From NCBI GenBank assembly GCA_030272155.1, contig CP126191.1, forward strand, positions 332,501 through 396,500: 64,000 nucleotides of DNA, given 5' to 3'. The number at the start of each line of letters is the position of its first letter. Position 1 is the stretch's first letter. Shown here in pieces: positions 1 to 64,000 of this stretch. The notes below the pieces were generated by a model that worked only from the letters and a program-made list of their open reading frames with translations, ran no database searches and was not told the DNA's origin. This stretch comes from Tetradesmus obliquus (Eukaryota; Chlorophyta; Chlorophyceae; Sphaeropleales; Scenedesmaceae). The translations under genes were made by a program, and so were the position numbers.

Positions 1-1291
1 CGAACTCGTCATCGTCGTCATAATAACAGCCCTGCCCCTCTGCTGCTTCTGCTTCCAGCTGCTCATCTTCATCTTCGCCCCATGGCTCTGCATCCCGCAT
101 GCCCTGATCCAGCCTACTGTAGCTGCCTGCACTGCGGCGCAGCAGCGGCAGGTCCGCCGCAAGCTGCTGCTGCTGCTGCTGCCGTGCATTTCTGCTGTGC
201 TGGTGCAGCATGCGCAGCTGCGGCGCATATGGCTGCTCAATGTCTGCATCCTCATCGCTGCTGGACAGCTGATTATCATCGCCTGATGCACTGGCCTCCA
301 CATCAACTGCTGCTGCATCATGCCCATGCTGCTGCTCCTGCTTGAGGTGCTGCTGGCTAGCCTTACTGCCTTCTGCTGCTGCTGCTGCTGCAGCTGCTGC
401 TGCTGCACCTGATGAAGTGAGGGCGCTGGTGCCATCCTCACTCAGCTCTGCCTTTGCCGCAGCAAGCCTACCCTGCTGCTGCTGCTGCCGAGGCGGGTTG
501 CTGCTGCTGCTGGTGGCCCTTGCTGCTGGGCTGTCAGGCCCGCTGCTGGCTGCAGCTGCTGAAGCATCACCCGCTGTTGCGATGGCGGCTGCTGCAGCTG
601 CTGCTGCTGTTGCTGGCGGGCAGTAGCCAGCTGGCAGGTACTGCTGCTCCACCAGTGCTGAAGGATTCTGCTGCAGCAGCTGCTGACATGCGGAGGAGAT
701 TTCCTGCAAGCGGGCATGGCAAGCAGCAGGAATCACACAAGGTGCTCAACCGTTGGCATAATACACACGTGTTACATGTGTCCAGCTCACATACATGTCC
801 GTTGTTTGAACTGAACTGATGAAGGTGCGACAACTGGGCCAACTAGTAAGTACAGAATGGACAAATTGTTGTAGGTCGGTTTTACAACACAAGTGCGCTG
901 ACAAGCTTGAACAGCGCAGTGCACGGTGCCTCTGCAACGTGTAACGTCACACTGTGCGCCCCCTTCCCTATGTTGTTCAACGAAGCCTCACCTCGCTTGT
1001 GTAGCTGCTCGGCTCAAAGTTCACGTTGCTGCCAGCAGTAACAAACTCAGGCCCGATGATAGAAATGACTGCACAGTCATACAGACGTGCTGCCATCAGG
1101 GCTGTTGGCAGGTCCTGTAGTACAAAAGCCCCCTGGGAGCCATCTGTTGTGGGCACGCTGTCCACAGATGCTTGATACGTGCTTGGTTCTCCTTCACAGC
1201 ACTGCACTCCCAAGTACTGCGGTTCGGCATTGCTGGCTGCATCCATAGCCAAATCGCCACAGCCTGGCAGGGCCTGTGTTACAACAGCAGT
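1..1291 (-). CDS. Partial low-complexity acidic protein, 3' end outside window
   Basis: Two exons can be supported on the minus strand. One runs 1291 to 992 after the acceptor CTTTGCAG and ends in GAG before GTGAGG. The next starts at 704 after CTTGCAG and stays open to the window edge. Both junctions are phase 0, so they join. The first exon encodes about 100 ordinary residues with a conserved-looking stretch (LQDLPTALMAARLYDCAVIS). The second is rich in Ala, Gln and Ser, then turns acidic, with clusters such as SSSDEDADIE, GEDEDEQLEAEAEG and YYDDDDEF. I do not recognise the family. The start codon is not resolved: an ATG at 1345 in the same frame is possible, or a further 5' exon exists. 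Its neighbour at 2811-13154 is on the same strand but ends with its own stop, so this is a separate gene. Confidence 0.55.
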
Positions 1292-2810
1292 CTGCAAAGC
1301 AAGGATCACAGAGTTTAAAGCGCACAAATATAGCATATTTGACAACTACATTAATATTTCGTCTGAAGACAACGACTCTATTGCAGCAGCGACAGTACCT
1401 CGGGCAGACAAAGCAGCCTGAGAGGCGAGGTGCACGATACCTGCTATTTACACAGATTTAGCAGACGTTTATGATTTTATTTCACGGATCAAAGCATTTG
1501 ATGACACGTAAATGCACGTGCATGCAGCACTGCCTGCTGCCAAAGAGCACAGAACTCGCTGCCTGCTGTGTACCCGTTGCTAACTCCTGCTCACACGAAT
1601 CAAACACAAAAAACATTAAAGAACATGAAAACTATCAATTTCCTGGGTATAACGCGCTGCTACTGCCTGTGAGTACTCACGCTAGTGCCTGGCTCCATGA
1701 GACATGTATGTTCGTCTCAGGCCACTCTTTACCGTTGAGTTTACTATTAACGTTGAATAACATATACTCGTTTGCACGCTTCGCTACAGAATAGACACCC
1801 GCATGGATCCAGAACAGCGATCAAACTTGCAATGAGAACGTCAGACGAACGTATTAAAGATTGCCGGATACTGCTAGTTCTCCGTAACATCACCCCTGTT
1901 CTGCTGTGCTAGGGAATCTGGCGGGCGCGTCTAACACCCACGAAACCCTCAAGCACGACGCGTGAAGCGATTCATGCAAATATATGAAATAAATTTATGT
2001 TTTAGTTGTCTCGCGTGCCAGCTGATTGTACTGTGCTTCATCGGAGACACTGTGCCTAGCATTGGCGCCCATTGCAACTTTGGCAAGGCCTGAGCTGCTG
2101 GAGTTGCGAACCTGCAGTCCGCTACACGTCCAGGAAAGAGAACACATCTTGCAGTAACTGTGTTAAATTGCACTTTCGCTGGTTTATTGTGATGAAACAG
2201 CGGCATAGGGGCCGCATGCAGCCTGCATCACTGACACAGTTGCACTGGCGTAACAGCCGCTGCTGGCCAAGCTGGAGTACTATGACAGCAACATGCATCT
2301 CATCCTCACCACACACCACTGGCAGCATTTTCATTAAAATAATCCTAACATTTCACAATGAGTTGCTGGTGCAGGTCATGACCTGATCAGGTGCATTTTC
2401 ACTCGTGTCACTGCCACAGCGGCAGTGCCGCATGGCTGAGCAATCTCTGTCTGAAACAGACTTTACCAGAAGCACCGTAGAGTCTGTGACAGCAGCAATT
2501 CAAAACGGTTGTTTTCAGGCACGAAGTCACAGCAACGGCCATGTACAACACACCCACAACTGTAAACACATCACAATCACTCGTTGCCCATGTCCAATGA
2601 TACACACTGTACACCCAACACCTTGAGAGGCCATGGCATTGTGGTCCCTACTAGGGATCCTGCTACTAGCAGGGCTTTGTTTGATCAATAACCTGCTCTG
2701 TCCTGTCCCGCTCAATCATGTCCTGGCCATCAACCCTACCCGCCACGTGCCATCAGCACTGACGACACACAGCATTAAGCAGTACTGACCTCCACCCGCA
2801 CCACACCAAA
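1292..2810. other. Intergenic stretch, no gene seen
   Basis: About 1.5 kb lies between two minus-strand genes. It should hold the 3' untranslated region of the WD-repeat gene and the promoter and possibly a first exon of the left-edge gene. Base composition is more AT-rich than the flanking genes and CTG repeats are absent. Open frames here are short and have no recognisable motif. The core of a small inverted repeat, CTGCTACTAGCAGG, lies at about 2659-2672. Confidence 0.5.
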
Positions 2811-2874
2811 CTAGTGCGTTGCCCTCCCTGTAGGCTGCAACACCCTGACTCTGCTGCTTTGCCGCTGCTGCCGC

Positions 2875-2907
<33 letters not shown>

Positions 2908-5900
2908 GCTAGCTCTTGCTGATCTTTCTGCTGCTGCTGCTGCCGCTCCTGCATCGCCTGTGCAGCCTCCTCCAGCGCCAGCTCCAGCACATACACAGCA
3001 GCCCCGCCAGCAGCCGCACAGCACAGCAAGCTGCGCCCTGCATTGCCGCAGCGCCCGTGCTTCTCTCCCACGCGCAGCAGCGCCAGCGCACAAAAGTAGC
3101 AGCTCCCTGGCCGCTGCAGCCGCACCTCCTGCAGGCCTGTGTCAATCTCTCGCACCAGCTGGCCTGTGGCGAGAGAGAAAGCTCCCACCACGCCACAGCC
3201 CAAGTTCATGAGGAGGTACTCGCTGCCTGTGGTGTGCAGCGTGGGCGTGAGCGCGTAGGCGGGTGCTGCTGTGCCGGCTGAGGGGTCGTGCACGTCGATG
3301 CGGGGCACCAGCTGCCGCATGGACGCCAGGCTGATGACCTGGACAAAGCAAAAAGAGCAAACACAAGCAGGAGGTGCAGGGGGCGCTGTGAGACTGAGCA
3401 GGCAGCAGGCATGGACTCCAGGCTGATGACCTGGCGGCAGAGTTGCAGCAGGTGCAGGCGGGTGTGGGGAGGTGCAGGCAGACGAGATGAGGACGGGCAG
3501 GCAGGCAACTACTTCAGCAGACAGGTCTTCAGCTAAGAGCTGCTTTGACGCCATGGTGCACTTTACTGAGGTGATGCTTGCGTTTGTGCAGACAAGAGGT
3601 GCGCAGGCTAGACTGGCAGCTACTGGGGCAGCGCCATGCCTTATGATTGATGCGACACAACGGCTCTTCATGCTCAGCAGCAGCAGCAGCACGCACTGCA
3701 CCCTGCACAATTTGCAGGCAAGCTGGCGGGCTTGCTCTGCCCTTTCTCGAGACGATTCTCTCCCTCACCAGCACTGCAAAGGTGTGGCTGGCTGAGGGGT
3801 CCTCCTGGTGCGGCGCCACCAGGCAGAAGATGAGCAGCTCGCGCCTGCTGGGCGTCAGCTCAGCAGACACCACCTGGCAGCAGCCACACAGCCACACAGC
3901 CACACAGCCACACCACAGCAGCAGCAGCATTTGGTTGATGGCAAAGTCGCATCACCGGACAATGACGTCACCTGTTGGGTGGCGGCGGGCTTTCTGCTGT
4001 GGCATGATGGCAAGGTGGGGCTCTGCTGCCTGCCTAGCCAACTGCAACAGAGCTCATACTGGGGCGACAGACACCGCACACACAAAACACTTGATGTACA
4101 AGCACACTTATGCGCAGATGCAGGCGGGTGCATGCGGCCACAGGGGCCGCCACTTCGCACAAGTGAGGCTTGCAGGCATTTGAATTGTCAAGCCGCAGCC
4201 GCACCTTCATGCCTGCGCGCACAAACGTGCAGCGCTGCTTGGCGCGCATGAGCAGCTCCCTGCTGCGTGCATCGTAGCTGCTGATCAGCAGCACATTGCT
4301 GCCTGGCTGGCTGTTGTCCAGTGGCCTGTGCAGCACCTGCCGCAGCACACGCCCGCTGCTGCCGCTGCTGCTGCTGCTGCCAGCTGGCAAGTAGCGCACC
4401 TATACAGCAGCATGGAGATGAGGCAGCAGATTTCACCGACTTTCAGCCTGCCGCATGCGGCACAGTAGCAAAGACACAGCAGAAATGGCTGCGGCACAAA
4501 GCAAGACATAGCGCAGCCTGCTGTAAACTGCCAGGTGCGGCAGCAGGCAGTTGCAAGTGTCTGCTCACCAGCCAAGGCAGGCGTGGCTGTAGCAGGAAGG
4601 CTCCTGTGGGGTCCTGCTGCAGCAACTTGGCATCAGCCCGGTCCTGTACACAGCAAGACAGGCAAGCAGCGCGCTATTCATGCAAGGCAACGCACAAAAT
4701 TTGCAGCAAATTTGGAGATTTTATGATGCAGGATAAAAGACAAGCACGGTGTGTTGGTGCGTAGCGGTGCTGCAGAGCAGGCTGCAGCTGCAGAGGTGCT
4801 GCAACAGTACGACAGACGTGCAGCTGCTGGTTGTGCAGTCGAGCAGCACAGCTGCACCTGCTGCTGCCAGCAGCAGATCAGGTCAGTAGTGTTTGATCAG
4901 TGTTGCTGCTGCTTGCTCACCTGTGCATCAGGGCAGTAGTCCGGCACCCATGTGCCCCCAGCCGCGGTGTTGGTCTTGCTGCTGCCTACACGCCCTGCCC
5001 TGCCCGGCAGTGCTGGCCAGACGGGCTGCAGGTTGCCCCTGCACGGCACACAGCACCAGCAACATTACAATTGTTAGCGGATGTTGTTCGGACTAGTTCG
5101 GCGCACCAGTGCACGGAGCAGCAGATCTGCTATGGTGGGGCAGTGAGCTCTGGCTGCTTTCTGTCACACAGACAGGAACCAATCCAGATAACTAACACGT
5201 CCTTGCAAAGCAGGCTGTTAGTATTGCATTTCAAACCCCACTCGCACATGTTGTGGATGCATGTGCTTGTGCTAGCTGCGTCACGTTTGCACATCCAGCA
5301 AGCACCAGCCAGACACCCATCCTGGCATCAGCTGCAGCTGCCCAAAAAAGAGCATCGAAACAACCGCCGCACACCTGGGCTGGCAGGTGCGCGTGCTGTG
5401 TGGCAGCTGCCAGCACTTCCTGGGCGTGAGCCAGCCGAAGCCGCAGCGCTGGCTGGCGCTGGCAGGCCACTGCGCCAGGCAGCCGCCCGCGTCCAGGCTG
5501 AGCAGGCTGGCGTCAGGCAGGAAGCCCAGGAACACCACGTGGCTGCTGTGGCCGCGGTACAGCGACTGCCGGTGTATGTACACAGTAAGGCAAGAAGGCA
5601 GGCAGGCACAAGCATCAAGTGCTGAAAGAATGCAGTTGACATGAGGCCCAGGAACACGGCGTGGCTGCTGTGGCCGCAGTACAGCGTGTGCCGGTGGTGA
5701 TGGGCAGGCAGGCAGGCAAGGGGCATGCATGTATGGTGTGAGAAGGCCGGGAACACGGCGTGGCTGCTGTGGCCGCGGTACAGCGACTGCAGGTGATGAT
5801 GGACAGGCGGGCAGGCAAAGGGCATGGTTCAAGAAGCCCAGGAACACCACGTGGCTGCTGTGACCGCGGTACAGCTACTGCAGGTGATGATGGACAGGCA

Positions 5901-6096
5901 GGCAAGCAGGCAGGCAAACAGCATGGTACACAGAGCCCAGCAATACCACATGGCTGCTGCGGCCGAGGAACTGCTTGAGCACGTACGCAACAAGGCCAGA
6001 GGGCAGGCAGGCAAAAAGCATGTAAGAAGTTGTGGCAGGTGTGTTTGTATGACGCCCAGGAAGGCGGTGTGGCTGCTGCTGTGGCACTACAGTGCG

Positions 6097-6127
<31 letters not shown>

Positions 6128-9100
6128 TGTTATGCAGCTTGTTACACAGCCCTCACCTGAGAAACTATGTCTGCATTGATGGCCTGCGGGGGCATCAAAA
6201 AGTCCACCACTGCCTGGGGCATGGAGCCGCCAGCAGCATCGCCAGCAGCAGCACCAGCGCTGCTGCCTGCGCGGCCAGATCTGCCGAGCCCTGCCACTGC
6301 TGTTGCTGCTGCCAGGCCTGCTGCACCAGCATTGGCTCGCTCTGCAAACGCTGAGGGCCCGAACCCCGGTAGCACTGGCCCGCCAATGTCTGTTGTCAGG
6401 GACAGGATGTCGCCGGTGACCTGGCACACAGCAATGCAGGCAGCAGTGCGCTCTTGTGTGGTACAAGTTGGGTGTAGGACACCAGTCACCAGCTGTAGGA
6501 CAGCTGCTGAGCTGTACAAGTGATTCTGTAGCCATGCATGCTACCAGCCGCATGCTACCGCTTGACGGCTACTTTATCTCATGCAAGTGGCAACCCAAAC
6601 ACACCTAGATCGACTGCAACAACAACACGTGAAAGCACACAAGCTCACCTGGGGAATGACAACTGTCGGCTGTGTGCCTGCAATCGTGAAGGCTGGGTGC
6701 AGCACCGGCCGCCACTGGCGAGGCGGCACCTCACGGGCAGCACCGGGGCCCTCCGCTGGCAGGAGCCCCAGCCACTGCCCGAGCTTCTGGGTGAGGGTGG
6801 CGCTGCTGCTGCTGCTGCTGCTGCTGCTGTTTGTGGCATCGCCTGCTGCGGCTTTTGCGGCTGCGGCTGCATCGCTTTCATCGGCGATAGGCGCCTTGCC
6901 TGCAGCAGGACACCAATAGTGGCAGGCGTGAGGCATAGCCGGATGCTGTCATTGCTCCATACCAGGTATCAGTCACTCATGGCGAGCTTCAAGCACTTTG
7001 GGCCTCACTGCACTGCAGGCGATTCATGCAGCACTGCACTGCTCTGTGGCCCGCAATGCACATGTGTGCAGACAGCAGCAGCAGCAGCAGCAGCAGCAGT
7101 AGCAGCAGCAGCAGCAGCGCACCTGACAGCGCCACCATGAAGGGGGTGATGAGCACCGCCAGCTCGGGCGTGACTGGCGCAGCCCTGGCCTGCAGCTCAG
7201 CCACAGACTGGCCTGCAGGTGGATGCACAGTGTACAGAGCAACTGTGTGAACGCAGTGCAGGGCAGGCTGGCACACATTTGGCTGGGATTGACTCCCCTT
7301 CGGCTGCTTGAGCTGAGCCGCAGCTGCTGACCAGCATGTTGAGGGTGTAATAAGGGCAGCATTGCAGTAGCTGTCATGGCGCAGTTGTAGTGCTATGCGA
7401 CTGCACAGCAGCATCTGCTGCAGTGCAACCAGTCGGTAGTTGGCCTGGCGCGCACCGTCCTCGCGCTCCTCGGGGCGCATCCACCACATCTTCATGTTGC
7501 TGCTGGCATCCAGCGCAGCCAGCTGGTAGCTGTCGGCCGACCACGCAAAACCTGGCAGGCAGCAGGCCCAGCACGACGCATTAGATGTATCAACGACGAC
7601 TGCTGTGAGACAACCATATGATGATGTACCAGCTTGGAAAAGGACAAATGCATGAGCAGTTTCATCAGACAGGAAAATATACGTGCATGCTTTGACGCTG
7701 TATAGGCTATGCCTGCACGTGCCCAGCAGCTGGTGGCTGCAGCAGGAGCTGCAGCAGCGGCGAGTGCTGGCTGCAGCCGCACCTGCAATGGCTGGCTTGC
7801 GTGGAAGCTTGGCGGCCCAGGGATTCCACCAGCGCCGCTTGTACAGCTGGCCACTGCCAGTCACCTGCAGAGGAGCGCAGCGGGCGCAGCAGCCAACAGC
7901 AGGATGCAGGAGTCTGCGATTTGAGTCTGGCGTACTGCAGCAAGGACGCACTTGCTCGCGATGTAGCACACAAGCTGGCCCACATGCAGGCATTCTTGTG
8001 CTGCTTATAATGCACCAGTGGCAGTGGCGGCGGCGGCAGCAGAAGCAGCGGCAGCAGTAGCAGCAAGCATGATGCAAAGGGAAGGAAAGCAGGCCCACCT
8101 GGAACCAAGGTGTCACAGCAGCATCCTTGCGCAGGTCCCACACCAGCAGAGCACCCCTGCACAGCAACCACGGCACAAACATTACATTACATTACATTAC
8201 ATGCTCCACTCAACGAGGAGTGGGAACCCCAGTCAGGAGTCAACGAGAGGCTCATAGGGGGACTCAACGAGGAGTGGGAACCCCAGTCAGGAGCCAACGA
8301 GAGGCTCATAGGGGGACTCAACGAGGAGTGGGAACCCCAGTCAGGAGCCAACGAGAGGCTCATAGGGGGAGAAACAAACAAAAGTCCTCGATAAGCGAGC
8401 AAAATGGCCCTGTCTTTGTATGGTAATCCATAATAAGCAATGCCTCAGCCATCAATTCACCATGACTGCAGTTGAAACATTACGCACAGGGCTGCAGCAG
8501 CGCTTTCGAGACTAGGTTCTCCACAGGCAAGCCATGTGATCCTATCAGCCCCACCTGCTTGTGCCGGCTGCCAGGAACGTGCCAGCAGGGCAGCCCGACA
8601 GTGCTGTGACAGCCCCCAGTGCATCAGGCACCAGCAGGGAGGTGTTGTCCAGGCAGGCAGGCCCAGGCAGCGACGCCCGCTGCATGCGGGGTCGCAGCAC
8701 GACCTGCGAACAGCAATGTGATAGAGAGCAGTGCAGCGTGAGGTATTGCACTGTACATCGGCACAGGCACAGCAGCAGTAGCCGTGACAGCTTGCGTCTT
8801 CTTGCAGAGCACATACAGCCAGCGTTTGAAAAACCGTTTTTTTGCGTTCTAGGGGTGCTGCAACTAAAACAAAGCTGCACTGCTGCCAGCCATATCATCA
8901 CAGCAGCTTTCAACTTTACAACCCTATTCTGGTTCCTAGTCAGGCAGCTGGCACCAAACACACCTGCCCCCAGAACTCGCGCTCCCGCATCGCTGCAGCC
9001 AGGTGTGCCGCTGTGGGCCAGCCGCCCTGCTCCAGCCGCCCCCGTGGCGCCTCACGCCGCGCCCACACGGCAGCAGACGCAGCAAGCGGCGGCCGCTGCC

Positions 9101-11922
9101 TGCTTACTGCGATGCGCCTGGCCTGCGTGCAGCGGACATCAACTAGACACATCTTGGGCTCCAGCATTAATATAAGTCAGCGCCGCACGCATAGTGGTCA
9201 CAATGGGCGGACAGCATTGCATGTACGCTGATGACAGAAAACACTTCCAAGCCAGCAGCCGGCTTTTGATGTGCGCACCTTGCTGACTGCTGCGCCAGCA
9301 TGGAAGTGTGGCGCCAGTGGTTGCGTGTGGCCGTACGGCGTGCCGCGGGGCCGCCGCTGCCGCATCTCCCACAGCATGCCCTGCAGCCCAGCTAGGTACA
9401 GCGCACGCGCCGGCACTGCCTGCTGCTGCTGCTGCTGCTGGCGCTTGCTGGCACCTTGCCTGCCTGGTGCCTGGTCCTGCTGCTGCTGCTGCTGCACTGC
9501 AAAGGCGTGGTCTGCTGCAGCAAAATCTCGCCGGGCCAGGTAGACGTCTTCCTCGGCTATGTCTAGCTGCACATCACCAGCTGCAATGACCAGCCGTGGC
9601 GGGCCGCGCTGCTGTGCGGCTGCTGCTACTGCTTCCGCAGCAGCCTCTGCTTCTACTTCTGCTGCCTTCTGCAACAGCGCAGCCTCGCGAGCCACCCCAC
9701 CAACAACACTGGCACCTCTCGCCCTGCCAAACATCATGCTGCCAGCTGCATCTGAATCTGCATCCTCTGCAAAGCTCACACCTGCACCCCTTGACCCATC
9801 TGCACTGTCACCTGGCTCCAAAACCTGCTGTACATCATCTGCTTTGAACCCCAAGTCGAACTTGCCCTGGCTGAAGGCCACTGCTGCCACCAGCATGTCG
9901 AAGGCGAAGGCGTCCGCTGCTGCTGCAGCCTGTGCTGCCTCTGCTGCCACCTCTGCCAGCAGCTCCTCAACCACCTCCTTGTAGATGCTGTGGCAGTGCA
10001 CAGGCAGCAAAGCAACAAGCAATTGAGAGAGGTAATTGCTCAAGGCCATGTCCACTATGTGTAGATGGATCTAGCATGGATTGAGGTGTTCGGGCGTGCC
10101 CAACATCCTGCCAGGACATAATCTCGTGTGCAGAGGGCTGCACCACCCAGCTGTCAACACCCTAGTGTCACTTGAGATGCTGCCCTGCATCTTGGACCCT
10201 GCCACCCCTACTGCCTCACCTATCTGCCACATGTCTGCTGATGCCTGCCAGTGCTGCCGGCCGTGCCGCCCTCCACTCCGCCATCTCCACCGCCACCTGC
10301 TGCTTGGTGGGGCGCATGGCGATGTGGGCCAGCGCCGCATCCAGCAGCTCCTCGATGATGCTCTGCGTGTTGAAAACCATTTCAGCAGCAGTCGACTACA
10401 GTTTGTGGTGGTCCAGCTCAGGCAAGGGTTAGTGTGACTGGCAGGGACAGCATGTGCTGGCTTGTACCTTGTGCGCAACACACCTTTCCCAGATACGGGT
10501 GAAAAGGCAACAACTTGTGGTGAGTGTGCACAGAGCTCAGCAGCCGCAGCATCCCACCTGTGCCAAGCCCTTTATGCTGCGCTGGTGTGCAGTGAGCGCC
10601 AGGTCTCCCGCGTATGTTTGCGGCCGCACAACCTGCAGGTCCAGCAGCAGCAAAAACGTGACCGCACAAATTCACCGCTCACAGCACCAGCAGCAGTGGC
10701 ATGCAGGCACCTGTGCCCTCTTATTGACCGTGCTGTAAGATGAGCTGCAGGTATTGCATAAGACCGCACCTACCTGCCAGCGTAGGCGAGTTGATGTGAC
10801 TGCTACTCTACGCCTGATGCTCGCCAGCTGCTCCTGCTGCTGCGGCATGCCAGCCTGCACAGCAGCAGCTACATCAGACAGCTGCAGGCTGCTGCGCTGG
10901 CCCCGCTGGCGCTGCACGCTGCACGCAGAGCAGCCAGAACAGAGTGTGTTTGTTTCCGTCATGTTCGTGATAAGAAAGTTTGCAGTAAGTTGTATGCAAA
11001 CGGGGTTGTCGTAGATTATCAACCCTAGGCAACACGTGCAATGGTACTGTGCGTGCAACTGATGGTACAGACAGCTTTCACCCCGTCCTCAGGCGCTACA
11101 TGTGCTATGCGATACCTCATATGCTGCAGCATAGCCGGCAGGCCCTGCGTCACCAACGCCTGACGTTGTACAGCAGCAGAAGGAGGATGTTGGGGTCCTG
11201 TGCTGTTGGGACCCTGCAGCAGTGGAGATTGCGCATGTGCCACAATTTTTGGTGTTGCCACGTCTGGATCTTTGGATGCTGCTGGCAACAGCTTGGCAGG
11301 TGCAGGCACCCGCATCTGCTGCAGTGACGAGTGCCATTATCACACAACAACCAACACCATTCACATCATCAACAAAACGCACAGAATGCTGCTGCCAGCC
11401 ACCCTCACCTGCCCATCATCTGCAGGGCCCGTCTCCTCCTCATCGTCACTCCAGTCTTCATACTCATTCTCATACTCATCTTCATACTCATCTTCCCCGC
11501 CTCCTTCGTAGCCACTGCCATAGTCACCACCATTTGCTTGCACATGCCTCTGTCTTGCTGCTGCTGGGTGGGTGGGGGCACCACTGCTGCTGCTTATGTG
11601 ATGCTGCTGCCGGTGCTGCTGGTGCTGCTGGTACTGGTGCTGCTGGTGCTGGTGCTGGTGGTAGCCCCAACCGTTGTTCATCCCAATGTTGAGTATCTGC
11701 TGCTGCTTCGCTGCATCTGCAGCCTGCACACACAGCCAGCAGCATGCTGTTTCTTAGACATGGCTGCTACTCGCTGGTGTCTGCTGCAGTGCAGTCAAAG
11801 ACCATAGCTTTATGCTACCTGCGTCTGCAGCAGCCTTCTGCTGGCCAAGCAGCAGTTATGACAGCAGTGCAATTGGACACGTCCGTCTGCTCCAAGCTGC
11901 TGCTGCTGCAACCCAAGGTACC

Positions 11923-11954
<32 letters not shown>

Positions 11955-13154
11955 CATGCTCACCTTGGTCCTGACCTGCTGCAGTATCTCTGCCTCGCTG
12001 AGCCCCTCCAGCGCTGCATCCTCCTGGATGGCTGCAGCCAGAGAGAAGCGCCGCCGCACAAAGCGGCTGCGCAACTTGTCTGCAGGAACACGGCCACACA
12101 CCACAGAGTGCATATAGTGAGTCTTGCTGCAGTGTGCATAGGCTTTGTCTCTCTTTGGCAACAGGGTTGCAGCACCTGCTGCCTGCTATGCTGGCGTGAT
12201 AGTGGCCCTTGTACCCTGCACGATTGCTTTGTCCTGCAAGCAAAGGCTGCTGCTGCAGCGCACTGCTTTTTGTCCATGGCCAGGGCGCAAGCTTTGCTCA
12301 CCCTCGTCTTTGTCCAGAGCTGCTGCGCTGATGTGCAGCACTGCGATGTCTTCTGCAATGGCTGCCAGCTGCTGCGCATGCGCCTGCAGGAGGGACAGAA
12401 CAAAAACTTGACTGCGGCATCGTGCTGTGCAGACGGGCTGCAGCAGCTTGCTTGGGCATGCGCTGGCGCCTCTGCGTCCACTGCGGCAAACGGCAGGGTC
12501 TGCACACATGCTTTTCACAGCTTTCGCAGTACAGTGCCGCCAATGGCAGTGGCAATCCAGCATTTCCCACCTCAGCATGCTGCAGCTTGGCACTCTCAAG
12601 AAGCATCCTGCTGGTTCTGTCTGCAATCTTCTGCTGGCCAAACGCTGCTGCGCTGGCACCAGCGCTGCCAGGCCCTGCTGCTGTGTAGTGTACAATGGCT
12701 ACCGTCTCATCAGCAATGAGCCTGACAGCTGCAGGAGTAGCAGCGTGATTGGTGTTCAGGTGAAACACATTTGCCAAGGATTCTTAGTATGAGCAGGTTA
12801 GAAGAACAACAGAACCACCATCCCGTGCTTGTGTATCATTGCTCGTTGAAATTTATCCTGCTGCCATAGACACAGAAATCAACCAGACGATGTAAGCCTC
12901 CTTGACAACTCACCTACTGTGTCCTTGATACTCTCACTGGAGAGCAACCCAGACCGCTGCACATGCTGCTGTAGCAGCTCTGTTTGGCCCAGCGCTGCAT
13001 TCAAGGCCTGCATCACATGACATGTTAACTTATACTTGGCCAAGGTGGAGATCTAAGACTCAAATTCCATGTTACGTGCCTTTTTGTGTCGGTGCCTGTC
13101 TGCTTGCAGCAGGGACAGATGGTCCACTGCTGCTGTTGATGGCGATGAATCCAT
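2811..13154 (-). CDS. Large WD-repeat (beta-propeller) protein, many exons
   Basis: A chain of more than 20 minus-strand exons with consistent GT-AG borders. A likely start is the ATG at 13154 (exon 13154-13080), followed by exons at 13007-12914, 12768-12592 and onwards. The N-terminal part is helical and charged (KLRSRFVRRRFSLAAA), then has a His/Gln and Glu/Asp-rich linker near 11400-11730 and a long helical exon at 9970-9250 with poly-Ala and poly-Gln. WD-like blades follow: GALLVWDLRKDAAVTPWF near 8150, GFAWSADSYQLAALD near 7550, and GHSSHVVFLGFLPDASLLSL near 5550. The last exon (3340-2811) encodes another blade and a poly-Gln tail, stopping at TAG. The first intron fits only with a GC-AG donor (AAG then GCACGT). 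I cannot assign the protein to a named family. Joining everything into one gene rests on continuous strand and phase, so two adjacent genes are not fully excluded. Confidence 0.6.
3405..3440 (-). repeat. Exon-start copy upstream of last WD-gene exon
   Basis: The acceptor and first bases of the final WD-gene exon (CAG then GTCATCAGCCTGG, exon start near 3340) are repeated about 90 bases upstream in the preceding intron, with the same CCAG acceptor. The copy is truncated after about 20 exon bases. Confidence 0.6.
5644..6100 (-). repeat. Five truncated exon-start copies in WD-gene intron
   Basis: The exon beginning at 5565 (minus) encodes the blade GHSSHVVFLGFLPD. Its first 35-45 bases, with upstream acceptor-like sequence, recur at about 5647-5692, 5746-5793, 5837-5885, 5937-5980 and 6054-6100, spaced about 90-115 bases apart. 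All copies lie upstream of the complete exon in transcript sense, and the farthest ones are the most diverged. Each ends shortly after the GGCTGCTGTGGCCGC core (plus-strand reading). They look like tandem duplications of a segment spanning the intron-exon border. Confidence 0.8.
8181..8369 (+). repeat. Dispersed repeat with ATTAC run and three 54-bp units
   Basis: An (ATTAC)4 run at 8181-8200 is followed by ATGCTCC and three tandem 54-bp units (8208-8369) that begin ACTCAACGAGGAGTGGGAAC and end GAGGCTCATAGGGGG. The same ATTAC run and unit occur at 52549. Here the element lies in an intron of the minus-strand WD gene, about 20 bases upstream of the 3' splice site of the exon starting near 8159. 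No coding sequence is present, so it could be a small non-autonomous element. Confidence 0.8.
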
Positions 13155-13660
13155 GCGTGCTGCTGTGAGTGGATCCCCGCCGGGTAGTATTCACGAGCAG
13201 TACTGTAAATATTTATTATGGTGTGACGGCGGTGAACTTCGGCTGTGGCTCATTTTGTCAATTTCCCTCGCTCCCGCAACAATTGCTGTTCGCGGCTCAG
13301 GCCAGACGCATCAAAACTGCGATGGTTTTATGATCGCGAACAACTGCATGATATTAAGGATTTCGCTGCCGTGCAGCCGTTGAAGCCACATAACAATGCG
13401 TCAGTACTGCGTGTGCTGAAACCTCTCTCGGTTCTGTGTTTTGCTTATGGCTTTATCGCTGACATATCAGAGCTTCAACGTTGAATATGCCGTCTGCTTT
13501 TACGAGATGTCACATCATCACGCACGCACAGGGTCCGAAGTAGCCAGCTCTGTGCTGGCAGAAGAACAGGCTGAACTTGCTGTAATAGCAGCACATGCAC
13601 CAGCACAAGCACTGCTCACTTGAAACGGATTCGTTTAAATACAGCCAACCAGAAGCAGCC
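13155..13660. promoter_or_regulatory. Divergent promoter region, WD gene and F-box gene 1
   Basis: About 0.5 kb separates the probable starts of the minus-strand WD-repeat gene and the plus-strand F-box gene. Both promoters and 5' leaders must lie here. I see no clear TATA box or named element. The stretch is free of CTG repeats. Confidence 0.4.
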
Positions 13661-14753
13661 ATGGAAGGCCGCAGCACCAAGCAGTTGCCACTTGAGATGT
13701 TGTGTGAGGTCTTGCAGCATTTGGACACACAGCAGCGCTTGTCTTGCGGGCGAGCTTCACGTGCCTGGCTGGCGGCATCCGCTGCGGCTACCACAGACGT
13801 CAACATCACCAAAGAACGCACTGCCGACACTGCCGCCTCACTTGCTGTGTGGCTGTGGTACCATGGCAAGCATGTCAGCAGCATCAAACTGGCAGGCCCA
13901 CGCAGCAACTGCAAGGATGTGTGGCTGCCTTTCATGCAGCTGCAGCACCTGCGCAGCCTTACAATAATGCAGCACCACTCCTGTTTTCCACTGGTTCTCC
14001 TTCAGAAGCCCACTGACAAGGTCCTAGCATACGGCAGTGTGCCAAGCAGCAGCAGCTGCCAGGCCGCGCATGTCAACCCCTTGGCACATGTGGCGCCCAC
14101 CCTCACATCCCTGAAGCTGCACCGCGTGCATCTGAGCGGCTTCCCTGGCGGCTGGCAGTGCCTAGGAGCATTGACAGGACTGCAGCAGCTGGATCTGCAG
14201 CAGGCACCACACATCCCGCCGGTGTACTACTCCTACAGTATGGGGCAGCATATCCTCACAACCAGACACCGAGACTTTGCTGGCCCAGGAGAGCTGGGTG
14301 GTGTACTGCTGCAGCTGGAGTGCCTCACGCAGCTGCGGCTGGCATGGCAGATGGACATCACAGTGCGCGCAGCTTTTGGGCTCATGACACAGCTGCGGGA
14401 GCTCAAGCTGCAGCGCAGGCCTCCGGGGGAGGCTGCGTCAGCCGAAGCAGTCACCAGCGCCATCAGCTTGCCCCCAAACCTGACACGGCTGGAAATTGAC
14501 CTGTGGCAGGCGCTTGACCGCAACCACGCGCCGGATCTGGCAGCACTCACAGCGCTGCAGCACCTGCAGCTGGTGAACATCAAGACACTAGACCCTGGTT
14601 TGCTATCCAGTTTGCAGCAGCTGACACATCTACATGTAGCCATGCGCAGGAAGCAGCTACGCAAGGCAGGCATGACAGCACTGCTGGACGTGCTGCCATG
14701 CTTGCAGAAGCTGCAGCACCTAGATCTACTACAGGACCATGGGTATGATGAAG

Positions 14754-14812
<59 letters not shown>

Positions 14813-16285
14813 CAGGAGGAGGATGGGGATGATGAGGGCCATGGGTCTGCGCTTGCTGTGCCGTTGCAGCAGTGCACTGCCTTGCTGTCATCAAGCCGGC
14901 TCACCAGCTTGCAGCTGCAAGGAGTGCAGCTGCCTGCAGCATGTGGGGTGCGCATGTTTGGCACGCGCTTGCTGCCACAGCTAACAGCAGTCAAGATCAA
15001 CTTCCTGCAGCCATACCACAATCGATCATCAGTGGTAGCAGCACCAGCCCTGGCCACTGCGAACCTGGCCAGCCTGGTGGATTGCTGTCCTTGCTTGGCG
15101 GAGCTGGACCTGGCAGGAGCAGTGATGGCAGGTGCTGATGTGAGCGTATTGAAACACCTGGCTTCTTTGACTGCCTTGGTGGTAGGTGGAGCATGCACAG
15201 ATGACAGATGTGCAGAGGGGTTAGCACAGCTGGCAGGCTTGAAGCGGCTGTCGTTTACCGGCCTTCCTGCAAGCAGCGGAGGCTGGGATGACAACGACAG
15301 CGATGTGGACGATGGTGCTGGCACGCCCCAGCTCACCCTCCACGGGCTGCAGCAACTGATGCACCTGACGCAGCTGACGCGCTTGACTGTGGGTGCTGGC
15401 TGCTGCTGGCTCAACAAAAAATTTGGGCACAGGGAGCTGCAGGAATTCAGAGCACCGGTGAGTGGTACAGCTGGTGCTTGCTGGCTGCTGACAAGCCGTT
15501 TGCAGCGCTTACAGCTTCTGTGACTGCGAGCAGTACCACAGCGGCAGTGATGTGCGCCATGCTACATAGCTTGTTTGGTGGTTGGTTGGTCCACAGACTT
15601 GCAGGCGCACCAAAAAGCAGAGTCATGAGGATTACAAAACTGAACAACTGGTACTTTACCTGCTGGCATTGTAGCCTGCTAATATGGTGTGCTGGTGTGG
15701 GTTGGTCAAATTGCACAATGATGATTGCATTTGTCACACTGCCCACAGGCACCAAGCAGCAGCGCATGGGATGACCCCAAGCTGCAGGTCATGCTGCAGC
15801 AGAACCGGCGATGGCTGGCGCTGCTGCTGCAGCAGCGTGACCACGAGCTGGCAGGTGAGGCGGCTGAGTTGGCTGGCAGGTGATGCCAGAGTAGAGATCT
15901 TGCCAGGGCTCCTACAAGTGCTGCCGTTACAGTATGTTGGCATGATATATGCAGTGCTCAGTGTTACGAGCAGTAGCATAAGTAGCTGGCTTGCTCCTGT
16001 GTTGCATTGCTGCTCTTGCACCGCGAGTATTCATCATGGCAGAAATTGGCGTAGCCGCATGCAGCCGTTGACACCGTGAATATGGCTGGCCATTTCTACA
16101 CTTCTGCCTGGCAAGCTTCACCCGATTGCCACGTGCTGAACTTTCGTTTGTTTGCTTTTCAATGCTGTGCAGCTTTGAAGGCGTCTGCTGCTGCCATGAA
16201 GCACGAGCTTGCTGCAGCTCATGAAAGGATAGCAGCACTGCAGCAGCAACAGCAGCAGCAGGCGCAATCCCAGCAACAGCAGTAG
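13661..16285 (+). CDS. F-box/leucine-rich repeat protein, paralog 1
   Basis: Three exons: 13661-15457, 15749-15854 and 16173-16285; the phases agree and give about 671 residues. The start MEGRSTKQLP is chosen because the paralog at 17077 aligns from the same Met. Residues 7-40 form an F-box-like motif (LPLEMLCEVLQHLD, then RASRAWLAA), the part that would bind Skp1 in an SCF ubiquitin ligase. The rest carries many leucine-rich repeats (for example LTSLKLHRVHLSGFP, LTRLEIDLWQAL, LTALVVGGA) for substrate binding. A run of 19 Asp codons interrupts the repeats near residues 366-384. The C terminus is a short Gln-rich helix (ALKASAAAMKHELAAAHERI) ending in TAG. The target protein is unknown. The gene is one half of a tandem duplication. 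Confidence 0.85.
14756..14812 (+). repeat. (GAT)19 microsatellite coding an Asp run
   Basis: Nineteen perfect GAT codons in the LRR region of F-box gene 1. The paralog has no such run at the matching place, so this is a recent expansion. Confidence 0.9.
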
Positions 16286-17076
16286 CAGCTGCGGCAGCAT
16301 TCTCGGGGCTGCTCAGGGCCTCGATGATGTGCGTAGGTGCAAACTACACGTCATTGTTGTCCTGGGTGCCACCCATCAGTGATGCATTGATGACCATGTC
16401 GTCATGGCACTGATCCACAACAGTTGCGGTTCATGCATTACAATGATCAGCGTCATTCTCAGCATTCCATAATGTGTTGGTTACTTTCCTGAGTCCTCTA
16501 CGCCGTTGTACACCTAGCACAGCAAGCCTGGTCAGAACAACCTGGCAGGTGGTGAGGGTCTGCCTCGGGCCTTGCGATGGCATGCTTGCTGCCTTCATTG
16601 GATCCCTGGATTTTATTGTTCATCAACTCAAACGTATATCGAGTGGTGCATGGGCTGTGTACTTTCACTGTGTCTCCACTGGGCTGTTTCCCTCGCTCTG
16701 GCAACAGACGATGCTGGCCGCGCAAGCCAAGCCCATTAACCTCTATATTTACAGTACTATGCCGCACAATCAATTCCATTTACGATGCTGCCTTACGTCT
16801 CTTTTTGAAGAACATAACATAGCAACAGTATTTGAGCACCTCGGAACCCTCCGTCCTTCTGTTTTGCTGATTACGGCATTGCTTGGCGCCCCTTTTATTC
16901 TTCTTTGGAGTCTAAAGACCATCAGAAAGCCACAGGGTGGAAGAACTCAGCGGCACTGTTCTGGCAGTAGAACGAACTGACTTGGCACCACCTGCACCAC
17001 CACTACTTGTCACACTAAGTCGTTGAATCAACGAGCAATGGACATCAGCTATGGACAGCAGCTACGGAAAGCAGCT
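16286..17076 (+). other. 3' region of F-box gene 1 and upstream region of gene 2
   Basis: About 0.8 kb without a supported gene. Parts match the sequence after the second F-box gene (for example the GGTCTGCCTCGGG segment near 16558 and again near 19963), so the tandem duplication included 3' untranslated sequence. Confidence 0.55.
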
Positions 17077-19670
17077 ATGGAAAGTCGGCGCATCAAGCAT
17101 CTGCCAGTGGACGTGTTGTGTCTGGTGTTGCAGCATTTGAACACAAAACAGCGCTTGCCTGCAGGGCAGGCTTCAAATGCCTGGCTTGCAGCAGCCACAG
17201 CAGCTACAACAGGCATCAGCTTAGTCAAGGCAGAGCGTGCGGACACTGCTGCTTCTCTTGCAGCATGGCTGTGCCGCCACAGCAGGCACGTGCACAGCTT
17301 TGCACTGGTAGACCTGCTGCACAATTACAAAAGATACACAGTTCCTGCAGGCTACACAGATGTGTGGCTGCCATTCCAGCAGCAAAGCGCCTGTGCAGCC
17401 TTGTCATTGCACAGGAGCGAGAGTGCATGCCTGTGGTGCTGCTTCACACTCCCAGTGACAGCTTCAAGTTGTACAGCACCTCGATAAGCAGCAACAGCAG
17501 CAGCTGTGAGGCCATGCACGTCAACCCCCTGGCACATCTGGCAGCGTCCCTCACATCTCTGAAGCTGCACCGCGTGCTTCTGGACGGCTTCCCTGGCGGC
17601 TGGCAGTGCCTGGGAGCTCTGACGGCACTGCAGCAGCTGGACCTGCAGCAGGCACCTCTCCGGCAGTTAAAGCGTGGCACCATACCCGGCTTTCCCAATG
17701 TCGGCTGTGCCCTGAGGCATACCTGGAAGCCGTCGGAGCTTGCCCTTGACGGCAAAGACATTCCAGATGAGCTGGGCAGTGTGCTGCTGCAGCTAACGTG
17801 CCTCACACAGCTGCGGCTGGCATGGGAGATGGACCTCACAGTACGCGCAGCGCTAGGCCTCATGAAACAGCTGCGGGAGCTGGTGCTGCAGCGCAGGCCA
17901 GAAGCCGAGTTTGCGCCAGCGCGCGATGCTGCGGCCAGCCCCATCAGCTTTCCTGCAAGCCTGACGCGGCTGGAAATTGACCTGTGGCAGCCACTCGACC
18001 ACAACCACGCGCGATGTTTGGCTAAGCTAACATCGCTGCGGCACTTGCGGCTGGTAGGCATCAGCGCGCTTGAGCCGGACTTGCTGTCAGGCATGTGGCA
18101 GCTGACACAGCTGCACATCTGCATGGCCGGCGAGCTGTTCGGGGATGCAGGCATGGCTGCGCTGCTTGGCGTCCTGCCACGCTTGCAGGAGCTGCGGCAC
18201 TTGGAGCTGGCTTTCAGCAGCGGCCCCGCGCCTGCTGTGCTGTGGCACCAGTGCGATGCCTTGGTGTTTCCCAGCCGGCTCACATGCTTGCAGCTGCACG
18301 GTGTGCAGCTGCCTGCAGCTTGTGGCAGCCACATGTTTGGCTTGTTGATGCTGCCACATCTGACATCTGTCAAGATCAACTGCCTTGAAGCTCAGCCACC
18401 ATACCGAGCAGCAACAGCCACACCGAGCTTGGCAGCTGAAGATTTGCGGAGCCTGGTTGGCTGCTGCCCCTGCTTAACGGATCTGGACCTGGCAGGCGCA
18501 GTGATACCAGGCGCTGACATCAGCAGCTTGAAGCACCTGGCCAACCTGACAGCCTTGGTGGTGGGTGGTGCAAACACAGATGATGCTTGTGCAGAGCAGC
18601 TAGCGCAGCTGTCTGGCTTGAAGCGGCTGACCCTTCTTGGCCTGCCTTCGAGCATAAATCACTGGGATGACAGCGACGTCGACAGCGAGGCCGATGCAGA
18701 TGATGATGGTGATGGTAATGGTGGTGGCGCTGGCGGGCCCAGCTTCACTTTTCTAGGGCTGCAGCACCTGATGCAGCTGACGCAGCTGACCTCCCTGACG
18801 GTGGGCGCTGGCTGCGTCTTGGTGCCCTCACCACCCTACAGAGCTGATGACATTGACGCGCTGGAGTTCAAAGCGCCGGTGAGTGGCACAGCTATTGTTC
18901 GGGCTGCTGTGTTCAGAAGCAGTACTGCTGCATTAATGATGTGCACAGCGCAACATAGTGCGGCTCTGGGTTGGGCGATTTTTCCAGGAAGCAGCAGCTG
19001 CAGGCGCACCTAGGTCTTCAAACAACGTGTAGCGTATGGCGGTGTTCACAACTCATTCCAGGGTCGGTGTTGCAGCTTGATTGGCATGATGTGCTGGTAA
19101 TCGGTCACCGCGCTGCAAACAAACAATTCACTGGCCGCCCCGTGTCTCCTGCAGGGACCTGGCCGCAGTGCATGGGACAACCCCAAACTGCAGCGGTTGC
19201 TGCGGCTGTCGCCACGATGGCTGGCGCTGCTGCTGCAGCAGCGGGACCAAGAGCTGGCAGGTGAGGCGGCTGGGAGGGCTGGCAAGCACGCCAGTGTTGC
19301 AGATTTCACCAACATCACCTGCTGGTCCTGTGTACGCACTGTGTCAGGCTGCTGCGTGATTTCACAAGTGCGGTGTTCACTGTGTCGAGCTGCTGGCTTG
19401 CCTGCTATAGCATGCAAGCAGCACACTCGCCTGTGTAGAGGTGCTGTTGGCGCAAGGCAAGGAGGCATTCTGGCTGAACCTTGTTGTCTTTAGCTGCTTT
19501 GCATTTTCAACTCGCAGCTTTGCTGTATTGACAGCGATTGTTTGCAGCAGCAGCAACATTGCTCGACTTTAATCTGCTGTGATTCGTGCGGCTTTCTTTA
19601 CTGCTGTGCAGCTCTGAAGGCATCTGCCGCTATCATGGAGCAAAAGCTTGCTGCAGCTATGAAACAATAG
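17077..19670 (+). CDS. F-box/LRR protein, paralog 2, with a frameshift
   Basis: Same architecture as the gene at 13661: exon 1 at 17077-18878, exon 2 at 19155-19260 (same 106-base length as in paralog 1) and exon 3 at 19612-19670. The F-box is clear (HLPVDVLCLVLQHLN, ASNAWLAA) and the LRRs are well kept (LTSLKLHRVLLDGFPGGWQ, LTRLEIDLWQPLD, LTALVVGGANTDD). Exon 1 is 1802 bases, not a multiple of three. Relative to paralog 1 the frame changes near 17380-17390, just after DVWLPF, which is equivalent to losing one base. Downstream of that the frame is open to the splice site. It is either a young pseudogene or a sequence error. There is no Asp run here; a modest acidic loop (DDSDVDSEADADDDGDG) occurs near 18670-18715. 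Confidence 0.75.
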
Positions 19671-21516
19671 CAGCACGCCAGCAGCAGCAGCAGCAGCAGC
19701 AGGGCTGCGCAGGGCCTGAGCAACGCATGCAGGAGTGAGCCACGTTCTGCGGAGGATTGCCGAGCCGATCCCTGCCATGTTGCCCTGGTGCAGCGCAACA
19801 ACTGCACACCCACAACTAGAAGATACTCCAATATGATCGTATGATTGTGTCCTCCGTTACAGCGTCTGTGACAGCAAAGCCACATATGGTACACCTGGCA
19901 CAGCCGGCCTGCTTTTGCAGCAGGCTCGCAGTGCTCAGCTATTAAGCCGCCAGGTGGTAGGGGTCTGCCTCGGGTCCTGCATGTGACGAGACTGCTGCTG
20001 ATGCTGGGTCGCCGCCTAGCTTGCTGGAGTCCATGGCCAGGTCTGGCAGCTGCCCTGCGGCGCCTGCCTGAGCAGCTGGGCCGGGCGCCAGGGACACCTG
20101 TGGTGATAGCGCCGGCAGCAGCCCAGCGGCAGCAGCAGCAGGCACGCGGCATTCAGTTCAAGGCCTGTAGCCACGCATCAGTGTAGTTCCACTTCCGCGC
20201 TTTGCCGTGCTCTGTGATGTTAAGGGCCAATGAGTCCTGCATTTAGTCTTTTCACAAATATGTTGGTGTGCAAGAGATTTCCAGTAAGCAGTGAGACTTC
20301 GCTGGCTGGTTCAAGCATCTTGTACTGCTTATGCTGGACTGTTCTCCTGTGTCACTTCTCCTTCTCTCACTTGCGGTGTCATAAATGGCAGTGCCATTTT
20401 CTGCAACCCCATCCACGTGGCACACCTGTGTTCCAGGCTCATCTGGCAGTGCAGCTGTGTTCACTGCTGCTGCTGTCTGCCTCACCCCTGCCAGGCCACC
20501 CTGCATGCAGCAGACAGCAGTGGGTGTAGAGGTTACTGTGCTATACAGAATGGTGTACTCCATGCATTTCCATGTTTGTTGTTATAGAGCATCCAGCACT
20601 GCCGTGGCTGCAAACTGTTGCGTATTGCAGGATCGACTGTAAGATTCAGTGCCATCTGTGTGCAACTGGCACACATGCATGCATGTGATTCTGTGCAGCA
20701 TGCGCTGCCAGGCTTGGGCTGAGCTTATGTACACACTGTTCATGCTACCAGGCTGCTTTAAGCAAAACCACATATGCATTGGCAGCGCTGCCAGCACTGT
20801 GATCATCACACAGCAATTGCTGGTTTTGCAAAACTAGACAGAAACGCCACTGCACTGCTGCAGCTAGCCCAGCTGCTCATATCTGGGCATTTAAGCAACA
20901 GTGGCGTGGCGTGTATGCGCCTTGAAAATGCAGCAGCTGCTGGTAGATGGCGACGTTCTGCATGCAGGATGCCTGCCGCTGCAGCATTCACCTCAAGCTC
21001 TGCTGAGACAGGCGGTGCAGCCACTGGGTCAGGTGCTGCTTCGCGGCTCCTTTGGTGCCCAGCTGGCCTAGCTGCCAGTAATCCCGAAGTGCCAAGCACA
21101 TTCACTGCTGTGTTAATTGCGTTTGGTAGCTGGTGCGCCATTGTACCCAGTTCGTTGCGAAATGCACTTTGGTAAGCTGTCCAGCGTTTGCAGCAGCAGC
21201 AGGTGTGTGCACACAGGTAACCGACACCAGCAGCAGTAGAGCGAGAAAGTCGGTCCGTGTAAGTTCAGATGCAAAACAAACTTCAGCATGCACGAAACCT
21301 GCATTTGCAGGCCGTGTGGGCCACGATGTCGTATCGCTAAGCACCACACCCCGGCAGTTACCTCAACCTTGGCCAGCTCAGCTCAACCACAAGTTGTTCC
21401 GGCAGCGATCAGCTGACAATGAAGTGATTTACTTTATCAGATATTGCCTACAGGCACTGGCGCAACTAATCGCAGCTTCGCCAGCTGACCACGCTGATCA
21501 CGACACATCAGCGAGC
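19671..21516. other. Intergenic, no gene seen
   Basis: About 1.8 kb between the F-box pair and the SOUL gene. It starts with a short CAG run and 3'-flank homology to the first F-box gene. Open frames are short, overlap on both strands and show no motif I recognise. The promoter of the SOUL gene should lie at the right end. Confidence 0.45.
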
Positions 21517-24500
21517 ATGAGGTCCAAGCACGCCATCGTCGCAGCCTTGGCTGCCTGTCTGCTGCTCATCATCACGCACAGCGTTGAAGCTCGTCAGTTT
21601 GCCGGCTCCTCTGCCACTGCTGCAGTGGGCTCTGCTGCTGCAAGTGCTGCTGCTGAAGCCAGTGCTGCGCAGCATGCTCTTGAAGATGCAGGCAACAGGC
21701 CTTGGTTCTGCAGGTAAGATCAAAGTGATAAACGTGAAATACGTGTGAACTCCACCGCATATTTGGTCAGCTGTACCACAGCTGGACGGTGCGGCGGGCT
21801 GTTGCATGCTGGGCGTGCATGGACACCATGCTGCTGATTGTGCATGAACTGCCTGTGTACACATGCTGAGTGCCGTCCCTCACTGTCAACCATATGGAGT
21901 ATGACCTTTGGCATAATTCAGTCCTAACCTGCAATACCGGATTAACCTCTTGCATGTTACATGCAAAATGCACCCACCACCGACTGCTGCTCCTGCTGCT
22001 GCTGAACCCATTGCTACCCCACCCACCCATCCTTCCTCCCCCCTCCCTGCAGAGGTCTGGACTGCCCATCCTTTGAGGTGGTGGAGATGCACACTTATAC
22101 ACATGCGGATCTGTGTACACAAATGCACCTGCAACCAACCGCTGCTGCTGCTGCTGCCACTGCTACCCCTGCACCTGCTGCCACCCCCTCACAACCCCCC
22201 ACCGCCAGGGGCCTGGAATGCCCCTCCTTTGAGGTTGTGGAGACGCGCATATTTACACACGCGCGGGGGCTACAAATGCGCCTGCAACCAACTGCTGCTG
22301 CTGCTGCCGCCACTGCTGCCCCTACATCTGCTGCATCCCTCTCCCACCCCCCACCGCCAGGGGCCTGGACTGCCCCTCCTTCGAGGTGGTGGAGACGCGC
22401 AAATTTACACAAGCGCGGATACACAAATGCGCTGCAACCAACTGCTGCCGCTGCTGCTGCCGCCCCTGCTGCCCCTGCACCTGCTGCATCCCCCTCACAA
22501 CCCCATACCGCCAGGGGCCTGGACTGCCCCTCCTTTGAGGTGGTGGAGACGCGCATACATACACATGCGTTGTGTACACAAATGCACCTGCAACCAACTG
22601 CTGCTGCTGCTGCCGCCACTGCTGCCCCTACATCTGCTGCATCCCTCTCCCACCCCCCACCGCCAGGGGCCTGGACTGCCCCTCCTTCGAGGTGGTGGAG
22701 ACGCGCAAATTTACACAAGCGCGGATACACAAACGCGCTGCAACCAACTGCTGCCGCTGCTGCTGCCGCCCCTGCTGCCCCTGCATCTGCTGCCTCCCCC
22801 TCACAACCCCATACCGCCAGGGGCCTGGACTGCCCCTCCTTTGAGGTGGTGGAGACGCGCATACATACACATGCGTTGTGTACACAAATGCACCTGCAAC
22901 CAACTGCTGCTGCTGCTGCTGCCGCCACTGCTGCCCCCGCACCCCCTCACCGCCAGGGGCCTGGACTGCCCCTCTTTTGAGGTGGTGGAGAGACACATAT
23001 GTGTACATGCAAACTACATAACTGCGCCTGCGACCAACTACTGCTATTGCTGCTGCTGCTGCTGCTGCCGCCACTGCTGCCCCTGCACCTGCTGCCACAC
23101 CTGCGTCTCCCCTCACCCCCAGGGGCCTGGAATGCCCCTCCTTTGAGGTTGTGGAGACGCGCATATTTACACACGCGCGGGGGCTACAAATGCGCCTGCA
23201 ACCAACTGCTGCTGCTGCTGCCGCCACTGCTGCCCCTACATCTGCTGCATCCCTCTCCCACCCCCCACCGCCAGGGGCCTGGACTGCCCTCCTTCGAGGT
23301 GGTGGAGACGCGCAAATTTACACAAGCGCGGATACACAAATGCGCTGCAACCAACTGCTGCCGCTGCTGCTGCCGCCCCTGCTGCCCCTGCACCTGCTGC
23401 ATCCCCCTCACAACCCCATACCGCCAGGGGCCTGGACTGCCCCTCCTTTGAGGTGGTGGAGACGCGCATACATACACATGCGTTGTGTACACAAATGCAC
23501 CTGCAACCAACTGCTGCTGCTGCTGCCGCCACTGCTGCCCCTACATCTGCTGCATCCCTCTCCCACCCCCCACCGCCAGGGGCCTGGACTGCCCCTCCTT
23601 CGAGGTGGTGGAGACGCGCAAATTTACACAAGCGCGGATACACAAATGCGCTGCAACCAACTGCTGCCGCTGCTGCTGCCGCCCCTGCTGCCCCTGCATC
23701 TGCTGCCTCCCCCTCACAACCCCATACCGCCAGGGGCCTGGACTGCCCCTCCTTTGAGGTGGTGGAGACGCGCATACATACACATGCGTTGTGTACACAA
23801 ATGCACCTGCAACCAACTGCCGCTGCTGCTGCTGCCGCCACTGCTGCCCCCGCACCCCCCCACCGCCAGGGGCCTGGACTGCCCCTCTTTTGAGGTGGTG
23901 GAGAGACACATATGTGCGCATGCAGACTACATAACTGCGCCTGCGACCAACTACTGCTATTGCTGCTGCTGCTGCTGCTGCCGCCACTGCTGCCCCTGCA
24001 CCTGCTGCCACACCTGCGTCTCCCCTCACCCCCAGGGGCCTGGACTGCCCCTCCTTTGAGGTGGTGGAGACGCGCGGCTCACTGCAGCTGCGGCGCTACA
24101 AGGCGGCCTGCTTCATCGTGACGCGGGTGGCGGCAGACAACCTGCTGCAGGCCCAGATCATTGCCACCAAGGTGGGGTGTGGCCGCCGTGGCTGGTTGGC
24201 TCGTCATAATCTTGTTACCCAGCAAGTTATCCATCAAGGCATGGCATCAACGTGGCTTGTTGGCTACTGGACTGTTGACGGTTGCTTAGTTCAAGCTGCC
24301 TTTATGCTGTGTTGTGAAGTGGGGTGACACAAACAGCCTGCTGCAGGCGCAGGTCAAGGCCAGCAAGGTGAGCTGTGGCCGCTGCGATAGCTGCGGCTGC
24401 GCCTGTGGGGCTGTCGAGAGTTGTTCTGCTCGATCTGCATGCAGCTGCAGCTCGTCTACACCACGTAAGGGTAAGCCAGCTGTGGCTGGCGCTGCTAGTT

Positions 24501-25614
24501 GCTGAGCCTGCCTGGGTGTGTTGTCCATGTTGCTTTCGAGCTTAAGAAGCTTGAGTACGGTGGACAACACAACCAGCCAGGCTTGCAGTCGGGCGTGCCG
24601 TAACAGCTTGCAAGCATAGTCGTGGAATTTCTTAGCTGTTTGTGTGTTGGGCGAGTAAAGTCATACTATCACTGTCCTGCAGCAGTGATAGCTAGTCATT
24701 TCACACACCACGTCACGCGCATGCAGGCAGATAACCTGCTGCAGGCGCAGACCATCGCTACCAAGGTGGGTGTGGTTGGTGCATCTGCCGACTACTGAGC
24801 ATTATGTTAAACTGTTGCTGAGTGCGAGCTTCCCCAATGAAAGTTTGTGAAGCGGGCTGGTGCAGTAGCGCAGACCACTGCCAACAAGGCAGGTGCGACC
24901 GCTGCGTCTGCGTTTGCTGTTTGTTTCTGTTTTGATTCCGTGCTGGCTGTGAGCACTGGCACTTGTTGCTGCCGCGGCTTTATCTCAAGCTTCACAACTA
25001 GAAGTACTCAAAGCCAGCACGAAATCGTTGATGCGCGTGGCGGCAGACAACCTGCTGCAGGCGCAGATCAGCGCCACTCAGGTGTGGTGGTGATGTGTGT
25101 GGGTGGGGTGGGGTGGCGTGGGGGGGGGGGTCAAATCAACTGCAGCTGCTGACTTCCGGACTGTGGCCTGTTGCTGTGGACTGTTGCTGAGTGTGAGCTT
25201 CCCCAATGCGGTCTTGTGAGCGGGTTTGAAGCAGACAGCCTGCTGCAGCCGCAGATGGTCCCCACCAAGGTGGGCTGTGCACGTGGGTACTGTTTATGTT
25301 GTTGCTGCTGCTGCTGCTGCTGCTGCTGCGGCTGCGGCTGCGGCTGCGGCTGCGGCTGCGGCTGTGGCTGTGGCTGCGCTTGTGGGGCTGATAGCGTCTC
25401 CCTGCACAATCTGCATGTTGCTGTAGCTCATCAACACCAAAACGAAGAGTAGGCCATCTGTGGCTGGCTCTGCTAGATGCTAAGCCTGCCTGGGTGTGTT
25501 GCTGACGTGCTCTCCGATGCTTGGAGAATCTGTTCAACACCACAACCAGCCAGGCTTGCGGTCAGGCACGCCGTACTGACTTTGCGAGCGAAGTCCTGGA
25601 ATATCTTGGCCTGT

Positions 25615-25645
<31 letters not shown>

Positions 25646-26808
25646 GGGGGGGGGGGGTTATGACCAGCCATCACTGTTATAGTTTTGGTGCGTGGCTGAT
25701 TTTCTCACTCCTTTGCTAAGTGGAGTCTGTAATGTACACAGTAACGCGTTTCAATTAGCTCAGCAGAAGGGATCATGACCTAGCCTGTTCAAGAAACGTA
25801 CCGCGAGGTTGCACCATTCTGCAGCAGAACCTGCGTAAGGTGCACCTTGCATATTGTTCATTTGGTGGGTAGTTTGATGAATGTTCAATTTAGCAGCAGC
25901 AGCAGCAGCAGCAGTCTGCACAACTTGCATTGCCTGGAGAGGTGGGTTCAAGTGCAGCGGTGTCACTTTTGCTGCGACGCGCACACCGCGCAGGCAGTGC
26001 TCAGGTTGGGCCACAACATCACGATGATTCAACAACTGCTGTGTTCAGCCACACCGCAGCTGTGAATGCTGCTGCTGCTGCTGCTACCGCTGCCGCGGCA
26101 GCGCCTGATCGGCTACCTTGGTGGTGACGACAACAACTGAGCTTGCTTGCTTTAACATTGCCATCACTGCTGCCGCCGCCACTGCTGCCACCGGCCCTGC
26201 TGCTGCTGCTGCCGCAGCGCCTGGTGGGCTACCTTGGTGGTGACAACGAGGACGGCATGAAGCTTCCTCCCACTGTGCCGCTCAACATGCAGCAACATAT
26301 AGGCCCGCAACCGCCGCCACTTAACCTTGCTGCTGCTGCTGCTTCTGCTGCAGCGCCTGGTGGGCTACCTTGGTGGTGAAGACAACTGAGCTTGCTTGCC
26401 ATCAGTGCTGCTGCCACTGCTGCTGCCACCGACCCTGCTGCTGCTGCTGCTGCTGCTGCCACCGACCCTGCTGCTGCTGGCGCAGCGCCTGGTGGGCTAC
26501 CTTGGTGGTGACAACGAGGATGGTGTGAAGCTGCCCCCCACCGTGCCGCTCAACAGCGTGCTGCTCACGGCCGACAGGGCCAGCCGCACCGTGAAGGGCC
26601 ACTTCTACTTTGCCATCTACCTGCCCGATGAGGTGCAGGTGGGTGGTGTGTGCGACTTTGAGGATGCAGACTGATGTTGCTGCACATGCAGTCAGTCAGT
26701 CGGGGCTTGACAGATTGCTGTAGGCAAACTGCCATGGTGTTCAGCCAGCTGGTGTTGGTTGGTCCACTTGCCTGAGGATGCATGCGCAAATTGTGATCAG
26801 ATGTTTGT

Positions 26809-26839
<31 letters not shown>

Positions 26840-28052
26840 GGGGGCAATGCCGCACATGACATTCATATGAGCGGGCAAGCATCAGTGTATATGATGCTGT
26901 GGAGTGCAATCATTTCTGGGCAGGCCAGGACAGGCTGCCGCTGCATGTAGCAGCTTCTGCATTACGGAAGGTTCTCACCCTGCCGGCCTGCAGCAGCTGC
27001 TGGATGCATTGGCAGGCGCCCTTTTACAGCCTGTATAGTTGCAACATGTTGCTGGGCTATCAGTGTGATAGATTGCTGATCATTCTGTGCTCACCCGCAG
27101 TTGCCGTAACAAGTAGCGCATTCTTTTGCTGATGCATTCCCTGCACGCCTCTGATGTGCCTCCACCCTTGCATCACCACCCATGCACCCCCGCAGCAGCT
27201 CCCACATGATGTGCCACTGTCTCTGCGCCGACTCACCTTTTACTTCTGCCTTTCTGCCTGCACCGCGTGTGGCTCCCCCCACCTGCCATGAGAAGGTGAC
27301 ACACACAGACCCAGCTGTAAAGGCAGGGTACATGCAGCACAGAGTTGGATACTTACCTTGTTGCCTACCCCTGCGCTGCCCACTGCTGCCCACTCTCCAC
27401 GTGTAGGGTGACGCGCCAAGGCCCAGCAGTAACGGCAGTTACATGCAGCATAGATTTATAATCACCTTGTTGCTTGTTCCTGCGCTGCCCTCTGCTCCCC
27501 ACCTGCTGCCTGCAGGGTGACGCGCCAAGGCCCAGCAACCGCGACGTGCACCTGGTCAAGCTGCACAGGCGCGCCTTCTGGGTGCAGGCCTTCGACTCAC
27601 CCATCCTAACCGAATCTTCCCTCATCGCCCGCGGCTGGCAGCTGATTGAGCAGCTGCAAGACATGCGGCGCAAGGTGGATGACCGCTTCTTTGTGTTCTC
27701 GCTGTACGAGCCGCCGCTGCCGTTTGTGCCGCATCATTATGAGATTGCGGTGCGGGCGCGCTGCAGGAGGCATGGTGATACACCTGATGTCACACCTGTG
27801 AAAGCAGAGGTTGGGCTTGCAGGAGATGGAAAGGGTAATGATGATGTTCATGCTGATGTTGATGAGTGGCTGGGAGCAGTTGACAAGGAGGTTGAGGTCG
27901 GGGGTGTAATCGCCCCGGTGGATGACGCCGTCATAGGCGATGGCGACGACGACGACGATTACCCGCTGCCTGAGGAGGGCGGCGGTGATGCGGATGATGA
28001 CATGTGTGAGGATGACAGCCCTGATCTCAGCGAGGTGCTAGCAACGATTTGA
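21517..28052 (+). CDS. SOUL family heme-binding protein with signal peptide
   Basis: Four exons with matching phases: 21517-21713, 24036-24171, 26486-26638 and 27516-28052, giving about 340 residues. The N terminus is a clear signal peptide (basic RSK, then a hydrophobic run AALAACLLLII, cleavage probably after VEA), so the protein enters the secretory pathway or an organelle by that route. The SOUL domain follows: CPSFEVVETRGSLQLRRY matches the conserved start of the family (polypeptide, then a basic RRY), then the RLVGYLGGDNEDGVKLPPTV core and the FYFAIYLP strand, ending with the block around WVQAFDSPILTES. SOUL/HBP proteins bind heme or other tetrapyrroles. The C terminus is an Asp/Glu-rich tail. 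Only 1023 of 6536 bases are coding. The introns are filled by copied exon edges, described separately. Function beyond the family is inference. Confidence 0.85.
22053..24035 (+). repeat. Thirteen acceptor-plus-exon-start copies before SOUL exon 2
   Basis: Copies of the pyrimidine-rich intron end, the AG acceptor and the first 38-45 bases of exon 2 (GGGCCTGGACTGCCCCTCC...) start at 22053, 22209, 22361, 22514, 22666, 22821, 22956, 23123, 23274, 23428, 23580, 23734 and 23870. The complete exon begins at 24036. Spacing is about 152 bases, but the order of spacings 152, 153, 152, 155, 135, 167 repeats as 151, 154, 152, 154, 136, 166. Thus six-unit blocks of about 913 bases (22209-23122 and 23123-24035) were themselves duplicated. 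The long open frames on both strands here are by-products of the repeat. Confidence 0.95.
24325..25271 (+). repeat. Exon-end copies downstream of SOUL exon 2
   Basis: The last 35-45 bases of exon 2 (GCAGACAACCTGCTGCAGGC through ACCAAG, then GTGGGG) recur in the following intron at about 24325-24369, 24724-24764, 24851-24893, 25035-25081 and 25226-25271. Most keep a GT directly after the AAG or CAG. All lie downstream of the full exon. Longer similarity between the copies includes the flanking CTGTTGCTGAGTG...GCTTCCCCAATG segment, seen before two of them. Confidence 0.85.
25614..26844 (+). repeat. Composite (TG)n-(G)n tracts in SOUL introns
   Basis: Two tracts of (TG)n running directly into a long G run lie at about 25614-25659 and 26802-26844. 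A third, weaker one (GTGGGGTGG... into ten Gs) lies near 25102-25130. All are on the sense strand of the same gene. Confidence 0.75.
26102..26400 (+). repeat. Three exon-start copies before SOUL exon 3
   Basis: The acceptor CGCAG and start of exon 3 (CGCCTGGTGGGCTACCTTGG) occur in truncated form at 26102, 26217 and 26354; the full exon starts at 26486. The copy at 26217 retains about 70 exon bases, the others about 30. Each is preceded by its own CTG/CCG pyrimidine tract. Confidence 0.9.
27296..27515 (+). repeat. Two exon-start copies before SOUL exon 4
   Basis: Exon 4 starts GGTGACGCGCCAAGG at 27516. A close copy with a TAG acceptor starts at 27407 and a more decayed one near 27297, so the unit is about 109 bases. 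The intervening CCTTGTTGC...CTGCGCTGCCC segment is duplicated too. Confidence 0.8.
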
Positions 28053-29573
28053 GCGGCGCATGGCTTCCGTCTTCATGTTGTGCTTGCAGGATGAGTTGAT
28101 GTTGGTGGCTGTGTTGGCTAGCTAGCCTACATGTGGTTGCAGGGAGCGGTTAACAGGGAGGCAGGCTCAACAGAGCACGTGGCGCTGGTAGGGCAGAGCT
28201 GCCGTCCATCATGTTGCTGGTTGGTGCTGACACTCGGCATGTGTCTGTTGTACATCATGGCATGCATGTGTATGTGTGCTTCTGGCAACACTGCACATCA
28301 TGCTGTAGTTTTACCTTCAAACCTTATTTGTGCCGCACAACCTTGTTTGTGCCGCACAGTGTGCCATCAAAGCTCTGCCGGTACAAGGTGTCTTGAGATG
28401 AATAAAGTGCGGCGCTGACATTTGCGCAGTTGCCTGGATACTAGGAACACGCCTTGAGGGTGTTCCGCGCCTTCACGTTGCTGCAGCAATTGTACTTTTA
28501 TGGCCGTCATTCACAGGCTTTGTACAGTCCCCAGTATACATTGGATAGATGTTTGTAGCACCAACCGCCATTTTTTTTTCAGGACTCTCATCAGGCTCTC
28601 TTCCTTCATGTTTTGGTGTGTGTGTTTGAAGTGTGCTGTCAGGTGGATAGCGGTGCTTATTGGCGGCTGCAGATTGGCTGCAATCAGGTCTGCATTGGAT
28701 TGACAGCTGGTAACAATTCAAAGCGAAGATGCTTAGATGGCTCATGTATCGTTGCAATTGACCGTTTTATCATGTAAAAGATACGGTCTGCATACCTGTA
28801 GACATGTCTTTCAGATACATGGGAAGTGCGCATGAGATGCACTGGTGAGATAGAAGGCTCGCTAAAGAAAACAATTTCCAGCAACTCTCTCTGGATGGAA
28901 AGCAATTGCAGGTGACAGAACAGCAGCCTACCACCGTCCACGATATGCCAACAAGGTGTACACAAGGCCAGCCTACTGCAGAGTCAGCTGTCTTGAGATA
29001 AATTGCCTGCAGGCTTTTGTGAGCTGCGTGAACAGCATCAAAGCCACTGCAATCAAGTTACAGCAGAAGCTGCAACTTATGGCAAGACAAGGCAGAGAGG
29101 TACAGCCAACTGGCCAGCCACCCAGGACAGGGCCCTCTCACCAACAGTGCCAACAGCACGACCAGCACGCACATCAACGTAACCACTACAGTGGCTAGCT
29201 AGCCTGCAGTACAGGCATGCGCTGGTAGTGCGACGACATCACAAACAGCGACAGACCAAAATGCGCCGCGGGCAGCTTCTAGCTCAGCAGGTCTGCAGCT
29301 GCGCTGTTGCGCTGCAGCCACCAGCACCACCCCTGCTGCTCATCCTGCTGTCAGCCCAAGCAGGCCTGCTGTCAGCCCAAGCAGGGTTTACTAAACCCTT
29401 CCTGCTACAACAGCAGCCCAGCAGCTGCCACTTCGCGGCGGTGCCACATCTGCTGCTCACCACGCAGTCGGGCCACGCAGTGGGACCAACATCCTGCTTC
29501 AGCAGCGCCAGCAGCTGCCACTACGCTTGCACAGCATGCATCCACAACGTGCGCAGCACGCGCTGCCGTTGCC
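28053..29573. other. Convergent intergenic region, no gene seen
   Basis: The 3' ends of the plus-strand SOUL gene and the minus-strand mTERF gene face each other across 1.5 kb. An AATAAA lies at about 28400 on the plus strand. Otherwise I see only short frames and a small direct repeat (GCCTGCTGTCAGCCCAAGCAG) near 29355. Confidence 0.45.
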
Positions 29574-29692
29574 TCAGCTGGGCTTGAAGTCGCTGGCAGG
29601 CAGCGTGGCTGCATTTACGCGCGCCCAGGCAGCCTTGAATCTGCAGCAAGCAACAGGCACAAACACAGTTTTATTAAGCATTAGCATTAGCC

Positions 29693-29726
<34 letters not shown>

Positions 29727-30527
29727 CAGCAGCAGCAGGAGAAGCGTATCAAAGCAACACCCATCATGGAATGACGGCTGACCTAGGATGGTGACGGCCA
29801 GTGCACCATCGCCAGCTTGCCTCCAGCAGCGCAGCCATATCACTGCGCTGTACCATTGTAAACATACGCACACCTCAACCACACCAGAACAGAAGTGCAG
29901 CGACCCAGCCCAGCCACTGCTCCAGGCCCCGACCAGGCTGCCACGCTTACACACAACACAACAGACGCTGCTTCAAACTGGCCACTATTCAAAACCAGGC
30001 AACTCGAGCTAGGTTATTCTCCTTCCACTCACATGGTGTAGTCCTCCAAGCTGAGCCCCACAGCAGCACACATCGTGGGCTCACTTGCAGTCAGCCAGAA
30101 GCGCAGCGGCACCTGCTGGTGCGCCAGCCACTGCTCCAGGCTCAACCCCGGCTGCCACGCCTCGTGGCTGGGCAGCAGCAGCCGCACCTGCATTCATCAT
30201 TCATATGCATTCAAATTTGCACAGGGTGACAGCTGTTGGCAACCAGAAAACACTGAGACGGCTCACAGACGCTTGCATGTGACCGGGCTGACCATGCAAC
30301 AAGTCCAGTCAGCACCAAACATTCATGTGCAATACGCATAGTTGCATTTGTGGAACTGAAAGCTAGCCAAAGCACCAATGGCTGCCACGCCTCATGGCTG
30401 GGCAACAGCAGCAGCCGCACCTGGCGCTTGCGCGCGTACAGGATGCGCGGGCCTAGGCGGCTGCGGATGGGCAGGGAGAGGAGCTCCGGCAGCAGCACTA
30501 CGTCGGCCAGGCTGGCCTGCAGCAGCA

Positions 30528-30558
<31 letters not shown>

Positions 30559-32272
30559 GGTTGCAGGAGCAGCAGCAGCGTTGCAGGAGTAGGGGTTTCA
30601 GCAGACGGCAGCAAGCGGTGGCAAAAGAAAAAATAGCGTACATATACACAGGAGCTACAGACGGCGTACAGGATGCGCGGGCCCAGCCGGCTGCGGACGG
30701 GCAGGGAGAGGAGCTCCGGCAGCAGCACCACGTCAGCCAGGCTGGCCTGTTGGCAGCAGGGGTAGCAGGGGTTGTAGGGGTTGCAGGAGCAGCAGCACAG
30801 GGTTGCAGCGGCAGCAGGCGTTTGCAGCAGGCAGGCAAGGCATAGGCGCAAAAGCTGCAGCTGGTGTGCACAGAATCACAACTTCTGCAAGGACGTTTGC
30901 GCGCAACACATGTGATGCTTTCCATGGTTTGTAGCAAGCACGCAGTCGTTGCACCCTTGGTGGCGGCTCCCAACACCAAATCCATCACGCTTGCAGCTGT
31001 CTTGCTACTACACCTGCACCCGCAAACTTACGCACTCCATCCCCGCAGCAGCACCGCCTTAACACACGCTTCCCTCAAAAGCATCCATCCACCAAAGCTG
31101 GCAGCTGCCACCACACTGTGCAAAAGGCCTGCAACCACAGCTGCACGCTTTCCCACCCAACCCACACGCCGCCTCCCCAGCACCCACCTTGGCCACCGTG
31201 GACACAAGGTGCCACTGCGCCGTCAGATCCTGCAGCGGGCGCACCAGCCACTCCGCAATCCTCATAGCAGCACACCAAATGCCGACTAATTCTCAGCAAC
31301 CACGCATGCCAATACACACCTCTTGCCCCTAGTTCGAAGCATATCTCACCGATTTGCACCTGTCATGCTACACACACACACACACACCTGTAGCTGCAGC
31401 TACACACCCTAAACCATCACAAACACCCACCTTGGCCACCGTCGACACAAAGTGCCACTGCGCCGTGAGCTCCTGCAGCGGCCGAGCCAGCCACTCCGCA
31501 CTGCGCAGCACCATACCCTGCAGCTCCTGCTGCCTTAAACCCAGGCCCACCAAGAACCCCAGGTTTAGCGAGGCAGGCCCAGCACCAGCCAGCAGCAGCT
31601 TTGGGTGAGTCATCAGCAACTCCTCTGCTTGCTGTTTTGACAGCTTGAGGCGGTGCAGCAGCAGCGTGAGGAACTCCTCTACGTGCTGCTTTGTTAAGCT
31701 GAGCACGGCTGGTGCTTTCTTCAGCAGCTGCGGCAGGGGCAAGTCTGGCAGCTGCTTGTGAAGGTGCTGCAGCATCTCCCCTGGCCACGCTGCTGCCGCT
31801 GCTGCAGTGGCTGCTGCTAGTGCTGCTGCTGCTGCTGATGGTGTTGGTGACGCTGATGATGATGGTGCGTCTGCTTCTGCTGCTTCTGCTGCTTCCGCAG
31901 CCGCTGCCGCCGCGGCTGCGGCGGCCTCCTTTGCTGCTCTTTTTGATGTCGGTGCAGATGTGTTTCTTGGGCCCCAGAGCAGTGCCGGCCGCTGCAGCAG
32001 GACCTCTAGCACATCTCTGTTGTACATGTGTGCGGCGCTAGCCACCTCGTCAACAAACGCGGCTGCATGCCGCGGCTGCGGGGCTGCCTTGCCGCGCAGC
32101 GCTACGTTGCGCGCAGTGCGCGCCAGAGCAGCAGCAAGCTGATCTACTAGCGCCTCACAGCTGCTGCTGCTACTGCTGCTGCTGCTTTCCGAAGAGGGTC
32201 GGGTGCGGCTCACGTCCAGCGCACTCACTACTGCCTGAGCCACCTCCCGCAGATGCTCGCTGCTGCAACCCG

Positions 32273-32317
<45 letters not shown>

Positions 32318-32937
32318 CTTTGCTGGCCGAGCCCGGTTTGATGCCCTGCTTCTGGAGCATCTTCATTCTCAATGCCGCCTCATGCACTAGCATCATATTT
32401 ATAAGGATGTGGAACTGCTGCTGCTGCTGCTGCCGCTGCTGGAGCTTCTTGGCATCCCTCATGAGCACCTGCAGGTGGGTATGAAAGTGCAAAGTGTAAG
32501 CAGTCTGCTGACGATAGCGCTTCCGGGTCCTGCTGTTACCTCAGATTTCCACTGTGCGGTTGTCACACCAAGGGCACCAAACAACACACCTGCAGGTGGG
32601 TGGCCAGCTGCTGCAGCACAGATGCGCTGTGTGCCTGCTGCTGCTGCTGCTGGTGCAGCAGCTGCTGTATGCTAGGGCCAGCTAGCACCTGCTCCAGTGC
32701 CTGATGCGGCACCAGAGCTAGCACTGCACGCAGCTCTGCAGGAACTGGCTGGTGGCTTATGCCCAGGCATCGCAGCAGATGCAGGTTGTGTGCAAACGTG
32801 CAGCTGCTGAAGTCTGTCTGCAGGAACGTCTGCAGCTGGGGCTGCTCGTGCAGCAGCTGCTGCGCCTGCGAGGATGTAAGGCCTGCTATCTGCTGCCATA
32901 CGGCAACAGCGTATTGTAACGAGGCTGGAGCAGCAGG

Positions 32938-32994
<57 letters not shown>

Positions 32995-33150
32995 CTTCGA
33001 CAGCTCTCGTACAGTGTTCTGCTGTGCTTCGGCGCTGCTGGTCGAAGAATATCGACGTGTTAAAGATGAAGCCGCGTTGATTTGCAAAGCAGTGCAACCG
33101 AGTGCCTGGAGAGCTCGAAAGCAGTCAACACAGATGAAAGTGCGCAACAT
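29574..33150 (-). CDS. mTERF domain protein, organelle-targeted
   Basis: Five exons, phases checked: 33150-32590, 32468-31431, 30516-30421, 30187-30033 and 29640-29574, about 638 residues. The N terminus reads like a mitochondrial or plastid presequence (MLRTF..., later RRYSSTSSA). After poly-Ala and poly-Gln linkers come mTERF-type helical repeats, each with the Pro-containing motif: LPQLLKKAPAVLSLTKQHVE, LMTHPKLLLAG, LGFLVGLGLRQQELQGMVLR, then the terminal LLSLPIRSRLGPRILYARK typical of the family end. mTERF proteins bind organelle nucleic acid and act in transcription termination, splicing or ribosome assembly. The exact target cannot be read from sequence. An upstream in-frame Met at 33174 is an alternative start. 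Introns hold copied exon edges. Confidence 0.85.
30376..30756 (-). repeat. Exon-start copies around mTERF exons 3 and 4
   Basis: The start of exon 3 (ASLADVVLLPELLSLP...) is copied at about 30756-30672, upstream of the full exon at 30516, with its acceptor and about 80 exon bases. The start of exon 4 (VRLLLPSHEAWQP) is copied at about 30420-30376, directly after exon 3 and upstream of the true exon 4 at 30187. Both copies follow the upstream rule for exon starts. Confidence 0.8.
31186..31270 (-). repeat. Exon-end copy downstream of mTERF exon 2
   Basis: The last 80 or so bases of exon 2 (coding AEWLARPLQELTAQWHFVST, then AAG before GTGGGT) are repeated about 240 bases downstream as AEWLVRPLQDLTAQWHLVST, again followed by the same GTGGGT donor. 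It is truncated at its 5' side. Confidence 0.85.
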
Positions 33151-35394
33151 AGTTATGCGTTCACATCGCTGCACTAGACGGGTTAAGTCATCTATAGCTC
33201 AGTATGAAATATACAAAACGCGCACGCGCCTGCAACGGAAGGAGACACGACAGAGCCCTGCACTCAGTCCTGTGTTTCAGGTCTTGCAGGCAATGACACC
33301 ACAGGTTGCTGCTTCTTCCCACAAGCAGCAGCAGAGATGCAGCCCTTGCTTGTGCATGGAGGTGAAGAAACCACGCTTTCATCAATGCTTCATGACATTT
33401 TGATTCACCATGATGTGGCCATGCCGCGATGGCAATAGGCGGGCTGTTGCACGGCCAAAGGCCATGCGCATGCAAGATTAGCATGCTTGGCGCAGGCTGT
33501 AAAACTTCAGCCAGTTGTGCCATCATCATAGCGTCAGCAAGGTGAACAAGGAGGAGCCGATACATGCTGGCCACAGGGGAGGAAATACGGGCCACTTGGT
33601 GCGGTCAGCATCAGCTGATGCTGCAGCCGTACATTATCTTGGTACGCAGTGCATGATCAGCAGTACTGCAGCACGGATGGCTGACGCATTGAAGCAGCCC
33701 CAGTGTAATTGCTTCAGCAACCCATGCTTCTAGGCGCTGCATCATTCTTGGACAGGTGGGGCCCTTAGATGTACAACATAAGGCTCAAATGTGAAGTTCA
33801 ACAAGTTCAAAGTTCATACTCTCACTGTCACAGTTGAGTGGCGTCCACAGCTGTGACAACTGCTGCAGGGCGCTCCGGCTCAACATGCATGCTGATCATG
33901 CATGGTCTGAGACACGCGATCAGTCTGCAGAAGGCGTACGCATGGTGGCTAATGTGGAGTCGCATGTGGCTTCAGGGTTGTCACAACCACGTCCCTAAAA
34001 AACCATACATCAGTATTGTAGCTGTCTGGCAATGTCTGGAATGTGTTTGATGTCCAGACATGGCAAAAGCCAGTCCTGACAAGGGAGAGCCGGACATCAA
34101 AGTGACTTGATGTCCAATGATGCAAGGACACCGCGTTGACCACGAACGGCGCCCAAACGCAGCAAAAGCTGCACCAAACGATATGATAGGTAACGTTTTG
34201 TTAACAGGCACAGCATCCATCCATTACTAGAAAGAAATACGGTCTGTCCTGGCTTAGGCCTGGCTTAGGACCTGGCCGTTGAACCCCAGGGCGATTGGAT
34301 AATGTGCAGAGGAAGCAAACGAGAGTGCGAGAACAACAGATAAAAGTTAGTGTAGACATGTGAAGTCGTTTAGAAGCCGTGGGCTGGGTGCAGCGGTGTT
34401 CTGTTGCGGGGTGCTACTGCAAAACATCACGGGCTACAGCAGGAACAGCAGGCAGTGAAGCAACGATATCTGGGAAGCGATGGCGTGAGAATATTACTTT
34501 CAGCGAAAGGCGAACGGGATAGGGATGATCATGGGTGACTTCTCAGATTGCAGGTGTTGCAACTGCTGCCCTGAGCACAGCACCAGCAACAAGGGTGCCT
34601 CCCGTAATTACTAGATAGGAGTGACGTAGTCACGGGAAACTGCTAGTCAGGGCGAACAGGGCTGCTGCAACTGCATTCAACCCTGTCACAACATGTGACA
34701 GAACTCAAACCTATCGACAGCTTCGAGCCATGCGTAAACGTTCGTCAGCAAGAAAAAGATGTTATGCTGTAAGTGTCCGATTGCAATCTTCATGGGAGTA
34801 ACGCCACTGCATCGCAGCTGTTTGCGACCTACCACAGGTTGCAGACCGTTCGCGGCCTGTACATGCTCGACTGCAAGCCTTTAAGGCAGTACTTTACAAT
34901 ATTTGAAAGCTTGGTTTGTGTAGGTCGACGTGGGAATCAGCATGCACCTTGAGGACGTGCTACCAGGTGCTTGCCACAGTAGCAACTGCAACCACGTCCT
35001 GCAGTGACTGCACCCCTGCACTGCACCAGCACTCACGAAGAAGCCCTACTTGGTTGAATATGGCAACATGTGAGGCGCTAAAACCCTGGCTGGTGCGAGA
35101 GAGAGAGAGCGGCTGGCAATAGGTGAACACAAAGAGCTTCAGGCACACCAACACTACTGCTGCAGCTGCCAGCAGTACCTCCAGCAAGCAGCGCCTGGAA
35201 TGCCAGCAGGTCTACTGCTTTCGGCAGTCACAGCATAAATTACCTCCACAGCATTGCTTGCAGTGCGACAGCCTTGTGTGGTGCACGCCCTACAACCCTT
35301 GCATCTGCTGCTTTCATGCTGACAACAGCGTCGCAAGCAGGTGTGCATGCATCTGCCTGCCTGCCGATTTGTCATGTGTGCCGTGCCTATGCAG
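33151..35394. other. Intergenic, no gene seen
   Basis: About 2.2 kb upstream of the mTERF gene with no supported exon. Composition is more balanced than in the genes and CTG repeats are nearly absent. Near 34045-34120 there are several GATGTCC/GGACATC words. A short tandem CTGGCTTAGGC occurs near 34250. Confidence 0.4.
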
Positions 35395-36990
35395 GTGATC
35401 AATGCATTGTATACTTCCGGGCCCACTGCAGCTGTCATGTCCTACCCTCCGCTGGTCATCTGTTCAACCACACGCCCTGTAAGCAAGATGCTGCCCGGAA
35501 GATCAGCATCACGCACCTGGACATCCTGCGAGACCTGGTCTGCGCCCAATCAAGATCCACTGCCAGGAGGTGACAACACCACAGCAGCCACCAAGCAGCA
35601 ACCTCTGCGGCTACAGCGCTGCCTACGCCTTCAGCTGCCTGCTGAACAGGGTTGCTCAAGGCAACGACCTGCGCCATGGTAAGCCACGCACCTGAGCGAT
35701 TATGAGGACTACCGCTGACCAGGTGCACTGCTGCATAACACATGTGTGTGTGTGCCACAAAGACTGCTCAGCCAGCCCGTTTCCGTTGCTGCAAACCTCC
35801 TCCTTTTTTTTTCTGCTGTTTTGCTTGCTTTCAACAGTGCCTTGTGTCTAGATGCAACAGTCAAATGCATTTACAACAGCCATGCTGCATCGCCTGTGCA
35901 CGCTCCTGCACTGCATGGCTGCAGCTCACGTACTCTACTGCTGTTGGCTCTCTGATCTTGATTCGCTGCAGAGCGCGCGGGCATGGAGCCGCTGAAGTAC
36001 AGCATGGCGAACCTCATGATGATGCGCACGCAGCTGCTGGTGGGAGGCTTACCAGGCTGTTGTGGAGGGTGACATGGAGATGCGGAGGATTGTTGATGGC
36101 ATCAAAGACCCCTTAACTGCTCGCGGCTACCGCTACATTGATGCCGCAGACTATGACACAGCTGTGCTCAGCGAACAGAATGAGGCCTTTGAGTGAGTCG
36201 ACTGATCAGCTGGTGCTCTGCATGGGGCTGGTGTTGATGCCTGTGTCTTTACTGCAAGATTGCGCCTGGCATGCTTCATGCTGCTGCATTATGGCACATC
36301 CGCAGCACTGCAGCTACATGCCCTGCACATCATCTGACTGCGCCTGCTCCCCAGCCTGCCAGTACATTGCTTCTGCCATCCCGTCATTATGTCATCCTGC
36401 CACTAGCTGTATGTCCTGCCTGCCTGCCTGCCTGTCCCACCACCGCTGCCCTGCCTGCCTGCACGCCATCCTGCATCCTGCCCATAATTGCCTGCCCTGC
36501 TGCGCTGCCACTGCTGCCCTGCCTGCCTGCAAGCAGTGCCTGCGTGCATGCAATCCCACCACTGCTGCCCTGCCTGCCTGCAAGCCATCCTGCGACCAGC
36601 TGCCTGCCCTGCCTGTCCCACCAATAGCTGCTCACTATGCTTGCATGTCCTGCCATCTGCCGTCTGTCATGTTATTGCGCAGGAAGTACACATCGTACCG
36701 CGACGACATCTGCATGACCAGGAGCAAGTCACCCATGCCCAGCCGCAGCGCCACGCCTGCACCTGTCAAGCTGAAGAAAGAGAGCCAGGCCTTACCCTCC
36801 TACGGGGTCTACGGGGCAGACAGCGGCAGCCAGTACGAGCCCAGCAAGGAGGCTGCTGACGAAGATGATGCAGCTGATGCTGAGATGACAGAGCTGGAGT
36901 CTCAGACTCCTGTGCATTTTCACTCCTTATTATACATGTTCATCAATGACTCTCAGAAGCTGACCTTCTGCCATGCCAGTGCTATGCCTT
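35395..36990 (+). pseudogene. Broken coding remnant, possibly with a C48-like cysteine motif
   Basis: Several plus-strand segments look coding: a stretch starting after GCAG at 35395, one around 35600-35690 containing NLCGYSAAYAFSCLL, one around 35970-36195 rich in charged helices (YQAVVEGDMEMRRIVDGIKD), and one from about 36684 with a Ser/Pro/Lys linker and acidic end. Splice-like borders separate some of them, but the frames do not run through cleanly; I see about two breaks. The Cys motif resembles the catalytic box of Ulp1/adenain-type (C48) peptidases, which occur in host genes and in mobile elements. The assignment is weak. It may be a decayed element gene or a decayed host gene. Confidence 0.3.
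36418..36640 (+). repeat. Degenerate CTGCCTGCCTGC minisatellite
   Basis: About five imperfect units mixing CCCTGCCTGCCTGCAAGC with CCACCACTGCTG. It lies in what would be an intron of the remnant above. Confidence 0.7.
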
Positions 36991-37737
36991 TTTGTAGGTA
37001 ACACTGCAACCTAGCATACACCTACAGTGCAAGAGGAGAGCCGACGTGGCCTGTAGTGCATGTAACTGTACTGGCACACTCAACAAGCCGGATACTGCTG
37101 TGTTTCAGGCGGAAACTGACCCTGATGCTCGCGATGTACTTTCATGTATAGTAGATGTAAAACGATGTCCTGGACATCCAGTAATCGACACCCACGGGAC
37201 ATCACGACATCTGATGTCCGATGTATTTTCATGTATCCACACTGACCGTGGACATGGACGAATGTCCATGGATGTATGACATGGATGTAAACATCGCACT
37301 AGGTTTTGGGGACGCAGCAGCGGCTGACGTCGCTGCCATCGTCAGCGCGGCTGTTGCTGTTGTTGCTGCCACTGCTGATGACATCGCCCGAGCATAGAGT
37401 AGCTTGAAGTTTGGAAGGGGGGCAGCAGACTCATGGGCAGTGTGCAGGTGGTGGTACATGCAGCAGAACTTGCACGCCTGGTTGTGGTTGGCATGCATGC
37501 CGGTGCCAGATACTCAATTGCTTGCTTGCACACGTAACTGGCGGCGGGCCAAGAGTGGCGATGCACAGCCGAGCAGCTCTGCGTTCTGTGGTGACTGGCG
37601 TTACTGAAATCCAGCAGCAGTGGCATCAGCCTCAGCAGCAGCATCAGCAGCAGCAGCAGCATCATCATCAGCAGCAGCAGCAGCAGCTGCAGCAGCAGCA
37701 GCAGCAGCAGCAGCAGGCTACTGCATGTCACACAAAG
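36991..37737. other. No gene; ATGTCC/GGACAT cluster and a CAG tract
   Basis: Between 37165 and 37275 six ATGTCC or GGACAT words occur on either strand, forming small palindromes such as GGACATGGACGAATGTCC. From 37610 to 37715 an imperfect CAG run gives Gln/Ala/Ser frames on the plus strand, but no exon can be defended. Confidence 0.5.
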
Positions 37738-37752
37738 TTTTATGTTGTCAGC

Positions 37753-40015
37753 AGAGAAGAGAAGAGGGGTTACACGGTGTGCACAGGCAACTACGTTGCA
37801 ACGAACACCCGAAAATCTGGAACGTCGCAGATGACTCAGCAAAACAGGCCGTCACTCAAGGAGACTCACCCCAGAAAGTCTCTCTGTGTGTGTAACTTCA
37901 CATATGGCCTTGCAGGCAAAGCCGTCAGTCACAGCACACGCAGTGTTGATGCTAAACAAAGGCAGGACTTGTGTAAACAGTGTCAGTGACAGCAAGCTGC
38001 ACTTTATGCAGTGCAGCGGGCGGGCTGAACCCACTGAACAACACCCACCAGCAGAAACACAGCCTGGCAGGCGGTGGCCTGAGGCGACAAACTGGGGAGA
38101 GAGAGCAGAGAACAAGCCAGCTGCTGCAAGGGCCGCACAACTACATTTTGCAGCAGCGATACGGCAACTCACAGCTCCTGCAAAGCAAGACGGCTAGCTC
38201 TGGCGTGTCAGAAGCTCACAGAGAAAGCATGTACACACAGTGAGAAGAAGGCCATCACCGCCGCACCACACACAAACACCATTGCCACGCAACACAGTAT
38301 GCCAGTCAATAAAAGGCTGTTGTGTGAGCAGCCGATTTCTATACCGTGACGGCACCCTAGCCGTAGCAGCAAAGTCCGCCAGCGCATCCCAAAAAGCACC
38401 TACTGCTGCTCTCACAGCCACTTGCTCCACCAGCTGGGGTACCCCAATTGCAAGGTCACTTGACACAGCCCACGCTGCCCTGCGGCCTTTCTCAAAAGCA
38501 TGCACTGCTGCAAGACAGACCATGTCCCACACCAACCGATGTACAACGTTATGAGGGGGGCACGCCAACCATATAGCTCGGCACGGCAGTACAGCACCTG
38601 CCGTCAACAAGTTGAGCGCCCTTAGTTGACTTTCCACCTCACGCCGCACCGCCACAGCAACATGACATGTCCAAAAATGATGCTCCACCCCAGGCCCTGC
38701 AGCAGAACATGCTGCACACGCAGCAGTAGTCTGCAGACGTTGAGCAGTAGGGAATGCATCCAAAGCCAAGCGCCACGCCGCTTCCTTGTACATGTTAGCC
38801 ACCCGCACCTGCCACCAACGAGACAACACCGACTGCACTGCAGGCAGGCTGACTGCCATCGGCAGGGCATCCAGGGCTCTAACCCGAGTAACAAAGGCAG
38901 CATGGCGGGGCGCAATGGCATTAAGCGCAGCAAGACGTTGTAGCTGCGTGTCATCAGCAACCTGCAGATAAGCCAAACGTATAAAACCGTCTGCCCCTGG
39001 CAGCTGCCAACCCAAATCAGCACACAACTGTTCGCGCGCAATCAAAATGTCCACAGGAGAAACAGAGGGTAATTGTGCAACGCTCGTACCGGCAGCTTGG
39101 GCAGCCGCCAGGTGCGCACGTGCTGCAGTATGCCACACAGACGGCACAAATGACAGCAGATGCTGCACATGCTGCCGAGCCTGCTGCCGATCACCATACT
39201 GCGGTCTACTGCGCAGCCACGGGCCCCATATCTCGCGCTCATAAGCGGAGCGCTGAGCAGAAAGCCCTGGCAAGGCACAGACACGTTCAAGTTCTGACAA
39301 CAGCAACACTGCCTGACCCAAACACTGCAGCTTGGGGAGCTCCAGCAGGCCACACGGCGCCACCTGTTCCAAGCCCACCTCCACATGACGCTGCTGATCA
39401 AACCATTGCCATGACTGTACCACTGTAAACAGAGGATTGGCCCACAGCGGAGCCTCCCAGCACAAACCATCCACGTCCAAAGGCTGGTTTCCCACATGAC
39501 GCAACGGTGGCAGGGCACGCAAACCCATCGCCAAAACACGCAAAGGCGATGGCAAGCAGGCATCCGCAGGAGCTGCAGGGAAGATATGATGACGGGCACA
39601 CAACGCAAGGCCCCAAGGGCTACTAGCAGCAGCGCGCGTGAAACAATCCACAGCGCTAGCCCACTGTGCCCACAACTCCCGTCCCACTGTCACCCACGGT
39701 GCAGCACCGCCCTGCAGGAGGGGGATTGCTTCACAAGCCCAGCGGGACAACAAGTGATGGTGAACGGGCAGAAGGCCAAACCCACCACAGGAAGAAGAAG
39801 AGGGGTTACACGGTGTGCACAGGCAACTACGTTGCAACGAACACCCGAAAATCTGGAACGTCGCAGATGACTCAGCAAAACAGGCTGTCACTCAAGGAGA
39901 CTCACCCCAGAAAGTCTCTCTGTGTGTGTAACTTGACATATGGCCTTGCAGGCAAAGCCGTCAGTCACAGCACACGAAACCCACCACACCTAGGATGTGC
40001 AGCCATCCTAGGTTT
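37753..40015 (-). mobile_element. 5'-truncated LINE (non-LTR retrotransposon) copy with ORF 3' part
   Basis: A minus-strand element whose open frame (39787 down to 38194, then continuing beyond a small insertion to about 40013) encodes the C-terminal part of a LINE polyprotein. A zinc-knuckle motif CAACSAAGPG...HHFWTCHVA lies near 38660-38715, as in the region that follows reverse transcriptase in plant and algal LINEs. The reverse transcriptase catalytic core is not present, so the copy is 5'-truncated. The 3' end is an untranslated region of about 260 bases ending in a CTTCTTC tail (GAAGAAG on plus). It is flanked by the 11-base word ATGTTGTCAGC at 37742 and 40016. A second, 3'-end-only copy (39790-39976) is inserted in it with a 12-base target duplication, AAACCCACCACA. 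Confidence 0.75.
38194..39787 (-). CDS. LINE ORF2-like C-terminal fragment
   Basis: About 530 residues without the reverse transcriptase or endonuclease domains. The sequence has the long W-rich C-terminal region and a CxxC-(x)n-H-(x)4-C zinc motif, then ends at a stop before the 3' untranslated region. Residues upstream of 39787 in the same frame belong to the nested copy's tail. It is not expected to act alone. Confidence 0.65.
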
Positions 40016-40026
40016 ATGTTGTCAGC

Positions 40027-41482
40027 CGAAGAAGAAGAGGGGTTACACGGTGTGCACAGGCAACTACGTTGCAACGAACACCCGAAAATCTGGAACGTCG
40101 CAGATGACTCAGCAAAACAGGCCGTCACTCAAGGAGACTCACCCCAGAAAGTCTCTCTGTGTGTGTAACTTGACATATGGCCTTGCAGGCAAAGCCGTCA
40201 GTCACAGCACGCGCAGTGTTGATGCTAAACAAAGGCATGACTAGTGTAAACAGTGTCAGTGACAGCAAGCTGCACTTTATGCAGTGCAGCGGGCGGGCAT
40301 GTTGTCGGCCGGAAGAAGAAGAAGAGGGGTTACACGGTGTGCACAGGCAACTACGTTGCAACGAACACCCAAAAACACAGGAAAACTGCAGGAAGCTCAG
40401 CACAGGCCGTCACTCATGTGAGGCCCAACCCCAGAGAATTGGCCCCCGTGTGTAAGTTTCGGCATATGGCCATGCTAGCACAGCCGCCTTCCTTACTCCA
40501 CACAGTTCGCCCCCATGTTGTCAGCAGAAGAAGAAGAAGAAGAAGAGGGGTTACACGGTGTGCACAGGCAACTACGTTGCAACGAGCACCCGAAAACACA
40601 GGAAAACTGCAGGAAGCTCAGCACAGGCCGTCACTCATGTGAGGCCCAACCCCAGAGAAATGGCCCCCGTGTGTAAGTTTCGGCATATGGCCATGCTAGC
40701 ACAGCCGCCTTCCTTACTCCACACAGTTCGCCCCCAGAAAATGTATCCTCATACGCGAAGTGGAAAAATAAAGTGCTGCCAGCAGTGTCAGTGACGGCAA
40801 GCAATGCAGAGAGAACACAGGGCCGCCATGCACTAACTGCATTGCGGGCGGGCTGAGCTCACCAAGCCGCAGCTCAGCCTGGGGCGGAGCGCAGCTTGGG
40901 CAGTGAGAAGATGGCTGGAAAAATGCAGAGCTGCCCAGAGGCACACAAACAGGACCGCATGTCACAGCGGCTTGTCAGCAGCCACTCAGCAGACCAAACA
41001 AGCTTCCACCCAACGGGCAGGTCAAATAGCAAAGGCAAGGCACTATTGTGCAGAATGCCAGCGCCAGCGCCAAAACATGATGCACTACCTTCGGCTGCCA
41101 GTGTAAACACGGCATGGCCCCAAAAGCAGTGGCAAGGCATGCAGCACAGGCACAGACAGACTCGGCCAAAACATGCAGAGCCTTTGGTGAGAACACGAAG
41201 AACCACGCAAAAGGCTGCCCAGCATGTTGTCAGCCGAAGAAGAGGGGTTACACGGTGTGCACAGGCACTACGTTGCAACGAACACCCGAAAATCTGGAAC
41301 GTCGCATATGACTCAGCAAAACAGGCTGTCACTCAAGGAGACTCACCCCAGAAAGTCTCTCTGTGTGTGTAACTTGACATATGGCCTTGCAGGCAAAGCC
41401 GTCAGTCACAGCACACGCAGTGTTGATGCTAAACAAAGGCAGGACTAGTGTAAACAGTGTCAGTGACAGCAAGCTGCACTTT
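40027..41482 (-). mobile_element. Four further head-to-tail LINE 3'-end copies
   Basis: Copies at 40027-40298, 40310-40514, 40526-41223 and 41235-41482, all minus-strand and all truncated at the 5' side. Each shares the same 3' terminus (GTTACACGGTGTGCACAGGC on plus, next to a GAAGAAG tail). The second and third belong to a diverged subfamily that carries TGAGGCCCAACCCCAGAGAA. Between the copies the word ATGTTGTC(A/G)GC recurs at 40299, 40515, 41224 and 41483. The array looks like repeated insertion at one target word rather than simple tandem duplication. Confidence 0.75.
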
Positions 41483-41585
41483 ATGTTGTCAGCCTGGTTC
41501 GAACTGCCGCCGCCAAAATCGCCCTTCACAAACCATTGGTTCTGCTGCGATCGCCAGAAACGCCATGGAGGTTCCCTTGACCCCA

Positions 41586-41658
41586 GGGGATTTAGCTCAA
41601 TTGGTAGAGCGCTCGCTTCGCATGCGAGAGGTCGGGGGTTCGATTCCCTCAATCTCCA
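41586..41658 (+). tRNA. tRNA-Ala (anticodon CGC)
   Basis: 73 bases fold as a standard cloverleaf: acceptor GGGGATT pairs with AATCTCC (one G-T), D stem GCTC/GAGC, anticodon stem CTCGC/GCGAG around loop TTCGCAT with anticodon CGC, and T arm GGGGG TTCGATT CCCTC (one G-T pair). The discriminator base is A and there is no intron. Internal A box (TAGCTCAATTGG) and B box (GGTTCGATTCC) are intact, so RNA polymerase III transcription is expected. It decodes GCG. Confidence 0.97.
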
Positions 41659-42665
41659 GATCACGTTGTTGCTGAGAACTGTTGTGTGCCTTGTGGGTCT
41701 GGCCTGCTGACGTTCACCCACGGTTTTGCAAGCCTGACACTCTAGGGCTGCTGCCAGGGGCAACCTGACCTTCAGCATGGCTGGCCCACCAGCGCTGAAC
41801 ATTGTACGTGCACTGCAGATAGCATGTGCATGTTTGTTTGCAGTGTGCAATGTTGCAGCATGTCTTGAAAGCTGCTGCCACATCTCGACAAGCGGCCTGT
41901 GTTATCATGCAAAGCACACTGCTTCAACTAGACTCCTTTCCACGCTTCATTGGCAGCAACAGCGTATTAGTATTGGTATTGGTAATGCTGCAACAGCGTA
42001 TTAGTATTGGTATTGGTAATGTTCACTGCACCATGGTGACCACACAGCACTGGCATCAACAGCGCTCATAACCAATCTGTTACATTCGTCACATTGACCA
42101 AAACCACGTTAGCTTCACTTGGCTTCACTTGGCTTCCTTGGGTGCGGCTGACAGCCCAGCAGTTCAATAAACCGCTGTCTCAAGACAAGGCCTGATGCCA
42201 GGCTGCCCTACAAGGCTTGCACAACCATGCCATGGCGCATCAACTTGGATGATACACAACACTTGACTGATCCTCTGTTGGTACAGTGCCGCAACTGCAT
42301 GGCATTGGCAATACCCCTGCTTTACAACCTGCAATGCATTCCTGCATCTGAAACAAAACAAGATGCAACATTTTCTGCCATGCGCATAGCAGCGCTGCAC
42401 AGGGTACTCTGTAAGCACAGCAATGTCTCTGCAGTCCTCCACCAGCTACTGCACAGTCCCATCATGGTGCACGATGATTGTGCTGCGCATTTGCCCTTTG
42501 ATGTGCACCTGCAGCCCCTCAGCCCAGTAGACTACTGTGGCGGACCGAGCAGCATCAAGGCCACTGATGCCATGTTCAGACAGCAAGCCCACACACATGT
42601 CCCCATGCTCCCTTCATCAGCGCTCCCAAAATAACATTGAGCAGCAATGCCACCCTCATCCTCAC
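41659..42665. other. 3' flank of lipid kinase, no gene seen
   Basis: Downstream (minus) of the lipid kinase stop and downstream (plus) of the tRNA. A 34-base direct repeat (CAACAGCGTATTAGTATTGG...) lies at about 41959-42022. TGTAA words on the minus strand at about 42319 and 42080 could be poly(A) signals. A 135-codon plus-strand frame at 42227-42634 has no motif. Confidence 0.45.
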
Positions 42666-45067
42666 TCAAGCAAACACAGCGCTGCTGCCGCGCCGATGCC
42701 TCCTACCACCAGCACCCCCCGGCACACCCTTCGCAGCCGGCTGCTGCTGCCGCTGCCGCTGCCGCTGGCGCTCCTCCTGCTGCTGCTGCCGCTCCTGCCG
42801 TGCCTTAAACGCCCAGCCGGCCGCCCCACCCAGCAGCAGCAGCGCACCCCATGAGGCCAGCTTGCGAGTCAGGGCCAGCATCTTCTGCCGCTGCCTTACC
42901 TCCCACCCTTCAGGCTGCGAGATGTCAAACATCATGCGCTGCAGCGTGCGCTTGCGCAGCTTGCGGTGCCGCCTGCCGCGCTTCTCATGCTTGGCTGCAG
43001 CACTGCTGCTGCTATCGCTCGTGCTGCCGTCGCCGGCTTCAACTGCTGCCGACTTGATTTTGCCTTCTGTGTATACGTTGCCCCTGATGCTGCTGCTGCT
43101 GGCGGTGGAGTCTGCCGAGTGCTGCTGCTGCAGCAGCTGCTGCTGCTGCCGCGGCGACATGTGCGGCTGCACCTGCTGCTGCTGCTGCTGCTGCCGGCCC
43201 TCCAGCAGCATGCGGGTATCAGGCAGGTGCATCGGCAGCACCCGTGGCAGCACCTCAAACAGCAGCCTGGGCAGACAAACAAACAGACAACAGCAGCAGC
43301 GGCAGCACAGTCAAGCCATGCCGGTGGTAAATGCACACGTAACTAAACCGTGGAATGCAGCTCTGATGTGTTGCTTGCAACAGGACACTCTTGTAGGATA
43401 GTAGCCTGTGCAGCATACCGCACACACCTGCTACCTCTTGTCCTACCCTTGCATACGTACACAAAGCAGCCCAAGATCCACATGCGCACGCGCACAACAA
43501 GTACACATACGGCTACTTCAGCACACAGTTGAGCACAGCATTTACATCTGCAAACTCATTGGCTGCACGATCATGTTCCACGCTCGCACGTGCCGCTCGC
43601 CTCCTCAGGCTCCCCATCCCTGTTCACTGAGATACATAGTAAAAAAAAATTCACATACGGCGGAGACAAATACAACATATCTAATTGACTGCGCGCGCAC
43701 CTGTGGCTGGCCTCCTCAGGCTCCCCGTCCCTGTTCACTGGGATGGGCCCAGCCCCCCGGGGCAGTGCAGCGCTGTGCAGCAAAAAGATGAATGGCAACC
43801 AACAGCATTTGTACCATGCCTTTGACACCTGCTGGCTCTTTCCTACCTTGTCCCCTGCACCTTCAAACCACACGCATGTGCACAATCGACTTGTGCATAA
43901 CTGTAAACAATCTGCATGCCCCCACCTGTGGCTGGCCTCCTCAGGCTCCCCGTCCCTGTTCACTGGAATGGGCCCCGCCCCAGGCGGCGCCTGCAGCAGC
44001 AGCCAGCTGGCGCGCAGCTGCGCGATGCCGCGCTCGACTGCGGCGCGGCCGTTGCCACCACCCACCAGCGCACCCAGCAGTGCAGTGGCCTGCAGGGAAG
44101 GGGCAGCAGTTGTAGAGGGGGTGTTCTGAGGCACAGCAAGATTAAGTGCAAGTACATGAACCAACTGCGGCGCGCCCATTGCCGCGCCCACCAGCGCACC
44201 CAGCAGCGCTGTGGCCTGCGGATCGTGCAGCAGAAGGGACACAGTATTTCTATATATCAACGGGAAAGCAAGAGATCGATGGGGCAATTGCCGCCACCCA
44301 CCAGGGCTCCTAGCAGCGCTGTGGCCTGCGGATTGTGCAGCAGAAGCAACACAGTATTTCTGTTTATCAGCGGGAAAGCAAGAGATCGATGGGGCCATTG
44401 CCGCCGCCCAGCACCGCACCCAGCAGTGCAGTGGCCTGCAGGAGAGGAGACACGGCGGGGAAAGCAGAAGGAGGGCAGGACGGTGACATGGTGCCGCTGG
44501 CTGAAGTGCGCAATGCCGATCAGGCGTGCATTGGGCTGTGGATGAATCACAGCTTGAGTGAACATAGCGGTATAGATCGGCAGGCAAAGAGAGGCACGCT
44601 AAAGCCACCGCCAGCAGGCTTGACATCGGCTCGCAGCACACATGCGCACAGGCGCGCACGTAGAGGCCCCTGCCAGCCAGCAAGCGCATATACGACAGGA
44701 GCAGTGATATAGGGTGACAGAGGTGTGCCGCCAGTGCAGCACTCATGCTGCTGCTGCTGCTGTGCTGCTGCCACTGCTGCCGCACCTCGCTCGCGGCGCT
44801 CTCCCCTGTCCACAGTGTAAAGTCCAGCAGGCCGTCATCCAGCAGCGCGTCAGGGCACACCTGGCGCAGCAGCAGCAGCAGCAGCAGCAGGTGCGTAACG
44901 TTAACACAGAGCGGCAGCACATAGTACGAGAGATTCCAGCAGGCGGTCACGCAGCACCCGAATGCGAAACAGTTGACGCAGCAGCACACAACACAGCACG
45001 CAAAAGCGAACTGTGTGCAGTATGTGAGCGAGTGAGCATGGCAGCTACCAAAGCAGGAACGCAAAAG

Positions 45068-45114
<47 letters not shown>

Positions 45115-46872
45115 AAGGTTCGGGGGCATGGTAACGCGCCCCGTAACCCGTCAGGACCAACACTGTTCATCGCGCATGCACATGACTGCGCTGCACCCCT
45201 CATGCGCAGCCTCACCTTGACGCGCCGCCCCATCTGGCGGCTGTTGCCCACAGCCAGCATCAACACGTCAGCAGTCAGGCTCTTGGCTGAACCACCACCT
45301 GCACCACTGCTGCTGCCACTAGCCCCAGCAGCAGCAGGCGTGCTGCTGCGGCTGTGGCTGCGGCTGTCGTTGTTGTCACTGCCGGTGAGAGGTGGCGCTT
45401 GCAGCTGGCCTGCAGAGCCGCCTACACCTGGAGGTGGCTGCAGATGCCCTGCGGTCAACGATTGCGTTGCATGCCACGCCAGCATGCTCAGGTTCTCTGG
45501 CTCAGCAGCTGGTTCAGAAGCAGCAGGTCCCTCATCTTGTGGCGGATGTGCACTTGTGCTGGTGGCAGCTGCTGGGGGCGGTGCTGCTGCTGCTGCTGTG
45601 CCTGCTGACTGGCTGCAGAAGGTGATGGCTGTCTGCTTGTGGGGCTCCATTGACCCCGGGGTGACCACACGCTTGAGCACTGAGCAGCAGCAGCAAGTAG
45701 GAGCAGATGGGTGGCAGTTGCGTTTGGTTCAAAACATAATGCACATATGGCACTTTTCAAGTGCTTTGAGGCTCCATTGACCCCCGGGTGACCACGCGCT
45801 TGAGAACTGGCCATGCAGCAGCAGCAGCAGCAGGCGCAGATGGCGGATGTAGGGTTGTAAGGCATTCGCATGCATTCATGACTGTCCAGATGTAAGCTAC
45901 ACAGGTTTTGTGGAGTGCAGGCGCATCATAAGCCAACGTGGCCAGGTTCGGGCACGGCTAAAGCAGCTCTACTGCTGGAGGAGACATCCGCCTCTTATCT
46001 GCCATGCCTCATGCCTATCAGGGGTGCTGCCAACGCCAGCATATTCGCAACTATCAAATTATAGCTCAGCTTAGCACCTGCCGTGGATGGTGTTGCGTAA
46101 ATCATAAGCTCATGACTGACAGCACACCATCCATGAGAGGTGCTAGCTTCTGACACCAAATCTTCCTGTACAGATCACAAGAACGAAAAACACTAGGCCC
46201 CCTCAAATTTTGCGATCAACAGTATACACCAACACTCAACGTGGAAGCCACTTGCTGGGTTTGATGGGTTTCAGCAGCAGCTTCAGCGGGCTGTCCAGCT
46301 CCTCGGGTGACACCAATCTGCACAAAGAACTTGCCACAGCACTTGCTGAAACCCGTCACGAAACAGCTTCATGCGTTGACTATCATTTAAAGCGCGTTTC
46401 AACTACGGTGCGCCGTCGGCGCTCTCACAAATTGCAGAACACGCCATCCTCTCACCACCCCGCAAACACTCACCATGAAACCCGATTGCAATCGGCCCCA
46501 GCAGCCGCTTGAGCGGGCTTGCCAGCTCCTCAGGTGACACCTCAGCAATGCTGCCCGCCACCGCGATGTTCACAAAGTGCTTGCCGTTAACTGCAGCCAC
46601 GTCGATGGGGCGGATGCAGCCAGGGTCCAGCGCGGTTTTAAGCGCAGCCAGCGGGTCCTGCAAGCACGGCAGCAGCATTAACACAGACACATACGAGTAC
46701 TGCAGAGAAAAGAGGTGCTGTACAATGTCTTCACACCTCAAGAAGGTAATGCAGCAGTCCAGAAAGCCTGTACGGCGCATGCATCGCCACATGATGCAAC
46801 ATTGGACAGGTCCACAAAGGGAAGAGCTTGCCGTGCTGCTAGCGTGCACAGGGTTGGCTTCAGCAAAACCTT

Positions 46873-46916
<44 letters not shown>

Positions 46917-47572
46917 CGCATGCCACACACCGCCGCATGCCCCACATGCCCCACGCCTCACCACTGGGATGCCAGCCGTGCAGGCAAAGTGCCATTCGTT
47001 TGCTGTGCCCAGCGGCAGAACCACAACAGCACACACAAGCACGGCCGTGTCACTTCCACCTTGATCTGCCCCACTCACCACTGAGATGCCAGCAGTGCAG
47101 GCAAAGTCGTTGGCTGTGCCCAGCGGCAGCAGCGCCACTGCCAGGCCCAGCTTGTGCACAGCCTCCTTGTGGTCCATCATGGCAGCCACCACCTCGTTGA
47201 GGGTGCCGTCACCACCGCCTGCAGCAGGCAATGCATGCAAACGCATCGACTGGTTAATCAATTCATACATATGCACAGGCGGCAACCATTTGGTTCAGCG
47301 CAAGTCCAATCACAATCAAGAGATATGTCCCTGCCGTGCCGTACTCTGTGCACACAGAGCAGATGCTGGCAGGGGTAGTGCAGTACAAGGTGTCAAAGGT
47401 CTTCTGGCTCCGCATCCACAGTAAAGGCGCTGCCACAACAGCAGCAGCAGCAGCAGCAGCACACCTGCCACGATGGTCTCGTAGTTGGCGGTGCCTGACT
47501 CCTTGAGTCGGATGGCCTCAGCCACGAATGCATCCACGTCACCACGGTCAAACGTGACACGCACAGAGATCT

Positions 47573-47623
<51 letters not shown>

Positions 47624-48641
47624 GCAGCGGCAGCGGCAGCGGCAGCGGCAGCGGCAGCGGCAGCAGCGGCAGCAGCAGCAGCAGCATAAACTGCATTTTA
47701 CCCCAGCACACTGACAGAAAGCCGCAAGCATGCCGAACCACGTGACAGCCCATCACATCACTGTGCTGCACCAGCTGCAGCATCCACAGTTGGTCTGCAG
47801 TGTACTGACTGCCCATGTGCGCATGTTCAAACAACACATTAACACAGAAAGCTGTGCCTAAACAGCAGTCACAGTAATGCCACCGCACCTGGTGGCCCTC
47901 CTCCTTGAGGCTGCTGATGGCGTCCCGCACCAAATCATCATCCACACGCTTGCCATGCAGGATCACCAGCAGGCTGCGCGTTGTTGCAGGGTCTAGCCCA
48001 CTGCCAGCGCCGCGCCCTGCCGCTGCTGCTGCTGCTGCTGCTGGTGGTTTCTTCTTATCCTTTTTCCTCCTGGCAGTGCTGCTGGGGCCGTGGTCTGACG
48101 CAGCTGCAGGTGCTTCTGCGGGGGGATCTTCTGTTGGTGGCAGCCTTGTTGGCTTGGCAGGGGCAGCAGCAGGAGCGGGCGGGGCCGCCTGCAGGTAACA
48201 GCAGGAGACCAGAGTGGCGTGTGTTGGTGCATGTTGTTGCGGGACATGGTACGTGCATTGGCAGCACATACTACGTGCTGTGCCTGATGCCACTGCTAGC
48301 AATGACTGCTGGGAGGAAGGTGTGGATGTGATATAGCGATGTACAGGCGAAGCAGGTATTGACTGTGTTGCATGCCTGTCCATGCGATCAATGCACAGCA
48401 GCTGCTGGTGCTGTATGCGCACTGTGCCACTGTACACGCTGCTGAAGCATCTGCTGCAGCTCCACGGCAGCTGTCCTTGTAAAATACATTGTAGCTGACA
48501 AACAAGCACATCACGTGCCTGCTTTGGCCGAGCTTTGGTGGTGGTGGCCATGTTTCGCGTCAGGACCCGCCTTGCTGCTGTCTGCTGTGCTGCCGGCGTT
48601 CGTGCTTGCTGGCAAGCAGCAGCGTTATGCTGAAGCTTCAC
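42666..48641 (-). CDS. YegS-like lipid kinase (diacylglycerol/sphingosine kinase fold)
   Basis: Exons with matching phases: 48188-47890, 47570-47465, 47218-47079, 46657-46474, 45679-45216, 44860-44786, 44089-43926 and 43266-42666. A first exon from Met 48641 (or 48551) to 48519 fits only with a GC-AG intron and would supply a transit-like peptide (Ala/Arg/Gln-rich). The catalytic fold is clear: [10 protein letters not shown], then [11 protein letters not shown] (nucleotide-binding glycine loop), [48 protein letters not shown], and the closing [12 protein letters not shown]. Such enzymes phosphorylate a lipid hydroxyl using ATP. A Ser/Ala/Pro-rich insert of about 120 residues splits the fold, and the C terminus has a single hydrophobic helix ([17 protein letters not shown]) then a basic Gln/Arg tail, suggesting membrane anchoring. 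The substrate is not readable. Confidence 0.85.
43595..43765 (-). repeat. Two exon-end copies downstream in lipid kinase
   Basis: The end of the exon at 44089-43926, coding [14 protein letters not shown], recurs downstream at about 43765-43702 and 43640-43595. The first copy keeps AGCCACAG followed by GTGCGC as donor; the second is more decayed. Long read-through frames here are artefacts of these repeats. Confidence 0.9.
44160..44440 (-). repeat. Three exon-start copies upstream in lipid kinase
   Basis: The acceptor CTGCAG and exon start coding [14 protein letters not shown] (true exon at 44089) recur at about 44437-44398, 44332-44283 and 44219-44160. Two of them share a 115-120 base unit with an AACACAGTATTTCTGT segment. 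All lie upstream in transcript sense. Confidence 0.9.
45765..45812 (-). repeat. Exon-start copy, lipid kinase
   Basis: The start of the exon at 45679 (coding [12 protein letters not shown], after CTCAG) is copied about 125 bases upstream with a CCAG acceptor, reading [12 protein letters not shown]. The copied frame then meets a stop within ten codons. Confidence 0.8.
46243..46312 (-). repeat. Exon-end copy, lipid kinase
   Basis: The end of the exon finishing at 46474 ([17 protein letters not shown]) is copied about 170 bases downstream as [17 protein letters not shown]. The donor is not well kept. Confidence 0.75.
46966..47035 (-). repeat. Exon-end copy, lipid kinase catalytic segment
   Basis: The end of the exon finishing at 47079 ([17 protein letters not shown] before GTGAGT) is copied about 110 bases downstream as [19 protein letters not shown], again followed by GTGAGG. 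Confidence 0.85.
47571..47690 (-). repeat. CTG tract abutting a 3' splice site
   Basis: On the transcript strand about 100 bases of CTG and CCG triplets end directly in the CAG acceptor of the lipid kinase exon at 47570. The triplet run takes the place of a normal pyrimidine tract. Confidence 0.85.
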
Positions 48642-50847
48642 ATCGTGTGCGTGATGCAGTGTCTGGGTTGTGTTTGCTCGGGAGGTTTCAAGACACGCCG
48701 GTGTGCGTCACACCTTTGACAACAGCTGACGGCAGCGTTTCGCAGTCCTCACCATGCCTGCTGCCGCAAACATACCTGTCTGCATCTCTATTCTTGATTA
48801 TTGGGCTTAAAAGAAGGTTTCAAGCGTAGTACCAAAAACCCTAGTGCAGGAGGAACGGCACACCATTTGTGACAAGCATTAATGCATTCATTCAAATATT
48901 TGAATGCGGCAGGCAGCTGCGAGCTGCATGATGCACAGCCCGCCTTGCTTCGTCGCTTATTGAGCATCTTGTTGCCTAACCCGAGCTTCAAGTCGAACAG
49001 TTCATTATGGTCAGGCCTATTCCTGCATCAGCTGTGCTGCCAGCACATTAGGCTCGGAGCAGCTCAGCAGGGCTGACAGAGGCCCAATTGCAAAACCATA
49101 ATCTGAATATGCGTGACTAATGCAGCAGCACGGTTACGCTAAACAGCCACAGTTGCTTACATGGAAAGGTCTAACCTACCCGTAACCTACCCGTAAAGTT
49201 GAACTTCAGCCTGAATTGCACACTGCATGACCCCAACAGCAGTGACCATGTTTCACTGAAACGGCTGTGCAACAATTGCTTCCAAAAGTTGTAAGACACA
49301 AAAGGGTCACTCTGTTGAGTCAATCTGTTACCATGGCACTTCACTTGATGTCACAGGGAGTGCAGCGTGCGCAGCGCACAGCCCTGGCTGTGGCACTGGT
49401 ACAACAGCACACGAAACAGAGCTAAGATTCATGCAACTGCAGTAGCAGGCACACTTGTCACAGTAGAGTACACAGCGCTGCCTGCTGGCATCAGGCACTG
49501 CCATGGCATGCAGCAGCTGCTGGTTGAGTGTGCTGCAGGACTGCAGCCTGTGGGCACAAACTGAAAACACACATAATTGAGACGCATAATGCTTCATCCG
49601 TTGTACGAGCTGCCAGAACTCAACAATTCAAAGGGGCCCATGCAGCACACCGCTGCCAGTTGATCTGAAAATGGAAGTTGATGAGTGCAAGACCACGCTA
49701 AGAAACATACATGCATCGTATACCAGGTGGAGTCTGGAACAGCGCTCCAGGGAGAACATCAGTGATTGCATCAACGCTGACAGTGATGCACGCGCTGAGG
49801 TGAAACAAGAACGATCGATTGCACATGCAAGGTACTCTACCACACTGCCCAATCTGAGACGCTTGAAAATGGGAATGGAACATGGGCGGGCATGAGGCCG
49901 CGCAATTGAAATGTGAACAGGCTGCAAAGCCGCAGTGAAGGATGGCTGGCACAGAACATGGCACGCCTGCGCTGGTAACCACCGCAGCACCATCAATGCA
50001 TGGTTGGCACAACTTCAAGTTTGGCCATGAAAACTGTTCAGCCTCGTGACACAAAGCGTCCCCCATGCCAAGCGTTGCATCCAAAGCAAACGCGCCATCA
50101 TCATCGCGTGAAGAAAACTGTGAAATGAAACATCCTTCCAAAGTATGCAAACATGATGCAGACTAGTCAAGAAAGGAATGCACAGCACTGCCGTTGGGAT
50201 GCAGGGCCATACCATATGGTGCATCAGCACATCAAGCGGTGTGCAAGTTGAGTCCTGCAACCAGTGGCATATATAAGTGAAGTTGGCATGTGCCAGGCAA
50301 CATATGATGGCAGCGATCATATGATGCAAAAAAGCACATGTATATGTGCTGCCAGCATAAGCATGAGGCGGCGACCTGCCTGAAAGAGGAAGTGCCGCCA
50401 CACCATCATCAAACCGACACAGTATGCACTGTGTATTGCAGCATACGCTGCTCAACTATGATGACTCAGCAGGCAAATTCTCCCGCTGCTTCAGCATCAC
50501 CCTATGCAACCAACGCAGTGCACTTGCAGGTAGCAGTGCACTAACAGTGCTGCGGCCGCCACACAAGTGGCCATGACCAGATCACCGTTCACAACTTTGA
50601 AGCAAAGGCCATGATGACAGTCAGAGGAATGCAAGTGCTTTCATGTCAGCTAGACATTACAGCTCAAGTTGCTGCCAGCTACGTACATTGCACTACTGCC
50701 AGCTGTGCTGCTTGTGTGGCGGCTGTGAAATCCCACCTGACCACACATCATCCTGAACTTCACGCATCATTAATCTAGGCTGTTCAACCTGACGTGAAGT
50801 TCACGCAGTGGTCGCCCAGACTGAGCAGCCCGGGGCCAGCATGCCGC
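48642..50847. other. Intergenic, no gene seen
   Basis: About 2.2 kb between the start of the lipid kinase gene and the 3' end of the protease gene. It should hold the lipid kinase promoter and the protease 3' untranslated region. Open frames are short and unmatched. Confidence 0.45.
50657..50661 (-). promoter_or_regulatory. Putative TGTAA poly(A) signal of the protease gene
   Basis: TGTAA on the minus strand about 190 bases after the protease stop. TGTAA is the usual poly(A) signal in chlorophycean algae. Position is plausible, but the word is short and not proof. Confidence 0.35.
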
Positions 50848-50937
50848 CTACATCAGGGGCGTCCAGGGGTTGGTCTTGTACATGCCAAAGGGTCCGTCAC
50901 CGCCGCAGCGGTCCTTGCGGATCCAAATGTAGCCTGC

Positions 50938-50976
<39 letters not shown>

Positions 50977-51196
50977 CTGTGCTTCAGTACGGGAGCATTT
51001 TCTGAAGTGTGCAGTGTGTGACTTGCACCAGGTGGCATTGTGACTGCACAGCACATGGCCGTATGCGCTGGGTAATGCAGCTGGCGCGCGACCCAGCCAC
51101 ATCCTATGTTGGAAGCTAGACAGCCGCTGCTTGCAACAAACGTTCAGGAACCCCAAGCACATGCAGTCAGCACCCCAACACAGTGCATGGTACAGC

Positions 51197-51240
<44 letters not shown>

Positions 51241-54200
51241 TCTCAGCAGGCAGCACACTCACCTGCATTGTTGAAGGTGGGTCCCCAGCTGCAGGGGCAA
51301 AGAACGTCAGCAGCCAGCCACAGCAGCAGGTGAGATGCATGCATGTACACTATGTGAGCAGGGTCTTCTGCATGACATATCTTCTGTGGCATGACAACAA
51401 ACATGAGATCGCTTCACTTGCTGTGCACCACCCAAATGTAGGGTAGCTGATGCCTGTTGCTGTTGCTGGTGAGGATCGCGGTTTCCTAGCCTGAGTGCAT
51501 GCATGCGTGCTTGCTTTGCACGAATTCATGTGCGCTTGACTCTGAAGCATCACGGACCAGCAAAATTGCAGCTCACCTGTTCTTGACGTACCAGAAGTCC
51601 CACCTGCAAGACAGCAGAAGCAGCAGCCAAACCGGACAGCAGTCAGTTTAGATGTTACATTTGAGACTGCCGCCTGCTGGCACGTCCTAAGTGCATCAGC
51701 AGTCCCCGCATGCGACGAAACAAGCGCCTTTGCAGGGTAAGTAAACACAGCACTTCACTTTACATGCTGCAGCAGTACAAGTACTAAGCAGAATACAACA
51801 CTAATCTTTACTCCTACGCAAGAGTCTGCTGTACATGTGAGCTGGTGCTAGTTCATCCACGGGCTGGTTCACTCACGTCTCTCCGTTGGACATGGGCACA
51901 CCGCCCACCCAGCCCACCACCAGCACGGCATGGTTCAGCCGGGACCAGCTCTCGCCACAGTTGCGCACCCAGCCTGCAGGTGTGCATCGACAAAGTTGAT
52001 GAGCAAACAGTGCACTGGCCCAGCCATGCTCCTAAGCCCTGGTTGGCTCATTGTGCTAGCTTCCTTCAAGACAGCTAGGACGGCAGAACCCTGTCAACTG
52101 CAAGTCAGGCGGCTGCAACAGCTGTGCTGCACAGCTGTGCTGCACAGGCATCTTGGAAGTTACAAGAGTAACCTCGCCCGTTGGGGAGCCAATGACAGGC
52201 TCATTGGGCAAAGAAAGAAAAGCAACCTTGACCGGTCCTTTGAAAGGTGTGGCAAGGTGTGGCAGCCGCTAACAGCAGCCGCAGCAGTGGCAGCAGAGTG
52301 TGAGTCAAATAACCCTAACAGCACGAAGCTCACCCGCAGCAAACGTGTTCCATCTTGACGCGTCCAGTGCAATCACGGTTGGGTTGACAAACACGCTCTT
52401 GGCCAGGCTGGCGCCATCCTTTGGCACGTACGAAAAGCCAGTTGCGCCGGTGATGTAACGCGGAATGGCGCGGCAGTTGTTGCCGTCATTGGCATTGTAG
52501 GGCTGGCTGGCCTCGAAAGGAGCACCTGTAGGGTTGAGGGCAGAAACACATTACATTACATTACATTACATGCTCCACTCAACGAGGAGTGGGAACCCCA
52601 GTCAGGAGCCAACGAGAGGCTCATAGGGAGCCAACGAGAGGCTCATAGGGTAGCCAACGAGAGGCTCATAGGGTAGCCAACGAGAGGCTCATAGGGTAGC
52701 CAACGAGAGGCTCATAGGGAGGCAGTATGACTCGGCTACGTCAAGATTGTGATAGACAGGCAGTATGACTCGGCTACGTCAAGATTGTGATAGATGAAAG
52801 GGGTGGCGTGCAAGTGTGTCCAGTGGCTGAGATGCTGTGCAGCCCCAATGCAACAACCGCTATCACCAGTGGTTGACGGCGCAAAGGCTGCTATGCATCA
52901 ATACCTCAACACGTCGCAAGCAAGCAGCTGTGGCTCTCACCGTTGCAGATGTAGCGGTCAAACACACTGTCAGGCCAAGCTCCATTGCACTGGTTGCCTG
53001 CAGCAGTCCACCAGAACACAGCCTCAGGCAGTTGTACACAGTCACCACACTTGATCACGTAGTTACATGGCAGTTGTACACAGTCACCACACTTGATCAC
53101 GTAGTTACATGGCAGTTGTACACAGTCACCACACTTGATCACGTAGTTACATGGCAGTTGTACACAGTCACCACACTTGATCACTTAGTTACATGGCAGA
53201 ATGCGACAACACAACGAAGCATCAACAGCAATGACGTGTGCATTGCATTGGACAATCGCTGCTGCAGCAATCTTTGTAGCACTCGCTGGTGTGGCAGTAG
53301 CACCAATCACTCAAACTCATGGTGGTTGGCTGCAGATGCATCTTGTGATTTGATGAGCTGGATACTGAAGTACACCATGCTTAAACGCACCTGCAGTGCA
53401 CTCCAGGAAGTCATCCTCTGAGAGGTCTGTGTTGCTGGCCCTGTAGCCACGGTCGTACCACTTGCGGATGAAGGTGGACTCAAGGGCACCTGCAGGTACA
53501 GAGAGGTGGCAAAAGAGGCGGCAGCAGCAGCAGCAGCACAGGCGGCAGCAGCAGCAGCAGTTGCACCAGCAACGTGACATTCATACTTGAAGCGCCAACA
53601 CAAGTTGTTCCATTGCTTGCTTGCTGATCAGCTGTAAAACCAGTGAATGAGTCTGTGCAGGCACTGTTGGTGCACTTGGCAGCTCGTAGGCATCCATAGC
53701 ATTCTGGCTGTGGCTGGTGCCCTGATCTGCGCATGCTCGGCAGCAAAATGCAGAGCAAACAGACGCACGATGTTTGCAGCTCAACAGCAACTTGCTCAGC
53801 AGCCTTATGCTGGCTCACCGATGCTTGCATGGGCCGAGCAGCTCCCACACTGCAACGCAGCAGAGGCAGGACAAGGAGGAACCTCTCAGTGTGTACGCAG
53901 CACATGCAGTTCTGCGCATGTCTTGCCCCAGTCAAGTGTGAGAGTTTGCCAGAGTTTATGGTGTGTTAATTCAGGGTAACCGTCTGCCACAGCGCGTGAT
54001 AGCAAGCAATAGCAGCAAGCATTTGATACATAATGTGTTCTAGAATGCATGGAAGCGCCAGCAGCTACGCACGCGCGCAGACTCACCCCCAGCTGGTTCC
54101 TAACAGGGGTGATGACACCCGCATTGCGCCAGTCCCAGGACTGAGGGGTGCCCAATGCGCCGTAAGGGAAGGCCTTGTTGGTGTGGCACGGCACGCTGCC

Positions 54201-55891
54201 CTGCATCAGGCGCCTGCCGGCTCCTGTGTCTGCAGCAGGTGCCTGGGGCTCGACTGGTGTGGCTGCTGCCGGCTCGACAGCATCGGCTAAGGGGCGGGAC
54301 CTTCTGGTGGGTTCTGCAGGAGAGAGGGTGTAGGTGCGGGACGGGGCGGGGCCAAAGGGGTGTTAAGGGGACATAACCGCTGGAGGGAGGGCAGCATTCA
54401 GTGCTGGCGCGTGTTCTTGTATCAGGCGGAGCTGTGGGATTGGTGCTGTGGCATGTGATGATATGCATGTGAGCAGAGTTAAGGTGGTATGCTCAGCGCT
54501 GCTGCAGGGCGAGTGTCGGCAGGGTGACGTTGTACTCACTGAATGTGGTGGGGATTGTGATCTCCTTGCTCATCAGAAAGCTCTTGTCAAACTCGTCCTG
54601 GCTCAGGTGACCTGGCGGCACAGCATGCAGCACGCAGCACATGCGGCAGCATACAACACTGTTGTAACATCATATTATATGCTTGCAACAGGGTGAAGGT
54701 TGCTCTGCAGCTGTCGCAAGCACACGTGCGTCAATCACTGGCTGAGCAATGCAATGCCAAGTCTTCTGTCAATGCAGCAGCAGCAGCAGCGGCGACAGCA
54801 AACAAGTGTCACTCACTGAACTGTGTGATGCCATGTGCCATCAGCTCATCCTCCTGGCCCTTCAGGTCGGGGTTGCTCTTGGCGGCTTCTGCGTTGCGGG
54901 ATGCAGCCAGGGCCAGGTTCGCCTTGAAGTACTGCAGTCACATAACAAGATAACAAGCAGCCAGTCAAAGGGGTCAGCATGCGGGTGCAGAGATATAGCT
55001 TCATTTTGATGCATCACTGCTGCCCAGGCAGCTGCAGCTTAAGCAAGTACATGCCCAAATGCTGCTGTGCCACATGTGGTACAGCAGCCATACGGGCTAC
55101 CCAGCTAGGTATTTGTGGGCCACAACCCACTTACTGCTTAGCTGCGGCAGTGAGTAAATGCTGTAGCAGAATAATGACAATCTGGGAATCTCGCTAAGCA
55201 CAGCAGCAACAGCAAGCTGATTTGACTGCTGTGAACAAAAAAAGGGCAAAAGCAAGGCTGCGCCCTAGCAGCTGCCGAGAGCAAAATGGACAAACTGGAG
55301 GTGGCTTGAGCTGGTAAGCTTACCGTGTAGCGTGTGGTGTCCTGCAGCATGTGGGGACCATACTGTGCGCAGTGCTCTGCCCATGCTGCCACAGGGTCCC
55401 TGAGGGCAGCCTGCAGCTTCTCCTTTGCCGCCCTCACAGCCTCTTTCGTGGCTGCCACGTTGGCAAGCATCTCGTCGTTGCTTGGCTGCCCTGCATGTGT
55501 TTGCAGCACGCAGCAGCATTGCAGGTTGGTGCGCTGGACTACATAATGGCATGCTGCGATCACTTGCAGCAAAATGACCTTACGTTGTAGGAAGTTGTAG
55601 GAAATGCTTACTGATTCGGTTGTGAAGTTTTTCACTGAACGCATCCAGTGACAGGCTGCGCCAGTGCTAATGCACTTCAAGATAGCTCCAGCCACAGCAA
55701 TTGCAACTGCAAGGGCCTTGCCAAGGCTTACTTGATGCAGCCTGGTTGGCAGCCTTGATATCGAAAGCGCTGCCGGAATCGCAGGCAGGCCAGGCGGTTG
55801 CATAAACCTTGTTTGGCTCAATGCGTTGCGCGGAGCTACTGTCGCACAGCAGCAGCACGGCCATGGTGAAGATAACCGCGTTCATTATCAT
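50848..55891 (-). CDS. Secreted papain-like (C1A) cysteine peptidase
   Basis: Thirteen exons, all phases agreeing: 55891-55732, 55490-55324, 54931-54817, 54611-54540, 54313-54087, 53849-53819, 53489-53391, 53183-52941, 52525-52334, 51973-51877, 51603-51577, 51288-51263 and 50933-50848; about 513 residues. A signal peptide opens the protein (NAVIFTMAVLLLCDSSSA). A helical propeptide follows, with an inhibitor-like segment ending HGITQFSHLSQDEFD. The mature part begins near TPQSWDWRNAGVITPVRNQL. The active site is encoded by a 31-base exon: CGSCSAHASI, with catalytic Cys as the fourth residue and the oxyanion Gln in RNQLG. The His is in LNHAVLVVGWV and the Asn in KNSWGPTF, across two tiny exons. 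The residue after the catalytic Cys is Ser instead of the usual Trp. An in-frame four-copy 14-residue Cys repeat lies in exon 8. It is probably a lysosomal/vacuolar or extracellular protease. Confidence 0.9.
52549..52795 (+). repeat. Second copy of the ATTAC/54-bp dispersed repeat, plus tandem units
   Basis: The same ATTAC run and ATGCTCCACTCAACGAGG unit as at 8181, here one 54-bp unit followed by five repeats of a 22-23 bp sub-unit (AGCCAACGAGAGGCTCATAGGG). A separate 38-bp direct repeat (GGCAGTATGACTCGGCTACG...) follows at about 52720-52795. The element is in an intron of the minus-strand protease gene, about 22 bases upstream of the 3' splice site at 52525, the same relation as in the WD gene. 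Confidence 0.85.
53029..53196 (-). repeat. Four 42-bp units spanning a 3' splice site and exon start
   Basis: Four units of 42 bp, coding KCGDCVQLPCNYVI in frame, make up the start of protease exon 8. The copy at the 5' edge (53155-53196) differs by one base, TAAG instead of TACG. That change creates the AG acceptor that is the only one in phase with exon 7. The other copies have Tyr there. Confidence 0.9.
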
Positions 55892-57313
55892 GGGCTGGGT
55901 TGACGCACAGGTAGTGTCCTGCCTTCAAGTAGAGTCTACAAGTCAAAAAAAGAAAGATGCAGAGCACTTGAAGGTCAGTTGTGGATTCGGGGCTCTTCCC
56001 TGCGAACCTCTTGCTGCAACCGGACCGGATGAGGCAACTTATATGGCATGTTTGAGGTGGAAAAACAACTTGCGTGATCTTGCAAGGTTTAATGATGAGA
56101 TGATCAGTGAAAGACGACCCCACCCAAGCCCGGGTAGGGCCGACCACATGTGCTCGCGGGCTGTGCACGAACGCACGGTGCCATAATTTATTTACATATT
56201 GAAAAACTGCTTTGTATGTGTATGAAACAGCTCTTACACTCACCGCTTGCGACTAGAGTGCACCAGCTTTTTGCGTTCGCTTGTCAGAGTTTGCTGCACA
56301 CATTCACACTCTATGTGAATCTAGATCCGTTGATGATGGTCTGGAAAACATATGTGGTGCAAGAGCCTTATCAACGCTCTTCGTGTGTAATTGTCATTGT
56401 CACAACGCAGGGTGGTCGAAGGTGGCATTGAATGCCAGTGGAACGGCTAGTTCCTTGTGCGGGTTGGCCGTCGGTTTCAGAGTATAAGAGGTCTTATTGT
56501 ATTTGTGAAGAACGGTCATGCTCACACGTGCGCCCCTGCTGACGGCATGGGGTGTAGCAGCAGCTGTCTGTTACTGCCGTTGTGGTGGAGCTTGATCAGC
56601 AGTCTAGACTGCCATCAGCTGCCTTGCTGCAGCTTTTCATTCCGAACAAGCACATAGGCTTCCTCTATATGTTCTCAAGGATGCAGCCGACATGCTTCAC
56701 AGCCGCAGCATTGTTTCACACTGTGACAGCACTTACCTGCTCAGCAGTACTAGTACTAGTGCCAGGCTGGCAGCAGTAAAGTGCTGAACAGCAGTTCCTT
56801 CAGTGGGCTCAGCAGACTGCAGGAAGTTACCTAGCCACACGACGGCTACCATGGGTTGCTATTTTTATCATTTGATGTGTGCTTCCAGCACCGCAGTTTG
56901 GTAGGGTGACCGGCTCTCTCACAAAGGCAGCATGAGTGCCTGAAGACCTGCTGTGCAGGGGATGCACGACCGCGATGTAGGCTGCATACAACCCAGTAAT
57001 ATGGCTTTCAGTAGGATTGAGCTTTTAAACTGCGTTTGTTTGCCGCCTGAGAAGTGCACGTGCGCTGTATGTTAGGCTGTAAAAGTCAAATTTCACAATT
57101 GATTGACGAAGTGGCTGTGTAACGACGTGGCCAGCGCTTGAATGTTTTGTTTACTATTACATAGAAGATCATAATGCTGTTGTTCAGGCCATACGGTATC
57201 GATCGCTTCGGTGCTGCTGCCATCTACTGACTGTGTCCTCAATTCGCTCGAGCAGTCGGGAAAACGTGCTTGAATGCTGTTACAGGCTAGCAACAACGAT
57301 TGAGGGATTTGGC
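55892..57313. promoter_or_regulatory. Divergent promoter region, protease and channel genes
   Basis: 1.4 kb between the divergent starts of the protease (minus) and the channel (plus). No exon is supported. Composition is AT-richer than the genes. No specific element can be named. Confidence 0.4.
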
Positions 57314-60300
57314 ATGCAGCGGCCACCTGGAACTGGGCAGGATGGTGCTGCTAGGCCAAGGTGCGCTGGATTTGCTGCTTGTGTTCCTTGCATGTTTGCT
57401 TGCCTGTGTGGCTTACAGGCCAGAAATGCCCTCAGTAAGCAGGTAAGTTTGTTATGCAGTAACTACTTATGTGTTGTGTCTTCAGTAAGGGGCATGCTAG
57501 CCACTCATGCTTGCATGCCCAGATGCTGCCAGGTCACATCCTGAGAAACCAGTCCTGCAGGCATCCCTGGCAACTAGCAACTGCTATCGCTGCCACTACA
57601 CAGGTCTGGATCCAACCCAGGCGGCGGTCCTGCTGCAGCTGCAGCAGGCCGGCGAGCAGCAGCCTCCTCATCAGGAGGAGGTGCTCCGCCCAGCGGTCAA
57701 GCTGCTGCTGGCTACCGCAACACCTCCAGCCCCAGTCCTGCAGGAGGCCTCAGCCCAGAGCTGAGCCAGGACTTGGAGGGCATGAACCCTGGGGGTCCAG
57801 ACTCGTCTTTTGCAGGACACGAGCTGTACCGCGCCCTCAGGGGCAGCCAGGGTGATGACCCTCTCACTGATGAGCTGCTGTGGGATGGCGACTTCCTCAC
57901 CTCACAGCGCGAGTTCATCCAGAAGAAGCAGGAGGAGCAGCTGCTGGAGCGCCTGGAGCGGCGCATGGGTAGGTATAGGTTACCAGCACATGTGTGGCGC
58001 CCGGCTCTTTGCCAAGCAGCAGCAGGTACAGCGGAGTCAGCTTGCACGTGGTGTCGAAGTGCTTACGCCTGCGATGTACAACGATGCAGCATAAGCGGCA
58101 GAAGCAGCAGCAGCAGCAGCAGCTGCAGCAGTTGCAGCTGCATCAAGAGCAGCAGAAGCAGCAGCAGAACCAACAACAGCAGCAGCAGAGCAATACTTCG
58201 CCAATGCCTGCACCTCTGCATGTTAGCATACCTGGCTGAGGCCCTGACTTCTGTTTCTGGCTGCTGTCACTGCTGTGCCTTGCAGGACGTGTCAGGGCCA
58301 CGCCAAAATCTGATATGCCAGCACCGCAAGTGGATGCAGCAGGTGCTGATGGCGCAGCAGCAGCAGCAGCACGCGTATCAAGCAGCAGCAGTGGGGCTGC
58401 AGCTGCTGCGTCTCTGGGAGCAGCTGCAACTGCTGTTGTGACAGGCAACAAGCTGATGAACTTCATTGGCCGCATGCGCCCCAAAAGCAGCACAGTTGCA
58501 CCAGCACCTCTTGAGCCTGTAAGTGCTTCAGGCGGTGACACGACTCCCAGTCCTGGCACGTCTCAGCCACCTTCACCTGTGAAAACAACTGCGGCGGCAG
58601 CAGCAGCGGCAGCTGGTGCAGCCGCACCTGCAGCACCACCAGAGCAGACGCTGACAGCAGCAGCAGCTGCAGCAGCAGCAGCATCCGCCAACGAGCGCAG
58701 GCAAACATCAGATGCAGGAAGGTTCAGCAGCAGTGGCAGTGCCACCACCACACCTAGGCTGTTCACACGGCTGCTTTCTTCGATTGGTGTCAGCAGCCCA
58801 GGTGCCAGCCCACGCACAGGCAAACTGGGCAACCTTGTTGCCGAAGATGACAGTGCCAAAGCAGCAGCAGCTGGTACAGAAGCAGCAGCAGCTGGTGGTG
58901 ATGGAGTGGTTGAGGTGAGCGGCTGCAGCTCTGCAAGCTCTGACTATCACAACAACCCCAGCATGTATATGCATGTTGTGAGTTGTGCAGCTGCTTGTGC
59001 ACGCCAAGTGGCGTACATGCAGCAACTGTTATGTTCTGGGCCGGCTTGATAGCACACCATCGCTTTTGCAAGGTGTCCTGTGCTAGTTTCAGAGCCCGCT
59101 TGTATACCTTCTGCAGGTAAATGCACTGGCTGCTCGTAAGGCATCAGTAAAGGCAGCAGAGGAGCAGGCTAAGCAGCAGAAGGAAGCACTGGAGCGGTTA
59201 GACACTGCCCAGAGGTTAGAGGTGGGTGACTGCAGCAGCAGCACCTGCAAGCAATAATGATGCGCTGGTGCCAGCCAAGTGCCACTGCTGTGTCTGTTGA
59301 GAGTGTGTGCTAAGCCATGGCAGTTGCACCATGTGCAGGAGCATCAGAGCTCATCTCTAACATTGCATTAAGAAGACCTGTTTCTGCTGGCGCAACTGCT
59401 GCTGCTGTGCTGCTGATAGGTTGAAGCAGAACATGCCGAATATTCCTACATAAGGCGCACAGCAATCAAGGTGAGCACACTGTGATTGGGAACTGCAGCG
59501 TGCTGTGGTACAAGCTGTGTGTAATCTAAGATGCCCCTGCCATATGAATCCGCAACTGGGCTGTGCAGCAGCGCAGATTGTGGAGCATGTGTGACAAGCT
59601 GTCCTCTGACTTGCGCTGGCTCTGCTGCAGATCTGCACCCACTCTGACTTCGAGCTGATCGTGCTGCTGATGATTTTTGGCAACTGCATCAGCCTGGCAG
59701 CATACGACCCAGTCAATCATGACGGCCCCCGCAATGCGATGCTGGCAAAGATTGGTGAGTGCCTTCCATTGTGTGCAAGGCATAGCTCAGGATGCACCTG
59801 CAAAACGCATGTGCGACAGCTGGAGCAAAGCAGCAACAGCGTTATGTGCACGTGCATGCAATGCCACGAGCCTCGGCAACACCACACCAGCTAATCTACA
59901 GTTGATACGACATGCAGCAGCAAGTGCAGTGTTCGCGCACAACTACCCCCTTGTCTGACACTTGCTCTGCTGCTGCTGCCACCAAACACTTGCTCCTGGC
60001 TGTATTTTCTAAACAGACCTAGCGCTGAACATCGCGTTCACGGTGGAGATGGTGCTGCGCATTCTGTCCATCGGCGGCGTGCTGGCCTACCTGCGCCACC
60101 CCTGGAATAGCTTCGACTGCGTGATGGTGCTGGCGGGCTACACCACCTTCATCCCCATGGATGCAAGCAGCAGCGGCGGCGGCCTGGAGGGCCTGAAGGC
60201 GCTGCGGGCGCTGCGCGCAATGCGGCCGCTGCGCACAATTACGCGGTAGGCATAGAGCGCTGCCAATTGCTTAGTGTTTGAGGTGCATGATAGTCTAACA

Positions 60301-61176
60301 AGCATGTGCGGATTTTCATTGCAGCTGGTGCAGTTGGCAGGGTATGCTGGTGCAGCAGCCGCAGCATCAGCATCCAATGCCTGCGCACGTGGTGTGACGT
60401 CACAGAAATGCATCTGGTGCCCGTTGTTGACACAGCTGCTGGATGGTGGTCCTCACCCTGCACTGTGCTGCTGCTGGTGGCGATTGGTTCCACAATGTAC
60501 ATGCACTGTTTGCTGCAGGTTTCCTGCGCTGCGCTCCATTGTGGTGTGCTTCCTGGAGGCCATGCCGCTGCTGGTCAGCGTGGCAGCCATGCTGCTGTTC
60601 TTCCTGTTCATATTTGCAGGTATGGTGGGCTGTGATGTGCTTTTGCTGTTGCTGTGGGTACAGCAAAGCAATTTCACTGCTTCACTCACCAGGAGCTCCA
60701 GAACCTGCTAATGGTGCTGATACAGCAGCTGCACATGAAGCACTGGTAGCTTTCACCAAAATATGTTCATCACTGGCATGCAACGCCTTGAAGTACTTGC
60801 AATGGCAGCTGACACAAGCATTTGTATGTCGCGCTGTTTCTCGCTACCTCTGCAGTTGCTGGCACCGAGCTGCTGGATGAGGCATTCCACTACGGCTGCA
60901 GGGACCCTGCCACAGGGGAGGCGGAGTGGGCAAACCTGGACGGAGTCCAGGACGAGTTTGGCTGTGGGGCACGGCAATGCCCAGCAGAGTTCAGCGAGTG
61001 CTACGTGAGTGCGCCGCTAGCTGTGTGCTCGGCTGAGATTCTGCAGGTTGATGGCTGCCAGCTGAGATAGCAGCGATTAAGTGCCAGAAAGCATCCGTAT
61101 ACCGCTTGAAGGTTCTTCATGTGCGGCTCTTGTACTGATGCAAATGTTACCTTGCCGCAGCACCTGTGTCCTAATC

Positions 61177-61219
<43 letters not shown>

Positions 61220-64000
61220 GCCCGCAGAAATTTGACAAGAGCACTGCCAGGGAGATGGCTGGCTTTGACAACGTGGGCCTTGCCATGATCAGCGTGTTCC
61301 AGTCGATGACGCTGAGCAACTGGAGCTTCACCATGTACCGCACCATGGACTTTTTGAGTCCTGTGATTGTGATCTACTGGCTGGCCATGATCATCTTTGG
61401 CGCCTACTTTGTGGTGAGCAGCAATGCATTGCTGCGCAAGAAGGACTTGGCTGCTGATTGATGTTTGTCGCTGCTGCACGTGTATTATAGGGCTGGAGGG
61501 CTGCCGCATGTTGGCTGCAGGTCGCAATCGCGCAAGGGACAGCGCTCAATGGCCCAGCGTATCCAGTATTCCTGTGCGACAGTGCAGTCTGTGCAGCTAC
61601 CAGTGCTGACAGAGCTGCTCCTGCTTCACAATGTGTGCTGCAGCTGAACCTGTTCCTGGCCGTGCTCAAGACCAAGTTTGCCAAGGCGCAGAGCCTGCTG
61701 CACGAGAAGCGCCGCCACAGGAGGGCGCTGAAGGGCGAGCAGGGCCGCGCAAAGCAGAACATCCTGATGAAGGCGGCAGGATGGGCCAGGGGTGAGCGGC
61801 AGTGCAACAGCAGGAACGAAGACTGGCTCACCATGCATCCTTAAAAGCTTGGCTGGTGCTGCCAACAGAGGGCCAGTTGCTTGCTTGCAGGCATACGTGA
61901 TAGCACAGGCAGCAGGTGGTGTAAATAGCAAGGTCGGATGCTACATGTGTTTGTTGCTGGTGCTACAGGCCAAGTCAAAGGGTTCATGGCTGCACGTGCC
62001 AACAAGGATGCCCTGGCCAGCCACATCAATGAGGTGGTGGCCAAGAAGGCAGCAGCCATCGAGATGGGCGAGTTCGACACACCACGCAGCAACATCACAG
62101 GCTTCACAGGTGCGGGCTGCAAGGACAACTGCCTGGCGCTGGCCATCCTTGCACATGCAGCTGATTGACTTCCACTCTGGTGTGCTGCACCGTATGCTTG
62201 CGTTTGAAAAACTGAATGCTGGTTGGAGACACGATGGGAAGGTCCCAGGAAACCTCATGAGGTGATCAGCTGCTTGCTCTTGCTGCATCTGCTGTTGCTG
62301 CTGCAGAATTTGTTGCTGGCGTGCAGGCGTCCGCAGCCAGTGCGCCTGCAGCAGGTGTCGCCTGGGTGACTGTTGCCCCTGCTGCTGACGCAGCACCGCA
62401 GCCCTTAGCTGCCAGCGTCGGTGCTGCTGCCAGCCGCCCCTCTGCAGCAGCCCTGGCGTCAAACTCAGCTAAGCCGGTGCTGGAGAGGCAGATGAGCAAG
62501 TGCGTATGCTGCAGAGCAGCTTGGGCTGCATTGATTGCGGAATGAATGCTGTGACAGCGGACAGTGCTGCCTGCATTTGTATTGCAGCCTCAGCTGCAGC
62601 CATTCCCTATGTTGAGTGTTTGATGCTGGTAACCTGTCGCCACAGGGCAGCACACGCAAATCTGTCGCCTGCGCGTGGTAACCACGTGCTTGTGTTGTGA
62701 TATACCGCCTGTGTTCCCAACTGCAGGAGCAGCATGGGCTCAGGCATGTCCGGCTACTCCGGGTACACCGGCGTGACAGGCGTCACCGGCACCAGCGGCA
62801 TGAGCGGCACCTCGCAGTGCCTGCTGAGCATCGAGGAGTTTGACGAGAGCGTGGAGGTGGGCTGGCTGGTTCTGTGGCAGTTGGGTTGCCTGAGCTGGGT
62901 GTTGTCCAACAGTCCAATCTATTAACCGCTAGGCAGCCTGCAGGAAAGGCAGAGATGTCTTGCACCACATCTGTGCAAGAAGCTTATGTGCCCATCAAGC
63001 GTTTCATTGCGAGGCAAGCTGCAGCGCTGACTGTGCATTTGCCGCTTGCAGGACCTGCCTGCCGCCAAGCGCTACGCCATGATGCTGCAGTACCGCATCC
63101 GCGTGCTGGTGACCAGCAGCATGTTCAACAACATCTTCCTGCTGGCGATCATCGCCAACACGGTGGCGCTGGCGCTCACGCACGAGGGCATGACCCACGA
63201 GTGAGGCGCTGCGACCCCTGATGTCCTGCCACATGCCTTGTTTCTGTAGTGCCTGCAGCTCACCTTGCTGTTGCTGTACCTGCTGCCGGGGTTCATGCTG
63301 CTCAAGCCCTGCTGATGCCTGTTGGAATGATTTCCACTTCCTTACTTTCTGGTCTTGGCCCATGCACTCGTCATGTCGTGGCTCATACCGTCTAAGCTGG
63401 TCCTGAAACCCACATGCAACCACCGTCTCTTTAACAACCTGCCATTTTTTGTGCCGCAGGTTCGAGGAGGGCCTGCATCAGGCCAACCTGGCCTTCACCA
63501 TCCTCTTCACAGTGGAGATGCTGGCTAAGATCGCAGGCTTGGGCCTGTTTGCCTATCTATCAGATGCCTGGTCGCTGTTTGATGCGCTGGTGGTGGCATT
63601 CAGCCTGGTGGAGATGGTAACGGAGCTCATGGCGCGCAGCAACGCGTCAGGGCTGACGGCGCTGAGGTGCGCATGCGCCAGTGCAGTGCAGCACTGCAGG
63701 CTGTGATGGATCAGGGACTGTACCCTTGCTGCTGTAGTGTGCATGTGATGTATACAGCTACCTGCTGGCGGCAGCATGCAATGGACCAGTGATAACAGTG
63801 GCAAATAGCATATTTCCAGCGATTAGATGGTCACAAATGGTAGGCAGGCCGCCATCACATGCTGCTGCTGCCGCCTTGGATGCGTCTGTGCTGCTGCAGG
63901 TCTGTGCGGTCGCTGCGCGTGCTGCGTTCGTTCCGCGTGCTGCGCGTCATGAAGATGTTCAAGTACCTAGACAGCCTCAAGATGATCGCTGCGGTGCGTA
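57314..64000 (+). CDS. Four-domain voltage-gated cation channel (CaV/NaV type), N-terminal half
   Basis: Exons in phase: 57314-57360, a 24-base microexon 57419-57442 (optional), 57604-57968, 58286-58914, 59117-59221, 59420-59470, 59631-59754, 60017-60245, 60519-60619, 60856-61004, 61228-61413, 61644-61791, 61969-62109, 62307-62499, 62727-62856, 63052-63200, 63460-63666 and 63900 to the edge; about 1020 residues so far. A long Ala/Ser-rich cytoplasmic N terminus with a coiled coil comes first. Domain I follows: S1 (ELIVLLMIFGNCISLAA), S2-S3, S4 (LKALRALRAMRPLRTITR), S5, a Cys-bearing turret, pore helix and S6 (IVIYWLAMIIFGAYFV, NLFLAVLKTKF). Then come the I-II linker and domain II with S4 (RSLRVLRSFRVLRVMKMFKY). 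The pore motif of domain I is FQSMTLSNW, lacking the acidic residue. Domains III and IV would lie beyond 64000. Algal homologs act in the plasma or flagellar membrane, which is inference here. Confidence 0.92.
61176..61221 (+). repeat. (CTG)n tract before channel exon 11
   Basis: About 15 CTG triplets lie a few bases upstream of the CCCGCAG acceptor at 61227. It is intronic and on the sense strand, and likely serves as the pyrimidine-rich part of the splice site. Confidence 0.85.

Follow-up and report, generated by a model that had tools for sequence, protein, structure and literature searches.

Exon-edge copies in introns of Tetradesmus obliquus and their probable origin by tandem duplication across splice borders

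Our results show that introns of Tetradesmus obliquus hold partial copies of the edges of their own flanking exons, with copies of exon starts lying upstream of the full exon and copies of exon ends lying downstream of it, both in the 64,000-nucleotide stretch of contig CP126191.1 analysed here (the window) and in sequence from two other chromosomes. These copies are best explained, in our judgement with good probability, by tandem duplication of segments that straddle a splice border, the extra exon edge being then stranded in the intron. The strict order is expected; the surprising part is that tandem repeats with periods of at least 80 bp cluster at exon borders, unlike shorter minisatellites.

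Sample, gene models and genes of the window

Three blocks, making up 304 kb of the 104.66 Mb genome, were examined by comparing strong local direct repeats with predicted splice borders, in gene models that are predictions without RNA support. The window (W) and 200 kb of another chromosome formed the training set of the gene finder, and 40 kb of a third chromosome was used for prediction only; the latter two (blocks B and C, 240 kb) were unseen when the preliminary description of the window was made. At least 14 copies were called small exons by the gene finder. Five of them were in the window, where they were deleted by hand and the SOUL gene model was rebuilt by hand before counting, and nine were among the 11 small exons that a rule flagged as copies in blocks B and C, the two flagged but kept (B 47704-47853 and C 292-405) being at gene ends. 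The SOUL exon start is 24036 (AG), but the computation took 24037 and hence read GG there.

It could be argued that the whole pattern is an artefact of gene prediction, as the gene finder was self-trained, 14 of the exons that it predicted were deleted as copies, and block B had more apparent exceptions before that deletion. However, the splice signals that the program learned are sharp (AG/GTGAG and TGCAG/G), and among the proteins of blocks B and C, taken with copies excluded, the Pfam matches to Peptidase_S49 (spanning several bordered exons, with 126 residues on 126 positions) and to Bax1-I (206 residues on 205 positions) run through the retained exons with a net insertion of at most one residue. 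Homoserine_dh was also matched end to end, but with 205 residues on 173 positions. We consider an artefact very improbable.

The preliminary description had placed the copies in WD, SOUL, mTERF and lipid kinase genes (Table 1). With exons assembled by hand and copies excluded, the last three names were confirmed because the proteins matched Pfam SOUL, mTERF and DAGK_cat above the cut-offs, while the WD name was not, the WD40 match being weak and far below cut-off.

Table 1. Bordered exons of the window and the copies of their edges (d, spacing in bp)
Gene	Feature	Position	Strand	Details
WD	Full exon, start (acceptor 5565) copied upstream	5375..5565	-	
WD	Four copies of exon start 5565	5640..5974 (5640-5687, 5742-5786, 5830-5877, 5934-5974)	-	d 122, 221, 312, 411; period 99; AG retained in second and third only
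WD	Exon, start copied at 3409-3430	2844..3338	-	
WD	Copy of exon start 3338	3409..3430	-	21/22, AG kept, d 92
SOUL	Exon, start copied upstream and end downstream	24036..24171	+	
SOUL	Array of 13 exon-start copies with acceptor	22050..24030 (e.g. 23871-23904, 23735-23773, 23581-23619)	+	153/306-bp unit
SOUL	Exon-end copies	24330..25269 (24330-24367, 24711-24765, 25024-25081, 25231-25269)	+	with GT
SOUL	Next exon, start copied upstream	26486..26638	+	
SOUL	Three copies of exon start 26486	26102..26379 (26102-26131, 26224-26287, 26354-26379)	+	all with AG
SOUL	Last exon, start copied at 27407-27428	27516..28052	+	
SOUL	Copy of exon start 27516	27407..27428	+	22/22, AG kept, d 109
mTERF	Exon, end copied downstream	31431..32468	-	
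mTERF	Copy of exon end 31431	31188..31257	-	63/70, GT kept, d 243
mTERF	Exon, start copied upstream	30421..30516	-	
mTERF	Copy of exon start 30516	30664..30746	-	78/83, AG kept, d 230
mTERF	Exon, start copied at first base of preceding 233-bp intron	30033..30187	-	
mTERF	Copy of exon start 30187	30380..30420	-	37/38
Lipid kinase	Exon, both edges copied	43926..44089	-	
Lipid kinase	Two copies of exon end 43926	43590..43756 (43701-43756, 43590-43629)	-	54/56 and 35/40, with GT
Lipid kinase	Three copies of exon start 44089	44176..44442	-	110-bp period
Lipid kinase	Exon, start copied upstream	45216..45679	-	
Lipid kinase	Copy of exon start 45679	45762..45806	-	41/45, AG kept, d 127
Lipid kinase	Truncated end-type copy of 46499-46541	46272..46314	-	
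Lipid kinase	Exon, end copied downstream	47079..47218	-	
Lipid kinase	Copy of exon end 47079	46962..47018	-	48/51, GT kept, d 117

Order, decay and splice sites of the copies

Comparison of the window with itself by blastn found 136 direct pairs at most 3 kb apart and no inverted ones. With microsatellites masked and a threshold of at least 36 bits there were 146 direct pairs, many of them within the SOUL array, none inverted and none against the reversed sequence, and the local direct repeats of the window are far above chance. Direct and inverted pairs above the same threshold numbered 47 and 2 in block B and 37 and 2 in block C. The copies are thus direct and also close, with a median distance of 123 bp from the border, as tandem duplication requires.

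When copies within 1.5 kb of a border were counted in the window, 12 of the 140 predicted borders had one, with eight of eight exon starts copied upstream and four of four exon ends downstream; two more borders, lipid kinase exon start 44089 and exon end 46474 (truncated copy), were found by another route, in keeping with the earlier count of about 12 boundaries on both strands. Copies come within 15 bp of the exon edge in 29 of 31 exon-intron pairs of the window. The window exceptions are 29910-29946, in the intron downstream of mTERF exon 30033-30187, which copies an internal stretch of that exon lying 27 bp from its nearest edge, and the lipid kinase copy 46272-46314, which ends 25 bp short of exon end 46474. 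The rule that starts are copied only upstream and ends only downstream held almost fully in blocks B and C, where a copy was detectable in 36 of 289 introns: among copies located in introns, those of exon starts lay upstream at all 19 borders and those of exon ends downstream at 22 of 23, the remaining one upstream. As observations that would speak against intron growth by border duplication, the preliminary description had named equal numbers of start copies on the two sides, many internal-exon copies in introns, and an equal density at non-boundary DNA. What was found in the unseen 240 kb was 19 start copies upstream against none downstream and internal-exon copies in 4 of 61 exon-intron pairs, every one in a single block C gene; the long arrays described below favour borders as well, and the proposal stands supported.

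In the explanation that we prefer, a segment of about 60 to 250 bp (typically about 120 bp) across a splice border would be duplicated in tandem. For the mRNA to stay intact, splicing would have to go on using the first donor and the last acceptor, which would strand the extra exon edge in the intron, downstream of the true donor for an exon end and upstream of the true acceptor for an exon start. Each event would lengthen the intron by about one unit, the stranded copy would decay as unconstrained DNA, and repeated rounds would build arrays such as that of 13 copies in the SOUL intron. We agree with the preliminary description that tandem duplication across a splice site gives this order, given survival of intact mRNA; since tandem duplication and selection for intact mRNA force the order, it is by itself weak evidence of anything special. 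We infer that every copy arose by a DNA-level tandem event and is passed over in splicing.

Introns with a copy are longer, with a median of 419.5 (n=36), than introns without one, whose median is 258 (n=253; p 1e-8), although longer introns also offer more room for copies. Copies are clustered by gene (chi2 114.2, df 37) and borders of the same gene lack independence; p-values calculated as if borders were independent are therefore too small. Across 38 genes, no link was found between copy density and GC3 or CDS length (Spearman p 0.29 and 0.59).

The copies decay roughly like unconstrained DNA. For the 17 of 53 nearest copies whose intron half aligned over 25 bp or more, divergence was 0.069 at codon positions 1 and 2, 0.161 at position 3 and, in the intron half, 0.174; a neutral copy should give ratios of 1:2:2, which these values approach. 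Whole-unit tandem copies were also found, for instance at C 20022-20194, with 100% identity over 89 bp and a d of 84, and at C 39554-39819, with 91% identity and a period of 88. Coding constraint on the copies was considered and rejected, as third-position bias is strong only in the well-kept subset and rates look neutral where intron halves align.

The retention of AG or GT at 46 of 53 nearest copies, together with the small exons that the gene finder predicted at 14 copies or more, could suggest that the copies are functional, as alternative or cassette mini-exons or as useful duplicate splice sites. However, the decay of the copied splice sites is about what is expected, their strength being near that of neutral decay, and use of a copy is predicted to cause a frameshift in 42 of 52 cases and an in-frame stop in 7, with 3 left open, which means a broken protein in 49 of 52. 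By eye, an acceptor stood just before many exon-end copies, which suggested mini-exons, but against controls the inner edges of the copies showed no clear excess of another splice site (p 0.08 for an acceptor in 40 copies, p 0.51 for a donor in 47 copies). Function is improbable, and the look-alike splice sites are probably unused.

The intron side of the copies fits the simplest tandem duplication less well. A match over at most 12 bp of the intron half was found for 31 of the 53 nearest copies, a larger share than a simple neutral model of tandem duplication predicts, and one of at most 7 bp for 27 of 53, against 18-19% in neutral simulations; some copies, such as that at B 16493 (44/49; z -0.4 and -0.8), have an exon half about 90% identical and show no sign of intron homology. 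Among copies at least 90% identical, third codon positions hold 67% of the differences (49/73) against 47% under neutrality with assumed rates, and among all 53 the share is 0.532 against 0.468 expected (p 0.025). Spacers 43757-43918 (lipid kinase) and 30191-30379 (189 bp of the 233-bp mTERF intron) are single copy in the genome. These features would suit duplications flanking filler DNA, as in staggered-break repair, or exon halves kept alike by gene conversion, in place of plain tandem duplication, a reading that we hold to be possible though doubtful. Against it, the intron halves of the short-match group still show weak homology in excess of mismatched controls (30 tested, with a mean z of 1.9; the controls themselves average 0.95, which makes the shuffle null too lenient), and 17 of the 53 copies have longer aligned intron halves. 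In favour of tandem duplication, 14 of 34 copies had an intron half that matched better than mismatched controls did (p<0.05). Tandem duplication across the border is still the preferred reading, but short intron halves and third-position bias misfit its simplest form, and either filler inserted with the duplication or gene conversion by the exon may play a part.

Repeated units in introns can also resemble copies of this kind if a mobile element or introner carries exon edges, and 38 of the 46 genome matches of the SOUL array stretch do lie elsewhere. These 38 matches are short (28-64 bp) and score weakly, though, and the long matches all fall within its own array. When four sequences from the window, units or spacers, were searched against the genome, none was found shared whole among genes: two are the single-copy spacers, a third matches its own array only and the fourth is the SOUL array stretch. 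The window has no near inverted copies. A dispersed element is scarcely credible as the source.

Preference of long repeats for exon borders

Tandem Repeats Finder placed 15 of 17 non-exonic arrays (period at least 80 bp, score at least 200) at borders, or 13 of 17 on a strict count that takes two arrays built of border copies as intronic, against an expected share of about 0.35. This null sums the shares of border, small border and multi-border classes against intron and intergenic ones, with uniform breakpoints on today's gene map. By comparison, 2 of 10 arrays with periods of 40-79 bp, which had lower scores, were at borders.

Such a preference is not predicted by the tandem-duplication model. 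One account is that duplication is uniform everywhere and borders only seem favoured since exon halves are recognisable for longer: the real exon is constrained, its pair with the copy would diverge half as fast, and intron halves are often unrecognisable. However, uniform duplications simulated with neutral decay and the same detection gave a border share of just 0.30-0.32 (border, intron and intergenic classes), and Tandem Repeats Finder needs similarity over the whole unit and still placed most arrays at borders, which makes this account rather unlikely. Tentatively, a mutational process targeted to exon-intron borders can be considered, in which tandem duplications of about 120 bp would be seeded at or anchored in exons, for example where exonic DNA is nicked or RNA-paired, and introns would lengthen mainly via edge copies. 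As a guess, the preference may come from repair of staggered breaks anchored in exons. Fill-in of staggered breaks by CST and Pol alpha-primase is a route to short, sequence-independent tandem duplications (PMC8355091); that work is on mouse and human cells, the part of it considered here does not mention exon borders, and the link to the Tetradesmus genome would be our own.

Relation to known systems and meaning

Creation of introns by tandem duplication is already known. Intron gain by AGGT tandem duplication, as far as the portion of its description used here goes, resembles the present case in that a short local duplication in a gene duplicates splice motifs and one copy is spliced out, but here the intron usually pre-exists and gets longer, the duplicated segment crossing an existing border. 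Intron gain requires intron length to equal the spacing, which was found at 1 of 53 nearest copies, the mTERF intron between 30187 and 30420 (d 233, AG/GT layout resembling intron gain), and even there 189 bp have no other match in the genome; AGGT intron gain was thus rejected as a general account. In Drosophila, novel introns arose from tandem duplication of coding sequence (PMC2891723), and the part of that report considered describes, as here, an exonic tandem duplication with one copy intronised, but new intron positions were created there, whereas here positions stay and length grows. In human segmental duplications, internal tandem repeats at exon-intron boundaries alter gene structure (PMC2812944); these concern recent paralogs and minisatellites, and the sections consulted describe no order rule or border enrichment. 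Our literature search, with most subscription literature outside its scope, found no description of border-straddling duplication as a genome-wide habit, which is weak evidence of its novelty.

The lengthening of introns is commonly ascribed to transposons and drift, and here about one eighth of the sampled introns carry a readable record of border duplication, whose decay makes intron growth measurable. The stranded copies mislead gene finders, as the predicted exons removed here illustrate, and they also serve as an experiment of nature on which of several near-identical sites splicing picks. If confirmed genome-wide, the border preference would point to a mutation process tied to exon-intron structure.

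Copies of exon borders in three genomic blocks

The genome containing the window comprises 104.66 Mb in 17 contigs. Genes were predicted with a gene finder self-trained on the window and block B (C2:2000001-2200000, 200 kb of another contig), with training converging at 40 genes and 326 introns; these predictions had a median intron of 260.5 bp and a median exon of 153 bp, and the learned splice signals were AG|GTGAG at donors and TGCAG|G at acceptors. The same model was applied to block C (C9:2000001-2040000, 40 kb of a third contig). Predicted proteins of the window, some of them trimmed by hand, gave Pfam matches to SOUL, DAGK_cat, mTERF, Peptidase_C1 and Ion_trans, while the sole match of the WD gene, WD40, was far under the cut-off, as were the leucine-rich-repeat matches of another gene. 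The four proteins searched from B and C matched Homoserine_dh with amino-acid kinase, Peptidase_S49, Bax1-I and a helicase.

Repeats were assigned to a border when they lay no more than 1.5 kb apart, included at least 12 exon bases and came to 8 bp or less from the predicted border. Before counting, the SOUL gene model was rebuilt by hand and small predicted exons that themselves duplicated part of a longer one were taken out (5 in the window; 9 of the 11 decoy-like exons flagged in B and C). Without this removal apparent exceptions in B were more numerous, because predicted decoy exons were then counted as real. Copies were carried by 32 of 484 borders in B, 13 of 94 in C and 12 of 140 in the window.

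The preliminary description held that partial copies of exon starts lie only upstream of the full exon and copies of exon ends only downstream. This stands in the window, with 8 of 8 intronic start copies upstream and 4 of 4 end copies downstream, and it holds on two other chromosomes, where B and C had start copies 19 upstream and 0 downstream and end copies 22 downstream and 1 upstream. The lone wrong-side case (B 185208/185079) sits within an array of exon-like copies. Copies in predicted exons or outside genes comprised, in B, end copies downstream (2) and upstream (1) and start copies upstream (1) and downstream (1), and, in C, start copies upstream (2) and an end copy upstream (1). Of 92 exon-intron pairs, 86 came to 15 bp or less from an exon edge (B 35/35, C 22/26, window 29/31). 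At C9:2026460-2027480 (C 26460-27480), the introns of one gene carry pieces that resemble internal sequence of a predicted exon further along (26968-27711). B and C showed no other cluster of copies from inside an exon, and the gene model here is perhaps wrong.

Probable tandem duplication and the fate of the copies

Duplication of a segment spanning an acceptor would give the order intron tail, exon head, intron tail, exon, in which only splicing at the last acceptor would preserve the protein; duplication across a donor would have the mirror-image outcome. Hypothetical use of the copied sites, taking the copy nearest each border and omitting the SOUL start, would cause a frameshift in 42 of 52 cases and an in-frame stop in 7, leaving 3 open. 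The order therefore tests tandem duplication against scattered insertion, and it is the pattern to be expected when tandem duplicates are subject to splicing. Strong local repeats (at least 36 bits, no more than 3 kb apart, microsatellites masked) were direct in 146 cases in the window, 47 in B and 37 in C, and inverted in 0, 2 and 2, respectively; reversed-sequence controls gave 0 matches of at least 36 bits within 3 kb in each block. Short tandem duplications are generated by fill-in at staggered breaks, as outlined in PMC8355091, and passages of PMC2812944 describe intron-altering repeats at exon-intron boundaries in human segmental duplications.

The 53 nearest copies had a median spacing of 123 bp (82-146 bp in 43), and their exon part spanned 21-142 bp. 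AG or GT was present in 46 and a GC donor in 2 more; the SOUL-start copy fell outside the 46 through a one-base coordinate offset (GG listed). Spacings that are multiples of three were under-represented (10 of 53, p 0.015), perhaps because in-frame, stop-free units turn into exon. Copies were present in 36 of the 289 introns of B and C; these 36 had a median length of 419.5 bp vs 258 bp for the others (p 1e-8), though long introns also offer more room. Across the three blocks copies were strongly clustered by gene (chi2 114.2, 37 df, 38 genes): the aspartokinase-homoserine dehydrogenase gene had 9 copied borders, and some genes with 10-19 introns had none. No relation of copy density to GC3 or CDS length was seen among these genes.

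Exons differed from their nearest copies at 118 of 1700 sites in codon positions 1 and 2 and at 134 of 837 in position 3. If the exon is constrained and its copy drifts neutrally, the expected ratio is about 1:2, and paired intron halves should likewise come out at about 2. Where the alignment took in at least 25 bp of intron half (17 cases), divergence was 0.069, 0.161 and 0.174 for positions 1 and 2, position 3 and the intron half. Donor copies had a mean score of 2.40 vs 2.08 predicted under neutral decay, and acceptor copies 1.41 vs 2.11. On these comparisons, the copies read as drifting, unused sequence.

Short intron matches and particular loci

Other features are at odds with simple tandem duplication. 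The match extended no more than 7 bp into the intron in 27 of 53 nearest copies, against 18-19% in simulations, and some of these copies had very similar exon halves (B 19910, 53/54; window 43926, 54/56). Of 34 copies tested, 14 had intron halves that exceeded mismatched-event controls at p<0.05, and in the short-match group the similarity of intron halves was only weak (mean z 1.9 vs 0.95 in controls, 30 tested). Third codon positions held 49 of 73 differences (67%) in copies at least 90% identical, and all exon differences in nine SOUL array copies examined (7/112; other positions 0/228). Gene conversion from the exon, a duplication accompanied by filler DNA, or more rapid decay of introns could each account for this.

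Features of two introns in the window
Feature	Position	Description
SOUL intron array	22050-24075	13 exon-start copies, 153-bp unit, 306-bp higher-order period
mTERF intron, 233 bp	30188-30423	first ~40 bases copy start of next exon

The SOUL array appears to be a satellite grown out of a splice border. In the mTERF intron (30187/30420), length and spacing are both 233 bp, which is the layout of AG|GT intron gain; duplication of an exonic AGGT segment in tandem is an accepted route of such gain, as presented in PMC3443670. The remaining 189 bp of the mTERF intron, however, match nothing else in the genome. Separately, minisatellites at 8208-8370 and 52607-52719 of the window, in introns of two unrelated genes, have a common stretch, AGCCAACGAGAGGCTCATAGGG.

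Preference for borders

Copy order alone leaves the specialness of borders unproven. When uniform duplications were simulated, using the spacings observed, letting the copies decay neutrally and applying identical detection, the border share was 0.30-0.32. By blastn, B and C had 41 borders with an intronic copy on the expected side and 22 pairs without such a border (B 8, C 14). No border family was found for B 97524 (a 44-bp minisatellite), 36872 and 130850, for C 3776, 33902 and the gene-end array at 1524 (3 pairs), or for 5 pairs at C 26460-27480 involving predicted-exon interior; assigning the remaining borderless pairs to border families was a judgement call.

Tandem Repeats Finder provided a test independent of exon conservation. 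With a period of at least 80 and a score of at least 200, it returned 18 arrays in B and C: 13 crossing borders, 2 intronic and built of border copies, 1 exonic, 1 intergenic of low complexity and 1 at a gene end. Borders accounted for 15 of the 17 non-exonic arrays (p 9e-6 vs 0.35 expected), or 13 of 17 on a stricter count (p 6e-4), both values ignoring gene clustering. Among arrays of period 40-79, kept from a score of 50, 2 of 10 non-exonic cases crossed borders. In the window, the cut at a period of 80 and a score of 200 gave 3 arrays at borders, 2 of border copies and 1 intergenic. The window also holds intergenic direct repeats of 180-290 bp at 37736-41485, some pairs being 97-99% identical, which are long and young and involve no border. 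The aspect worth pursuing is the enrichment at borders, rather than the order of the copies.
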